This document shows, piece by piece, positions 1 through 64,000 of a stretch of 64,000 bases of DNA. Both the position numbers and the translations under genes were made by a program. The notes under the pieces were generated by a model. That model ran no database searches and was not told the origin of the DNA. It saw nothing but the letters and a program-made list of their open reading frames with translations. Positions within the stretch are counted from its first letter, which is position 1. Every line of letters starts with the position of its first letter. The stretch is from Zeus faber. Taxonomy: Eukaryota > Chordata > Actinopteri > Zeiformes > Zeidae. Location of the stretch: the NCBI GenBank assembly GCA_960531495.1, contig CAUIJY010000075.1:1364001-1428000 (forward strand), written 5' to 3'.

Positions 1-1785
1 TCTTTCAATCTTTCAATCTTTCTTTCATTCTTTCTTTCAATCTTTCTTACTTTCAATTTTTCTATCTTTCAAAATTTCTTCCAATCGTTCAATCTTTCTT
101 TCATTATTTCTTTCAATCTTTCTTTCTTTCAATCTTTCTTTCCATCTTTCTTTCAATCTTTCTTTCATTCTTTCTTTCAATCTTTCAATCTTTCTTTCAA
201 TAGTTCTTTCAATCTTTCTTTCTTTCCATCTTTCTTTCCATCTTTCTTTCATTCTTTACCTTCAGTCTTTCAATCTTTCTTTCAATCTTTCTTTCAATCT
301 TTCTTTCAATCGTTCTTTCTTTCTTTTAGTCTTTCTTTCAATCTTTCAATTTTTCAATCTTTCTTTCATTCTTTCTTTTAATCTTTCAATCTTTCTTTCA
401 TTGTTTCTTTCAATCTTTCTTTCATTCTTTCTTTCATTCTTTCTTTCAATCTTTCTTTCAATCGTTTTTCTTTCTTTTAGTCTTTCTTTCAATCTTTCAA
501 TTTTTCAATCTTTCTTTCATTCTTTCTTTTAATCTTTCAATCTTTCTTTCATTCTTTCCTTCAGTCTTTCATTCTTTCTTTCAATCTTTCTTTTTTCAAT
601 CTTTCTTGCAATCGTTCTTTCAATTGTTTAATCTTTCAATCTTTCTTTCATTCTTTCTTTCAGTCTTTCAATCTTTCTTTCAATCTGTCTTTCAATCTTT
701 CATTCATTCCTTCTTTCAATCTTTCAATCTTTCTTTCAATATTTCTTTCAATCTTTTTTACTTTCAATCTTTCTTTCTTAAAATCTTTCTTTCAATCTTT
801 CTTTCAAACTTTCATTCTTTATTTCAATATTTCAATATTTCAATCTTTCTTTCATTCTTTCTTTCAATCTTTCAATCTTTCTTTAATTCTTTCTTTCAAT
901 CTTTCTTACTTTCAATTTTTCTATCTTTCAATATTTCTTCCAATCTTTCAATATTTCTTTTGTTATTCTTTCAATCTTTCTTTCTTTCAATCTTTCTATC
1001 CATCTATCTTTCAATCTTTCTTTCATTCTTTCTTTCAATCTTTCTTTTTTCAAACTTTCTTGCAAACTTTCTTTCAATTGTTTAATCTTTCAATCTTTCT
1101 TTCATTCTTTCTTTCAGTCTTTCAATCTTTTTTCATTCTTTCTTTCAATATTTCAATCTTTCAATCTTTCTTTCATTCTTGCTTTCAATCTTTCAATCTT
1201 TCTTTCATTCTTTCTTTCAATCTTTCTTACTTTCAATTTTTCTATCTTTCAAAATTTCTTCCAATCGTTCAATCTTTCTTTCATTATTTCTTTCAATCTT
1301 TCTTTCTTTCAATCTTTCTTTCCATCTTTCTTTCAATCTTTCTTTCATTCTTTCTTTCAATCTTTCAATCTTTCTTTCAATAGTTCTTTCAATCTTTCTT
1401 TCTTTCCATCTTTCTTTCCATCTTTCTTTCATTCTTTACCTTCAGTCTTTCAATCTTTCTTTCAATCTTTCTTTCAATCTTTCTTTCAATCGTTCTTTCT
1501 TTCTTTTAGTCTTTCTTTCAATCTTTCAATTTTTCAATCTTTCTTTCATTCTTTCTTTTAATCTTTCAATCTTTCTTTCATTGTTTCTTTCAATCTTTCT
1601 TTCATTCTTTCTTTCATTCTTTCTTTCAATCTTTCTTTCAATCGTTTTTCTTTCTTTTAGTCTTTCTTTCAATCTTTCAATTTTTCAATCTTTCTTTCAT
1701 TCTTTCTTTTAATCTTTCAATCTTTCTTTCATTCTTTCCTTCAGTCTTTCATTCTTTCTTTCAATCTTTCTTTTTTCAATCTTTC
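1..1785. repeat. HOR block with 1180-bp-offset duplication
   Basis: Positions 2 to about 675 match 1182 to about 1855 with a constant offset of 1180 bp, including the AAAATTTCTTCC word (about 70 and 1250), the CTTTACCTTCAG variant (about 255 and 1435) and two TCTTTTAG clusters. The copies separate near 680. There the first copy jumps to a CAATCTGTC-CATTCATTCC segment that lies about 0.75 kb further on in complete type-A units, so the first copy has an internal deletion. The cassette CAATTGTTTAATC is at 621, 1075 and 1801. Confidence 0.75.
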
Positions 1786-3344
1786 TTGCAATCGTTCTTT
1801 CAATTGTTTAATCTTTCAATCTTTCTTTCATTCTTTCTTTCACTCTTTCAATCTTTTTTTCAATCTTTCTTTCATTCTTTCTTTCAATCTTTCTGTCCGT
1901 CATTCTTTCTTTCAGTATTTCTTTCATTCTTTATTTCAATCTTTGTTTCATTCTTTCTTTCAATCTTTCATTCAATCTTTCTTTCAGTCTTTCAATCTGT
2001 CTTTCAAACTTTCAATCTTTCTTTCAATCTTTCAATCTTTCAATCTTTCTTTCAATTTTTCTTTCAATCTTTCAGTCTTTCTTTCATTCTTTCTTTCAAT
2101 CTTTCAATCTTTCCATCTTTCAATCTTTCTTTCATTCTTTCTTTCAATCTTTCAATCTTTCTTTCAATATTTCTTTCAATCTTTCTTTCTGTCAATCTTT
2201 CTTTCCATCTTTCTTTCCATCTTTCTTTCATTCTTTCCTTCAGTCTTTCAATCTTTCTTTCAATCTTTCTTTCAATTTTTCTTTCAATCTTTCTTTCATT
2301 CTTTCCTTCAATCTTTCAATCTTTCTTTCAATCTGTCTTTCAATCTTTCATTCATTCCTTCTTTCAATCTTTCAATCTTTCTTCAATATTTCTTTCAATC
2401 TTTTTTACTTTCAATCTTTCTTTCTTTAAATCTTTCTTTCAATCTTTCTTTCAAACTTTCATTCTTTATTTCAATATTTCAATCGTTCAATCTTTCTTTC
2501 ATTCTTTCTTTCAATCTTTCTTTCAATCTTTCAATCTTTCTTTCAATGTTTCTTTCAATCTTTCATTCTTTAAATCTTTCTTTCAATCTTTCTTTCAAAC
2601 TTTCAATCTTTATTTCAATCGTTCAATCTTTCTTTCATTCTTTCTTTCAATATTTCAATCTTTCAATCTTTCTTTCATTCTTTCTTTCAATCTTTCAATC
2701 TTTCTTTAATTCTTTCTTTCAATCTTTCTTTCTTTCAATTTTTCTATCTTTCAATATTTCTTCCAATCTTTCAATCTTTCTTTTGTTATTCTTTCAATCT
2801 TTCTTTCTTTCAATCTTTCTTTCCATCTATCTTTAAATCTTTCTTTCATTCTTTCTTTCAATCTTTCTTTTTTCAATCTTTCTTGCAAACTTTCTTTCAA
2901 TTGTTTAATCTTTCAATCTTTCTTTCATTCTTTCTTTCAATTTTTCAATCTTTCTTTCTATCTTTCTTTCAATCTTTCTTTCATTCTTTATTTCAATCTT
3001 TGTTTCATTCTTTCTTTCAATCTTTCTTTCTTTCAATCTTTCTTTCAATCTTTCTTTCAATCTTTCTTTCAATCTTTCTTTCAATCTTTCTTTCATTCTT
3101 TCTTTTAATCTTTCAATCTTTCTTTCATTGTTTCTTTCAATCTTTCTGTCTTTCAATATTTCTTTCAATCTTTCAATCTTTCTTTCTTTTTTCAATCTTT
3201 CTTTCAATCTTTCTTTTATTCTATCTTTAAATCTTTCTTTTTTTCAATCTTTCTTGCAATCTTTCTTTCAGTCTTTCAATCTGTCTTTCAAACTTTCAAT
3301 CGTTCTTTCAATCTTTCAATCTTTCAATCTTTCTTTCAATTTTT
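1786..3344. repeat. Type-A-led HOR block (shortened)
   Basis: The block opens with TTGCAATCG and CAATTG at 1801 and carries the type-A hallmark CTGTCCGTCATT near 1893. It follows the same order of landmarks as 27934-29745 and 39733-41530 but is shortened by internal deletions in its first half. Cassettes are at 1801 and 2898, a spacing of 1097 bp against 1320 bp in the complete copies. Confidence 0.65.
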
Positions 3345-6300
3345 CAATCTTTCTTTTGTTATTCTTTAAATCTTTCTTTCTTTCAATCTTTCTATCCATC
3401 TATCTATCAATCTTTTTTTGATTCTTTCTTTCAATCTTTCTTTTTTCAATCTTTCTTGCAAACTTTCTTTCAATTGTTTAATCTTTCAATCTTTCTTTCA
3501 TTCTTTCTTTCAGTCTTTCAATCTTTTTTTCATTCTTTCTTTCAATATTTCAATCTTTCAATCTTTCTGTCATTCTTTCTTCCAATCGTTCAATCTTTCT
3601 TTTATTATTTCTTTCAATCTTTCTTTCTTTCAATCTTTCTTTCCATCTTTCTTTCAATCTTTCTTTCATTCTTTCTTTCAATCTTTCTTTTTTCAATATT
3701 TCTTTCAATCTGTCAATTTTTCTTTCATTCATTATTCTTTCTTTCAATTGTTCTTTCATTCTTTCTTTCAATCTTTCTTTAAATATTTCAATCTTTCAAT
3801 CTTTCTTTCAATCTTTCTTTCAATCTTTCAGTCTTTCTTTCATTCTTTCTTTCAATATTTCAATCTTTCAATCTTTCTTTCATTCTTTCTTTCAATCTTT
3901 CAATCTTTCTTTCATTCTTTCTTTCAATCTTTCAATCTTTCAATTTTTCTATCTTTCAATATTTCTTCCAATCGTTCAATCTTTCTTTCATTATTTCTTT
4001 CAATCTTTCTTTTGTTATATCTTTCAATCTTTCTTTCTTTCAATCTTTCTTTCCATCTTTCTTTCAATATTTCTTTCATTCTTTCTTTCAATCTTTCTTT
4101 CATTATTTCTTTCAGTCTTTCAATCTTTCTTTCAGTCGTTCAATCTTTCTTTCAATCTTTCAATCTTCAATCTTTCAATCTATCTTTCAGTCTTTCAATC
4201 TTTCTTTCAAACTTTCAATATTTCTTTCAATCTTTCAGTCGTTCAATCTTTCTTTCAATCTTTCTTTCAATCTTTCAATCATTCAATCTTTCAATCATTC
4301 AATCTTTCAATCTTTCTTTCTTTCAATCTTTCTTTCATTCTTTCCTTCAGTCTTACAATCTTTCTTTCAATCTTTCTTTCATTCTTTCTTTCAATCTTTC
4401 TTTCAATCTTTCAATCTTTATTTCAATCTTTCAATCTTTCAATCTTTCTTTCATTCTTAATTTCAATCTTTCAATCTTTCAATCTTTCTTTCATTCTTTC
4501 TTTCAATCTTTCTTTCAATCTTTCAATCTTTCTTTCAATATTTCTTTCAATCTTTCTTTCTTTAAATATTTCTTTAATCTTTCTTTCAAACTTTCAATCT
4601 TTATTTCAATCTTTCTTTCAATATTTCAATCTTTCTTTCATTCTTTCTTTCAATCTTTCAATCTTTCTTTAATTCTTTCTTTCAATCTTTCTTACTTTCA
4701 ATTTTTCTATCTTTCAATATTTCTTCCAATCTTTCAATCTTTCTTTTGTTATTCTTTCAATCTTTCTTTCTTTCAATCTTTCTATCCATATATCTTTCAA
4801 TCTTTCTTTCATTCTTTCTTTCAATCTTTCTTTTTTCAAACTTTCTTGCAAACTTTCTTTCAATTGTTTAATCTTTCAATCTTTCTTTCATTCTTTCTTT
4901 CAGTCTTTCAATCTTTTTTTCATTCTTTCTTTCAATATTTCAATCTTTCAATCTTTCACTCATTCTTTCTTTCAATCTTTTAATCTTTCTTTCATTCTTT
5001 CTTTCAATCTTTCTTACTTTCAATTTTTCTATCTTTCAAAATTTCTTCCAATCGTTCAATCTTTCTTTCATTATTTCTTTCAATCTTTCTTTCTTTCAAT
5101 CTTTCTTTCCATCTTTCTTTCAATCTTTCTTTCATTCTTTCTTTCAATCTTTCAATCTTTCTTTCAATAGTTCTTTCAGTCTTTCTTTCTTTCAATCTTT
5201 CTTTCCATCTTTCTTTCCATCTTTCTTTCATTCTTTCCTTCAGTCTTTCATTCTTTCCTTCAGTCTTTCAATCTTTCTTTCAATCTTTCTTTCAATCTTT
5301 CTTTTTTTCAATCTTTTTTTAAATCTTTCTTTCATTCTTTCTTTCAATCTTTCAATCTTTCTTTCAATCTATCTTTCTTTTTTCAATCTTTCTTTCATTC
5401 TTTCTATAGATCTTTCTTTCTTTCAATCTTTCTTTCAGTCTTTCAATCTTTCTTTAAATCTATCTTTCAATCTTTCTTTCAATCTTTCAATCTTTCAATT
5501 TTTCTTTCATTCTTTCTTTTAATCTTTCAATCTTTCAATCTTTCTGTCATTCTTTCTTCCAATCGTTCAATCTTTCTTTTACTATTTCTTTCAATCTTTC
5601 TTTCTTTCAATCTTTCTTTCCATCTTTCTTTCAATCTTTCTTTCCTTCTTTCTTTCAATCTTTCTTTTTTCAATATTTCTTTCAATCTGTCAATTTTTCT
5701 TTCATTCTTTCATTCTTTCTTTCAATTGTTATTTCATTCTTTCTTTCAATCTTTCTTTAAATATTTCAATCTTTCAATCTTTCTTTCAATCTTTCTTTCA
5801 ATCTTTCAGTCTTTCTTTCATTCTTTCTTTCAATATTTCAATCTTTCAATCTTTCTTTCATTCTTTCTTTCAATCTTTCAATCTTTCTTTCAATCTTTCA
5901 ATCTTTCAATTTTTCTATCTTTCAATATTTCTTCCAATCGTTCAATCTTTCTTTCATTATTTCTTTCAATCTTTCTTTTGTTATATCTTTCAATCTTTCT
6001 TTCTTTCAATCTTTCTTTCCATCTTTCTTTCAATATTTCTTTCATTCTTTCTTTCAATCTTTCTTTCATTATTTCTTTCAGTCTTTCAATCTTTCTTTCA
6101 GTCGTTCAATCTTTCTTTCAATCTTTCTTTCAATCTTTCAATCTTCAATCTTTCAATCTATCTTTCAGTCTTTCAATCTTTCTTTCAAACTTTCAATATT
6201 TCTTTCAATCTTTCAGTCGTTCAATCTTTCTTTCAATCTTTCTTTCAATCTTTCAATCATTCAATCTTTCAATCATTCAATCTTTCAATCTTTCTTTCTT

Positions 6301-6935
6301 TCAATCTTTCTTTCATTCTTTCCTTCAGTCTTACAATCTTTCTCTCAATCTTTCTTTCATTCTTTCTTTCAATCTTTCTTTCAATCTTTCAATCTTTCTT
6401 TCAATATGTCTTTCAATCTTTCTTACTTTCAATCTTTCCTTTTTTAAATCTTTCTTTCAATCTTTCTTTCAAACTTTCATTCTTTATTTCAATCTTTCAA
6501 TCTTTCAATCTTTCTTTCATTCTGTATTTCAATCTTTCAATCTTTCAATCTTTCTTTCATTCTTTCTTTCAATCTTTCTTTCAATATTTCAATCTTTCTT
6601 TCATTCTTTCTTTCAATCTTTCAATCTTTCTTTAATTCTTTCTTTCAATCTTTCTTACTTTCAATTTTTCTATCTTTCAATATTTCTTCCAATCTTTCAA
6701 TCTTTCTTTTGTTATTCTTTCAATCTTTCTTTCTTTCAATCTTTCTATCCATCTATCTTTCAATCTTTCTTTCATTCTTTCTTTCAATCTTTCTTTTTTC
6801 AAACTTTCTTGCAAACTTTCTTTTAATTGTTTAATCTTTCAATCTTTCTTTCATTCTTTCTTTCAGTCTTTCAATCTTTTTTTCATTCTTTCTTTCAATA
6901 TTTCAATCTTTCAATCTTTCTTTCATTCTTTCTTT
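3345..6935. repeat. Long type-B HOR block, copy 1
   Basis: This roughly 3.6-kb block aligns with 9157-12667 at an offset that drifts from 5812 to about 5730 bp. Shared landmarks include TTTTTTTGATTC (3414 and 9226), the cassettes at 3471/9283 and 4861/10643, AAAATTTCTTCC (about 5036/10787) and CTATAGATC (about 5404/11134). Small offset changes mark unit gains and losses. The cassette at 6823 is mutated to TAATTG. Related copies lie at about 19560-22775 and 30400-32560. Confidence 0.7.
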
Positions 6936-9156
6936 CAATATTTCAATCTTTCTTTCATTCTTTCCTTCAGTCTTACAATCTTTCTTTCAATCTTTCTTTC
7001 ATTCTTTCTTTCAATCTTTCTTTCAATCTTTCAATCTTTCTTTCAATAAGTCTTTCAATCTTTCTTACTTTCAATCTTTCCTTTTTTAAATCTTTCTTTC
7101 AATCTTTCTTTCAAACTTTCATTCTTTATTTCAATCTTTCAATCTTTCAATCTTTCTTTCATTCTTTATTTCAATCTTTCAATCTTTCAATCTTTCTTTC
7201 AATCTTTCTTTCAATCTTTCATTCATTCCTTCTTTCAATCTTTCAATCTTTCTCTCAATATTTCTTTCAATCTTTTTTACTTTCAATCTTTCTTTCTTTA
7301 AATCTTTCTTTCAATCTTTCTTTCAAACTTTCATTCTTTATTTCAATATTTCAATCGTTCAATCTTTCTTTCATTCTTTCTTTCAATCTTTCTTTCAATC
7401 TTTCAATCTTTCTTTCAATCTTTCTTTCAATTTTTCTTTCTTTAAATCTTTCTTTCAATCTTTCTTTCAAACTTTCAATCTTTATTTCAATCTTTCAATC
7501 TTTCAATCTTTCTTTCATTCTTTCTTTCAATAATTCAATCTTTCAATCTTTCTTTCATTCTTTCTTTCAATCTTTCAATCTTTCTTTCATTCTTTCTTTC
7601 AATCTTTCTTTCTTTCAATTTTTCTATCTTTCAATATTTCTTCAAATCTTTCAATCTTTCTTTTGTTATTCTTTCAATCTTTCTTTCTTTCAATCTTTCT
7701 TTCCATCTATCTTTCAATCTTTCTTTCATTATTTCTTTCAATCTTTCGTACTTTCAATTTTTCTATCTTTCAATATTTCTTCCAATCGTTCAATCTTTCT
7801 TTCAATCTTTCTTTCAATCTTTCTTTCATTCTTTATTTTAATCTTTCAATCTTTCTTTCATTCTTTCTTTCAATCTTTCTGTCTTTCAATATTTCTTTCA
7901 ATCTTTCAATCTTTCTTTTTTTTTCAATCTTTCTTTCAATCTTTCTTTTATTCTATCTTTAAATCTTTGTTTTTTCAATCTTTCTTGCAATCTTTCTTTC
8001 AGTCTTTCAATCTGTCTTTCAAACTTTCAATCTTTCTTTCAATCTTTCAATCTTTCAATCTTTCTTTCAATTTTTCTTTCAATCTTTCAGTCTTTCTTTC
8101 ATTCTTTCTTTCAATCTTTCAATCTTTCAATCTTTCTTTCATTCTTTCTTTCAATCTTTCAATCTTTCTTTCAATATTTCTTTCAATCTTTCTTTCTGTC
8201 AATCTTCTTTCCATCTTTCTTTCCATCTTTCTTTCATTCTTTCGTTCAGTCTTTCAATCTTTCTTTCAATCTTTCTTTCATTTTTTCTTCCAATCTTTCA
8301 TTCATTCTTTCTTTCAATCTTTCAATCTTTCTTTCAATATTTCTTTCAATCTTTTTTACTTTCAATCTTTCTTTCTTTAAATCTTTCTCTCAATCTTTCT
8401 TTCAAACTTTCATTATTTATTTCAATATTTCAATCGTTCAATCTTTCTTTCATTCTTTCTTTCAATCTTTCTTTCAAACTTTCAATCTTTCTTTCAATAT
8501 TTCTTTCAATCTTTCTTTCTTTAAATCTTTCTTTCATTCTTTCTTTCAATATTTCAATTTTTCAATCTTTCTTTCATTCTTTCTTTTAATCTTTCAATCT
8601 TTCTTTCATTGTTTCTTTCAATCTTTCTGTCTTTCAATATTTCATTAAATCTTTCTTTCATTCCTTCTTTCAATCTTTCTTTCAAATTTTCTTTCAATCT
8701 TTCTTTTTTCAATATTTCTTTCAATCTTTCTTTCATTCTTTCTTTCAGTCTTTCAAAATTTGTTTCAAACTTTCAATCTTTCTTTCAATCTTTCAGTCGT
8801 TCAATCTTTCTTTCAATCTTTCTTTGAATCTTTCAATCTTCAATCTTTCAATCTATCTTTCAGTCTTTCTTTCAATCATTCAATCTTTCAATCTTTCTTT
8901 CAATCTTTCTTTCTTTCAATCTTTCTTTCAATCTTTCTTTCAAACTTTCAATCTTTATTTCGATCTTTCAATCTTTCAAACTTTCGTTCAATCTTTCTTT
9001 CAATCTTTCAATCTTTCTTTCATTCTTTCTTTCAATATTTCAATCTTTCAACCTTTCTTTCATTCTTTCTTTCAATCTTTGAATCTTTATTTAATTTTTT
9101 CTTTCAATCTTTCTTACTTTCAATTTTTCTATCTTTCAATATTTCTTCCAATCTTT
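6936..9156. repeat. HOR block paired with 43.7-45.5 kb
   Basis: The block shares private words with a segment about 36.4 kb away: CAATAATTC at 7528 and 43967, and TTTCGTAC near 7744 and 44183, both at the same 36439-bp offset. Further on, CAAAATTTG near 8756 recurs near 45292 and 47630. It contains partial type-A material but no CTGTCCGTCATT. No gene is visible. Confidence 0.65.
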
Positions 9157-12100
9157 CAATCTTTCTTTTGTTATTCTTTAAATCTTTCTTTCTTTCAATC
9201 TTTCTATCCATCTATCTATCAATCTTTTTTTGATTCTTTCTTTCAATCTTTCTTTTTTCAATCTTTCTTGCAAACTTTCTTTCAATTGTTTAATCTTTCA
9301 ATCTTTCTTTCATTCTTTCTTTCAGTCTTTCAATCTTTTTTTCATTCTTTCTTTCAATATTTCAATCTTTCAATCTTTCTGTCATTCTTTCTTCCAATCG
9401 TTCAATCTTTCTTTTATTATTTCTTTCAATCTTTCTTTCTTTCAATCTTTCTTTCCATCTTTCTTTCAATCTTTCTTTCATTCTTTCTTTCAATCTTTCT
9501 TTTTTCAATATTTCTTTCAATCTGTCAATTTTTCTTTCATTCTTTCATTCTTTCTTTCAATTGTTCTTTCATTCTTTCTTTCAATCTTTCTTTAAATATT
9601 TCAATCTTTCAATCTTTCTTTCAATCTTTCTTTCAATCTTTCAGTCTTTCTTTCATTCTTTCTTTCAATATTTCAATCTTTCAATCTTTCTTTCATTCAA
9701 TATTTCTTCCAATCGTTCAATCTTTCTTTCATTATTTCTTTCAATCTTTCTTTTGTTATATCTTTCAATCTTTCTTTCTTTCAATCTTTCTTTCCATCTT
9801 TCTTTCAATATTTCTTTCATTCTTTCTTTCAATCTTTCTTTCATTATTTCTTTCAGTCTTTCAATCTTTCTTTCAGTCGTTCAATCTTTCTTTCAAACTT
9901 TCAATCTTCAATCTTTCAATCTATCTTTCAGTCTTTCAATCTTTCTTTCAAACTTTCAATATTTCTTTCAATCTTTCAGTCGTTCAATCTTTCTTTCAAT
10001 CTTTCTTTCAATCTTTCAATCATTCGATCTTTCAATCATTCAATCTTTCAATCTTTCTTTCTTTCAATCTTTCTTTCATTCTTTCCTTCAGTCTTACAAT
10101 CTTTCTTTCAATCTTTCTATCTTTCTTTCAATATGTCTTTCAATCTTTCTTACTTTCAATCTTTCCTTTTTTAAATCTTTCTTTCAATCTTTCTTTCAAA
10201 CTTTCATTCGTTATTTCAATCTTTCAATCTTTCAATCTTTCTTTCATTCTTAATTTCAATCTTTCAATCTTTCAATCTTTCTTTCATTCTTTCTTTCAAT
10301 CTTTCAATCTTTCTTTCAATATTTCTTTCAATCTTTCTTTCTTTAAATATTTCTTTCAATCTTTCTTTCAAACTTTCAATCTTTATTTCAATCTTTCTTT
10401 CAATATTTCAATCTTTCTTTCATTCTTTCTTTCAATCTTTCAATCTTTCTTTAATTCTTTCTTTCAATCTTTCTTACTTTCAATTTTTCTATCTTTCAAT
10501 ATTTCTTCCAATCTTTCAATCTTTCTTTTGTTATTCTTTCAATCTTTCTTTCTTTCAATCTTTCTATCCATATATCTTTCAATCTTTCTTTCATTCTTTC
10601 TTTCAATCTTTCTTTTTTCAAACTTTCTTGCAAACTTTCTTTCAATTGTTTAATCTTTCAATCTTTCTTTCATTCTTTCTTTCAGTCTTTCAATCTTTTT
10701 TTCATTCTTTCTTTCAATATTTCAATCTTTCAATCTTTCTTTCATTCTTTCTTTCAATCTTTCTTACTTTCAATTTTTCTATCTTTCAAAATTTCTTCCA
10801 ATCGTTCAATCTTTCTTTCATTATTTCTTTCAATCTTTCTTTCTTTCAATCTTTCTTTCCATCTTTCTTTCAATCTTTCTTTCATTCTTTCTTTCAATCT
10901 TTCAATCTTTCTTTCAATAGTTCTTTCAATCTTTCTTTCTTTCAATCTTTCTTTCCATCTTTCTTTCCATCTTTCTTTCATTCTTTCCTTCAGTCTTTCA
11001 ATCTTTCTTTCAATCTTTCTTTCAATCTTTCTTTTTTTCAATCTTTTTTTAAATCTTTCTTTCATTCTTTCTTTCAATCTTTCAATCTTTCTTTCAATCT
11101 ATCTTTCTTTTTTCAATCTTTCTTTCATTCTTTCTATAGATCTTTCTTTCTTTCAATCTTTCTTTCAGTCTTTCAATCTTTCTTTAAATCTATCTTTCAA
11201 TCTTTCTTTCAATCTTTCAATCTTTCAATTTTTCTTTCATTCTTTCTTTCAATCTTTCAATCTTTCAATCTTTCTGTCATTCTTTCTTCCAATCGTTCAA
11301 TCTTTCTTTTATTATTTCTTTCAATCTTTCTTTCTTTCAATCTTTCTTTCCATCTTTCTTTCAATCTTTCTTTCATTCTTTCTTTCAATCTTTCTTTTTT
11401 CAATATTTCTTTCAATCTGTCAATTTTTCTTTCATTCTTTCATTCTTTCTTTCAATTGTTCTTTCATTCTTTCTTTCAATCTTTCTTTAAATATTTCAAT
11501 CTTTCAATCTTTCTTTCAATCTTTCTTTCAATCTTTCAGTCTTTCTTTCATTCTTTCTTTCAATATTTCAATCTTTCAATCTTTCTTTCATTCTTTCTTT
11601 CAATCTTTCAATCTTTCTTTCATTCTTTCTTTCAATCTTTATATCTTTCAATTTTTCTATCTTTCAATATTTCTTCCAATCGTTCAATCTTTCTTTCATT
11701 ATTTCTTTCAATCTTTCTTTTGTTATATCTTTCAATCTTTCTTTCTTTCAATCTTTCTTTCCATCTTTCTTTCAATATTTCTTTCATTCTTTCTTTCAAT
11801 CTTTCTTTCATTATTTCTTTCAGTCTTTCAATCTTTCTTTCAGTCGTTCAATCTTTCTTTCAATCTTTCTTTCAATCTTTCAATCATTCAATCTTTCAAT
11901 CATTCAATCTTTCAATCTTTCTTTCTTTCAATCTTTCTTTAATTCTTTCCTTCAGTCTTACAATCTTTCTCTCAATCTTTCTTTAATTCTTTCTTTCAAT
12001 CTTTCTTTCAATCTTTCAATCTTTCTTTCAATATGTCTTTCAATCTTTCTTACTTTCAATCTTTCCTTTTTTAAATCTTTCTTTCAATCTTTCTTTCAAA

Positions 12101-12667
12101 CTTTCATTCTTTATTTCAATCTTTCAATCCTTCAATCTTTCTTTCATTCTGTATTTCAATCTTTCAATCTTTCAATCTTTCTTTCATTCTTTCTTTCAAT
12201 CTTTCTTTCAATCTTTCAATCTTTCTTTCAATATTTCTTTCAATCTTTCTTTCTTTAAATATTTCTTTCAATCTTTCTTTCAAACTTTCAATCTTTATTT
12301 CAATCTTTCTTTCAATATTTCAATCTTTCTTTCATTCTTTCTTTCAATCTTTCAATCTTTCTTTAATTCTTTCTTTCAATCTTTCTTACTTTCAATTTTT
12401 CTATCTTTCAATATTTCTTCCAATCTTTCAATCTTTCTTTTGTTATTCTTTCAATCTTTCTTTCTTTCAATCTTTCTATCCATCTATCTTTCAATCTTTC
12501 TTTCATTCTTTCTTTCAATCTTTCTTTTTTCAAACTTTCTTGCAAACTTTCTTTCAATTGTTTAATCTTTCAATCTTTCTTTCATTCTTTCTTTCAGTCT
12601 TTCAATCTTTTTTTCATTCTTTCTTTCAATATTTCAATCTTTCAATCTTTCTTTCATTCTTTCTTTC
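9157..12667. repeat. Long type-B HOR block, copy 2
   Basis: This is the partner of 3345-6935. It is also close to 19560-22775: the cassettes at 10643 and 12555 correspond to 20773 and 22664 (offsets 10130 and 10109), and the stretch 10620-11990 looks almost identical to 20750-22120. Relative to copy 1 it lacks a short stretch near 9690, where TTCATTC runs directly into AATATTTCTTCC. The junction is shared with copy 3 near 19685, so copies 2 and 3 share a more recent ancestor. Confidence 0.7.
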
Positions 12668-14105
12668 AATCTTTCTTACTTTCAATTTTTCTATCTTTCA
12701 AAATTTCTTCCAATCGTTCAATCTTTCTTTCATTATTTCTTTCAATCTTTCTTTCTTTCATTCTTTCTTTCAATCTTTCAATCTTTCTTTCAATAGTTCT
12801 TTCAATCTTTCTTTCTTTCAATCTTTCTTTCCATCTTTCTATCCATCTTTCTTTCATTCTTTCCTTCAGTCTTTCAATCTTTCTTTCAATCTTTCTTTCA
12901 ATCTTTCTTTTTTTCAATCTTTTTTTAAATCTTTCTTTCATTCTTTCTTTCAATCTTTCAATCTTTCTTTCAATCTATCTTTCTTTTTTCAATCTTTCTT
13001 TCATTCTTTCTATAGATCTTTCTTTCTTTCAATCTTTCTTTCAGTCTTTCAATCTTTCTTTAAATCTATCTTTCAATCTTTCTTTCAATCTTTCAATCTT
13101 TCAATTTTTCTTTCATTCTTTCTTTCAATCTTTCAATCTTTCAATCTTTCTGTCATTCTTTCTTCCAATCGTTCAATCTTTCTTTTATTATTTCTTTCAA
13201 TCTTTCTTTCTTTCAATCTTTCTTTCCATCTTTCTTTCAATCTTTCTTTCATTCTTTCTTTCAATCTTTCTTTTTTCAATATTTCTTTCAATCTGTCAAT
13301 TTTTCTTTCATTCTTTCATTCTTTCTTTCAATTGTTCTTTCATTCTTTCTTTCAATCTTTCTTTAAATATTTCAATCTTTCAATCTTTCTTTCAATCTTT
13401 CTTTCAATCTTTCAGTCTTTCTTTCATTCTTTCTTTCAATATTTCAATCTTTCAATCTTTCTTTCATTCTTTCTTTCAATATTTCAATCTTTCTTTCATT
13501 CTTTCCTTCAGTCTTACAATCTTTCTTTCAATCTTTCTTTCATTCTTTCTTTCAATCTTTCTTTCAATCTTTCAATCTTTCTTTCAATATGTCTTTCAAT
13601 CTTTCTTACTTTCAATCTTTCCTTTTTTAAATCTTTCTTTCAATCTTTCTTTCAAACTTTCATTCTTTATTTCAATCTTTCAATCTTTCAATCTTTCTTT
13701 CATTCTTTATTTCAATCTTTCAATCTTTCAATCTTTCTTTCATTCTTTCTTTCAATCTTTCTTTCAATCTTTCAATCTTTCTTTCAATCTTTCTTTCAAT
13801 ATTTCTTTCAATCTTTCTTTCTTTAAATATTTCTTTCAATCTTTCTTTGCAACTTTCAATCTTTATTTCAATCTTTCTTTCAATATTTCAATCTTTCTTT
13901 CATTCTTTCTTTCAATCTTTCAATCTTTCTTTAATTCTTTCTTTCAATCTTTCTTACTTTCAATTTTTCTATCTTTCAATATTTCTTCCAATCTTTCAAT
14001 CTTTCTTTTGTTATTCTTTCAATCTTTCTTTATTTCAATCTTTCTATCCATCTATCTTTCAATCTTTCTTTCATTCTTTCTTTCAATCTTTCTTTTTTCA
14101 AACTT
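12668..14105. repeat. Short type-B HOR unit
   Basis: With its opening cassette at 12555 this is a unit of about 1568 bp. It matches the units starting at cassettes 15965, 17537 and 23290. It carries AAAATTTCTTCC near 12700, a TTTCATTC in place of the TTTCAATC..CCATC stretch seen in long type B, and CTATAGATC near 13010. TTTGCAACTTTC near 13846 is a variant shared with 18805, 24530, 25232 and 32918. Confidence 0.65.
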
Positions 14106-15949
14106 TCTTGCAAACTTTCTTTCAATTGTTTAATCTTTCATTCTTTCTTTCAGTCTTTCAATCTTTTTTTCATTCTTTCTTTCAATATTTCAATCTTTCA
14201 ATCTTTCTTTCATTCTTTCTTTCAATCTTTCAATCTTTCTTTCATTCTTTCTTTAAATCTTTCTTACTTTCAATTTTTCTATCTTTCAAAATTTCTTCCA
14301 ATCGTTCAATCTTTCTTTCATTATTTCTTTCAATCTTTCTTTCTTTCAATCTTTCTTTCCATCTTTCTTTCAATCTTTCTTTCATTCTTTCTTTCAATCT
14401 TTCAATCTTTCTTTCAATAGTTCTTTCAATCTTTCTTTCTTTCCATCTTTCTTTCCATCTTTCTTTCGTTCTTTCCTTCAGTCTTTCAATCTTTCTTTCA
14501 ATCTTTCTTTCAATCTTTCTTTCAATCGTTCTTTCTTTCTTTTAGTCTTTCTTTCAATCTTTCAATTTTTCAATCTTTCTTTCATTCTTTCTTTTAATCT
14601 TTCAATCTTTCTTTCATTGTTTCTTTCAATCTTTCTTTCATTCTTTCTTTCATTCTTTCTTTCAATCTTTCTTTCAATCGTTTTTCTTTCTTTTAGTCTT
14701 TCTTTCAATCTTTCAATTTTTCAATCTTTCTTTCATTCTTTCTTTTAATCTTTCAATCTTTCTTTCATTCTTTCCTTCAGTCTTTCATTCTTTCTTTCAA
14801 TCTTTCTTTTTTCAATCTTTCTTGCAATCGTTCTTTCAATTGTTTAATCTTTCAATCTTTCTTTCATTCTTTCTTTCAGTCTTTCAATCTTTTTTTCAAT
14901 CTTTCTTTCATTCTTTCTTTCAATCTTTCTGTCCGTCATTCTTTCTTTCAGTCTTTCTTTCATTCTTTATTTCAATCTTTGTTTCATTCTTTCTTTCAAT
15001 CTTTCATTCAATCTTTCTTTCAATCTTTCTTTCAATCTTTCTTTCAATCTTTCTTTCAATCGTTCTTTCATTCTTTATTTTAATCTTTCAATCTTTCTTT
15101 AATTGTTTCTTTCAATCTTTCTGTCTTTCAATATTTCTTTCAATCTTTCAATCTTTCTTTTTTTTCAATCTTTCTTTCAATCATTCTTTTATTCTATCTT
15201 TAAATCTTTCTGTTTTTTCAATCTTTCTTGCAATCTTTCTTTCAGTCTTTCAATCTGTCTTTCAAACTTTCAATCTTTCTTTCAATCTTTCAATCTTTCA
15301 ATCTTTCTTTCAATTTTTCTTTCAATCTTTCAGTCTTTCTTTCATTCTTTCTTTCAATCTTTCAATCTTTCAATCTTTCAATCTTTCTTTCATTCTTTCT
15401 TTCAATCTTTCAATCTTTCTTTCAATATTTCTTTCAATCTTTCTTTCTGTCAATCTTTCTTTCCATCTTTCTTTCCATCTTTCTTTCATTCTTTCCTTCA
15501 GTCTTTCAATCTTTCTTTCAATCTTTCTTTCAATTTTTCTTTCAATCTTTCTTTCATTCTTTCCTTCAATCTTTCAATCTTTCTTTCAATCTGTCTTTCA
15601 ATCTTTCATTCATTCCTTCTTTCAATCTTTCAATCTTTCTTTCAATATTTCTTTCAATCTTTCTTTCTTTAAATCTTTCTTTCAATCTTTCTTTCAAACT
15701 TTCATTCTATATTTCAATATTTCAATATTTCAATCTTTCTTTCATTCTTTCTTTCAATCTTTCAATCTTTCTTTAATTCTTTCTTTCAATCTTTCTTACT
15801 TTCAATTTTTCTATCTTTCAATATTTCTTCCAATCTTTCAATCTTTCTTTTGTTATTCTTTCAATCTTTCTTTCTTTCAATCTTTCTATCCATCTATCTT
15901 TCAATCTTTCTTTCATTCTTTCTTTCAATCTTTCTTTTTTCAAACTTTC
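14106..15949. repeat. Type-A HOR block, third partial copy of the 5.7-kb segment
   Basis: Cassettes at 14123, 14837 and 15965 give spacings of 714 and 1128 bp. These parallel 726 and 1140 bp (from 25508) and 702 and 1120 bp (from 33194, LINE subtracted). CTGTCCGTCATT lies near 14930. The uninterrupted word TTCTTTCAAT at 15417-15426 is an empty equivalent of the LINE target site. Similarity to 25.5-27.5 kb extends to about 16085. Confidence 0.7.
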
Positions 15950-17521
15950 TTGCAAACTTTCTTTCAATTGTTTAATCTTTCAATCTTTCTTTCATTCTTT
16001 CTTTCAGTCTTTCAATCTTTTTTTCATTCTTTCTTTCAATATTTCAATCTTTCAATCTTTCTTTCATTCTTTCTTTCAATCTTTCAATCTTTCTTTCATT
16101 CTTTCTTTCAATCTTTCTTACTTTCAATTTTTCTATCTTTCAAAATTTCTTCCAATCGTTCAATCTTTCTTTCATTATTTCTTTCAATCTTTCTTTCTTT
16201 CATTCTTTCTTTCAATCTTTCAATCTTTCTTTCAATAGTTCTTTCAATCTTTCTTTCTTTCAATCTTTGTTTCCATCTTTCTTTCCATCTTTCTTTCATT
16301 CTTTCCTTCAGTCTTTCAATCTTTCTTTCAATCTTTCTTTCAATCTTTCTTTTTTTCAATCTTTTTTTAAATCTTTCTTTCATTCTTTCTTTCAATCTTT
16401 CAATCTTTCTTTCAATCTATCTTTCTTTTTTCAATCTTTCTTTCATTCTTTCTATAGATCTTTCTTTCTTTCAATCTTTCTTTCAGTCTTTCAATCTTTC
16501 TTTAAATCTATCTTTCAATCTTTCTTTCAATCTTTCAATCTTTCAATTTTTCTTTCATTCTTTCTTTCAATCTTTCTGTCATTCTTTCTTCCAATCGTTC
16601 AATCTTTCTTTTATTATTTCTTTCAATCTTTCTTTCTTTCAATCTTTCTTTCCATCTTTCTTTCAATCTTTCTTTCATTCTTTCTTTCAATCTTTCTTTT
16701 TTCAATATTTCTTTCAATCTGTCAATTTTTCTTTCATTCTTTCATTCTTTCTTTCAATTGTTCTTTCATTCTTTCTTTCAATCTTTCTTTAAATATTTCA
16801 ATCTTTCAACCTTTCTTTCAATCTTTCTTTCAATCTTTCAGTCTTTCTTTCATTCTTTCTTTCAATATTTCAATCTTTCAATCTTTCTTTCATTCTTTCT
16901 TTCAATATTTCAATCTTTCTTTCATTCTTTCCTTCAGTCTTACAATCTTTCTTTCAATCTTTCTTTCATTCTTTCTTTCAATCTTTCTTTCAATCTTTCA
17001 ATCTTTCTTTCAATATGTCTTTCAATCTTTCTTACTTTCAATCTTTCCTTTTTTAAATCTTTCTTTCAATCTTTCTTTCAAACTTTCATTCTTTATTTCA
17101 ATCTTTCAATCCTTCAATCTTTCTTTCATTCTGTATTTCAATCTTTCAATCTTTCAATCTTTCTTTCATTCTTTCTTTCAATCTTTCTTTCAATCTTTCA
17201 ATCTTTCTTTCAATATTTCTTTCAATCTTTCTTTCTTTAAATATTTCTTTCAATCTTTCTTTCAAACTTTCAATCTTTATTTCAATCTTTCTTTCAATAT
17301 TTCAATCTTTCTTTCATTCTTTCTTTCAATCTTTCAATCTTTCTTTAATTCTTTCTTTCAATCTTTCTTACTTTCAATTTTTCTATCTTTCAATATTTCT
17401 TCCAATCTTTCAATCTTTCTTTTGTTATTCTTTCAATCTTTCTTTCTTTCAATCTTTCTATCCATCTATCTTTCAATCTTTCTTTCATTCTTTCTTTCAA
17501 TCTTTCTTTTTTCAAACTTTC
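15950..17521. repeat. Short type-B HOR unit, tandem member 1
   Basis: This cassette-to-cassette unit of about 1572 bp is directly followed by a closely similar 1544-bp unit. It contains AAAATTTCTTCC near 16141, CTATAGATC near 16452 and the TTTAAATATTTC series. The second half differs from its neighbour around 17225-17340, so exchanges with other units have taken place. Confidence 0.65.
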
Positions 17522-19065
17522 TTGCAAACTTTCTTTCAATTGTTTAATCTTTCAATCTTTCTTTCATTCTTTCTTTCAGTCTTTCAATCTTTTTTTCATT
17601 CTTTCTTTCAATATTTCAATCTTTCAATCTTTCTTTCATTCTTTCTTTCAATCTTTCTTACTTTCAATTTTTCTATCTTTCAAAATTTCTTCCAATCGTT
17701 CAATCTTTCTTTCATTATTTCTTTCAATCTTTCTTTCTTTCATTCTTTCTTTCAATCTTTCAATCTTTCTTTCAATAGTTCTTTCAATCTTTCTTTCTTT
17801 CAATCTTTCTTTCCATCTTTCTTTCCATCTTTCTTTCATTCTTTCCTTCAGTCTTTCAATCTTTCTTTCAATCTTTCTTTCAATCTTTCTTTTTTTCAAT
17901 CTTTTTTTAAATCTTTCTTTCATTCTTTCTTTCAATCTTTCAATCTTTCTTTCAATCTATCTTTCTTTTTTCAATCTTTCTTTCATTCTTTCTATAGATC
18001 TTTCTTTCTTTCAATCTTTCTTTCAGTCTTTCAATCTTTCTTTAAATCTATCTTTCAATCTTTCTTTCAATCTTTCAATCTTTCAATTTTTCTTTCATTC
18101 TTTCTTTCAATCTTTCAATCTTTCAATCTTTCTGTCATTCTTTCTTCCAATCGTTCAATCTTTCTTTTATTATTTCTTTCAATCTTTCTTTCTTTCAATC
18201 TTTCTTTCCATCTTTCTTTCAATCTTTCTTTCATTCTTTCTTTCAATCTTTCTTTTTTCAATATTTCTTTCAATCTGTCAATTTTTCTTTCATTCTTTCA
18301 TTCTTTCTTTCAATTGTTCTTTCATTCTTTCTTTCAATCTTTCTTTAAATATTTCAATCTTTCAATCTTTCTTTCAATATTTCAATCTTTCAATCTTTCT
18401 TTCATTCTTTCTTTCAATCTTTCAATCTTTCTTTCATTCTTTCTTTCAATATTTCAATCTTTCTTTCATTCTTTCCTTCAGTCTTACAATCTTTCTTTCA
18501 ATCTTTCTTTCATTCTTTCTTTCAATCCTTCTTTCAATCTTTCAATCTTTCTTTCAATATGTCTTTCAATCTTTCTTACTTTCAATCTTTCCTTTTTTAA
18601 ATCTTTCTTTCAATCTTTCTTTCAAACTTTCATTCTTTATTTCAATCTTTCAATCTTTCAATCTTTCTTTCATTCTTTATTTCAATCTTTCAATCTTTCA
18701 ATCTTTCTTTTATTCTTTCTTTCAATCTTTCTTTCAATCTTTCAATCTTTCTTTCAATATTTCTTTCAATCTTTCTTTCTTTAAATATTTCTTTCAATCT
18801 TTCTTTGCAACTTTCAATCTTTATTTCAATCTTTCTTTCAATATTTCAATCTTTCTTTCATTCTTTCTTTCAATCTTTCAATCTTTCTTTAATTCTTTCT
18901 TTCAATCTTTCTTACTTTCAATTTTTCTATCTTTCAATATTTCTTCCAATCTTTCAATCTTTCTTTTGTTATTCTTTCAATCTTTCTTGATTTCAATCTT
19001 TCTATCCATCTATCTTTCAATCTTTCTTTCATTCTTTCTTTCAATCTTTCTTTTTTCAAACTTTC
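17522..19065. repeat. Short type-B HOR unit, tandem member 2
   Basis: This unit of about 1544 bp is adjacent to and in register with the preceding one. It has AAAATTTCTTCC near 17680 and CTATAGATC near 17992. It ends with the TTTGCAACTTTC variant near 18805 and a private TCTTGATTTC change near 18987. These two units are the clearest regular tandem repetition of the short B type. Confidence 0.65.
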
Positions 19066-22000
19066 TTGCAAACTTTCTTTCAATTGTTTAATCTTTCAAT
19101 CTTTCTTTCATTCTTTCTTTCAGTCTTTCAATCTTTTTTTCATTCTTTCTTTCAATATTTCAATCTTTCAATCTTTCTTTCATTCTTTCTTTCAATCTTT
19201 CAATCTTTCTTTCATTCTTTCTTTCAATCTTTCTTACTTTCAATTTTTCTATCTTTCAAAATTTCTTCCAATCGTTCAATCTTTCTTTCATTATTTCTTT
19301 CAATCTTTCTTTCTTTCAATCTTTCTTTCCATCTTTCTTTCAATCTTTCTTTCATTCTTTCTTTCAATCTTTCTTTCAATAGTTCTTTCAATCTTTCTTT
19401 CTTTCCATCTTTCTTTCCATCTTTCTTTCATTCTTTCCTTCAGTCTTTCAATCTTTCTTTCAATCTTTCTTTCAATCGTTCTTTCTTTCTTTTAGTCTTT
19501 CTTTCAATCTTTCAATTTTTCAATCTTTCTTTCATTCTTTCTTTTAATCTTTCAATCTTCATTCTTTCTTTCAATCTTTCTTTAAATATTTCAATCTTTC
19601 AATCTTTCTTTCAATCTTTCTTTCAATCTTTCAGTCTTTCTTTCATTCTTTCTTTCAATATTTCAATCTTTCAATCTTTCTTTCATTCAATATTTCTTCC
19701 AATCGTTCAATCTTTCTTTCATTATTTCTTTCAATCTTTCTTTTGTTATATCTTTCAATCTTTCTTTCTTTCAATCTTTCTTTCCATCTTTCTTTCAATA
19801 TTTCTTTCATTCTTTCTTTCAATCTTTCTTTCATTATTTCTTTCAGTCTTTCAATCTTTCTTTCAGTCGTTCAATCTTTCTTTCAATCTTTCAATCTTCA
19901 ATCTTTCAATCTATCTTTCAGTCTTTCAATCTTTCATTCAAACTTTCAATATTTCTTTCAATTTTTCAGTCGTTCAATCTTTCTTTCAATCTTTCTTTCA
20001 ATCTTTCAATCATTCAATCTTTCAATCATTCAATCTTTCAATCTTTCTTTCTTTCAATCTTTCTTTCATTCTTTCCTTCAGTCTTACAATCTTTCTTTCA
20101 ATCTTTCTTTCATTCTTTCTTTCAATCTTTCTTTCAATCTTTCAATCTTTCTTTCAATATGTCTTTCAATCTTTCTTACTTTCAATCTTTCCTTTTTTAA
20201 ATCTTTCTTTCAATCTTTCTTTCAAACTTTCATTCTTTATTTCAATCTTTCAATCTTTCAATCTTTCTTTCATTCTTAATTTCAATCTTTCAATCTTTCA
20301 ATCTTTCTTTCATTCTTTCTTTCAATCATTCAATCTTTCTTTCAATATTTCTTTCAATCTTTCTTTCTTTCAATATTTCTTTCAATCTTTCTTTCAAACT
20401 TTCAATCTTTATTTCAATCTTTCTTTCAATATTTCAATCTTTCTTTCATTCTTTCTTTCAATCTTTCTTTCTTTAAATATTTCTTTCAATCTTTCTTTCA
20501 AACTTTCAATCTTTATTTCAATCTTTCTTTCAATATTTCAATCTTTCTTTCATTCTTTCTTTCAATCTTTCAATCTTTCTTTAATTCTTTCTTTCAATCT
20601 TTCTTACTTTCAATTTTTCTATCTTTCAATATTTCTTCCAATCTTTCAATCTTTCTTTTGTTATTCTTTCAATCTTTCTTTCTTTCAATCTTTCTATCCA
20701 TATATCTTTCAATCTTTCTTTCATTCTTTCTTTCAATCTTTCTTTTTTCAAACTTTCTTGCAAACTTTCTTTCAATTGTTTAATCTTTCAATCTTTCTTT
20801 CATTCTTTCTTTCAGTCTTTCAATCTTTTTTTCATTCTTTCTTTCAATATTTCAATCTTTCAATCTTTCTTTCATTCTCTCTTTCAATCTTTCTTACTTT
20901 CAATTTTTCTATCTTTCAAAATTTCTTCCAATCGTTCAATCTTTCTTTCATTATTTCTTTCAATCTTTCTTTCTTTCAATCTTTCTTTCCATCTTTCTTT
21001 CAATCTTTCTTTCATTCTTTCTTTCAATCTTTCAATCTTTCTTTCAATAGTTCTTTCAATCTTTCTTTCTTTCAATCTTTCTTTCCATCTTTCTTTCCAT
21101 CTTTCTTTCATTCTTTCCTTCAGTCTTTCAATCTTTCTTTCAATCTTTCTTTCAATCTTTCTTTTTTTCAATCTTTTTTTAAATCTTTCTTTCATTCTTT
21201 CTTTCAATCTTTCAATCTTTCTTTCAATCTATCTTTCTTTTTTCAATCTTTCTTTCATTCTTTCTATAGATCTTTCTTTCTTTCAATCTTTCTTTCAGTC
21301 TTTCAATCTTTCTTTAAATCTATCTTTCAATCTTTCTTTCAATCTTTCAATCTTTCAATTTTTCTTTCATTCTTTCTTTCAATCTTTCAATCTTTCAATC
21401 TTTCTGTCATTCTTTCTTCCAATCGTTCAATCTTTCTTTTATTATTTCTTTCAATCTTTCTTTCTTTCAATCTTTCTTTCCATCTTTCTTTCAATCTTTC
21501 TTTCATTCTTTCTTTCAATCTTTCTTTTTTCAATATTTCTTTCAATCTGTCAATTTTTCTTTCATTCTTTCATTCTTTCTTTCAATTGTTCTTTCATTCT
21601 TTCTTTCAATCTTTCTTTAAATATTTCAATCTTTCAATCTTTCTTTCAATCTTTCTTTCAATCTTTCAGTCTTTCTTTCATTCTTTCTTTCAATATTTCA
21701 ATCTTTCAATCTTTCTTTCATTCTTTCTTTCAATCTTTCAATCTTTCTTTCATTCTTTCTTTCAATCTTTATATCTTTCAATTTTTCTATCTTTCAATAT
21801 TTCTTCCAATCGTTCAATCTTTCTTTCATTATTTCTTTCAATCTTTCTTTTGTTATATCTTTCAATCTTTCTTTCTTTCAATCTTTCTTTCCATCTTTCT
21901 TTCAATATTTCTTTCATTCTTTCTTTCAATCTTTCTTTCATTATTTCTTTCAGTCTTTCAATCTTTCTTTCAGTCGTTCAATCTTTCTTTCAATCTTTCT

Positions 22001-22648
22001 TTCAATCTTTCAATCTTCAATCTTTCAATCTATCTTTCAGTCTTTCAATCTTTCTTTCAAACTTTCAATATTTCTTTCAATCTTTCAGTCGTTCAATCTT
22101 TCTTTCAATCTTTCTTTCAATCTTTCAATCATTCAATCTTTCAATCATTCAATCTTTCAATCTTTCTTTCTTTCAATCTTTCTTTCATTCTTTCCTTCAG
22201 TCTTACAATCTTTCTCTCAATCTTTCTTTCATTCTTTCTTTCAATCTTTCTTTCAATCTTTCAATCTTTCTTTCAATATGTCTTTCAATCTTTCTTAATT
22301 TCAATCTTTCCTTTTTTAAATCTTTCTTTCAATCTTTCTTTCAAACTTTCATTCTTTATTTCAATCTTTCAATCCTTCAATCTTTCTTTCATTCTGTATT
22401 TCAATCTTTCAATCTTTCAATCTTTCTTTCATTCTTTCTTTCAATCTTTCTTTCAATCTTTCAATCTTTCTTTAATTCTTTCTTTCAATCTTTCTTACTT
22501 TCAATTTTTCTATCTTTCAATATTTCTTCCAATCTTTCAATCTTTCTTTTGTTATTCTTTCAATCTTTCTTTCTTTCAATCTTTCTATCCATCTATCTTT
22601 CAATCTTTCTTTCATTCTTTCTTTCAATCTTTCTTTTTTCAAACTTTC
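19066..22648. repeat. Long type-B HOR block, copy 3
   Basis: It begins with a shortened type-B/type-A mosaic (cassette 19081) and from about 19560 follows copy 2 (offset about 10026 rising to 10130). The 107-codon minus-strand frame at 10754-11077 is reproduced at 20884-21207, with only a TTCATTCTCTCTTTC change noticed just outside it near 20875. A TCAATATTTC/TTAAATATTTC doublet near 20370 and 20470 is an extra local duplication compared with copy 2. Confidence 0.65.
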
Positions 22649-24132
22649 TTGCAAACTTTCTTTCAATTGTTTAATCTTTCAATCTTTCTTTCATTCTTTC
22701 TTTCAGTCTTTCAATCTTTTTTTCATTCTTTCTTTCAATATTTCAATCTTTCAATCTTTCTTTCATTCTTTCTTTCAATCTTTCTTACTTTCAATTTTTC
22801 TATCTTTCAAAATTTCTTCCAATCGTTCAATCTTTCTTTCATTATTTCTTTCAATCTTTCTTTCTTTCATTCTTTCTTTCAATCTTTCAATCTTTCTTTC
22901 AATAGTTCTTTCAATCTTTCTTTCTTTCAATCTTTCTTTCCATCTTTCTTTCATTCTTTCCTTCAGTCTTTCAATCTTTCTTTCAATCTTTCTTTCAATC
23001 TTTCTTTTTTTCAATCTTTTTTTCAATCTTTATTTCAATCTTTCTTTCAATATTTCAATCTTTCTTTCATTCTTTCTTTCAATCTTTCAATCTTTCTTTA
23101 ATTCTTTCTTTCAATCTTTCTTACTTTCAATTTTTCTATCTTTCAATATTTCTTCCAATCTTTCAATCTTTCTTTTGTTATTCTTTCAATCTTTCTTTCT
23201 TTCAATCTTTCTATCCATCTATCTTTCAATCTTTCTTTCATTCTTTCTTTCAATCTTTCTTTTTTCAAACTTTCTTGCAAACTTTCTTTCAATTGTTTAA
23301 TCTTTCAATCTTTCTTTCATTCTTTCTTTCAGTCTTTCAATCTTTTTTTCATTCTTTCTTTCAATATTTCAATCTTTCAATCTTTCTTTCATTCTTTCTT
23401 TCAATCTTTCTTACTTTCAATTTTTCTATCTTTCAAAATTTCTTCCAATCGTTCAATCTTTCTTTCATTATTTCTTTCAATCTTTCTTTCTTTCATTCTT
23501 TCTTTCAATCTTTCAATCTTTCTTTCAATAGTTCTTTCAATCTTTCTTTCTTTCAATCTTTCTTTCCATCTTTCTTTCCATCTTTCTTTCATTCTTTCCT
23601 TCAGTCTTTCAATCTTTCTTTCAATCTTTCTTTCAATCTTTCTTTTTTTCAATCTTTTTTTAAATCTTTCTTTCATTCTTTCTTTCAATCTTTCAATCTT
23701 TCTTTCAATCTATCTTTCTTTTTTCAATCTTTCTTTCATTCTTTCTATAGATCTTTCTTTCTTTCAATCTTTCTTTCAGTCTTTCAATCTTTCTTTAAAT
23801 CTATCTTTCAATCTTTCTTTCAATCTTTCAATCTTTCAATCTTTCTGTCATTCTTTCTTCCAATCGTTCAATCTTTCTTTTATTATTTCTTTCAATCTTT
23901 CTTTCTTTCAATCTTTCTTTCCATCTTTCTTTCAATCTTTCTTTCATTCTTTCTTTCAATCTTTCTTTTTTCAATATTTCTTTCAATCTGTCAATTTTTC
24001 TTTCATTCTTTCATTCTTTCTTTCAATTGTTCTTTCATTCTTTCTTTCAATCTTTCTTTAAATTTTTCAATCTTTCAATCTTTCTTTCAATCTTTCTTTC
24101 AATCTTTCAGTCTTTCTTTCATTCTTTCTTTC
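22649..24132. repeat. Deleted short unit followed by a short type-B unit
   Basis: Cassettes at 22664 and 23290 are only 626 bp apart. The first unit has lost its middle: a run with TTTTTTTCAATC near 23020 jumps to the TTTATTTCAATC end portion. The following unit (from 23290) is of normal short-B type, with CTATAGATC near 23743. Confidence 0.6.
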
Positions 24133-25536
24133 AATATTTCAATCTTTCAATCTTTCTTTCATTCTTTCTTTCAATATTTCAATCTTTCTTTCATTCTTTC
24201 CTTCAGTCTTACAATCTTTCTTTCAATCTTTCTTTCATTCTTTCTTTCAATCTTTCTTTCAATCTTTCAATCTTTCTTTCAATATGTCTTTCAATCTTTC
24301 TTACTTTCAATCTTTCCTTTTTTAAATCTTTCTTTCAATCTTTCTTTCAAACTTTCATTCTTTATTTCAATCTTTCAATCTTTCAATCTTTCTTTCATTC
24401 TTTATTTCAATCTTTCAATCTTTCAATCTTTCTTTCATTCTTTCTTTCAATCTTTCTTTCAATCTTTCAATCTTTCTTTCAATATTTCTTTCAATCTTTC
24501 TTTCTTTAAATATTTCTTTCAATCTTTCTTTGCAACTTTCAATCTTTATTTCAATCTTTCTTTCAATATTTCAATCTTTCTTTCATTCTTTCTTTCAATC
24601 TTTCAATCTTTCTTTAATTCTTTCTTTCAATCTTTCTTACTTTCAATTTTTCTGTCTTTCAATATTTCTTCCAATCTTTCAATCTTTCTTTTGTTATTCT
24701 TTCAATCTTTCTTTATTTCAATCTTTCTATCCATCTATCTTTCAATCTTTCTTTCATTCTTTCTTTCAATCTTTCTTTTTTCAAACTTTCTTGCAAACTT
24801 TCTTTCAATTGTTTAATCTTTCATTCTTTCTTTCAATATTTCAATCTTTCAATCTTTCTTTCATTCTTTCTTTCAATATTTCAATCTTTCTTTCATTCTT
24901 TCCTTCAGTCTTACAATCTTTCTTTCAATCTTTCTTTCATTCTTTCTTTCAATCTTTCTTTCAATCTTTCAATCTTTCTTTCAATATGTCTTTCAATCTT
25001 TCTTACTTTCAATCTTTCCTTTTTTAAATCTTTCTTTCAATCTTTCTTTCAAACTTTCATTCTTTATTTCAATCTTTCAATCTTTCAATCTTTCTTTCAT
25101 TCTTTATTTCAATCTTTCAATCTTTCAATCTTTCTTTCATTCTTTCTTTCAATCTTTCTTTCAATCTTTCAATCTTTCTTTCAATATTTCTTTCAATCTT
25201 TCTTTCTTTAAATATTTCTTTCAATCTTTCTTTGCAACTTTCAATCTTTATTTCAATCTTTCTTTCAATATTTCAATCTTTCTTTCATTCTTTCTTTCAA
25301 TCTTTCAATCTTTCTTTAATTCTTTCTTTCAATCTTTCTTACTTTCAATTTTTCTGTCTTTCAATATTTCTTCCAATCTTTCAATCTTTCTTTTGTTATT
25401 CTTTCAATCTTTCTTTATTTCAATCTTTCTATCCATCTATCTTTCAATCTTTCTTTCATTCTTTCTTTCAATCTTTCTTTTTTCAAACTTTCTTGCAAAC
25501 TTTCTTTCAATTGTTTAATCTTTCATTCTTTCTTTC
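24133..25536. repeat. Recent 702-bp tandem duplication
   Basis: Copies at about 24133-24834 and 24835-25536 match throughout as far as I can see. They share a private variant: TTTTTCTGTCTTTCAATA at about 24648 and 25350, where every other copy examined has CTATC. The cassettes at 24806 and 25508 are exactly 702 bp apart. The junction is visible at about 24835, where TTTCATTCTTTCTTTCA continues as ATATTTC in copy 1 and as GTCTTTC after copy 2. This is probably one of the youngest events in the array. Confidence 0.8.
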
Positions 25537-28500
25537 AGTCTTTCAATCTTTTTTTCATTCTTTCTTTCAATATTTCAATCTTTCAATCTTTCTTTCATTC
25601 TTTCTTTCAATCTTTCAATCTTTCTTTCATTCTTTCTTTAAATCTTTCTTACTTTCAATTTTTCTATCTTTCAAAATTTCTTCCAATCGTTCAATCTTTC
25701 TTTCATTATTTCTTTCAATCTTTCTTTCTTTCAATCTTTCTTTCCATCTTTCTTTCAATCTTTCTTTCATTCTTTCTTTCAATCTTTCAATCTTTCTTTC
25801 AATAGTTCTTTCAATCTTTCTTTCTTTCCATCTTTCTTTCCATCTTTCTTTCATTCTTTCCTTCAGTCTTTCAATCTTTCTTTCAATCTTTCTTTCAATC
25901 TTTCTTTCAATCGTTCTTTCTTTCTTTTAGTCTTTCTTTCAATCTTTCAATTTTTCAATCTTTCTTTCATTCTTTCTTTTAATCTTTCAATCTTTCTTTC
26001 ATTCTTTCTTTCAATCTTTCTTTCATTCTTTCTTTCATTCTTTCTTTCATTCTTTCTTTCAATCTTTCTTTCAATCGTTTTTCTTTCTTTTAGTCTTTCT
26101 TTCAATCTTTCAATTTTTCAATCTTTCTTTCATTCTTTCTTTTAATCTTTCAATCTTTCTTTCATTCTTTCCTTCAGTCTTTCATTCTTTCTTTCAATCT
26201 TTCTTTTTTCAATCTTTCTTGCAATCGTTCTTTCAATTGTTTAATCTTTCAATCTTTCTTTCATTCTTTCTTTCAGTCTTTCAATCTTTTTTTCAATCTT
26301 TCTTTCATTCTTTCTTTCAATCTAACTGTCCGTCATTCTTTCTTTCAGTCTTTCTTTCATTCTTTATTTCAATCTTTGTTTCATTCTTTCTTTCAATCTT
26401 TCATTCAATCTTTCTTTCAATCTTTCTTTCAATCTTTCTTTCAATCTTTCTTTCAATCGTTCTTTCATTCTTTATTTTAATCTTTCAATCTTTCTTTAAT
26501 TGTTTCTTTCAATCATTCTGTCTTTCAATATTTCTTTCAATCTTTCAATCTTTCTTTTTTTTCAATCTTTCTTTCAATCATTCTTTTATTCTATCTTTAA
26601 ATCTTTCTGTTTTTTCAATCTTTCTTGCAATCTTTCTTTCAGTCTTTCAATCTGTCTTTCAAACTTTCAATCTTTCTTTCAATCTTTCAATCTTTCAATC
26701 TTTCTTTCAATTTTTCTTTCAATCTTTCAGTCTTTCTTTCATTCTTTCTTTCAATCTTTCAATCTTTCAATCTTTCAATCTTTCTTTCATTCTTTCTTTC
26801 AATCTTTCAATCTTTCTTTCAATATTTCTTTCAATCTTTCTTTCTGTCAATCTTTCTTTCCATCTTTCTTTCCATCTTTCTTTCCATCTTTCTTTCATTC
26901 TTTCCTTCAGTCTTTCAATCTTTCTTTCAATCTTTCTTTCAATTTTTCTTTCAATCTTTCTTTCATTCTTTCCTTCAATCTTTCAATCTTTCTTTCAATC
27001 TGTCTTTCAATCTTTCATTCATTCCTTCTTTCAATCTTTCAATCTTTCTTTCAATATTTCTTTCAATCTTTCTTTCTTTAAATCTTTCTTTCAATCTTTC
27101 TTTCAAACTTTCATTCTTTATTTCAATATTTCAATATTTCAATCTTTCTTTCATTCTTTCTTTCAATCTTTCAATCTTTCTTTAATTCTTTCTTTCAATC
27201 TTTCTTACTTTCAATTTTTCTATCTTTCAATATTTCTTCCAATCTTTCAATCTTTCTTTTGTTATTCTTTCAATCTTTCTTTCTTTCAATCTTTCTATCC
27301 ATCTATCTTTCAATCTTTCTTTCATTCTTTCTTTCAATCTTTCTTTTTTCAAACTTTCTTGCAAACTTTCTTTCAATTGTTTAATCTTTCAATCTTTCTT
27401 TCATTCTTTCTTTCAGTCTTTCAATCTTTTTTTCATTCTTTCTTTCAATATTTCAATCTTTCAATCTTTCTTTCATTCTTTCTTTCAATCTTTCAATCTT
27501 TCTTTCATTCTTTCTTTCAATCTTTCTTACTTTCAATTTTTCTATCTTTCAAAATTTCTTCCAATCGTTCAATCTTTCTTTCATTATTTCTTTCAATCTT
27601 TCTTTCTTTCAATCTTTCTTTCCATCTTTCTTTCAATCTTTCTTTCATTCTTTCTTTCAATCTTTCAATCTTTCTTTCAATAGTTCTTTCAATCTTTCTT
27701 TCTTTCCATCTTTCTTTCCATCTTTCTTTCATTCTTTCCTTCAGTCTTTCAATCTTTCTTTCAATCTTTCTTTCAATCTTTCTTTCAATCGTTCTTTCTT
27801 TCTTTTAGTCTTTCTTTCAATCTTTCAATTTTTCAATCTTTCTTTCATTCTTTCTTTTAATCTTTCAATCTTTCTTTCATTCTTTCCTTCAGTCTTTCAT
27901 TCTTTCTTTCAATCTTTCTTTTTTCAATCTTTCTTGCAATCGTTCTTTCAATTGTTTAATCTTTCAATCTTTCTTTCATTCTTTCTTTCAGTCTTTCAAT
28001 CTTTTTTTCAATCTTTCTTTCATTCTTTCTTTCAATCTTTCTGTCCGTCATTCTTTCTTTCAGTCTTTCTTTCATTCTTTATTTCAATCTTTGTTTCATT
28101 CTTTCTTTCAATCTTTCATTCAATCTTTCTTTCAATCTTTCTTTCAATCTTTCTTTCAATCTTTCTTTCAATCGTTCTTTCATTCTTTATTTTAATCTTT
28201 CAATCTTTCTTTAATTGTTCCTTTCAATCTTTCTGTCTTTCAATATTTCTTTCAATCTTTCAATCTTTCTTTTTTTTCAATCTTTCTTTCAATCTTTCTT
28301 TAATTCTATCTTTAAATCTTTCTGTTTTTTCAATCTTTCTTGCAATCTTTCTTTCAGTCTTTCAATCTGTCTTTCAAACTTTCAATCTTTCTTTCAATCT
28401 TTCAATCTTTCAATCTTTCTTTCAATTTTTCTTTCAATCTTTCAGTCTTTCTTTCATTCTTTCTTTCAATCTTTCAATCTTTCAATCTTTCAATCTTTCT

Positions 28501-30546
28501 TTCATTCTTTCTTTCAATCTTTCAATCTTTCTTTCAATATTTCTTTCAATCTTTCTTTCTGTCAATCTTTCTTTCCATCTTTCTTTCCATCTTTCTTTCA
28601 TTCTTTCCTTCAGTCTTTCAATCTTTCTTTCAATCTTTCTTTCAATTTTTCTTTCAATCTTTCTTTCATTCTTTCCTTCAATCTTTCAATCTTTCTTTCA
28701 ATCTGTCTTTCAATCTTTCATTCATTCCTTCTTTCAATCTTTCAATCTTTCTTTCAATATTTCTTTCAATCTTTTTTACTTTCAATCTTTCTTTCTTTAA
28801 ATCTTTCTTTCAATCTTTCTTTCAAACTTTCATTCTTTATTTCAATATTTCAATCGTTCAATCTTTCTTTCATTCTTTCTTTCAATCTTTCTTTCAATCT
28901 TTCAATCTTTCTTTCAATGTTTCTTTCAATCTTCCATTCTTTAAATCTTTCTTTCAATCTTTCTTTCAAACTTTCAATCTTTATTTCAATCGTTCAATCT
29001 TTCTTTCATTCTTTCTTTCAATATTTCAATCTTTCAATCTTTCTTTCATTCTTTCTTTCAATCTTTCAATCTTTCTTTAATTCTTTCTTTCAATCTTTCT
29101 TTCTTTCAATTTTTCTATCTTTCAATATTTCTTCCAATCTTTCAATCTTTCTTTTGTTATTCTTTCAATCTTTCTTTCTTTCAATCTTTCTTTCCATCTA
29201 TCTTTCAATCTTTCTTTCATTCTTTCTTTCAATCTTTCTTTTTTCAATCTTTCTTGCAAACTTTCTTTCAATTGTTTAATCTTTCAATCTTTCTTTCATT
29301 CTTTCTTTCAGTCTTTCAATCTTTTTTTCAATCTTTCTTTCAATTTTTCAATCTTTCTTTCTATCTTTCTTTCAATCTTTCTTTCATTCTTTATTTCAAT
29401 CTTTGTTTCATTCTTTCTTTCAATCTTTCTATCTTTCAATCTTTCTTTCAATCTTTCTTTCAATCTTTCTTTCAATCTTTCTTTCAATCTTTCTTTCATT
29501 CTTTCTTTTAATCTTTCAATCTTTCTTTCATTGTTTCTTTCAATCTTTCTGTCTTTCAATATTTCTTTCAATCTTTCAATCTTTCTTTCTTTTTTCAATC
29601 TTTCTTTCAATCTTTCTTTTATTCTATCTTTAAATCTTTCTTTTTTTCAATCTTTCTTGCAATCTTTCTTTCAGTCTTTCAATCTGTCTTTCAAACTTTC
29701 AATCGTTCTTTCAATCTTTCAATCTTTCAATCTTTCTTTCAATTTTTCTTTCAATCTTTCAGTCTTTCTTTCATTCTTTCTTTCAATCTTTCAATCTTTC
29801 AATCTTTCTTTCATTCTTTCTTTCAATCTTTCAATCTTTCTTTCAATATTTCTTTCAATCTTTCTTTCTGTCAATCTTTCTTTCCATCTTTCTTTCATTC
29901 TTTCCTTCAGTCTTTCAATCTTTCTTTCAATCTTTCTTTCAATTTTTCTTTCAATCTTTCTTTCATTCTTTCCTTCAGTCTTTCAATCTTTCTTTTTTTC
30001 AATCTTTCTTTCAATCTTTCTTTCAAACTTTCATTCTTTATTTCAATCTTTCAATCTTTCAATCTTTCTTTCATTCTTTCTTTCAATCTTTCTTTCAATC
30101 TTTCAATCTTTCTTTCAATATTTCTTTCAATCTTTCTTTCTTTAAATCTTTCTTTCAATCTTTCTTTCAAACTTTCAATCTTTATTTCAATCTTTCTTTC
30201 AATATTTCAATCTTTCTTTCATTCTTTCTTTCAATCTTTCAATCTTTCTTTAATTCTTTCTTTCAATCTTTCTTACTTTCAATTTTTCTATCTTTCAATA
30301 TTTCTTCCAATCTTTCAATCTTTCTTTTGTTATTCTTTCAATCTTTCTTTCTTTCAATCTTTCTATCCATCTATCTTTCAATCTTTCTTTCATTCTTTCT
30401 TTCAATCTTTCTTTTTTCAAACTTTCTTGCAAACTTTCTTTCAATTGTTTAATCTTTCAATCTTTCTTTCATTCTTTCTTTCAGTCTTTCAATCTTTTTT
30501 TCATTCTTTCTTTCAATATTTCAATCTTTCAATCTTTCTTTCATTC
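25537..30546. repeat. 5.7-kb HOR segment, uninterrupted copy
   Basis: This copy starts at about 24.84 kb, overlapping the 702-bp duplication. It shows cassette spacings 726, 1140, 575, 1320 and 1173 bp (from 25508). The segment split by the LINE shows 702, 1120 (LINE removed), 586, 1320 and 1161 bp, so the order and sizes agree. Two type-A units lie here (CTGTCCGTCATT near 26327 and 28041). The words TTCTTTCAAT at 26814-26823 and 28529-28538 are empty equivalents of the LINE target. Similarity to the partner stops near 30546, where this copy continues as type B. Confidence 0.8.
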
Positions 30547-32517
30547 TTTCTTTCAATCTTTCTAACTTTCAATTTTTCTATCTTTCAAAATTTCTTCCAA
30601 TCGTTCAATCTTTCTTTCATTATTTCTTTCAATCTTTCTTTCTTTCAATCTTTCTTTCCATCTTTCTTTCAATCTTTCTTTCATTCTTTCTTTCAATCTT
30701 TCAATCTTTCTTTCAATAGTTCTTTCAATCTTTCTTTCTTTCAATCTTTCTTTCCATCTTTCTTTCCATCTTTCTTTCATTCTTTCCTTCAGTCTTTCAA
30801 TCTTTCTTTCAATCTTTCTTTCAATCTTTCTCTTTTTCAATCTTTTTTTAAATCTTTCTTTCATTCTTTCTTTCAATCTTTCAATCTTTCTTTCAATCTA
30901 TCTTTCTTTTTTCAATCTTTCTTTCATTCTTTCTATAGATCTTTCTTTCTTTCAATCTTTCTTTCAGTCTTTCAATCTTTCTTTAAATCTATCTTTCAAT
31001 CTTTCTTTCAATCTTTCAATCTTTCAATTTTTCTTTCATTCTTTCTTTCAATCTTTCAATCTTTCAATCTTTCTGTCATTCTTTCTTCCAATCGTTCAAT
31101 CTTTCTTTTATTATTTCTTTCAATCTTTCTTTCTTTCAATCTTTCTTTCCATCTTTCTTTCAATCTTTCTTTCATTCTTTCTTTCAATCTTTCTTTTTTC
31201 AATATTTCTTTCAATCTGTCAATTTTTCTTTCATTCTTTCATTCTTTCTTTCAATTGTTCTTTCATTCTTTCTTTCAATCTTTCTTTAAATATTTCAATC
31301 TTTCAATCTTTCTTTCAATCTTTCTTTCAATCTTTCAGTCTTTCTTTCATTCTTTCTTTCAATATTTCAATCTTTCAATCTTTCTTTCATTCTTTCTTTC
31401 AATCTTTCAATCTTTCTTTCATTCTTTCTTTCAATCTTTCAATCTTTCAATTTTTCTATCTTTCAATATTTCTTCCAATCGTTCAATCTTTCTTTCATTA
31501 TTTCTTTTAATCTTTCTTTTGTTATATCTTTCAATCTTTCTTTCTTTCAATCTTTCTTTCCATCTTTCTTTCAATATTTCTTTCATTCTTTCTTTCAATC
31601 TTTCTTTCATTATTTCTTTCAGTCTTTCAATCTTTCTTTCAGTCGTTCAATCTTTCTTTCAATCTTTCTTTCAATCTTTCAATCTTCAATCTTTCAATCT
31701 ATCTTTCAGTCTTTCAATCTTTCTTTCAAACTTTCAATATTTCTTTCAATCTTTCAGTCGTTCAATCTTTCAGTCGTTCAATCTTTCTTTCAATCTTTCA
31801 ATCATTCAATCTTTCAATCATTCAATCTTTCAATCTTTCTTTCTTTCAATCTTTCTTTCATTCTTTCCTTCAGTCTTACAATCTTTCTCTCAATCTTTCT
31901 TTCATTCTTTCTTTCAATCTTTCTTTCAATCTTTCAATCTTTCTTTCAATATGTCTTTCAATCTTTCTTACTTTCAATCTTTCCTTTTTTAAATCTTTCT
32001 TTCAATCTTTCTTTCAAACTTTCATTCTTTATTTCAATCTTTCAATCCTTCAATCTTTCTTTCATTCTGTATTTCAATCTTTCAATCTTTCAATCTTTCT
32101 TTCATTCTTTCTTTCAATCTTTCTTTCAATCTTTCAATCTTTCTTTCAATATTTCTTTCAATCTTTCTTTCTTTAAATATTTCTTTCAAACTTTCAATCT
32201 TTATTTCAATCTTTCTTTCAATATTTCAATCTTTCTTTCATTCTTTCTTTCAATCTTTCAATCTTTCTTTAATTCTTTCTTTCAATCTTTCTTACTTTCA
32301 ATTTTTCTATCTTTCAATATTTCTTCAATCTTTCAATCTTTCTTTTGTTATTCTTTCAATCTTTCTTTCTTTCAATCTTTCTATCCATCTATCTTTCAAT
32401 CTTTCTTTCATTCTTTCTTTCAATCTTTCTTTTTTCAAACTTTCTTTCAATTGTTTAATCTTTCAATCTTTCTTTCATTCTTTCTTTCAGTCTTTCAATC
32501 TTTTTTTCATTCTTTCT
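30547..32517. repeat. Long type-B HOR block, copy 4
   Basis: From cassette 30442 the block follows 10643-12555 and 20773-22664, with CTATAGATC near 30931. It has a rearranged CAGTCGTTC doublet near 31756-31780, and TTCTTCAATC in place of TTCTTCCAATC near 32320. The closing cassette near 32448 lacks the TTGCAA word (TTTTTTCAAACTTTCTTTC). Confidence 0.65.
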
Positions 32518-34467
32518 TTCAATATTTCAATCTTTCAATCTTTCTTTCATTCTTTCTTTCAATATTTCAATCTTTCTTTCATTCTTTCCTTCAGTCTTAC
32601 AATCTTTCTTTCAATCTTTCTTTCATTCTTTCTTTCAATCTTTCTTTCAATCTTTCAATCTTTCTTTCAATATGTCTTTCAATCTTTCTTACTTTCAATC
32701 TTTCCTTTTTTAAATCTTTCTTTCAATCTTTCTTTCAAACTTTCATTCTTTATTTCAATCTTTCAATCTTTCAATCTTTCTTTCATTCTTTATTTCAATC
32801 TTTCAATCTTTCAATCTTTCTTTCATTCTTTCTTTCAATCTTTCTTTCAATCTTTCAATCTTTCTTTCAATATTTCTTTCAATCTTTCTTTCTTTAAATA
32901 TTTCTTTCAATCTTTCTTTGCAACTTTCAATCTTTATTTCAATCTTTCTTTCAATATTTCAATCTTTCTTTCATTCTTTCTTTCAATCTTTCAATCTTTC
33001 TTTAATTCTTTCTTTCAATCTTTCTTACTTTCAATTTTTCTATCTTTCAATATTTCTTCCAATCTTTCAATCTTTCTTTTGTTATTCTTTCAATCTTTCT
33101 TTATTTCAATCTTTCTATCCATCTATCTTTCAATCTTTCTTTCATTCTTTCTTTCAATCTTTCTTTTTTCAAACTTTCTTGCAAACTTTCTTTCAATTGT
33201 TTAATCTTTCAATCTTTCTTTCATTCTTTCTTTCAGTCTTTCAATCTTTTTTTCATTCTTTCTTTCAATATTTCAATCTTTCAATCTTTCTTTCATTCTT
33301 TCTTTCAATCTTTCAATCTTTCTTTCATTCTTTCTTTCAATCTTTCTTACTTTCAATTTTTCTATCTTTCAAAATTTCTTCCAATCGTTCAATCTTTCTT
33401 TCATTATTTCTTTCAATCTTTCTTTCTTTCAATCTTTCTTTCCATCTTTCTTTCAATCTTTCTTTCATTCTTTCTTTCAATCTTTCAATCTTTCTTTCAA
33501 TAGTTCTTTCAATCTTTCTTTCTTTCCATCTTTCTTTCCATCTTTCTTTCATTCTTTCCTTCAGTCTTTCAATCTTTCTTTCAATCTTTCTTTCAATCGT
33601 TCTTTCTTTCTTTTAGTCTTTCTTTCAATCTTTCAATTTTTCAATCTTTCTTTCATTCTTTCTTTTAATCTTTCAATCTTTCTTTCATTGTTTCTTTCAA
33701 TCTTTCTTTCATTCTTTCTTTCATTCTTTCTTTCAATCTTTCTTTCAATCGTTTTTCTTTCTTTTAGTCTTTCTTTCAATCTTTCAAATTTTCAATCTTT
33801 CTTTCATTCTTTCTTTTAATCTTTCAATCTTTCTTTCATTCTTTCATTCTTTCTTTCAATCTTTCTTTTTTCAATCTTTCTTGCAATCGTTCTTTCAATT
33901 GTTTAATCTTTCAATCTTTCTTTCATTCTTTCTTTCAGTCTTTCAATCTTTTTTTCAATCTTTCTTTCATTCTTTCTTTCAATCTTTCTGTCCGTCATTC
34001 TTTCTTTCAGTCTTTCTTTCATTCTTTATTTCAATCTTTGTTTCATTCTTTCTTTCAATCTTTCATTCAATCTTTCTTTCAATCTTTCTTTCAATCTTTC
34101 TTTCAATCTTTCTTTCAATCGTTCTTTCATTCTTTATTTTAATCTTTCAATCTTTCTTTAATTGTTTCTTTCAATCTTTCTGTCTTTCAATATTTCTTTC
34201 AATCTTTCAATCTTTCTTTTTTTTCAATCATTCTTTCAATCTTTCTTTTATTCTATCTTTAAATCTTTCTGTTTTTTCAATCTTTCTTGCAATCTTTCTT
34301 TCAGTCTTTCAATCTGTCTTTCAAACTTTCAATCTTTCTTTCAATCTTTCAATCTTTCAATCTTTCTTTCAATTTTTCTTTCAATCTTTCAGTCTTTCTT
34401 TCAATCTTTCAATCTTTCAATCTTTCAATCTTTCTTTCATTCTTTCTTTCAATCTTTCAATCTTTCT
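32518..34467. repeat. 5.7-kb HOR segment, LINE-split copy, left part
   Basis: This is the left part of the second copy of the segment at 24.84-30.54 kb, aligned at offsets of 7686 and then 7662 bp. Cassettes are at 33194 and 33896 and CTGTCCGTCATT near 33988. It lacks one 12-bp TTTCATTCTTTC step near 34400 that the partner has. The copy is cut by the LINE and resumes at 38624. Confidence 0.8.
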
Positions 34468-34477
34468 TTCTTTCAAT
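34468..34477. repeat. Left target-site duplication of the LINE
   Basis: TTCTTTCAAT here matches 38614-38623 exactly. Empty paralogous sites carry a single TTCTTTCAAT followed by ATTTC. The left flank has one more TTTC step than the empty sites, so a shorter 7-bp duplication (TTCTTTC at 34464-34470) followed by extra bases is the alternative reading. Confidence 0.7.
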
Positions 34478-34525
34478 CAGTAAACCCTTTGTCTAACTTT
34501 CTGGGCGTGTCCTCCTTCCGCTGGA

Positions 34526-34542
34526 CAGGGATAAATACCCTG
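34526..34542 (+). promoter_or_regulatory. TATA-like palindrome in monomer 1
   Basis: CAGGGATAAATACCCTG has 5-bp inverted arms (CAGGG/CCCTG) around an ATAAATA core. It lies about 50 bp inside the element. It could act as a TATA-like element or protein-binding site, but this rests only on its sequence and position. Confidence 0.3.
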
Positions 34543-34706
34543 CACTACAAACTAACTCTGAGTCGAGCTCTAGTGCTGAGGTTGCTGTGTAGTGTATCAC
34601 TGCTCGTATTGTAATATTGCAACTTGGACTACTGGATTGACTCTGTACATTTCACTGCTATTTGCTGATCTGCCAACAAGCTTGTGTTCCAGACACACCC
34701 CCTATT

Positions 34707-34715
34707 CAGGTAAGT
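34707..34715 (+). promoter_or_regulatory. Consensus 5' splice donor in monomer 1
   Basis: CAG/GTAAGT matches the vertebrate splice-donor consensus completely. A polypyrimidine-rich stretch follows at 34915-35018 with an acceptor-like TTTCAG at 35016-35021. Splicing between them would remove about 310 bases of the 5' region. Use of the site is unproven. Confidence 0.35.
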
Positions 34716-34800
34716 CCTCTCTTATGTGGGCGTGCTCTTAGCCAGGTGCAACCCTAATCACACGAGCAGCTGTATTCTATCACCTATTTATGGTCCTGCC

Positions 34801-34820
34801 CTTGAAGCGTTAGCTTCAAG
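34801..34820 (+). other. Perfect 8-bp hairpin in monomer 1
   Basis: CTTGAAGC and GCTTCAAG are perfect inverted arms around a GTTA loop. A matching copy lies in monomer 2. It could fold in the LINE RNA near the 5' end. Its function is unknown. Confidence 0.5.
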
Positions 34821-35141
34821 CGTTGGCCCATTTGTAGTCGCTCTCGTGTGAAGACGCTCTGTGTAAAGACGCACGTCTACCTCTGCACGTCAAATAGAAG
34901 TGCATTACTGACTAAATCTGTTTTATTGTTGTCGTTTGTTGTTGTCCCTTGCTGTTGTTTTTCTTGTTATTATTGCTGGTTCAGTCTTATTTGGCACTTA
35001 CTTTGTCCTAGCTGGTTTCAGGGTAGTACCGGCATATCTGCTGCTAACTGCTCAGCCATCAGCAAGGGTGTGAGCCAAGCAACTCCCTCTAATCAGTAAA
35101 CCCTTTGTCTAACTTTCTGGGCGTGTCCTCCTTCCGCTGGA

Positions 35142-35158
35142 CAGGGATAAATACCCTG
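35142..35158 (+). promoter_or_regulatory. TATA-like palindrome in monomer 2
   Basis: This is the second copy of the CAGGG-ATAAATA-CCCTG palindrome, 616 bp after the first and about 400 bp before the ORF start. If each monomer is a promoter, this copy would start a transcript with a shorter leader. Confidence 0.3.
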
Positions 35159-35322
35159 CACTACAAACTAACTCTGAGTCGAGCTCTAGTGCTGAGGTTG
35201 CTGTGTAGTGTATCACTGCTCGTATTGTAATATTGCAACTTGGACTACTGGATTGACTCTGTACATTTCACTGCTATTTGCTGATCTGCCAACAAGCTTG
35301 TGTTCCAGACACACCCCCTATT

Positions 35323-35331
35323 CAGGTAAGT
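35323..35331 (+). promoter_or_regulatory. Consensus 5' splice donor in monomer 2
   Basis: The CAG/GTAAGT of the first monomer is repeated here, 616 bp downstream and about 230 bp before the ORF. No equally good acceptor is evident between it and the start codon. If used, it would splice into the ORF or into flanking DNA. Confidence 0.3.
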
Positions 35332-35416
35332 CCTCTCTTATGTGGGCGTGCTCTTAGCCAGGTGCAACCCTAATCACACGAGCAGCTGTATTCTATCACC
35401 TATTTATGGTCCTGCC

Positions 35417-35436
35417 CTTGAAGCGTTAGCTTCAAG
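35417..35436 (+). other. Perfect 8-bp hairpin in monomer 2
   Basis: This is the same 8-bp stem and GTTA loop as in monomer 1, 115 bp ahead of the ORF start. In a transcript it would sit in the leader of the endonuclease-reverse transcriptase message. Confidence 0.5.
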
Positions 35437-35551
35437 CGTTGGCCCATTTGTAGTCGCTCTCGTGTGAAGACGCACGTCTACCTCTGCACGTCAACCGAAG
35501 CAAGGACACCGAACAAGGCAAACCTGCCTTCTTTCTCTCACTCCATACAAA

Positions 35552-38449
35552 ATGTGCTACTACCGCATCCCTACAACTTCAAGGTCACCCAGAAAGCGTC
35601 GTTATACCATACGCCGATGCAATCCGGGTAACCTCAGGTCCCTGCAGCAAACATCTTCTGCAAAGACCTCCTTCTCTGTTGGCTTGTGGAATTGTCGATC
35701 TGCAGTTAACAAGGCAGACTTCATTTCTGGTCATGCCAACCAACTCTCCTTAGAGCTCCTTGCTCTCACTGAGACATGGATTAAACCGGAAGATAGCGCA
35801 ACCCCGGCTGCACTCTCCACTAACTACTCATTCTCCCACACATCCAGACCATCTGGCCGTGGTGGTGGGACTGGCCTGCTAATTTCCAACACATGGAAAT
35901 TTAATCCACTGCTGCCTTTAAACAACTTTGCCTCCTTTGAATATCACGCCGTCTTGGTGACTGCTCCGGTGAAAGCCTATGTGGTCGTCATCTACCGTCC
36001 ACCAGGACAACTAGGTGACTTCCTACATGAGCTTGACACCCTGCTGTCATCAATCCCTGAGCACGAGTGTCCCATGCTCGTCCTCGGAGACATGAACATC
36101 CACTTGGACAGTGCGAGCTCGGCTGACTTCCTGTCTTTGGTTCGCTCGTTCGACCTAAGACAGATCCCGACTCCACCGACTCACAAGGCTGGCAAAGAGC
36201 TTGATCTCATTCTTGCTCGGAGCTGTACCACCGACAACCTATGGGTCACTCCTCTTCATCTCTCTGACCACTTCTTCATCCACTTCAATGTCCAGCTACC
36301 AAAACAACCCCCCACCTCCCCACCCATGGTTACTATCCGCAGCAATCTCCGCAACTTGTCTCCCACCCACTTCTCCTCTGTGCTCTCCTCTTCTCTTCCA
36401 CCCCACGGCACTTTCTCCTCTCTGCAGGTTAATGATGCCACTGACTCCCTCTGCTCCACCTTGAGCTCATGTCTGGATAGCCTGTGTCCACTATCCACCA
36501 GACCTGCTCGTTCAACCCAGTCGCACCCTTGGCTGACTGACACCCTCCGGACAACGCGCACCGACCTCAGAGCAGCCGAGAGGAAATGGCACAAATCCAA
36601 AACAACTGAGGATCTTGCTAGCTACCAGACACTGCTGTCCTCCTTCTCCTCCAGCATCACTGCTGCCAAGAAGGCCTTCTTCAACGATAGGATCAACGGT
36701 GCCACAGACACACGTAAGTTATTCGCCACCTTCAAGTCTCTGCTTTACCCTCCACCACCTCCCCCAGCTACTAACCTCACTGCCGACTGCCTTGCCTCCT
36801 TTTTTACTAACAAAGTGGCAGCCATCAGCAGCCAATTCACTAAACAACTTACTCACAACCTGTCTTCTCCAGCCCTAGGCTCATCGTTCCCTGGTTTCAC
36901 CCCCCTCGCTGAAAGTGAGGTATCTAAACTACTAACATGTAGCCGTCCTACTACCTGTCCGCTAGATCCGATCCCATCCAACCTCCTTCAAGCCATATCA
37001 CCGACTATCACCCCGGCAATCACACATGTGATTAATTCTTCCCTAACTTCCGGCACTTTCCCTTCCGCTTTCAAAGCGGCTCGGGTCGCACCACTGCTCA
37101 AAAAACCCTCACTCGATCCCAATCAAGTAGGAAACTATCGGCCGGTCTCTCTCCTCCCATTCCTTTCCAAAACCTTAGAGAGGGCGGTCTCTAGACAGGT
37201 TACAGAGTACCTGTCAAGAAACAACCTTCTTGATACACTTCAATCTGGCTTCAAAAGTGGTCACTCCACTGAAACAGCCCTGTTGTCTGTGACAGAGGCC
37301 TTAAAAACTGCTAGAGCTGCTGCCAAATCCTCGGTCCTCATTCTGCTAGACTTATCAGCTGCTTTTGACACTGTCAATCATTGCATACTCCTGTCCATAC
37401 TCTCAAGCATGGGCATAACGGGCAGTGCACTTTCCTGGTTCGAATCTTACCTTACTGGGCGCTCGTTCAGTGTGACATGGCGAGGCCAGCTGTCTGTGCC
37501 TCACAACCTCACCACAGGGGTGCCCCAAGGCTCGGTGCTAGGACCCCTCCTCTTTGCCATATACACCACCTCACTGGGCCCGATCATCCGCTCACATGGC
37601 TTTTCATATCACTGCTATGCGGATGATACTCAACTCTATCTGTCCTTCCCGCCAGACGACCCTACTATCTCGACGCGGATCTCGGATTGTCTCACTGACA
37701 TATCCACATGGATGAAGGATTATCATCTTCAACTAAATCTGGCGAAAACGGAACTGCTGGTCTTCCCGGCCAAACAAGGTATTTATCACAACATTGATAT
37801 TAAAATCGACTCTCTATCTCTTGTTCCTACCAAGGCTGCAAGGAATCTTGGTGTCATTATTGATGACCAACTGACATTCTCGGACCATGTTGCCGCAGTC
37901 TCCCGGTCCTGCCGCTTCGCACTACTCAACATCCGAAAAGTCAGGCCGTACCTGACCCAATATGCCACTCAACTGCTGGTACAAACCTTGGTGATGTCCC
38001 GTCTTGACTACTGCAATGCCCTCTTAACAGGCTTGCCGGCCTGTGCGGTGAAGCCACTTCAGATGATACAGAATGCGGCGGCGCGACTGGTGTTCAACCA
38101 GCCAAAGAGGGCACATGTCACTCCGCTGCTCATCGAGCTCCACTGGTTACCTGTAGCCGCCCGCATCAAGTTCAAGTCTCTTATGCTGGCCTACAGAGTG
38201 ATTGTTGGGAATGCTCCCGCCTACTTAAATGCTGTTGTAAGAGCACATGTTGCCCCCCGGATGCTGCGCTCGTCAAATGAGCGTCGCCTGGCTCTGCCGG
38301 CCATACAGCCACGGCAATCCAGGCTATTCTCATTTGTAGTTCCACGTTGGTGGAACGAGCTGCCAAAAATGACCAGAGCGGGGACCTCCCTCTCTGTCTT
38401 TAAGAAGCACCTGAAGACCCAGCTCTTCAGTGAGTACCTCCTGTCCTAA
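35552..38449 (+). CDS. L2-clade LINE endonuclease-reverse transcriptase polyprotein
   Basis: This intact 965-residue ORF encodes the retrotransposition enzyme: it nicks target DNA and copies the element RNA onto the nicked end. Residues 1-40 are basic (SPRKRRYTIRR), possibly for RNA binding or nuclear entry. Residues about 42-247 form an apurinic-type endonuclease with N47 (LWNCRS), E74 (TETW), Y148 (YRPPG), D180/N182 (LGDMN), D218 (LDLIL) and S238-D239-H240 (LSDH). Residues about 500-775 form the reverse transcriptase: NYRPVSLLP (528-536), QSGFKSGHSTETA (564-576), D606 in AAFDTVNH, PQGSVLGPLLF (658-668), the YADD catalytic box at 689-692 and LGVIIDD (766-772). The C-terminal part has SRLDYCNALL and RWWNELP, typical of L2 and related clades. 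The start is the first ATG after an in-frame TGA at 35465-35467 and has A at -3. No upstream ORF1 is seen. No frameshift or missing catalytic residue is visible. Confidence 0.95.
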   Translation: MCYYRIPTTSRSPRKRRYTIRRCNPGNLRSLQQTSSAKTSFSVGLWNCRSAVNKADFISGHANQLSLELLALTETWIKPEDSATPAALSTNYSFSHTSRPSGRGGGTGLLISNTWKFNPLLPLNNFASFEYHAVLVTAPVKAYVVVIYRPPGQLGDFLHELDTLLSSIPEHECPMLVLGDMNIHLDSASSADFLSLVRSFDLRQIPTPPTHKAGKELDLILARSCTTDNLWVTPLHLSDHFFIHFNVQLPKQPPTSPPMVTIRSNLRNLSPTHFSSVLSSSLPPHGTFSSLQVNDATDSLCSTLSSCLDSLCPLSTRPARSTQSHPWLTDTLRTTRTDLRAAERKWHKSKTTEDLASYQTLLSSFSSSITAAKKAFFNDRINGATDTRKLFATFKSLLYPPPPPPATNLTADCLASFFTNKVAAISSQFTKQLTHNLSSPALGSSFPGFTPLAESEVSKLLTCSRPTTCPLDPIPSNLLQAISPTITPAITHVINSSLTSGTFPSAFKAARVAPLLKKPSLDPNQVGNYRPVSLLPFLSKTLERAVSRQVTEYLSRNNLLDTLQSGFKSGHSTETALLSVTEALKTARAAAKSSVLILLDLSAAFDTVNHCILLSILSSMGITGSALSWFESYLTGRSFSVTWRGQLSVPHNLTTGVPQGSVLGPLLFAIYTTSLGPIIRSHGFSYHCYADDTQLYLSFPPDDPTISTRISDCLTDISTWMKDYHLQLNLAKTELLVFPAKQGIYHNIDIKIDSLSLVPTKAARNLGVIIDDQLTFSDHVAAVSRSCRFALLNIRKVRPYLTQYATQLLVQTLVMSRLDYCNALLTGLPACAVKPLQMIQNAAARLVFNQPKRAHVTPLLIELHWLPVAARIKFKSLMLAYRVIVGNAPAYLNAVVRAHVAPRMLRSSNERRLALPAIQPRQSRLFSFVVPRWWNELPKMTRAGTSLSVFKKHLKTQLFSEYLLS

Positions 38450-38554
38450 TCTACAATTACTGAGCACCACCTTGCAGTATTTATTGTTACACCAATGTTG
38501 TTGTTACACTAATCTCTGTCGCAATGTAGCTGAATGTTATTCTCCCTTGTAAGT

Positions 38555-38571
38555 CGCTTTGGATAAAAGCG
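38555..38571 (+). other. 3' stem-loop recognised by L2 reverse transcriptase
   Basis: CGCTTT and AAAGCG pair as a 6-bp stem around a GGATA loop. The GGAUA-loop hairpin near the RNA 3' end is the known recognition structure of eel UnaL2 and is conserved in L2-clade LINEs and their SINEs. Its preservation fits a mobile or recently mobile element. Confidence 0.85.
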
Positions 38572-38583
38572 TCTGCCAAATGA

Positions 38584-38613
38584 CTAAATGTAATGTAATG
38601 TCTAAATGTAATG
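38584..38613 (+). repeat. TGTAA-type terminal tail of the LINE
   Basis: The tail holds the 12-bp word CTAAATGTAATG twice (38584-38595 and 38602-38613), with TGTAA copies at 38589, 38594 and 38607. Short TGTAA-like tails made by slippage replace poly(A) in UnaL2-type elements. The doubled word suggests a slip of the reverse transcriptase at the start of copying. Confidence 0.75.
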
Positions 38614-38623
38614 TTCTTTCAAT
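38614..38623. repeat. Right target-site duplication of the LINE
   Basis: TTCTTTCAAT directly follows the last TAATG of the tail, matches 34468-34477 and continues into ATTTCTTTCAATC, exactly as at the empty paralogous sites. Confidence 0.75.
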
Positions 38624-41600
38624 ATTTCTTTCAATCTTTCTTTCTGTCAATCTTTCTTTCCATCTTTCTTTCCATCTTTCTTTCATTCTTTCCTTCAGTC
38701 TTTCAATCTTTCTTTCAATCTTTCTTTCAATTTTTCTTTCAATCTTTCTTTCATTCTTTCCTTCAATCTTTCAATCTTTCTTTCAATCTGTCTTTCAATC
38801 TTTCATTCATTCCTTCTTTCAATCTTTCAATCTTTCTTTCAATATTTCTTTCAATCTTTCTTTCTTTAAATCTTTCTTTCAATCTTTCTTTCAAACTTTC
38901 ATTCTTTATTTCAATATTTCAATATTTCAATCTTTCTTTCATTCTTTCTTTCAATCTTTCAATCTTTCTTTAATTCTTTCTTTCAATCTTTCTTACTTTC
39001 AATTTTTCTATCTTTCAATATTTCTTCCAATCTTTCAATCTTTCTTTTGTTATTCTTTCAATCTTTCTTTCTTTCAATCTTTCTATCCATCTATCTTTCA
39101 ATCTTTCTTTCATTCTTTCTTTCAATCTTTCTTTTTTCAAACTTTCTTGCAAACTTTCTTTCAATTGTTTAATCTTTCAATCTTTCTTTCATTCTTTCTT
39201 TCAGTCTTTCAATCTTTTTTTCATTCTTTCTTTCAATATTTCAATCTTTCAATCTTTCTTTCATTCTTTCTTTCAATCTTTCAATCTTTCTTTCATTCTT
39301 TCTTTCAATCTTTCTTACTTTCAATTTTTCTATCTTTCAAAATTTCTTCCAATCGTTCAATCTTTCTTTCATTATTTCTTTCAATCTTTCTTTCTTTCAA
39401 TCTTTCTTTCCATCTTTCTTTCAATCTTTCTTTCATTCTTTCTTTCAATCTTTCAATCTTTCTTTCAATAGTTCTTTCAATCTTTCTTTCTTTCCATCTT
39501 TCTTTCCATCTTTCTTTCATTCTTTCCTTCAGTCTTTCAATCTTTCTTTCATTCTTTCTTTCATTATTTCTTTCAATCTTTCTTTCAATCGTTTTTCTTT
39601 CTTTTAGTCTTTCTTTCAATCTTTCAATTTTTCAATCTTTCTTTCATTCTTTCTTTTAATCTTTCAATCTTTCTTTCATTCTTTCCTTCAGTCTTTCATT
39701 CTTTCTTTCAATCTTTCTTTTTTCAATCTTTCTTGCAATCGTTCTTTCAATTGTTTAATCTTTCAATCTTTCTTTCATTCTTTCTTTCAGTCTTTCAATC
39801 TTTTTTTCAATCTTTCTTTCATTCTTTCTTTCAATCTTTCTGTCCGTCATTCTTTCTTTCAGTCTTTCTTTCATTCTTTATTTCAATCTTTGTTTCATTC
39901 TTTCTTTCAATCTTTCATTCAATCTTTCTTTCAATCTTTCTTTCAATCTTTCTTTCAATCTTTCTTTCAATCGTTCTTTCATTCTTTATTTTAATCTTTC
40001 AATCTTTCTTTAATTGTTCCTTTCAATCTTTCTGTCTTTCAATATTTCTTTCAATCTTTCAATCTTTCTTTTTTTTCAATCTTTCTTTCAATCTTTCTTT
40101 TATTCTATCTTTAAATCTTTCTGTTTTTTCAATCTTTCTTGCAATCTTTCTTTCAGTCTTTCAATCTGTCTTTCAAACTTTCAATCTTTCTTTCAATCTT
40201 TCAATCTTTCAATCTTTCTTTCAATTTTTCTTTCAATCTTTCAGTCTTTCTTTCATTCTTTCTTTCAATCTTTCAATCTTTCAATCTTTCAATCTTTCTT
40301 TCATTCTTTCTTTCAATCTTTCAATCTTTCTTTCAATATTTCTTTCAATCTTTCTTTCTGTCAATCTTTCTTTCCATCTTTCTTTCCATCTTTCTTTCAT
40401 TCTTTCCTTCAGTCTTTCAATCTTTCTTTCAATCTTTCTTTCAATTTTTCTTTCAATCTTTCTTTCATTCTTTCCTTCAATCTTTCAATCTTTCTTTCAA
40501 TCTGTCTTTCAATCTTTCATTCATTCCTTCTTTCAATCTTTCAATCTTTCTTTCAATATTTCTTTCAATCTTTTTTACTTTCAATCTTTCTTTCTTTAAA
40601 TCTTTCTTTCAATCTTTCTTTCAAACTTTCATTCTTTATTTCAATATTTCAATCGTTCAATCTTTCTTTCATTCTTTCTTTCAATCTTTCTTTCAATCTT
40701 TCAATCTTTCTTTCAATGTTTTTTTCAATCTTTCATTCTTTAAATCTTTCTTTAAATCTTTCTTTCAAACTTTCAATCTTTATTTCAATCGTTCAATCTT
40801 TCTTTCATTCTTTCTTTCAATATTTCAATCTTTCAATCTTTCTTTCATTCTTTCTTTCAATCTTTCAATCTTTCTTTAATTCTTTCTTTCAATCTTTCTT
40901 TCTTTCAATTTTTCTATCTTTCAATATTTCTTCCAATCTTTCAATCTTTCTTTTGTTATTCTTTCAATCTTTCTTTCTTTCAATCTTTCTTTCCATCTAT
41001 CTTTCAATCTTTCTTTCATTCTTTCTTTCAATCTTTCTTTTTTCAATCTTTCTTGCAAACTTTCTTTGAATTGTTTAATCTTTCAATCTTTCTTTCATTC
41101 TTTCTTTCAGTCTTTCAATCTTTTTTTCAATCTTTCTTTCAATTTTTCAATCTTTCTTTCTATCTTTCTTTCAATCTTTCTTTCATTCTTTATTTCAATC
41201 TTTGTTTCATTCTTTCTTTCAATCTTTCTTTCTTTCAATCTTTCTTTCAATCTTTCTTTCAATCTTTCTTTCAATCTTTCTTTCATTCTTTCTTTTAATC
41301 TTTCAATCTTTCTTTCATTGTTTCTTTCAATCTTTCTGTCTTTCAATATTTCTTTCAATCTTTCAATCTTTCTTTCTTTTTTCAATCTTTCTTTCAATCT
41401 TTCTTTTATTCTATCTTTAAATCTTTCTTTTTTTCAATCTTTCTTGCAATCTTTCTTTCAGTCTTTCAATCTGTCTTTCAAACTTTCAATCGTTCTTTCA
41501 ATCTTTCAATCTTTCAATCTTTCTTTCAATTTTTCTTTCAATCTTTCAGTCTTTCTTTCATTCTTTCTTTCAATCTTTCAATCTTTCAATCTTTCTTTCA

Positions 41601-42334
41601 TTCATTCTTTCAATCTTTCAATCTTTCTTTCAATATTTCTTTCAATCTTTCTTTCTGTCAATCTTTCTTTCCATCTTTCTTTCATTCTTTCCTTCAGTCT
41701 TTCAATCTTTCTTTCAATCTTTCTTTCAATTTTTCTTTCAATCTTTCTTTCATTCTTTCCTTCAGTCTTTCAATCTTTCTTTTTTTCAATCTTTCTTTCA
41801 ATCTTTCTTTCAAACTTTCATTCTTTATTTCAATCTTTCAATCTTTCAATCTTTCTTTCATTCTTTCTTTCAATCTTTCTTTCAATCTTTCAATCTTTCT
41901 TTCAATATTTCTTTCAATCTTTCTTTCTTTAAATCTTTCTTTCAATCTTTCTTTCAAACTTTCAATCTTTATTTCAATCTTTCTTTCAATATTTCAATCT
42001 TTCTTTCATTCTTTCTTTCAATCTTTCAATCTTTCTTTAATTCTTTCTTTCAATCTTTCTTACTTTCAATTTTTCTATCTTTCAATATTTCTTCCAATCT
42101 TTCAATCTTTCTTTTGTTATTCTTTCAATCTTTCTTTCTTTCAATCTTTCTATCCATATATCTTTCAATCTTTCTTTCATTCTTTCTTTCAATCTTTCTT
42201 TTTTCAAACTTTCTTGCAAACTTTCTTTCAATTGTTTAATCTTTCAATCTTTCTTTCATTCTTTCTTTCAGTCTTTCAATCTTTTTTTCATTCTTTCTTT
42301 CAATATTTCAATCTTTCAATCTTTCTTTCATTCT
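38624..42334. repeat. 5.7-kb HOR segment, LINE-split copy, right part
   Basis: This continues the copy interrupted at 34467. It aligns with 26824-30546 at offsets of about 11788 to 11800. Cassettes at 39162, 39748, 41068 (mutated to GAATTG) and 42229 give spacings of 586, 1320 and 1161 bp. A second type-A unit is at about 39733-40599 (CTGTCCGTCATT near 39840). It contains another empty LINE target word at 40328-40337. After about 42335 the sequence departs from its partner. Confidence 0.8.
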
Positions 42335-43740
42335 TTCTTTCAATCTTTCAATCTTTCTTTCATTCTTTCTTTCAATCTTTCTTACTTTCAATTTTTCTAT
42401 CTTTCAAAATTTCTTCCAATCGTTCAATCTTTCTTTCATTATTTCTTTCAATCTTTCTTTTATCTCTTTCAATCTTTCTTTCTTTCAATCTTTCTTTCCA
42501 TCTTTCTTTCATTCTTTCTTTCAATCTTTCTTTTTTCAATCTTTCTTGCAATCTTTCTTTCAATTGTTTAATCTTTCAATCTTTCTTTCATTCATTCTTT
42601 CATTCTTTCTTTCAATCTTTCTTTCAATCGTTCTTTCTTTCTTTTAGTCTTTCTTTCATTCTTTCTTTTAATCTTTCAATCTTTCTTTCATTGTTTCTTT
42701 CAATCTTTCTTTCATTCTTTCTTTCATTCTTTCTTTCAATCTTTCTTTCAATCGTTCTTTCTTTCTTTTAGTCTTTCTTTCAGTCTTTCAATTTTTCAAT
42801 CTTTCTTTCATTCTTTCTTTTAATCTTTCAATCTTTCTTTCATTCTTTCCTTCAGTCTTTCATTCTTTCTTTCAATCTTTCTTTTTTCAATCTTTCTTGC
42901 AATCGTTCTTTCAATTGTTTAATCTTTCAATCTTTCTTTCATTCTTTCTTTCAGTCTTTCAATCTTTTTTTCAATCTTTCTTTCATTCTTTCTTTCAATC
43001 TTTCTGTCCGTCATTCTTTCTTTCAGTCTTTCTTTCATTCTTTATTTCAATCTTTGTTTCATTCTTTCTTTCAATCTTTCATTCAATCTTTATTTCAATC
43101 TTTCTTTCAATCTTTCTTTCAATCGTTCTTTCATTCTTTATTTTAATCTTTCAATCTTTCTTTAATTGTTTCTTTCAATCTTTCTGTCTTTCAATATTTC
43201 TTTCAATCTTTCAATCTTTCTTTTTTTTTCAATCTTTCTTTCAATCTTTCTTTTATTCTGTCTTTAAATCTTTCTGTTTTTTCAATCTTTCTTGCAATCT
43301 TTCTTTCAGTCTTTCAATCTGTCTTTCAAACTTTCAATCTTTCTTTCAATCTTTCAATCTTTCAATCTTTCTTTCAATTTTTCTTTCAATCTTTCAGTCT
43401 TTCTTTCATTCTGTCTTTCAATCTTTCAATCTTTCAATCTTTCAATCTTTCTTTCATTCTTTCTTTCAATCTTTCAGTCTTTCTTTCAATATTTCTTTCA
43501 ATCTTTCTTTCTGTCAATCTTTCTTTCCATCTTTCTTTCATTCTTTCCTTCAGTCTTTCAATCTTTCTTTCAATCTTTCTTTCAATTTTTCTTTCAATCT
43601 TTCTTTCATTCTTACCTTCAATCTTTCAATCTTTCTTTCAATCTTTCTTTCAATCTTTCATTCATTCCTTCTTTCAATCTTTAAATCTTTCTTTCAATAT
43701 TTCTTTCAATCTTTTTTACTTTCAATCTTTCTTTCTTTAA
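42335..43740. repeat. HOR block with closely spaced cassettes and a type-A unit
   Basis: Cassettes at 42229, 42561 and 42912 lie only 332 and 351 bp apart, reflecting truncated units. TTTTATCTCTTTC near 42459 is shared with 50612 and 51836. A type-A unit starts at about 42897 (CTGTCCGTCATT near 43004) and runs to CTTTCTTTAAATC near 43740. Confidence 0.6.
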
Positions 43741-45079
43741 ATCTTTCTTTCAATCTTTCTTTCAAACTTTCATTCTTTATTTCAATATTTCAATCGTTCA
43801 ATCTTTCTTTCATTCTTTCTTTCAATCTTTCTTTCAATCTTTCAATCTTTCTTTCAATCTTTCTTTCAATCTTTCTTTCTTTAAATCTTTCTTTCAATCT
43901 TTCTTTCAAACTTTCAATCTTTATTTCAATCTTTCAATCTTTCAATCTTTCTTTCATTCTTTCTTTCAATAATTCAATCTTTCAATCTTTCTTTCATTCT
44001 TTCTTTCAATCTTTCAATCTTTCTTTAATTCTTTCTTTCAATCTTTCTTTCTTTCAATTTTTCTATCTTTCAATATTTCTTCAAATCTTTCAATCTTTCT
44101 TTTGTTATTCTTTCAATCTTTCTTTCTTTAAATCTTTCTTTCCATCTATCTTTCAATCTTTCTTTCATTCTTTCTTTCAATCTTTCGTACTTTCAATTTT
44201 TCTATCTTTCAATATTTCTTCCAATCGTTCAATCTTTCTTCAATCTTTCTTTCAATCTTTCTTTCATTCTTTATTTTAATCTTTCAATCTTTCTTTCATT
44301 CTTTCTTTCAATCTTTCTGTCTTTCAATATTTCTTTCAATCTTTCAATCTTTCTTTTTTTTTCAATCTTTCTTTCAATCTTTCTTTTATTCTATCTTTAA
44401 ATCTTTGTTTTTTCAATCTTTCTTGCAATCTTTCTTTCAGTCTTTCAATCTGTCTTTCAATCTTTCTTTCAATCTTTCAATCTTTCAATCTTTCTTTCAA
44501 TTTTTCTTTCAATCTTTCAGTCTTTCTTTCATTCTTTCTTTCAATCTTTCAATCTTTCAATCTTTCTTTCATTCTTTCTTTCAATCTTTCAATCTTTCTT
44601 TCAATATTTATTTCAATCTTTCTTTCTGTCAATCTTCTTTCCATCTTTCTTTCCATCTTTCTTTCATTCTTTCGTTCAGTCTTTCAATCTTTCTTTCAAT
44701 CTTTCTTTCATTTTTTCTTTCAATCTTTCTTTCATTCTTTCCTTCAATCTTTCAATCTTTCTTTCAATCTTTCTTTCAATCTTTCATTCATTCTTTCTTT
44801 CAATCTTTCAATCTTTCTTTCAATATTTCTTTCAATCTTTTTTACTTTCAATCCTTCTTTCTTTAAATCTTTCTCTCAATCTTTCTTTCAAACTTTCATT
44901 TTTTATTTCAATATTTCAATCGTTCAATCTTTCTTTCATTCTTTCTTTCAATCTTTCTTTCAATCTTTCAATCTTTCTTTTAATATTTCTTTCAATCTTT
45001 CTTTCTTTCAATCTTTCTTTCAAACTTTCAATCTTTATTTCAATCTTTCAATCTTTCAATCTTTCTTTCATTCTTTCTT
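43741..45079. repeat. HOR block paired with 7.3-8.5 kb
   Basis: The block repeats the order and private words of 7302-8553 at 36439 bp, with CAATAATTC at 43967 and TTTCGTAC at 44183. After small unit changes the offset becomes 36534 bp near 45088. The pair is separated by most of the window, so the source block was duplicated over a long distance or before much of the intervening array expanded. Confidence 0.65.
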
Positions 45080-48000
45080 TCAATATTTCAATTTTTCAAT
45101 CTTTCTTTCATTCTTTCTTTTAATCTTTCAATCTTTCTTTCATTGTTTCTTTCAATCTTTCTGTCTTTCAATATTTCATTCAATCTTTCTTTCATTCCTT
45201 CTTTCAATCTTTCTTTCAAATTTTCTTTCAATCTTTCTTTTTTCAATATTTCTTTCAATCTTTCTTTCATTCTTTCTGTCAGTCTTTCAAAATTTGTTTC
45301 AAACTTTCAATCTTTCTTTCAATCTTTCATTCGTTCAATCTTTCTTTCAATCTTTCTTTGAATCTTTCAATCTTCAATCTTTCAATCTATCTTTCAGTCT
45401 TTCTTTCAATCATTCAATCTTTCAAACCTTCTTTCAATCTTTCTTTCTTTCAATCTTTCTTTCAATCTTTCTTTCATTCTTTCCTTCAGTCTTTCAATCT
45501 TTCTTTCAATCTTTCTTTCAATCTTTCTTTCAATCTTTCTTTCATTCTTTCTTTCAATCTTTCTTTCAACCTTTCAATCTTTCTTTCAATATTTCTTTCA
45601 ATCTTTCTTACTTTCAATCTTTCTTTCTTAAAATCTTTCTTTCAATCTTTCTTTCAAACTTTCAATCTTTATTTCAATCTTTCAATCTTTCTTTCAATCT
45701 TTCTTTCATTCTTTCTTTCAATATTTCAATCTTTCAACCTTTCTTTCATTCTTTCTTTTAATCTTTGAATCTTTCTTTAATTCTTTCTTTCAATCTTTCT
45801 TTCAATCATTCAATCTTTCTTTCAATATTTCTTTCAATCTTTCTTTCTTTAAATCTTTCTTTCAATCTTTCTTTCAAACTTTCAATCTTTATTTCAATCT
45901 TTCAATCTTTCTTTCAATCTTTCTTTCATTCTTTCTTTCAATATTTCAATCTTTCAACCTTTCTTTCATTCTTTCTTTTAATCTTTGAATCTTTCTTTAA
46001 TTTTTTCTTTCAATCTTTCTTACTTTCAATTTTTCTATCTTTCAATATTTCTTCCAATCTTTCAATCTTTCTTTTGTTATTCTTTCAATCTTTCTTTCTT
46101 TCAATCTTTCTATCCATCTATCTATCAATCTTTTTTTCATTCTTTCTTTCAATCTTTCTTTTTTCAATCTTTCTTGCAAACTTTCTTTCAATTATTTAAT
46201 CTTTCAATCTTTCTTTCATTCTTTCTTTCAGTCTTTCAATCTTTTTTTCATTCTTTCTTTCAATATTTCAATCTTTCAATCTTTCTGTCATTCTTTCTGT
46301 CAATCTTTCAATCTTTCTTTCAATCTTTCTTACTTTCAATTTTTCTATCTTTCAATATCTCTTCCAATCGTTCAATCTTTCTTTTATTATTTCTTTCAAT
46401 CTTTCTTTCTTTCAATCTTTCTTTCCATCTTTCTTTCAATCTTTCTTTCATTCTTTCTTTCAATCTTTCTTTTTTCAATATTTCTTTCAATCTGTCAATT
46501 TTTCTTTCATTCTTTCATTCTTTCTTTCAATTGTTCTTTCATTCTTTCTTTCAATCTTTCTTTAAATATTTCAATCTTTCAATCTTTCTTTCAATCTTTC
46601 TTTCAATCTTTCAGTCTTTCTTTCATTCTTTCTTTCAATATTTCAATCTTTCAATCTTTCTTTCATTCTTTCTTTCAATCTTTCAATCTTTCTTTCATTC
46701 TTTCTTTCAATCTTTCAATCTTTCTTTTTTTTCAATCTTTCTTTTATTCTATCTTTAAATCTTTGTTTTTTCAATCTTTCTTGCAATCTTTCTTTCAGTC
46801 TTTCAATCTGTCTTTCAAACTTTCAATCTTTCTTTCAATTTTTCAATCTTTCAATCTTTCTTTCAATTTTTCTTTCAATCTTTCAGTCTTTCTTTCATTC
46901 TTTCTTTCAATCTTTCAATCTTTCAATCTTTCTTTCAATCTTTCTTTCAATCTTTCAATCTTTCTTTCAATATTTCTTTCAATCTTTCTTTCTTTCAATC
47001 TTCTTTCCATCTTTCTTTCATTCTTTCGTTCAATCTTTCAATCTTTCTTTCAATCTTTCTTTCAATCTTTCATTCATTCTTTCTTTCAATCTTTCAATCT
47101 TTCTTTCAATATTTCTTTCAATCTTTTTTACTTTCAATCTTTCTTTCTTTAAATCTTTCTCTCAATCTTTCTTTCAAACTTTCATTATTTATTTCAATAT
47201 TTCAATCGTTCAATCTTTCTTTCATTCTTTCTTTCAATCTTTCTTTCAATCTTTCAATCTTTCTTTCAATATTTCTTTCAATCTTTCTTTCTTTAAATCT
47301 TTCTTTCAATCTTTCTTTCAAACTTTCAATCTTTATTTCAATCTTTCAATCTTTCAATCTTTCTTTCATTCTTTCTTTCAATATTTCAATTTTTCAATCT
47401 TTCTTTCATTCTTTCTTTCAATATTTCAATTTTTCAATCTTTCTTTCATTCTTTCTTTTAATCTTTCAATCTTTCTTTCATTGTTTCTTTCAATCTTTCT
47501 GTCTTTCAATATTTCATTCAATCTTTCTTTCATTCCTTCTTTCAATCTTTCTTTCAAATTTTCTTTCAATCTTTATTTTTTCAATATTTCTTTCAATCTT
47601 TCTTTCATTCTTTCTTTCAGTCTTTCAAAATTTGTTTCAAACTTTCAATCTTTCTTTCAATCTTTCAGTCGTTCAATCTTTCTTTCAATCTTTCTTTGAA
47701 TCTTTCAATCTTCAATCTTTCAATCTATCTTTCAGTCTTTCTTTCAATCATTCAATCTTTCAATCTTTCTTTCAATATTTCTTTCAATCTTTCTTACTTT
47801 CAATCTTTCTTTCTTAAAATCTTTCTTTCAATCTTTCTTTCAAACTTTCATTCTTTATTTCAATCTTTCAATCTTTCAATCTTTCTTTCATTCTTTCTTT
47901 CAATCTTTCTTTCAATCTTTCAATCTTTCTTTCAGTATTTCTTACAATCTTTCTTTCTTTAAATCTTTCTTTCAATCTTTCTTTCATTCTTTCTTTCAAT

Positions 48001-48745
48001 ATTTCAATCTTTCAACCTTTCTTTCATTCTTTCTTTTAATCTTTGAATCTTTCTTTAATTTTTTCTTTCAATCTTTCTTAGTTTCAATTTTTCTATCTTT
48101 CAATATTTCTTCCAATCTTTCAATCTTTCTTTTGTTATTCTTTCAATGTTTCTTTCTTTCAATCTTTCTATCCATCTATCTATCAATCTTTTTTTCATTC
48201 TTTCTTTCAATCTTTCTTTTTTCAATCTTTCTTGCAAACTTTCTTTCAATTATTTAATCTTTCAATCTTTCTTTCATTCTTTCTTTCAGTCTTTCAATCT
48301 TTTTTTCATTCTTTCTTTCAATATTTCAATCTTTCAATCTTTCTGTCATTCTTTCTGTCAATCTTTCAATCTTTCTTTCATTCTTTCTTTCAATCTTTCT
48401 TACTTTCAATTTTTCTATCTTTCAATATCTCTTCCAATCGTTCAATCTTTCTTTTATTATTTCTTTCAATCTTTCTTTCTTTCAATCTTTCTTTCCATCT
48501 TTCTTTCAATCTTTCTTTCATTCTTTCTTTCAATCTTTCTTTTTTCAATATTTCTTTCAATCTGTCAATTTTTCTTTCATTCTTTCATTCATTCTTTCAA
48601 TTGTTCTTTCATTCTTTCTTTCAATCTTTCTTTAAATATTTCAATCTTTCAATCTTTCTTTCAATCTTTCTTTCAATCTTTCAGTCTTTCTTTCATTCTT
48701 TCTTTCAATATTTCAATCTTTCAATCTTTCTTTCATTCTTTCTTT
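45080..48745. repeat. Near-tandem HOR pair, offset 2.06-2.34 kb
   Basis: About 45080-46690 corresponds to 47418-48745. CAAAATTTG is at about 45292 and 47630 (offset 2338), while the cassette mutated to CAATTATTTAATC is at 46189 and 48247 (offset 2058), so the second copy has lost about 280 bp. The shared CAATTA mutation, not seen elsewhere in the window, shows that the two copies have a recent common ancestor. TTTCTATCTTTCAATATCTC near 46355 and 48416 is a second shared private change. Confidence 0.7.
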
Positions 48746-49620
48746 CAATCTTTCAATCTTTCTTTCATTCTTTCTTTCAATCTTTCAATCTTTCAATTTT
48801 TCTTTCTTTCAATATTTCTTCCAATCGTTCAATCTTTCTTTCATTACTTCTTTCAATCTTTCTTTTGTTATGTCTTTCAATCTTTCTTTCTTTCAATCTT
48901 TCTTTCCATCTTTCTTTCAATCTTTCTTTCATTCTATCTTTCAATCTTTCTTTCATTATTTCTTTCAGTCTTTCAATCTTTCTTTCAAACTTTCAATCTT
49001 TCTTTCAATCTTTCAGTCGTTCAATCTTTCTTTCAATCTTTCTTTCAATCTTTCAATCTTCAATCTTTCAATCTATCTTTCAGTCTCTCAATCTTTCTTT
49101 CAAACTTTCAATATTTCTTTCAATCTTTCAGTCGTTCAATCTTTCTTTCAATCTTTCTTTCAATCTTTCAATCATTCAAACTTTCAATCATTCAATCTTT
49201 CAATCTTTCTTTCTTTCAATCTTTCTTTCAATCTTTCTTTCATTCTTTCCTTCAGTCTTTCAATCTTTCTTTCAATCTTTCTTTCATTCTTTCTTTCAAT
49301 CTTTCTTTCAATCTTTCAATCTTTCTTTCAATATGTCTTTCAATCTTTCTTACTTTCAATCTTTCTTTCTTTAAATCTTTCTTTCAATCTTTCTTTCAAA
49401 CTTTCATTCTTTATTTCAATCTTTCAATCTTTCAATCTTTCTTTCATTCTTTATTTCAATCTTTCAATCTTTCAATCTTTCTTTCATTCTTTCTTTCAAT
49501 CTTTCTTTCAATCTTTCAATCTTTCTTTCAATATTTCTTTCAATCTTTCTTTCTTTAAATCTTTCTTTCAATCTTTCTTTCAAACTTTCAATCTTTATTT
49601 CATTCTTTCTTTCAATCTTT
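48746..49620. repeat. Type-B-derived HOR segment before subfamily switch
   Basis: The segment has the CAGTCGTTC, CAATCTTCAATC and CAATCATTC words of the type-B 3' half (compare 21960-22160), with a few new variants such as TTATGTCTTTC near 48867 and CAGTCTCTC near 49080. It is the last stretch with typical left-arm fingerprints. No gene is seen. Confidence 0.55.
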
Positions 49621-52100
49621 CAATCTTTCTTTCATTCTTTCTTTCAATCTTTCTTACTTTCAATTTTTCTATCTTTCAAAATTTCTTCCAATCGTTCAAT
49701 CTTTCTTTCATTATTTCTTTCAATCTTTCTTTCTTTCAATCTTTCTTTCCATCTTTCTTTCAATCTTTCTTTCATTCTTTCTTTCAATCTTTCAATCTTT
49801 CAATCTTTCAATCTTTCTTTCATTCTTTCTTTCAATCTTTCAATCTTTCTTTCAATATTTCTTTCAATCTTTCTTTCCATCTTTCTTTCCATCTTTCTTT
49901 CATTCTTTCCTTCAGTCTTTCAATCTTTCTTTCAATCTTTCTTTCAATCTTTCTTTTTTTTAATCTTTTTTTAAATCTTTCTTTCAATCTTTCTTTCAAT
50001 CTTTCTTTTTTTTAATCTTTTTTTAAATCTTTCTTTCATTCTTTCTTTCAATCTTTCAATCTTTCTTTCAATCTATCTTTCTTTTTTCAATCTTTATTTC
50101 ATTCTTTCTATAAATCTTTCTTTCTTTCAATCTTTCTTTCAGTCTTTCAATCTTTCTTTAAATCTATCTTTCAATATTTCTTCCAATCGTTCAATCTTTC
50201 TTTCATTATTTCTTTCAATCTTTCTTTCTTTCAATCTTTCTTTCCATCTTTCTTTCAATCTTTCTTTCATTCTTTCTTTCAATGTTTCTTTTTTCAATAT
50301 TTCTTTCAATCAGTCAATTTTTCTTTCATTCTTTCTTTCAATCGTTCTTTCATTCTTTCTTTCAATCTTTCAATCTTTCTTTAAATATTTCAATCATTCA
50401 ATCTTTCTTTCAATCTTTCTTTCAATCGTTCAATCTTTCTTTCATTCTTTCTTTAAATATTTCATACTTTCAATCTTTCTTTCATTCTTTCTTTCAATCT
50501 TTCAATCTTTCTTTCATTCTTTCTTTCAATCTTTCTTACTTTCAATTTTTCTCTTTCAATATTTCTTCCAATCGTTCAATCTTTCTTTCATTATTTCTTT
50601 CAATCTTTCTTTTATCTCTTTCAATCTTTCTTTCTTTCAATCTTTCTTTCCATCTTTCTTTCAATCTTTCTTTCATTCTTTCTTTCAAGCTTTCTTTTTT
50701 CAATCTTTCTTGCAATCTTTCTTTCAATTGTTTAATCTTTCTTTCATTCATTCTTTCATTCTTTCTTTCAATCTTTCTTTCAATCGTTCTTTCTTTCTTT
50801 TAGTCTTTCTTTCATTGTTTCTTTCAATCTTTCTTTCATTCTTTCTTTCATTCTTTCTTTCAATCTTTCTTACTTTCAATTTTTCTATCTTTCAAAATTT
50901 CTTCCAATCGTTCAATCTTTCTTTCATTATTTCTTTCAATCTTTCTTTCTTTCAATCTTTCTTTCCATCTTTCTTTCAATCTTTCTTTCATTCTTTCTTT
51001 CAATCTTTCAATCTTTCAATCTTTCAATCTTTCTTTCATTCTTTCTTTCAATCTTTCAATCTTTCTTTCAATATTTCTTTCAATCTTTCTTTCCATCTTT
51101 CTTTCCATCTTTCTTTCATTCTTTCCTTCAGTCTTTCAATCTTTCTTTCAATCTTTCTTTCAATCTTTCTTTTTTTTAATCTTTTTTAAAATCTTTCTTT
51201 CATTCTTTCTTTCAATCTTTCAATCTTTCTTTCAATCTATCTTTCTTTTTTCAATCTTTATTTCATTCTTTCTATAAATCTTTCTTTCTTTCAATCTTTC
51301 TTTCAGTCTTTCAATCTTTCTTTAAATCTATCTTTCATTCTTTCTTTCAATCTTTCAATCTTTCTTTCATTCTTTCTTTCTATCTTTCTTACTTTCAATT
51401 TTTCTATCTTTCAATATTTCTTCCAATCTTTCAATCTTTCTTTCATTATTTCTTTCAATCTTTCTTTCCATCTTTCTTTCAATCTTTCTTTCATTCTTTC
51501 TTTCAATGTTTCTTTTTTCAATATTTCTTTCAATCAGTCAATTTTTCTTTCATTCTTTCTTTCAATCGTTCTTTCATTCTTTCTTTCAATCTTTCAATCT
51601 TTCTTTAAATATTTCAATCATTCAATCTTTCTTTCAATCTTTCTTTCAATCGTTCAATCTTTCTTTCATTCTTTCTTTAAATATTTCATACTTTCAATCT
51701 TTCTTTCATTCTTTCTTTCAATCTTTCAATCTTTCTTTCATTCTTTCTTTCAATCTTTCTTACTTTCAATTTTTCTCTTTCAATATTTCTTCCAATCGTT
51801 CAATCTTTCTTTCATTATTTCTTTCAATCTTTCTTTTATCTCTTTCAATCTTTCTTTCTTTCAATCTTTCTTTCAATCTTTCTTTCATTCTTTCTTTCAA
51901 TCTTTCTTGCAATCTTTCTTTCAATTGTTTAATCTTTCAATCTTTCTTTCATTCATTCTTTCATTCTTTCTTTCAATCTTTCTTTCAATCGTTCTTTCTT
52001 TCTTTTAGTCTTTCTTTCATTCTTTCTTTTAATCTTTCAATCTTTCTTTCATTGTTTCTTTCAATCTTTCTTTCATTCTTTCTTTCATTCTTTCTTTCAA
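49621..52100. repeat. Tandem HOR pair, offset about 1224 bp
   Basis: About 49636-50870 is repeated at 50860-52100. AAAATTTCTTCC is at about 49676 and 50894, and TTTCAATGTTTC plus CAATCAGTC at about 50280 and 51504. Inside copy 1, TTTTTTTTAATC is itself doubled (about 49950 and 50006) whereas copy 2 has it once. Copy 2 makes up the length with an extra segment near 51330-51420. Right-arm diagnostic words (CTATAAATC near 50108 and 51270) first appear here. Confidence 0.7.
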
Positions 52101-52748
52101 TCTTTCTTTCAATCGTTCTTTCTTTCTTTTAGTCTTTCTTTCAATCTTTCAATTTTTCAATCTTTCTTTCATTCTTTCTTTTAATCTTTCAATCTTTCTT
52201 TCATTCTTTCCTTCAGTCTTTCATTCTTTCTTTCAATCTTTCTTTTTTCAATATTTCTTGCAATCGTTCTTCAATTGTTTAATCTTTCAATCTTTCTTTC
52301 ATTCTTTCTTTCAGTCTTTCAATCTTTTTTTCAATCTTTCTTTCATTCTTTCTTTCAATCTTTCTGTCCGTCATTCTTTCTTTCAGTCGTTCTTTCATTC
52401 TTTATTTCAATCTTTGTTTCATTCTTTCTTTCAATCTTTCATTCAATCTTTCTTTCAATCTTTCTTTCAATCTTTCTTTCAATCTTTCTTTCAATCGTTC
52501 TTTCATTCTTTATTTTAATCTTTCAATCTTTCTTTAATTGTTTCTTTCAATCTTTCTGTCTTTCAATATTTCTTTCAATCTTTCAATCTTTCTTTTTTTT
52601 TCAATCTTTCTTTCAATCTTTCTTTTATTCTATCTTTAAATCTTTCTGTTTTTTCAATCTTTCTTGCAATCTTTCTTTCAGTCTTTCAATCTGTCTTTCA
52701 AACTTTCAATCTTTCTTTCAATCTTTCAATCTTTCAATCTTTCTTTCA
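52101..52748. repeat. Truncated type-A HOR unit
   Basis: A type-A unit opens at about 52258 (its cassette has lost one T: CGTTCTTCAATTG) with CTGTCCGTCATT near 52365. It follows complete copies up to TTTCTTTCAA at about 52748, then switches abruptly to CTTACTTTTAGTC. In intact copies the sequence continues for about 370 bp more, so this is a breakpoint. Confidence 0.7.
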
Positions 52749-54640
52749 ACTTACTTTTAGTCTTTCAATCTTTCTTTAAATCTTTTTTTCTTTAAATCTT
52801 TATTTCTTTCAATCTTTCTTTGTTTTTTTCAGTCTTTCTTTCATTTTTTTTTTCATTCTTACTTTTAGTCTTTCAATCTTTCTTTAAATCTTTCTTTCAA
52901 TCTTTCTTTCAATCTTTCAATCATTCAATCTTTCTTTAATTCTTTCTTTCAATCTTTCAATCTTTCAATTTTTCTTTCCATCTTTATTACTTTCATTCTC
53001 TCTTTCTTTCAATATTTTTTTCAATCTTTTAATCTTTCTTTCATTCTTTCGTTCTTTCTTTCAATCGTTCTTTCATTCTTTCTTTCAATCTTTCATTCTT
53101 TCTTTCAATCTTTCAATCTTTCAATCTTTCTTTCATTCCTTCTTTCAATCTTTCTTTCAAGCTTTCTTTCAATCGTTCTTACTTTCAATCTTTCTTTCTT
53201 TCTTTCAGTATTTCTTTCAATCTTTCAATCTTTCTTTCATTCTTTCATTCTTTCTCTCAATCTTTCTTTCTTTCAATCTTTCAATCTTTCTTTCATTCAT
53301 TCTTTCAGTCTTTCAAACTTTCAATTTTTCCTTCATTCCTTCTTTCAATCTTTATTACTTTCAATCTTTCTTTCAATCTTTCTTTCGTTCTTTCATTCTT
53401 TCTTTCAATCGTTCTTTCAATCTTTCCTTCAATCTTTCAATCTTTCTTTCATACTTTCATTCTTTCTTTCAATCTTTCTTTCAATCTTTCAATCTTTCTT
53501 TCATTCTTTCATTCTTTCTTTCAACCTTTCAATATTTCTTTCATTCTTTTTTTTAGTCTTTCAATCTTTCTTTAAATCTTTCTTTCAATCTTTCTTTCAA
53601 ACTTTCAATATTTCAATCTTTCTTTCATTCTATCTTTCAACCTTTCTTTCAATCTTTCTTTCATTCTTTATTTCAGTCTTAAAATCTTTCTTTCAATCTT
53701 TCTTTCTTTAAATATTTTGATCTCTCAAACATTCTTTCTTTTTATCAGTTTTTTTTTGTTTCTTTCATTCATTCTTTCAATTTTTCTTACTTTCAATCTT
53801 TCTTTTTTTCAATATTTCTTTCAATCTTTTAATCTTTCATTCATTCTTTCATTCTTTCTTTCAATCTTTCATTCTTTCTTTCAATCTTTCAATCTTTCAA
53901 TCTCTCTTTTAATCTTTCTTTCATTTTTTCTTTCAGTCTTTCAATCTTTCTTTCAATCTTTCTTTCAATCTTTCTTTCAAACTTTCATTCTTTCTTTCAA
54001 TCTTTCTTTCAATCTTTCTTTCAATCTTTCTTTCTTTTTTCAATCTTTCTTTCAATCTTTTTTTTCATTCTTACTTTTAGTCTTTCAATCTTTCTTTAAA
54101 TCTTTTTTTCTTTAAATCTTTATTTCTTTCAATCTTTCTTTGTTTTTTTCAGTCTTTCTTTCATTTTTTTTTCATTCTTACTTTTAGTCTTTCAATCTTT
54201 CTTTAAATCTTTCTTTCTTCAATCTTTCTTTCAATCTTTCTTTCAATCTTTCAATCTTTCAATCTTTCTTTCATTCTTTCATTCTTTCTTTCAATCGTTC
54301 TTTCATTCTTTCTTTCAATCTTTCATTCTTTCTTTCAATCTTTCAATCTTTCAATCTTTCTTTCATTCTTTTTTTTCACTCTTACTTTTAGTCTTTCAAT
54401 CTTTCTTTAAATCTTTCATTCTTTAAATCTTTCTTTCAATCATTCTTTTTTCAATCTTTCTTTCAATCTTTCAATCTTTCAATCTTTCTTTAATTCTTTT
54501 ATTCATTGTTTCTTTCAGTCTTTCAATCTTTCTTTCAATCTTTCTTTCTTTCATTCTCTCTTTCTTTCAATATTCTTTCAATCTTTCAATCTTTCTTTCA
54601 TTCTTTCATTCTTTCTTTCAATCGTTCTTTTATTCTTTCT
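52749..54640. repeat. Decayed island of the array
   Basis: The TTTC step is still evident, but the HOR landmarks (cassette, AAAATTTCTTCC, CTGTCCG) are absent. Variation is much higher: TTTTTTTC runs, CTTACTTTTAGTC, CTTTGTTTTTTTC. One segment of about 130 bp at 52750 is repeated at 54070 (offset 1320 bp). Long reading frames largely vanish here, which shows that frames elsewhere come from HOR homogeneity. No gene is visible. Confidence 0.7.
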
Positions 54641-57600
54641 TTCAATCTTTCAATCTTTCTTTAATTCTTTCTTTCAATCTTTCTTACTTTCAATTTTTCT
54701 ATCTTTCAATATTTCTTCCAATCTTTCAATCTTTCTTTTGTTATTCTTTCAATCTTTCTTTCTTTCAATCTTTCTATCCATCTATCTTTCAATCTTTCTT
54801 TCATTCTTTCTTTCAATCTTTCTTTTTTCAATCTTTCTTGCAAACTTTCTTTCAATTTTTAATGTTTCAATCTTTCTTTCATTCTTTCTTTTAATGTTTC
54901 TTACTTTCAATTTTTCTATCTTTCAAAATTTCTTCCAATCGTTCAATCTTTCTTTCATTATTTCTTTCAATCTTTCTTTCTTTCAATCTTTCTTTCCATC
55001 TTTCTTTCAATCTTTCTTTCATTCTTTCTTTCAATCTTTCAATCTTTCAATCTTTCAATCATTCTTTCATTCTTTTTTTCAATCTTTCAATCTTTCTTTC
55101 AATATTTCTTTCAATCTTTCCTTCTTTCAATCTTTCTTTCCATCTTTCTTTCCATCTTTCTTTCATTCTTTCCTTCAGTCTTTCAATCTTTCTTTCAATC
55201 TTTCTTTTTTTCAAACTTTTTTTAAATCTTTCTTTCATTCTTTCTTTCAATCTTTCAATCTTTCTTTCAATCTATCTTTCTTTTTTCAATCTTTCTTTCA
55301 TTCTTTCTATAAATCTTTCTTTCTTTCAATCTTTCTTTCAGTCTTTCAATCTTTCTTTAAATCAATCTTTCAATCTTTCTTTCAATCTTTCAATCTTTCA
55401 ATTTTTCTTTCATTCTTTCTTTCAATCTTTCAATCTTTCTTTCATTCTTTCTTTCAATCTTTCTTACCTTCAATTTTTCTATCTTTCAATATTTCTTCCA
55501 ATCGTTCAATCTTTCTTTCATTATTTCTTTCAATCTTTCTTTCCTTCAATCTTTCTTTCCATCTTTCTTTCAATCTTTCTTTCATTCTTTCTTTCAATGT
55601 TTCTTTTTTCAATATTTCTTTCAATCAGTCAATTTTTCTTTCATTCTTTCATTCTTTCTTTCAATCGTTCTTTCATTCTTTCTTTCAATCTTTCAATCTT
55701 TCTTTAAATATTTCAATCTTTCAGTCTTTCTTTCAATCTTTCTTTCAATCTTTCAATCTTTCTTTCATTCTTTCTTTAAATATTTCAATCTTTCAATCTT
55801 TCTTTAAATATTTCAATCTTTCAATCTTTCTTTCAATCTTTCTTTCAATCTTTCAATCTTTCTTTCATTCTTTCTTTAAATATTTCAATCTTTCAATCTT
55901 TCTTTCATTCTTTCTTTCAATCTTTCAATCTTTCTTTCATTCTTTCTTTCAATCTTTCTTACTTTCAATTTTTCTCTTTCAATATTTCTTCCAATCGTTC
56001 AATCTTTCTTTCATTATTTCTTTCAATCTTTCTTTTATTTCTTTCAATCTTTCTTCCTTTCAATCTTTCTTTCCATCTTTCTTGCAATCTTTCTTTCATT
56101 CTTTCTTTCAATCTTTCAATCTTTCTTTCATTCTTTCTTTAAATATTTCAATCTTTCAATCTTTCTTGCAATCTTTCTTTCATTCTTTCTTTCAATCTTT
56201 CAATCTTTCTTTCAATCTTTCTTTCAATCTTTCAATCTTTCTTTCATTCTTTCTTTAAATATTTCAATCTTTCAATCTTTCTTTCATTCTTTCTTTCAAT
56301 CTTTCAATCTTTCTTTCATTCTTTCTTTCAATCTTTCAATCTTTCTTTCATTCTTTCTTTCAATCTTTCTTACCTTCAATTTTTCTATCTTTCAATATTT
56401 CTTCCAATCGTTCAATCTTTCTTTCATTATTTCTTTCAATCTTTCTTTCTTTCAATCTTTCTTTCCATCTTTCTTTCAATCTTTCTTTCATTCTTTCTTT
56501 CAATGTTTCTTTTTTCAATATTTCTTTCAATCAGTCAATTTTTCTTTCATTCTTTCATTCTTTCTTTCAATCGTTCTTTCATTCTTTCTTTCAATCTTTC
56601 AATCTTTCTTTAAATATTTCAATCTTTCAATCTTTCTTTCAATCTTTCTTTCAATCTTTCAATCTTTCTTTCATTCTTTCTTTCAATATTTCAATCTTTC
56701 AATCTTTCTTTAAATATTTCAATCTTTCAATCTTTCTTTCAATCTTTCTTTCAATCTTTCAATCTTTCTTTCATTCTTTCTTTAAATATTTCAATCTTTC
56801 AATCTTTCTTTCATTCTTTCTTTCAATCTTTCAATCTTTCTTTCATTCTTTCTTTCAATCTTTCTTACTTTCAATTTTTCTCTTTCAATATTTCTTCCAA
56901 TCGTTCAATCTTTCTTTCATTATTTCTTTCAATCTTTCTTTTATTTCTTTCAATCTTTCTTCCTTTCAATCTTTCTTTCCATCTTTCTTTCAATCTTTCT
57001 TTCATTCTTTCTTTCAATCTTTCTTTTTTCAATCTTTCTTGCAATCTTTCTTTCAATTGTTTAATCTTTCAATCTTTCTTTCATTCTTTCCTTCAGTCTT
57101 TCAATCTTTTTTTCAATCTTTCTTTCATTCTTTCTTTCAATCGTTCTTTCTTTCTTTTAGTCTTTCTTTCAATCTTTCAATTTTTCAATCTTTCTTTCAT
57201 TCTCTCTTTTAATCTTTCAATCTTTCTTTCATTGTTTCTTTCAATCTTTCTTTCATTCTTTCTTTCATTCTTTCTTTCAATCTTTCTTTCAATCGTTCTT
57301 TCTTTCTTTTAGTCTTTCTTTCAATCTTTCAATTTTTCAATCTTTCTTTCATTCTTTCTTTTAATCTTTCAATCTTTCTTTCATTGTTTCTTTCAATCTT
57401 TCTTTCCATCTTTCTTTCATTCTTTCCTTCAGTCTTTCATTCTTTCTTTCAATCTTTCTTTTTTCAATATTTCTTGCAATCGTTCTTTCAATTGTTTAAT
57501 CTTTCAATCTTTCTTTCATTTTTTCTTTCAGTCTTTCAATCTTTGTTTCAATCTTTCTTTCATTCTTTCTTTCAATCTTTCTGTCCGTCATTCATTCTTT

Positions 57601-57834
57601 CAGTCTTTCTTTCAATCATTCAATCTTTCAATCTTTCCTTCTATCTTTCTTTCAATCTTTCTTTCATTCTTTATTTCAATCTTTCTTTCATTCTTTCTTT
57701 CAATCTTTCATTCAATCTTTCTTTCAATCTTTCTTTCAATCTTTCTTTCAATCTTTCTTTCAATCGTTCTTTCATTCTTTCTTTTAATCTTTCAATCTTT
57801 CTTACATTGTTTCTTTCAATCTTTCTGTCTTTCA
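54641..57834. repeat. 3.1-kb HOR duplication, first copy
   Basis: From about 54790 this matches 60888-64000 at an offset of 6098 bp, which rises to 6166 bp after a 68-bp difference near 56200-56300. Shared features are the deleted cassette CAATTTTTAATG (54853 and 60951), TTCTTTTAATGTTTC, CTATAAATC (about 55307 and 61405) and the cassettes at 57054 and 57489 against 63220 and 63655. The end at 57834 pairs with the window edge, so the true duplication may be longer. Confidence 0.8.
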
Positions 57835-58850
57835 ATATTTCTTTCAATCTTTCAATCTTTCTTTTTTTTTCAATCTTTCTTTCAATCTTTCTTTTATTCT
57901 ATCTTTAAATCTTTCTTTTTTTTCAATCTTTCTTGCAATCTTTCTTTCAGTCTTTCATCTGTCTTTCAAACTTTCAATCTTTCTTTCAATCTTTCAATCT
58001 TTCAATCTTTCTTTCAATTTTTCTTTCAATCTTTCAGTCTTTCTTTCATTCTTTCTTTCAATCTTTCAATCTTTCAATCTTTCAATCATTCTTACATTCT
58101 TTCTTCAATCTTTCAATCTTTCTTTTAATATTTCTTTCAATCTTTCTTTCTGTCAATCTTTCTTTCCATCTTTCTTTCCATCTTTCTTTCATTCTTTCCT
58201 TCAGTCTTTCAATCTTTCTTTCAATCTTTCTTTCAATTTTTCTTTCAATCTTTCTTTCATTCTTTCCTTCAATCTTTCAATCTTTCTTTCATTCTTTCTT
58301 TCAATCTTTCTTACTTTCAATTTTTCTCTTTCAATATTTCTTCCAATCGTTCAATCTTTCTTTCATTATTTCTTTCAATCTTTCTTTTATTTCTTTCAAT
58401 CTTTCTTTCTTTCAATCATTCTTTCCATCTTTCTTTCAATCTTTCTTTCATTCTTTCTTTCAATCTTTCTTTTTTCAATCTTTCTTGCAATCTTTCTTTC
58501 AATTGTTTAATCTTTCAATCTTTCTTTCATTCTTTCCTTCAGTCTTTCAATCTTTTTTTCAATCTTTCTTTCATTCTTTCTTTCAATCGTTCTTTCTTTC
58601 TTTTAGTCTTTCTTTCAATCTTTCAATTTTTCAATCTTTCTTTCATTCTCTCTTTTAATCTTTCAATCTTTCTTTCATTCTTTCTTTCAATCTTTCTTTC
58701 AATCGTTCTTTCTTTCTTTTAGTTTTTCTTTCAATCTTTCAATTTTTCAATCTTTCTTTCATTCTTTCTTTTAATCTTTCAATCTTTCTTTCATTGTTTC
58801 TTTCAATCTTTCTTTCCATCTTTCTTTCATTCTTTCCTTCAGTCTTTCAT
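57835..58850. repeat. Type-A-derived HOR segment
   Basis: This continues the unit opened at 57478. It has the CAATCTGTC stretch with a 1-bp loss (TTTCATCTGTC near 57954), then TTCATTCTTTCCTTCAATC near 58265, where it switches to a TTTTTCTCTTTCAATA segment and a cassette at 58500. Right-arm subfamily words are present. No gene is visible. Confidence 0.55.
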
Positions 58851-60887
58851 TCTTTATTTCAATCTTTCTTTCTTTCAATCTTTCTTTCAATCTTTATTTC
58901 ATTCTTTCTTTCAATCTTTCTTTTTTCAATCTATCTTGCAATCTTTCTTTCAATTGTTTAATCTTTCAATCTTTCTTTCATTCTTTCTTTCAATATTTCT
59001 TCAATCTTTCTTTAATAATTTCATTCTTTCTTTCAAACTTTCAATCTTTCTTTCAATCTTTCTTTAATAATTTCATTCTTTCTTTCAAACTTTCAATCTT
59101 TCTTTCATTCTTACTTTCAGTCTTTCAATTTTTTCTTTAAGTCTTTCTTTCAATCTTTCAATCTTTCAATCTTTCAATTTTTCTTTTATTCTTTCTTTCA
59201 ATCTTTATTACTTTCAATCTTTCTTTCAATCTTTCTTACTTTCAAATTATCTTTCTTTCAATATTTCTTTCAATCTTTCAATCTTTCTTTCAATCTTTCA
59301 ATCTTTCATTCTTTCTTTCAATCTTTCAATCTTTCAATCTTTCTTTCATTCTTTCTTTCATTCTTTCTTTCAGTCTTTCAACCTTTCCTAAAATCTTTCT
59401 TTCAATATTTAATTCTTACTTCAAATCTTTCTTTCTTTCTTTTTTCAATCTTTCTTTCATCCTTTCTATAAATCTTTCTTTCTTTCAATCTTTCTTTCAA
59501 TCTTTCAATCTATCAATCTTTCTTTAAATCTTTTATTCATTCTTTCTTTCAGTCTTTCAATCTTTCTATAAATCTTTCTTTCAATCTTTCTTTCAATCTT
59601 TCAATCTTTCAATTTTTCTATTTTTCAATCTTTCTTTCATTCTTTCTTTCAATCTTTCAATCTTTCTTTCAATCTTTCTTTCTTTTTTCAATCTTTCTTT
59701 CATTCTTTCTATAAATCTTTCTTTCTTTCAATCTTTCTTTCAATCTTTCAATCTTTCAATCTTTCTTTAATTATTTTATTCATTCTTTCTTTCAGTCTTT
59801 CAATCTTTCTTTAAATCTTTCTTTCAATCTTTCTTTCAATCTATCAATCTTTCAATTTTTCTTTCATTCTTTCTTTCAATCTTTATTACTTTCAATCTTT
59901 CTTTCAATCTTTCTTACTTTCATTCTCTCTTTCTTTCAATATTTCTTTCAATCTTTCAATCTTTCTTTCATTCTTTCATTCTTTCTTTCAATCGTTCTTT
60001 CATTCTTTCTTTCAATCTTTCATTCTTTCTTTCAGTCTTTCAACCTTTCTTAAAATCTTTCTTTCAATCTTTCTTTCAAGCTTTCAATATTTCTTTCAAT
60101 CTTTCTTTCAATCATTCAATCTTTCAATCTTTCTTTCTTTCAATCTTTCTTTCTATCTTTCTTTTAGTCTTTCTTTCAATCTTTCAATTTTTCAATCTAT
60201 CTTTCATTCTTTCTTTTTATCTTTCAATTTTTCTTTCATTGTTTCTTTCAATCTTTCTATCATTCTTTCATTCTTTCTTTCAATCGTTCTTTCATTCTTT
60301 CTTTCAATCTTTCAGTCTTTCTTTCAGTCTTTCAACCTTACTTAAAATCTTTCTTTCAATCTATCTTTCAAGCTTTCAATCTTTCTGTCAATCTTTCTTT
60401 CAATCATTCAAACTTTCAATCTTTCTTTCTTTCAATCTTTCTTTCTATCTTTCTTTCAATCTTTCTTTCCATCTTTCTTTCAATCTTTCTTTCAATCGTT
60501 CTTTCTTTCTTTTAGTCTTTCTTTCAATCTTTCAATTTTTCAATCTTTCTTTCATTCCTTCTTTTAATCTTTCAATCTTTCTTTCATTCTTTCTTTCAAT
60601 ATGTCAATCTTAAAATCTTTCTTTCAATCTTTCTTTCTTTCAATCTTTCTTTCAATCTTTTTTTCAATCTTTCTTTCAATCTTTCTTTCAATCTTTCAAT
60701 CTTTCTTTCAATATTTCTTTCAATCTTTCTTACTTTCATTCCTTCTTTCAATCTTTCTTTCAATTTTTCTTTCAATCTTTCTTTTTTCAATCTTTCGTTC
60801 GATCTTTCTTTCATTCTTTCTTTCAATCTTTCTTACTTTCAATCTTTCTTTCTTTCATTATTTCTTTCAATCTTTCAATCTTTCTTT
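58851..60887. repeat. Second decayed island of the array
   Basis: This stretch is diverged. It has one cassette (58951), then a local repeat around TTTAATAATTTCATTC (about 59010 and 59063), two CTATAAATC segments only about 242 bp apart (59466 and 59708), and irregular words such as CAACCTTTCCTAAAATC. HOR order cannot be followed. It resembles the island at 52.75-54.64 kb in texture. No gene is seen. Confidence 0.65.
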
Positions 60888-63800
60888 CAATCTTTCTTTC
60901 ATTCTTTCTTTCAATCTTTCTTTTTTCAATCTTTCTTGCAAACTTTCTTTCAATTTTTAATGTTTCAATCTTTCTTTCATTCTTTCTTTTAATGTTTCTT
61001 ACTTTCAATTTTTCTATCTTTCAAAATTTCTTCCAATCGTTCAATCTTTCTTTCATTATTTCTTTCAATCTTTCTTTCTTTCAATCTTTCTTTCCATCTT
61101 TCTTTCAATCTTTCTTTCATTCTTTCTTTCAATCTTTCAATCTTTCAATCTTTCAATCATTCTTTCATTCTTTTTTTCAATCTTTCAATCTTTCTTTCAA
61201 TATTTCTTTCAATCTTTCCTTCTTTCAATCTTTCTTTCCATCTTTCTTTCCATCTTTCTTTCATTCTTTCCTTCAGTCTTTCAATCTTTCTTTCAATCTT
61301 TCTTTTTTTCAAACTTTTTTTAAATCTTTCTTTCATTCTTTCTTTCAATCTTTCAATCTTTCTTTCAATCTATCTTTCTTTTTTCAATCTTTCTTTCATT
61401 CTTTCTATAAATCTTTCTTTCTTTCAATCTTTCTTTCAGTCTTTCAATCTTTCTTTAAATCAATCTTTCAATCTTTCTTTCAATCTTTCAATCTTTCAAT
61501 TTTTCTTTCATTCTTTCTTTCAATCTTTCAATCTTTCTTTCATTCTTTCTTTCAATCTTTCTTACCTTCAATTTTTCTATCTTTCAATATTTCTTCCAAT
61601 CGTTCAATCTTTCTTTCATTATTTCTTTCAATCTTTCTTTCCTTCAATCTTTCTTTCCATCTTTCTTTCAATCTTTCTTTCATTCTTTCTTTCAATGTTT
61701 CTTTTTTCAATATTTCTTTCAATCAGTCAATTTTTCTTTCATTCTTTCATTCTTTCTTTCAATCGTTCTTTCATTCTTTCTTTCAATCTTTCAATCTTTC
61801 TTTAAATATTTCAATCTTTCAGTCTTTCTTTCAATCTTTCTTTCAATCTTTCAATCTTTCTTTCATTCTTTCTTTAAATATTTCAATCTTTCAATCTTTC
61901 TTTAAATATTTCAATCTTTCAATCTTTCTTTCAATCTTTCTTTCAATCTTTCAATCTTTCTTTCATTCTTTCTTTAAATATTTCAATCTTTCAATCTTTC
62001 TTTCATTCTTTCTTTCAATCTTTCAATCTTTCTTTCATTCTTTCTTTCAATCTTTCTTACTTTCAATTTTTCTCTTTCAATATTTCTTCCAATCGTTCAA
62101 TCTTTCTTTCATTATTTCTTTCAATCTTTCTTTTATTTCTTTCAATCTTTCTTCCTTTCAATCTTTCTTTCCATCTTTCTTGCAATCTTTCTTTCATTCT
62201 TTCTTTCAATCTTTCAATCTTTCTTTCATTCTTTCTTTAAATATTTCAATCTTTCAATCTTTCTTGCAATCTTTCTTTCATTCTTTCTTTCAATCTTTCA
62301 ATCTTTCTTTCATTCTTTCTTTAAATATTTCAATCTTTCAATCTTTCTTTAAATATTTCAATCTTTCAATCTTTCTTTCAATCTTTCTTTCAATCTTTCA
62401 ATCTTTCTTTCATTCTTTCTTTAAATATTTCAATCTTTCAATCTTTCTTTCATTCTTTCTTTCAATCTTTCAATCTTTCTTTCATTCTTTCTTTCAATCT
62501 TTCAATCTTTCTTTCATTCTTTCTTTCAATCTTTCTTACCTTCAATTTTTCTATCTTTCAATATTTCTTCCAATCGTTCAATCTTTCTTTCATTATTTCT
62601 TTCAATCTTTCTTTCTTTCAATCTTTCTTTCCATCTTTCTTTCAATCTTTCTTTCATTCTTTCTTTCAATGTTTCTTTTTTCAATATTTCTTTCAATCAG
62701 TCAATTTTTCTTTCATTCTTTCATTCTTTCTTTCAATCGTTCTTTCATTCTTTCTTTCAATCTTTCAATCTTTCTTTAAATATTTCAATCTTTCAATCTT
62801 TCTTTCAATCTTTCTTTCAATCTTTCAATCTTTCTTTCATTCTTTCTTTCAATATTTCAATCTTTCAATCTTTCTTTAAATATTTCAATCTTTCAATCTT
62901 TCTTTCAATCTTTCTTTCAATCTTTCAATCTTTCTTTCATTCTTTCTTTAAATATTTCAATCTTTCAATCTTTCTTTCATTCTTTCTTTCAATCTTTCAA
63001 TCTTTCTTTCATTCTTTCTTTCAATCTTTCTTACTTTCAATTTTTCTCTTTCAATATTTCTTCCAATCGTTCAATCTTTCTTTCATTATTTCTTTCAATC
63101 TTTCTTTTATTTCTTTCAATCTTTCTTCCTTTCAATCTTTCTTTCCATCTTTCTTTCAATCTTTCTTTCATTCTTTCTTTCAATCTTTCTTTTTTCAATC
63201 TTTCTTGCAATCTTTCTTTCAATTGTTTAATCTTTCAATCTTTCTTTCATTCTTTCCTTCAGTCTTTCAATCTTTTTTTCAATCTTTCTTTCATTCTTTC
63301 TTTCAATCGTTCTTTCTTTCTTTTAGTCTTTCTTTCAATCTTTCAATTTTTCAATCTTTCTTTCATTCTCTCTTTTAATCTTTCAATCTTTCTTTCATTG
63401 TTTCTTTCAATCTTTCTTTCATTCTTTCTTTCATTCTTTCTTTCAATCTTTCTTTCAATCGTTCTTTCTTTCTTTTAGTCTTTCTTTCAATCTTTCAATT
63501 TTTCAATCTTTCTTTCATTCTTTCTTTTAATCTTTCAATCTTTCTTTCATTGTTTCTTTCAATCTTTCTTTCCATCTTTCTTTCATTCTTTCCTTCAGTC
63601 TTTCATTCTTCCTTTCAATCTTTCTTTTTTCAATATTTCTTGCAATCGTTCTTTCAATTGTTTAATCTTTCAATCTTTCTTTCATTCTTTCTTTCAGTCT
63701 TTCAATCTTTGTTTCAATCTTTCTTTCATTCTTTCTTTCAATCTTTCTGTCCGTCATTCATTCTTTCAGTCTTTCTTTCAATCATTCAATCTTTCAATCT

Positions 63801-64000
63801 TTCCTTCTATCTTTCTTTCAATCTTTCTTTCATTCTTTATTTCAATCTTTCTTTCATTCTTTCTTTCAATCTTTCATTCAATCTTTCTTTCAATCTTTCT
63901 TTCAATCTTTCTTTCAATCTTTCTTTCAATCGTTCTTTCATTCTTTCTTTTAATCTTTCAATCTTTCTTACATTGTTTCTTTCAATCTTTCTGTCTTTCA
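60888..64000. repeat. 3.1-kb HOR duplication, second copy (runs off the window)
   Basis: This is the partner of 54790-57834. The minus-strand frame at 55059-55250 is reproduced unchanged at 61157-61348, and that at 56871-57056 at 63037-63222. The two copies differ by one 68-bp change (17 four-base steps) and very few substitutions. The copy is still matching when the window ends. Confidence 0.8.

Follow-up and report, generated by a model that had tools for sequence, protein, structure and literature searches.

The window, by which we mean the whole 64,000-nucleotide stretch of John Dory (Zeus faber) DNA that was analysed, lies on C82, a 2.38-Mb scaffold of assembly fZeuFab8.1 that has no chromosome assignment, which also supplied the genome context. 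With the exception of one LINE, the whole window consists of head-to-tail array built in 4-bp steps. Measured from each TTTC word in the array to the next, 97.5% of 7,879 distances are divisible by 4, and bases 1-34,000 match themselves at 0.61-0.73 when shifted by 4, 8, 12, 24 or 32 bp, as against 0.28-0.41 for shifts of up to 40 bp not divisible by 4. (TTTC)n, together with the variants TTTCAATC and TTTCATTC, is the source of the array, whose most frequent 8-mers are composed of TTTC and CAAT. On the + strand G makes up 828 of 59,862 array bases (1.4%), and GC skew lies between -0.84 and -0.92 in 29 of the 32 2-kb bins, the other three containing the LINE. Self-BLAST of the window (E <=1e-50, identity >=90%) returned 185 direct off-diagonal pieces and no inverted copy. 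These observations agree with the sequence-only reading, which had claimed a 4-bp-step satellite in head-to-tail order with a strongly asymmetric, nearly G-free + strand. Its array of about 60 kb has the extent claimed, except that the LINE interrupts it, and the single orientation is true of the window and of the sampled array loci of the scaffold but not genome-wide, where both orientations occur.

Table 1. Features of the window (positions counted from its first base).
Feature	Position	Strand	Details
TTTC-derived HOR satellite, left part	1..34477	+	pyrimidine-rich strand is +
TTTC-derived HOR satellite, right part	38614..64000	+	same orientation as left part
Core	10525..32342	+	most alpha-family and some beta units; marker decomposition, 32-mer clustering
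Alpha-family units in core		+	starts 10525, 12437, 15847, 17419, 18963, 20655, 23172, 30324
Beta-family units in core		+	starts 14005, 25390, 27256
Beta-family units	33076..44099	+	starts 33076 (LINE-interrupted), 39044, 40950, 42111
Gamma-family units	44099..48129	+	starts 44099, 46071; third unit at 7660-9165
~10-kb super-repeat	10218..31812	+	10218 to 20348 (lag 10130) to 30017 (lag 9669)
Segmental duplication	24050..42400	+	lag ~7.65 kb; ~24.05-30.6 kb to 31.7-42.4 kb, LINE not counted
6.1-kb tandem unit	54730..64000	+	at least 1.5 copies; internal 0.9-kb duplication
Probable L2-like LINE	34478..38613	+	4,136 bp; uninterrupted ORF; within a beta-family unit
Target-site duplication, left copy	34468..34477	+	TTCTTTCAAT
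Target-site duplication, right copy	38614..38623	+
LINE first 5' monomer	34478..35093	+	616-bp step to second monomer; first 380 bp identical
LINE second 5' monomer	35094..35493	+	~400 bp alike, then enters ORF region
LINE ORF	35468..38449	+	993 aa stop to stop; first in-frame ATG 35552
UnaL2 LINE 3' stem-loop	38536..38589	+	RF00436, 61.7 bits (gathering score 55)

A long polypyrimidine or H-DNA tract was rejected as the main feature, as the longest pyrimidine run in the array is 22 nt; GAA occurs only 8 times on its + strand. Coding potential was likewise rejected: the stop-free frames, listed at 34-40 kb, repeat one peptide pattern and arise from the composition of the array. The density of TCTTTC, at 112 per kb of array, prompted the idea of a PTB-sponge RNA, which was considered and then dropped. 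We claim no encoded function for the TTTC array.

The insert is probably an L2-like LINE, and its ORF has two predicted domains (Exo_endo_phos PF03372, E 3.5e-13; RVT_1 PF00078, E 2.4e-36). It has the stem-loop, the AP-like endonuclease and the reverse transcriptase in common with L2-clade LINEs that carry the RF00436 stem-loop, but may differ from them in its two tandem 5' monomers. A search of a viral contig collection found no relatives of the element and no match to its 3' end. The LINE sits in the right copy of the duplication with the 7.65-kb lag, and the left copy retains the empty site near 26.8 kb. The element is probably a young passenger that inserted after this duplication.

Repetition in the array extends well beyond the 4-bp step. 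Exact 100-mers that recur elsewhere in the array start at 65% of its positions; the corresponding share never exceeds 0.8% in Markov resamples of orders 8, 12, 16 and 20 (one resample per order). The longest exact repeats measure 1,430, 1,255 and 1,136 bp. We took units to be the intervals between occurrences of the marker CTTTTGTTATTC and grouped them into families by clustering on shared 32-mers. Among the 29 intervals, 19 measure 1.5-2.06 kb, nine 0.57-1.39 kb and one 6.6 kb; with intervals this irregular, lags that scatter and no dominant long lag, a single HOR period was rejected. Close units are 99.4-99.8% identical with few gaps, as illustrated by the units starting at 10525 and 20655 (99.8% over 1,776 bp, two gaps of 115 and 136 bp) and at 12437 and 23172 (99.8% over 1,516 bp, two gaps of 40 and 12 bp), whereas 30 pairs under a Markov-12 null averaged 90.3%, with a maximum of 92.0% and about 47 gaps. 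In 33 unit pairs at least 99% identical, which are not independent of one another, 105 of the 133 net differences in length are divisible by 4, where chance would give 25%; the 28 that depart from the 4-bp register count against the explanation that we prefer below. The self-comparison and HOR decomposition proposed in the sequence-only reading, carried out on the window, thus recovered the kilobase units with fingerprints that it had described, and no single period.

How many families are counted varies with the clustering cut (three at 0.6, five at 0.5, seven at 0.4 and ten at 0.3). Between families, the units at 10525 and 14005 align at 93.7% with 36 gaps; this barely exceeds the identity of real unphased array windows (mean 90.8%, maximum 94.0%) and so does not demonstrate that the families descend as whole units from a common ancestor. 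Units were also re-amplified in groups at lags of 6.1-10 kb. Copies of the ~10-kb super-repeat retain 97.5-97.6% ungapped identity over 1.7-1.8 kb, and the 6.1-kb unit is marked by exact matches from 54785 to 60883 (1,430 bp) and from 56190 to 62356 (1,255 bp).

The array runs past both edges of the window, as had been proposed. Probes place the left edge of the enclosing block between C82:1,330,301 and 1,333,001 and the right edge between 1,540,150 and 1,545,001; edges and orientation come from these probes and we infer continuity between them, which gives a block of 207-215 kb. Along the scaffold, TTTC blocks alternate with a 196-208 bp satellite that carries a 3.73-kb HOR. Among 16 loci of 10 kb, ten are TTTC array, four contain the other satellite (only partially in two of them), one is part TTTC and one is neither; 20 probes of 300 bp gave 11 TTTC, five other satellite and four neither. 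The array loci sampled on the scaffold all have one orientation by strand counts of TTTCAATC, which are better evidence than the absence of inverted rows from BLAST among these loci, because BLAST missed TTTC pairs that share 80-mers. In the 196-208 bp satellite (four loci of 10 kb, both strands) the CENP-B box has no exact site and one site with a single mismatch; this box is not regarded as a requirement for centromeres.

Longer segments recur along the same scaffold. The parts of the window at 7.6-11.9 and 17.0-20.9 kb reappear in unchanged order at C82:400-410 kb, a composite junction recurs 102 kb apart (3.9 kb at 99.2%), and the locus at 1,600 kb contains both the 1,330-kb and the 850-kb probe. 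Segments at lags of about 0.97-1.0 Mb are nearly identical (6.2 kb at 99.66%), and these could in part represent unpurged haplotypes.

Exact copies of one 32-mer of the array number 38,048 genome-wide (17,365 forward, 20,683 reverse; none for the reversed control), and we estimate 11-15 Mb of TTTC satellite in both orientations. Probes of 300-500 bp at the 44 ends of the 22 chromosomes, two of which read N (C1 start, C21 start), found the TTTC array at five ends, one each of chromosomes 1, 2, 3, 4 and 11 (300-bp probes), and the 200-bp satellite at two; in 15 chromosomes neither end probe matched either satellite, and in none did both. Telomere repeats are absent from all seven satellite-bearing probes and present at the opposite end in three chromosomes (C3, C4 and C22). 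Telomere-filled probes that lack TTTC say little, because an array just inside them could not show there. The C2-start and C1-end probes consist of window-type 100-mers to 50% and 54%, respectively; the C3-end, C4-start and C11-start probes have no 100-mer in common with the window, and their likeness to it is therefore in short words only. Eight loci at C1:64.65-64.75 Mb have less than 2% of 100-mers in common with the window.

The TTTC array is a further case of a known class, the simple-sequence satellites with HORs: it forms a long head-to-tail array of multi-monomer units more alike than chance, and it lacks one regular HOR period. The earlier view that arrays of this type are unusual is therefore only partly upheld, since HORs in human simple-sequence satellites are on record. 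In the passages of the human literature that we draw on, HSat2,3 are (CATTC)n-derived, with a 3.6-kb DYZ1 unit and a 1.77-kb chromosome 1 HSat2 unit (PMC4022460), and simple-sequence arrays above 10 kb carry HORs of 5.8 kb (HSATII) and of 3.36 and 3.6 kb (GAATG), with irregular HORs of 1.6 and 2.5 kb in a 61-bp VNTR array (PMC2588610). As these passages describe them, the heterochromatic HSat2/3 resemble the John Dory array in that a short seed diverged into kilobase units, subfamilies and large arrays. In contrast, the seed in this fish is the tetranucleotide TTTC on a 4-bp step and shows no CATTC pentamer ancestry, and its units vary irregularly in length (0.57-2.06 kb and 6.1 kb), with no dominant period and a G-poor + strand. 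The John Dory satellite probably arose independently of HSat2/3. The human simple-sequence arrays, as far as the passages of PMC2588610 go, likewise hide HORs in seemingly simple sequence, with domains that differ in similarity, but some of them hold inversions. Among the publication titles listed, and in the passages on Zeus faber satellite DNA that we draw on, no description of the TTTC satellite was found, and a 37-bp pattern of the array had no exact match in viral or prokaryotic contig collections, a search that covers viruses and prokaryotes only.

We consider it likely (a probability of roughly 0.66) that the array is a pericentromeric simple-sequence satellite with HSat2/3-like organisation but a seed of its own, which expanded through in-register unequal exchange and the amplification of segments. 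The window is the inner part of the 207-215 kb block, and the abundant John Dory satellite that forms it would behave as a self-amplifying tandem array that is homogenised passively. The 4-bp register would be held by slippage and unequal exchange, which would also generate sub-steps of 8, 12 and 32 bp. Through larger exchanges or amplifications, units of 1.5-2 kb would become fixed, each with fingerprints of its own, and groups of fixed units may then have been copied at lags of 6-10 kb. Over distances of 0.1-1 Mb, the segments copied would have been still larger composites of other satellite, spacer and TTTC block. As long as amplification does not invert the sequence, one orientation would persist within the region, which alone could account for strand asymmetry on a scale of hundreds of kilobases. 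The satellite most likely occupies pericentromeric or acrocentric short-arm heterochromatin, and the heterochromatic, centromere-adjacent block suggested earlier is supported by its context, that is, the alternation with the 200-bp satellite and the telomere-free chromosome-end probes.

The main rival explanation is that the array forms subtelomeric heterochromatin, capping chromosome ends just inside unassembled telomeres. We regard this as possible, if somewhat doubtful: the array does lie at the outer ends of scaffolds C1, C2, C3, C4 and C11, and copies just inside telomere-filled probes would have escaped detection; however, no chromosome had satellite in both of its end probes, C3, C4 and C22 carry satellite at the end opposite to the one with telomere repeats, and a region where the array alternates with a 196-208 bp HOR satellite looks more like that of a centromere. 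Alternatively, the TTTC HOR blocks themselves may be the functional, CENP-A-bearing centromere repeat, with the 200-bp satellite as flank. The homogenised HOR core, the wide extent on C82 and the position at unassembled chromosome ends would fit this unlikely arrangement, but the 196-208 bp satellite, with its 3.73-kb HOR, looks more like centromere repeats in general. If the TTTC blocks did bear CENP-A, John Dory centromeres would lie on a tetranucleotide satellite that is poor in G, has one orientation within each region, and is being re-amplified in composite mega-units that include the neighbouring satellite.

It is improbable that mis-joined or unpurged haplotype copies inflated a shorter simple array, although the near-identical copies about 0.97-1.0 Mb apart could be read in this way. 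Within the window, 12-bp steps, substitutions and one LINE distinguish the copies, no exact repeat exceeds 1,430 bp, which is less than a typical HiFi read, and the array is also found on several chromosome scaffolds. Misassembly, which the sequence-only reading had named as something that would refute its claim, is also made less likely by the data described in the assembly paper (43x HiFi, reads ERR11641069 and ERR11641070, hifiasm, consensus quality 52.6; PMC11179049). A locus-specific or sex-chromosome block, the latter suggested earlier, is very unlikely. Regional fingerprints do differ, as seen at the chromosome 1 loci and in the three end probes that lack window 100-mers; however, the same repeat class terminates five chromosomes, which contradicts a block on a single one, window-type 100-mers make up half or more of two end probes, and the assembly report, in the part that we cite, lists no sex chromosomes (PMC11179049).

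The pericentromeric satellite that we favour adds one more vertebrate case, seemingly of independent origin, of a seed of microsatellite length giving rise to large blocks with kilobase units, here on a 4-bp step in a fish. Since its hierarchy, register and orientation can be followed in a HiFi assembly, this array offers a test of models in which HORs are born by in-register unequal exchange. The array may also account for where some John Dory chromosome scaffolds end.

The window is a tandem array apart from a single insertion. In window bins outside 34-40 kb the GC content is about 24.5% and the GC skew near -0.9, and Tandem Repeats Finder calls a 12-, 8- or 32-bp repeat over practically the whole window. 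The array proposed in the sequence-only reading is real: it keeps to a 4-bp step (97.5% of TTTC-to-TTTC spacings are multiples of 4) and is nearly free of G (828 per 59,862 bases). The longest pyrimidine run is 22 nt; together with the scarcity of G this reveals an array that is pyrimidine-rich and G-poor, yet regularly broken by A or AA. Its head-to-tail arrangement holds within the window, where BLAST returned 185 direct and 0 inverted off-diagonal pieces, and its extension past both window edges is borne out by probes along the scaffold (C82), which put the left limit of the block between C82:1,330,301 and 1,333,001 and the right limit between 1,540,150 and 1,545,001.

The array is organized into higher-order units. 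Exact 100-mers are repeated at 65% of positions; in Markov resamples (orders 8, 12, 16 and 20, one per order) the figure never exceeds 0.8%. At lags of 300-40,000, blocks of at least 400 bp that match at 95% without gaps take up 84% of the window, where the denominator includes the inserted LINE and a small share of the cover is the LINE's own 5' monomers. Cutting at a single 12-bp marker (at most 1 mismatch, LINE left out) gave 29 intervals: 19 span 1.5-2.06 kb, 9 span 0.57-1.39 kb and one spans 6.6 kb. Excluding the last, the 28 intervals form three families at a loose cut on shared 32-mers and more families at tighter cuts. Close units share 99.4-99.8% identity with few gaps; the alignment background is 90.3% with about 47 gaps for order-12 Markov sequences and 90.8% (maximum 94.0%) for real unphased windows. 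Comparisons between families lie near this background and therefore do not demonstrate that the families are homologous as whole units. Above the unit level, copies recur at lags of about 10.13, 9.67, 6.1 and 7.65 kb. The 33 unit pairs of at least 99% identity show 133 net length differences, of which 105 are divisible by 4 and 12 bp is the most frequent (39 cases); the pairs share history, hence these are not 133 independent events. The pattern fits exchange or slippage that keeps to the 4-bp register, from which 28 of the 133 depart.

The insertion is an L2-like LINE with an uninterrupted frame of 993 codons (first ATG at 35,552), endonuclease and reverse transcriptase domains and a UnaL2 stem-loop at its 3' end; its target-site duplication is the 10-bp TTCTTTCAAT. 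Among proteins of solved structure, LINE-1 ORF2 and R2 proteins are nearest to it in sequence. The two 5' monomers lie 616 bp apart and are identical over their first 380 bp, a tandem arrangement paralleled by the 5' monomers of mouse L1. The joined flanks match intact sites near 15.3, 26.8, 28.5 and 40.3 kb, barring 4- and 12-bp steps. The lag of the 7.65-kb-lag duplication is 7,662 directly before the LINE and 11,788 directly after; subtracting the LINE (4,136) and a single copy of the target site (10) leaves 7,642. The net of 12-, 12- and 4-bp alignment steps accounts for the remaining 20 bp. Since the lags reconcile and the left copy lacks the LINE, the insertion postdates the duplication. 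The same TTTC block contains another UnaL2-type LINE 3' end near C82:1,506.7 kb.

Coordinates of features in the window and in 10-kb loci (L) sampled on C82
Feature	Location	Strand	Detail
L2-like LINE	window 34,478-38,613	+	ORF domains, 3' stem-loop, target-site duplication
LINE 5' monomers	window 34478-35493
Second satellite	L013 1-10000		C82:800k
Second satellite	L017 1-6937		C82:1300k
Second satellite	L023 1-10000		C82:1800k
Oppositely oriented satellite units	L016 165-2006, 2318-4255
Duplicated satellite edge	L016 3952-7857, L017 6095-10000
TTTC block edge	L022 6770-6960
UnaL2-type LINE 3' end	L021 6685-6738

The genome searched holds 803.5 Mb in 153 contigs, some small fZeuFab8.1 scaffolds being absent; the assembly statistics for fZeuFab8.1 list 804.7 Mb in 190 scaffolds, with a longest scaffold of 65,762,550 (C1), N50 of 34,476,449 (C10) and N90 of 28,869,016 (C20) (PMC11179049). 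C82 has 2,378,538 bp and, judged from size, is not among the 22 chromosomes; the window occupies its positions 1,364,001-1,428,000. Its sixteen 10-kb loci comprise 10 of TTTC array, 4 with a second satellite (2 of them only in part), 1 part TTTC and 1 with neither; of twenty 300-bp probes, 11 are TTTC, 5 satellite and 4 neither. Every TTTC locus and probe sampled on C82 is in + strand orientation. The second satellite has monomers of 196-208 bp and forms higher-order repeats of 460 bp and 3.73 kb; it alternates with TTTC blocks and is a candidate centromere repeat of John Dory. Unlike the TTTC blocks, it shows both orientations of its consensus units within about 4 kb. One copy 1 Mb off is 99.66% identical over 6.2 kb, and a satellite edge with adjoining complex sequence is duplicated 102 kb apart (99.2% over 3.9 kb), which is consistent with composite segmental copying. 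The 1,330-kb (spacer) and 850-kb (TTTC) probes are both contained in the C82:1,600-1,610 kb locus, and window positions 7.6-11.9 and 17.0-20.9 kb are found again, order kept, at C82:400-410 kb. These recurrences point to copying of entire composite segments as well, or else to haplotypes left partly unpurged; the data fit both. At one block edge, a short degenerate TTTC stretch is followed by interrupting sequence and then the main array.

Genome-wide, exact copies of an array 32-mer number 17,365 in forward and 20,683 in reverse orientation, against 0 for its reversed control; 32-mer densities of the window and ten C82 loci give roughly 11-15 Mb of TTTC array. Among 44 probes placed at chromosome ends (300 or 500 bp, 2 reading N), TTTC array accounts for 5 (C1 end, C2 start, C3 end, C4 start, C11 start) and the 200-bp satellite for 2 (C12 and C22 starts), while 12 carry at least 10 telomere repeats. 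The company of the second satellite and these scaffold ends suggest a pericentromeric placement, and a heterochromatic, centromere-adjacent block is the best supported of the earlier proposals; a sex-chromosome block finds no support, as the array ends five chromosomes. The main rival, a subtelomeric block, would also place the array at scaffold ends and appears unlikely to us; satellite and telomere repeats occur together in 0 of the 44 end probes, telomere-filled probes being blind to sequence just inside the telomere. The boldest reading, that CENP-A occupies the TTTC units themselves, we regard as quite improbable.

The share of window-type 100-mers is 50% in the C2-start probe, 54% in the C1-end probe and below 2% in eight loci at C1:64.65-64.75 Mb; the C3-end, C4-start, C11-start and C82-end probes contain none. 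These uneven shares show that homogenisation is regional and that some unit types are common to different chromosomes. TTTC blocks on C1 run + at 64.65 Mb, - at 64.70 Mb and + at 64.75 Mb (L001-L008, L046), which reveals single orientation to be a regional, not a chromosomal, property.

Human HSat2/3 arrays are described as CATTC-derived with units of 1.77 and 3.6 kb (PMC4022460), and regular or irregular higher-order repeats are reported in several human simple-sequence arrays (PMC2588610). The TTTC array works like these; however, it falls outside the HSat2/3 family, as it grew from another seed, a word of 4 bp, and has irregular units. It is useful chiefly for its readable hierarchy.
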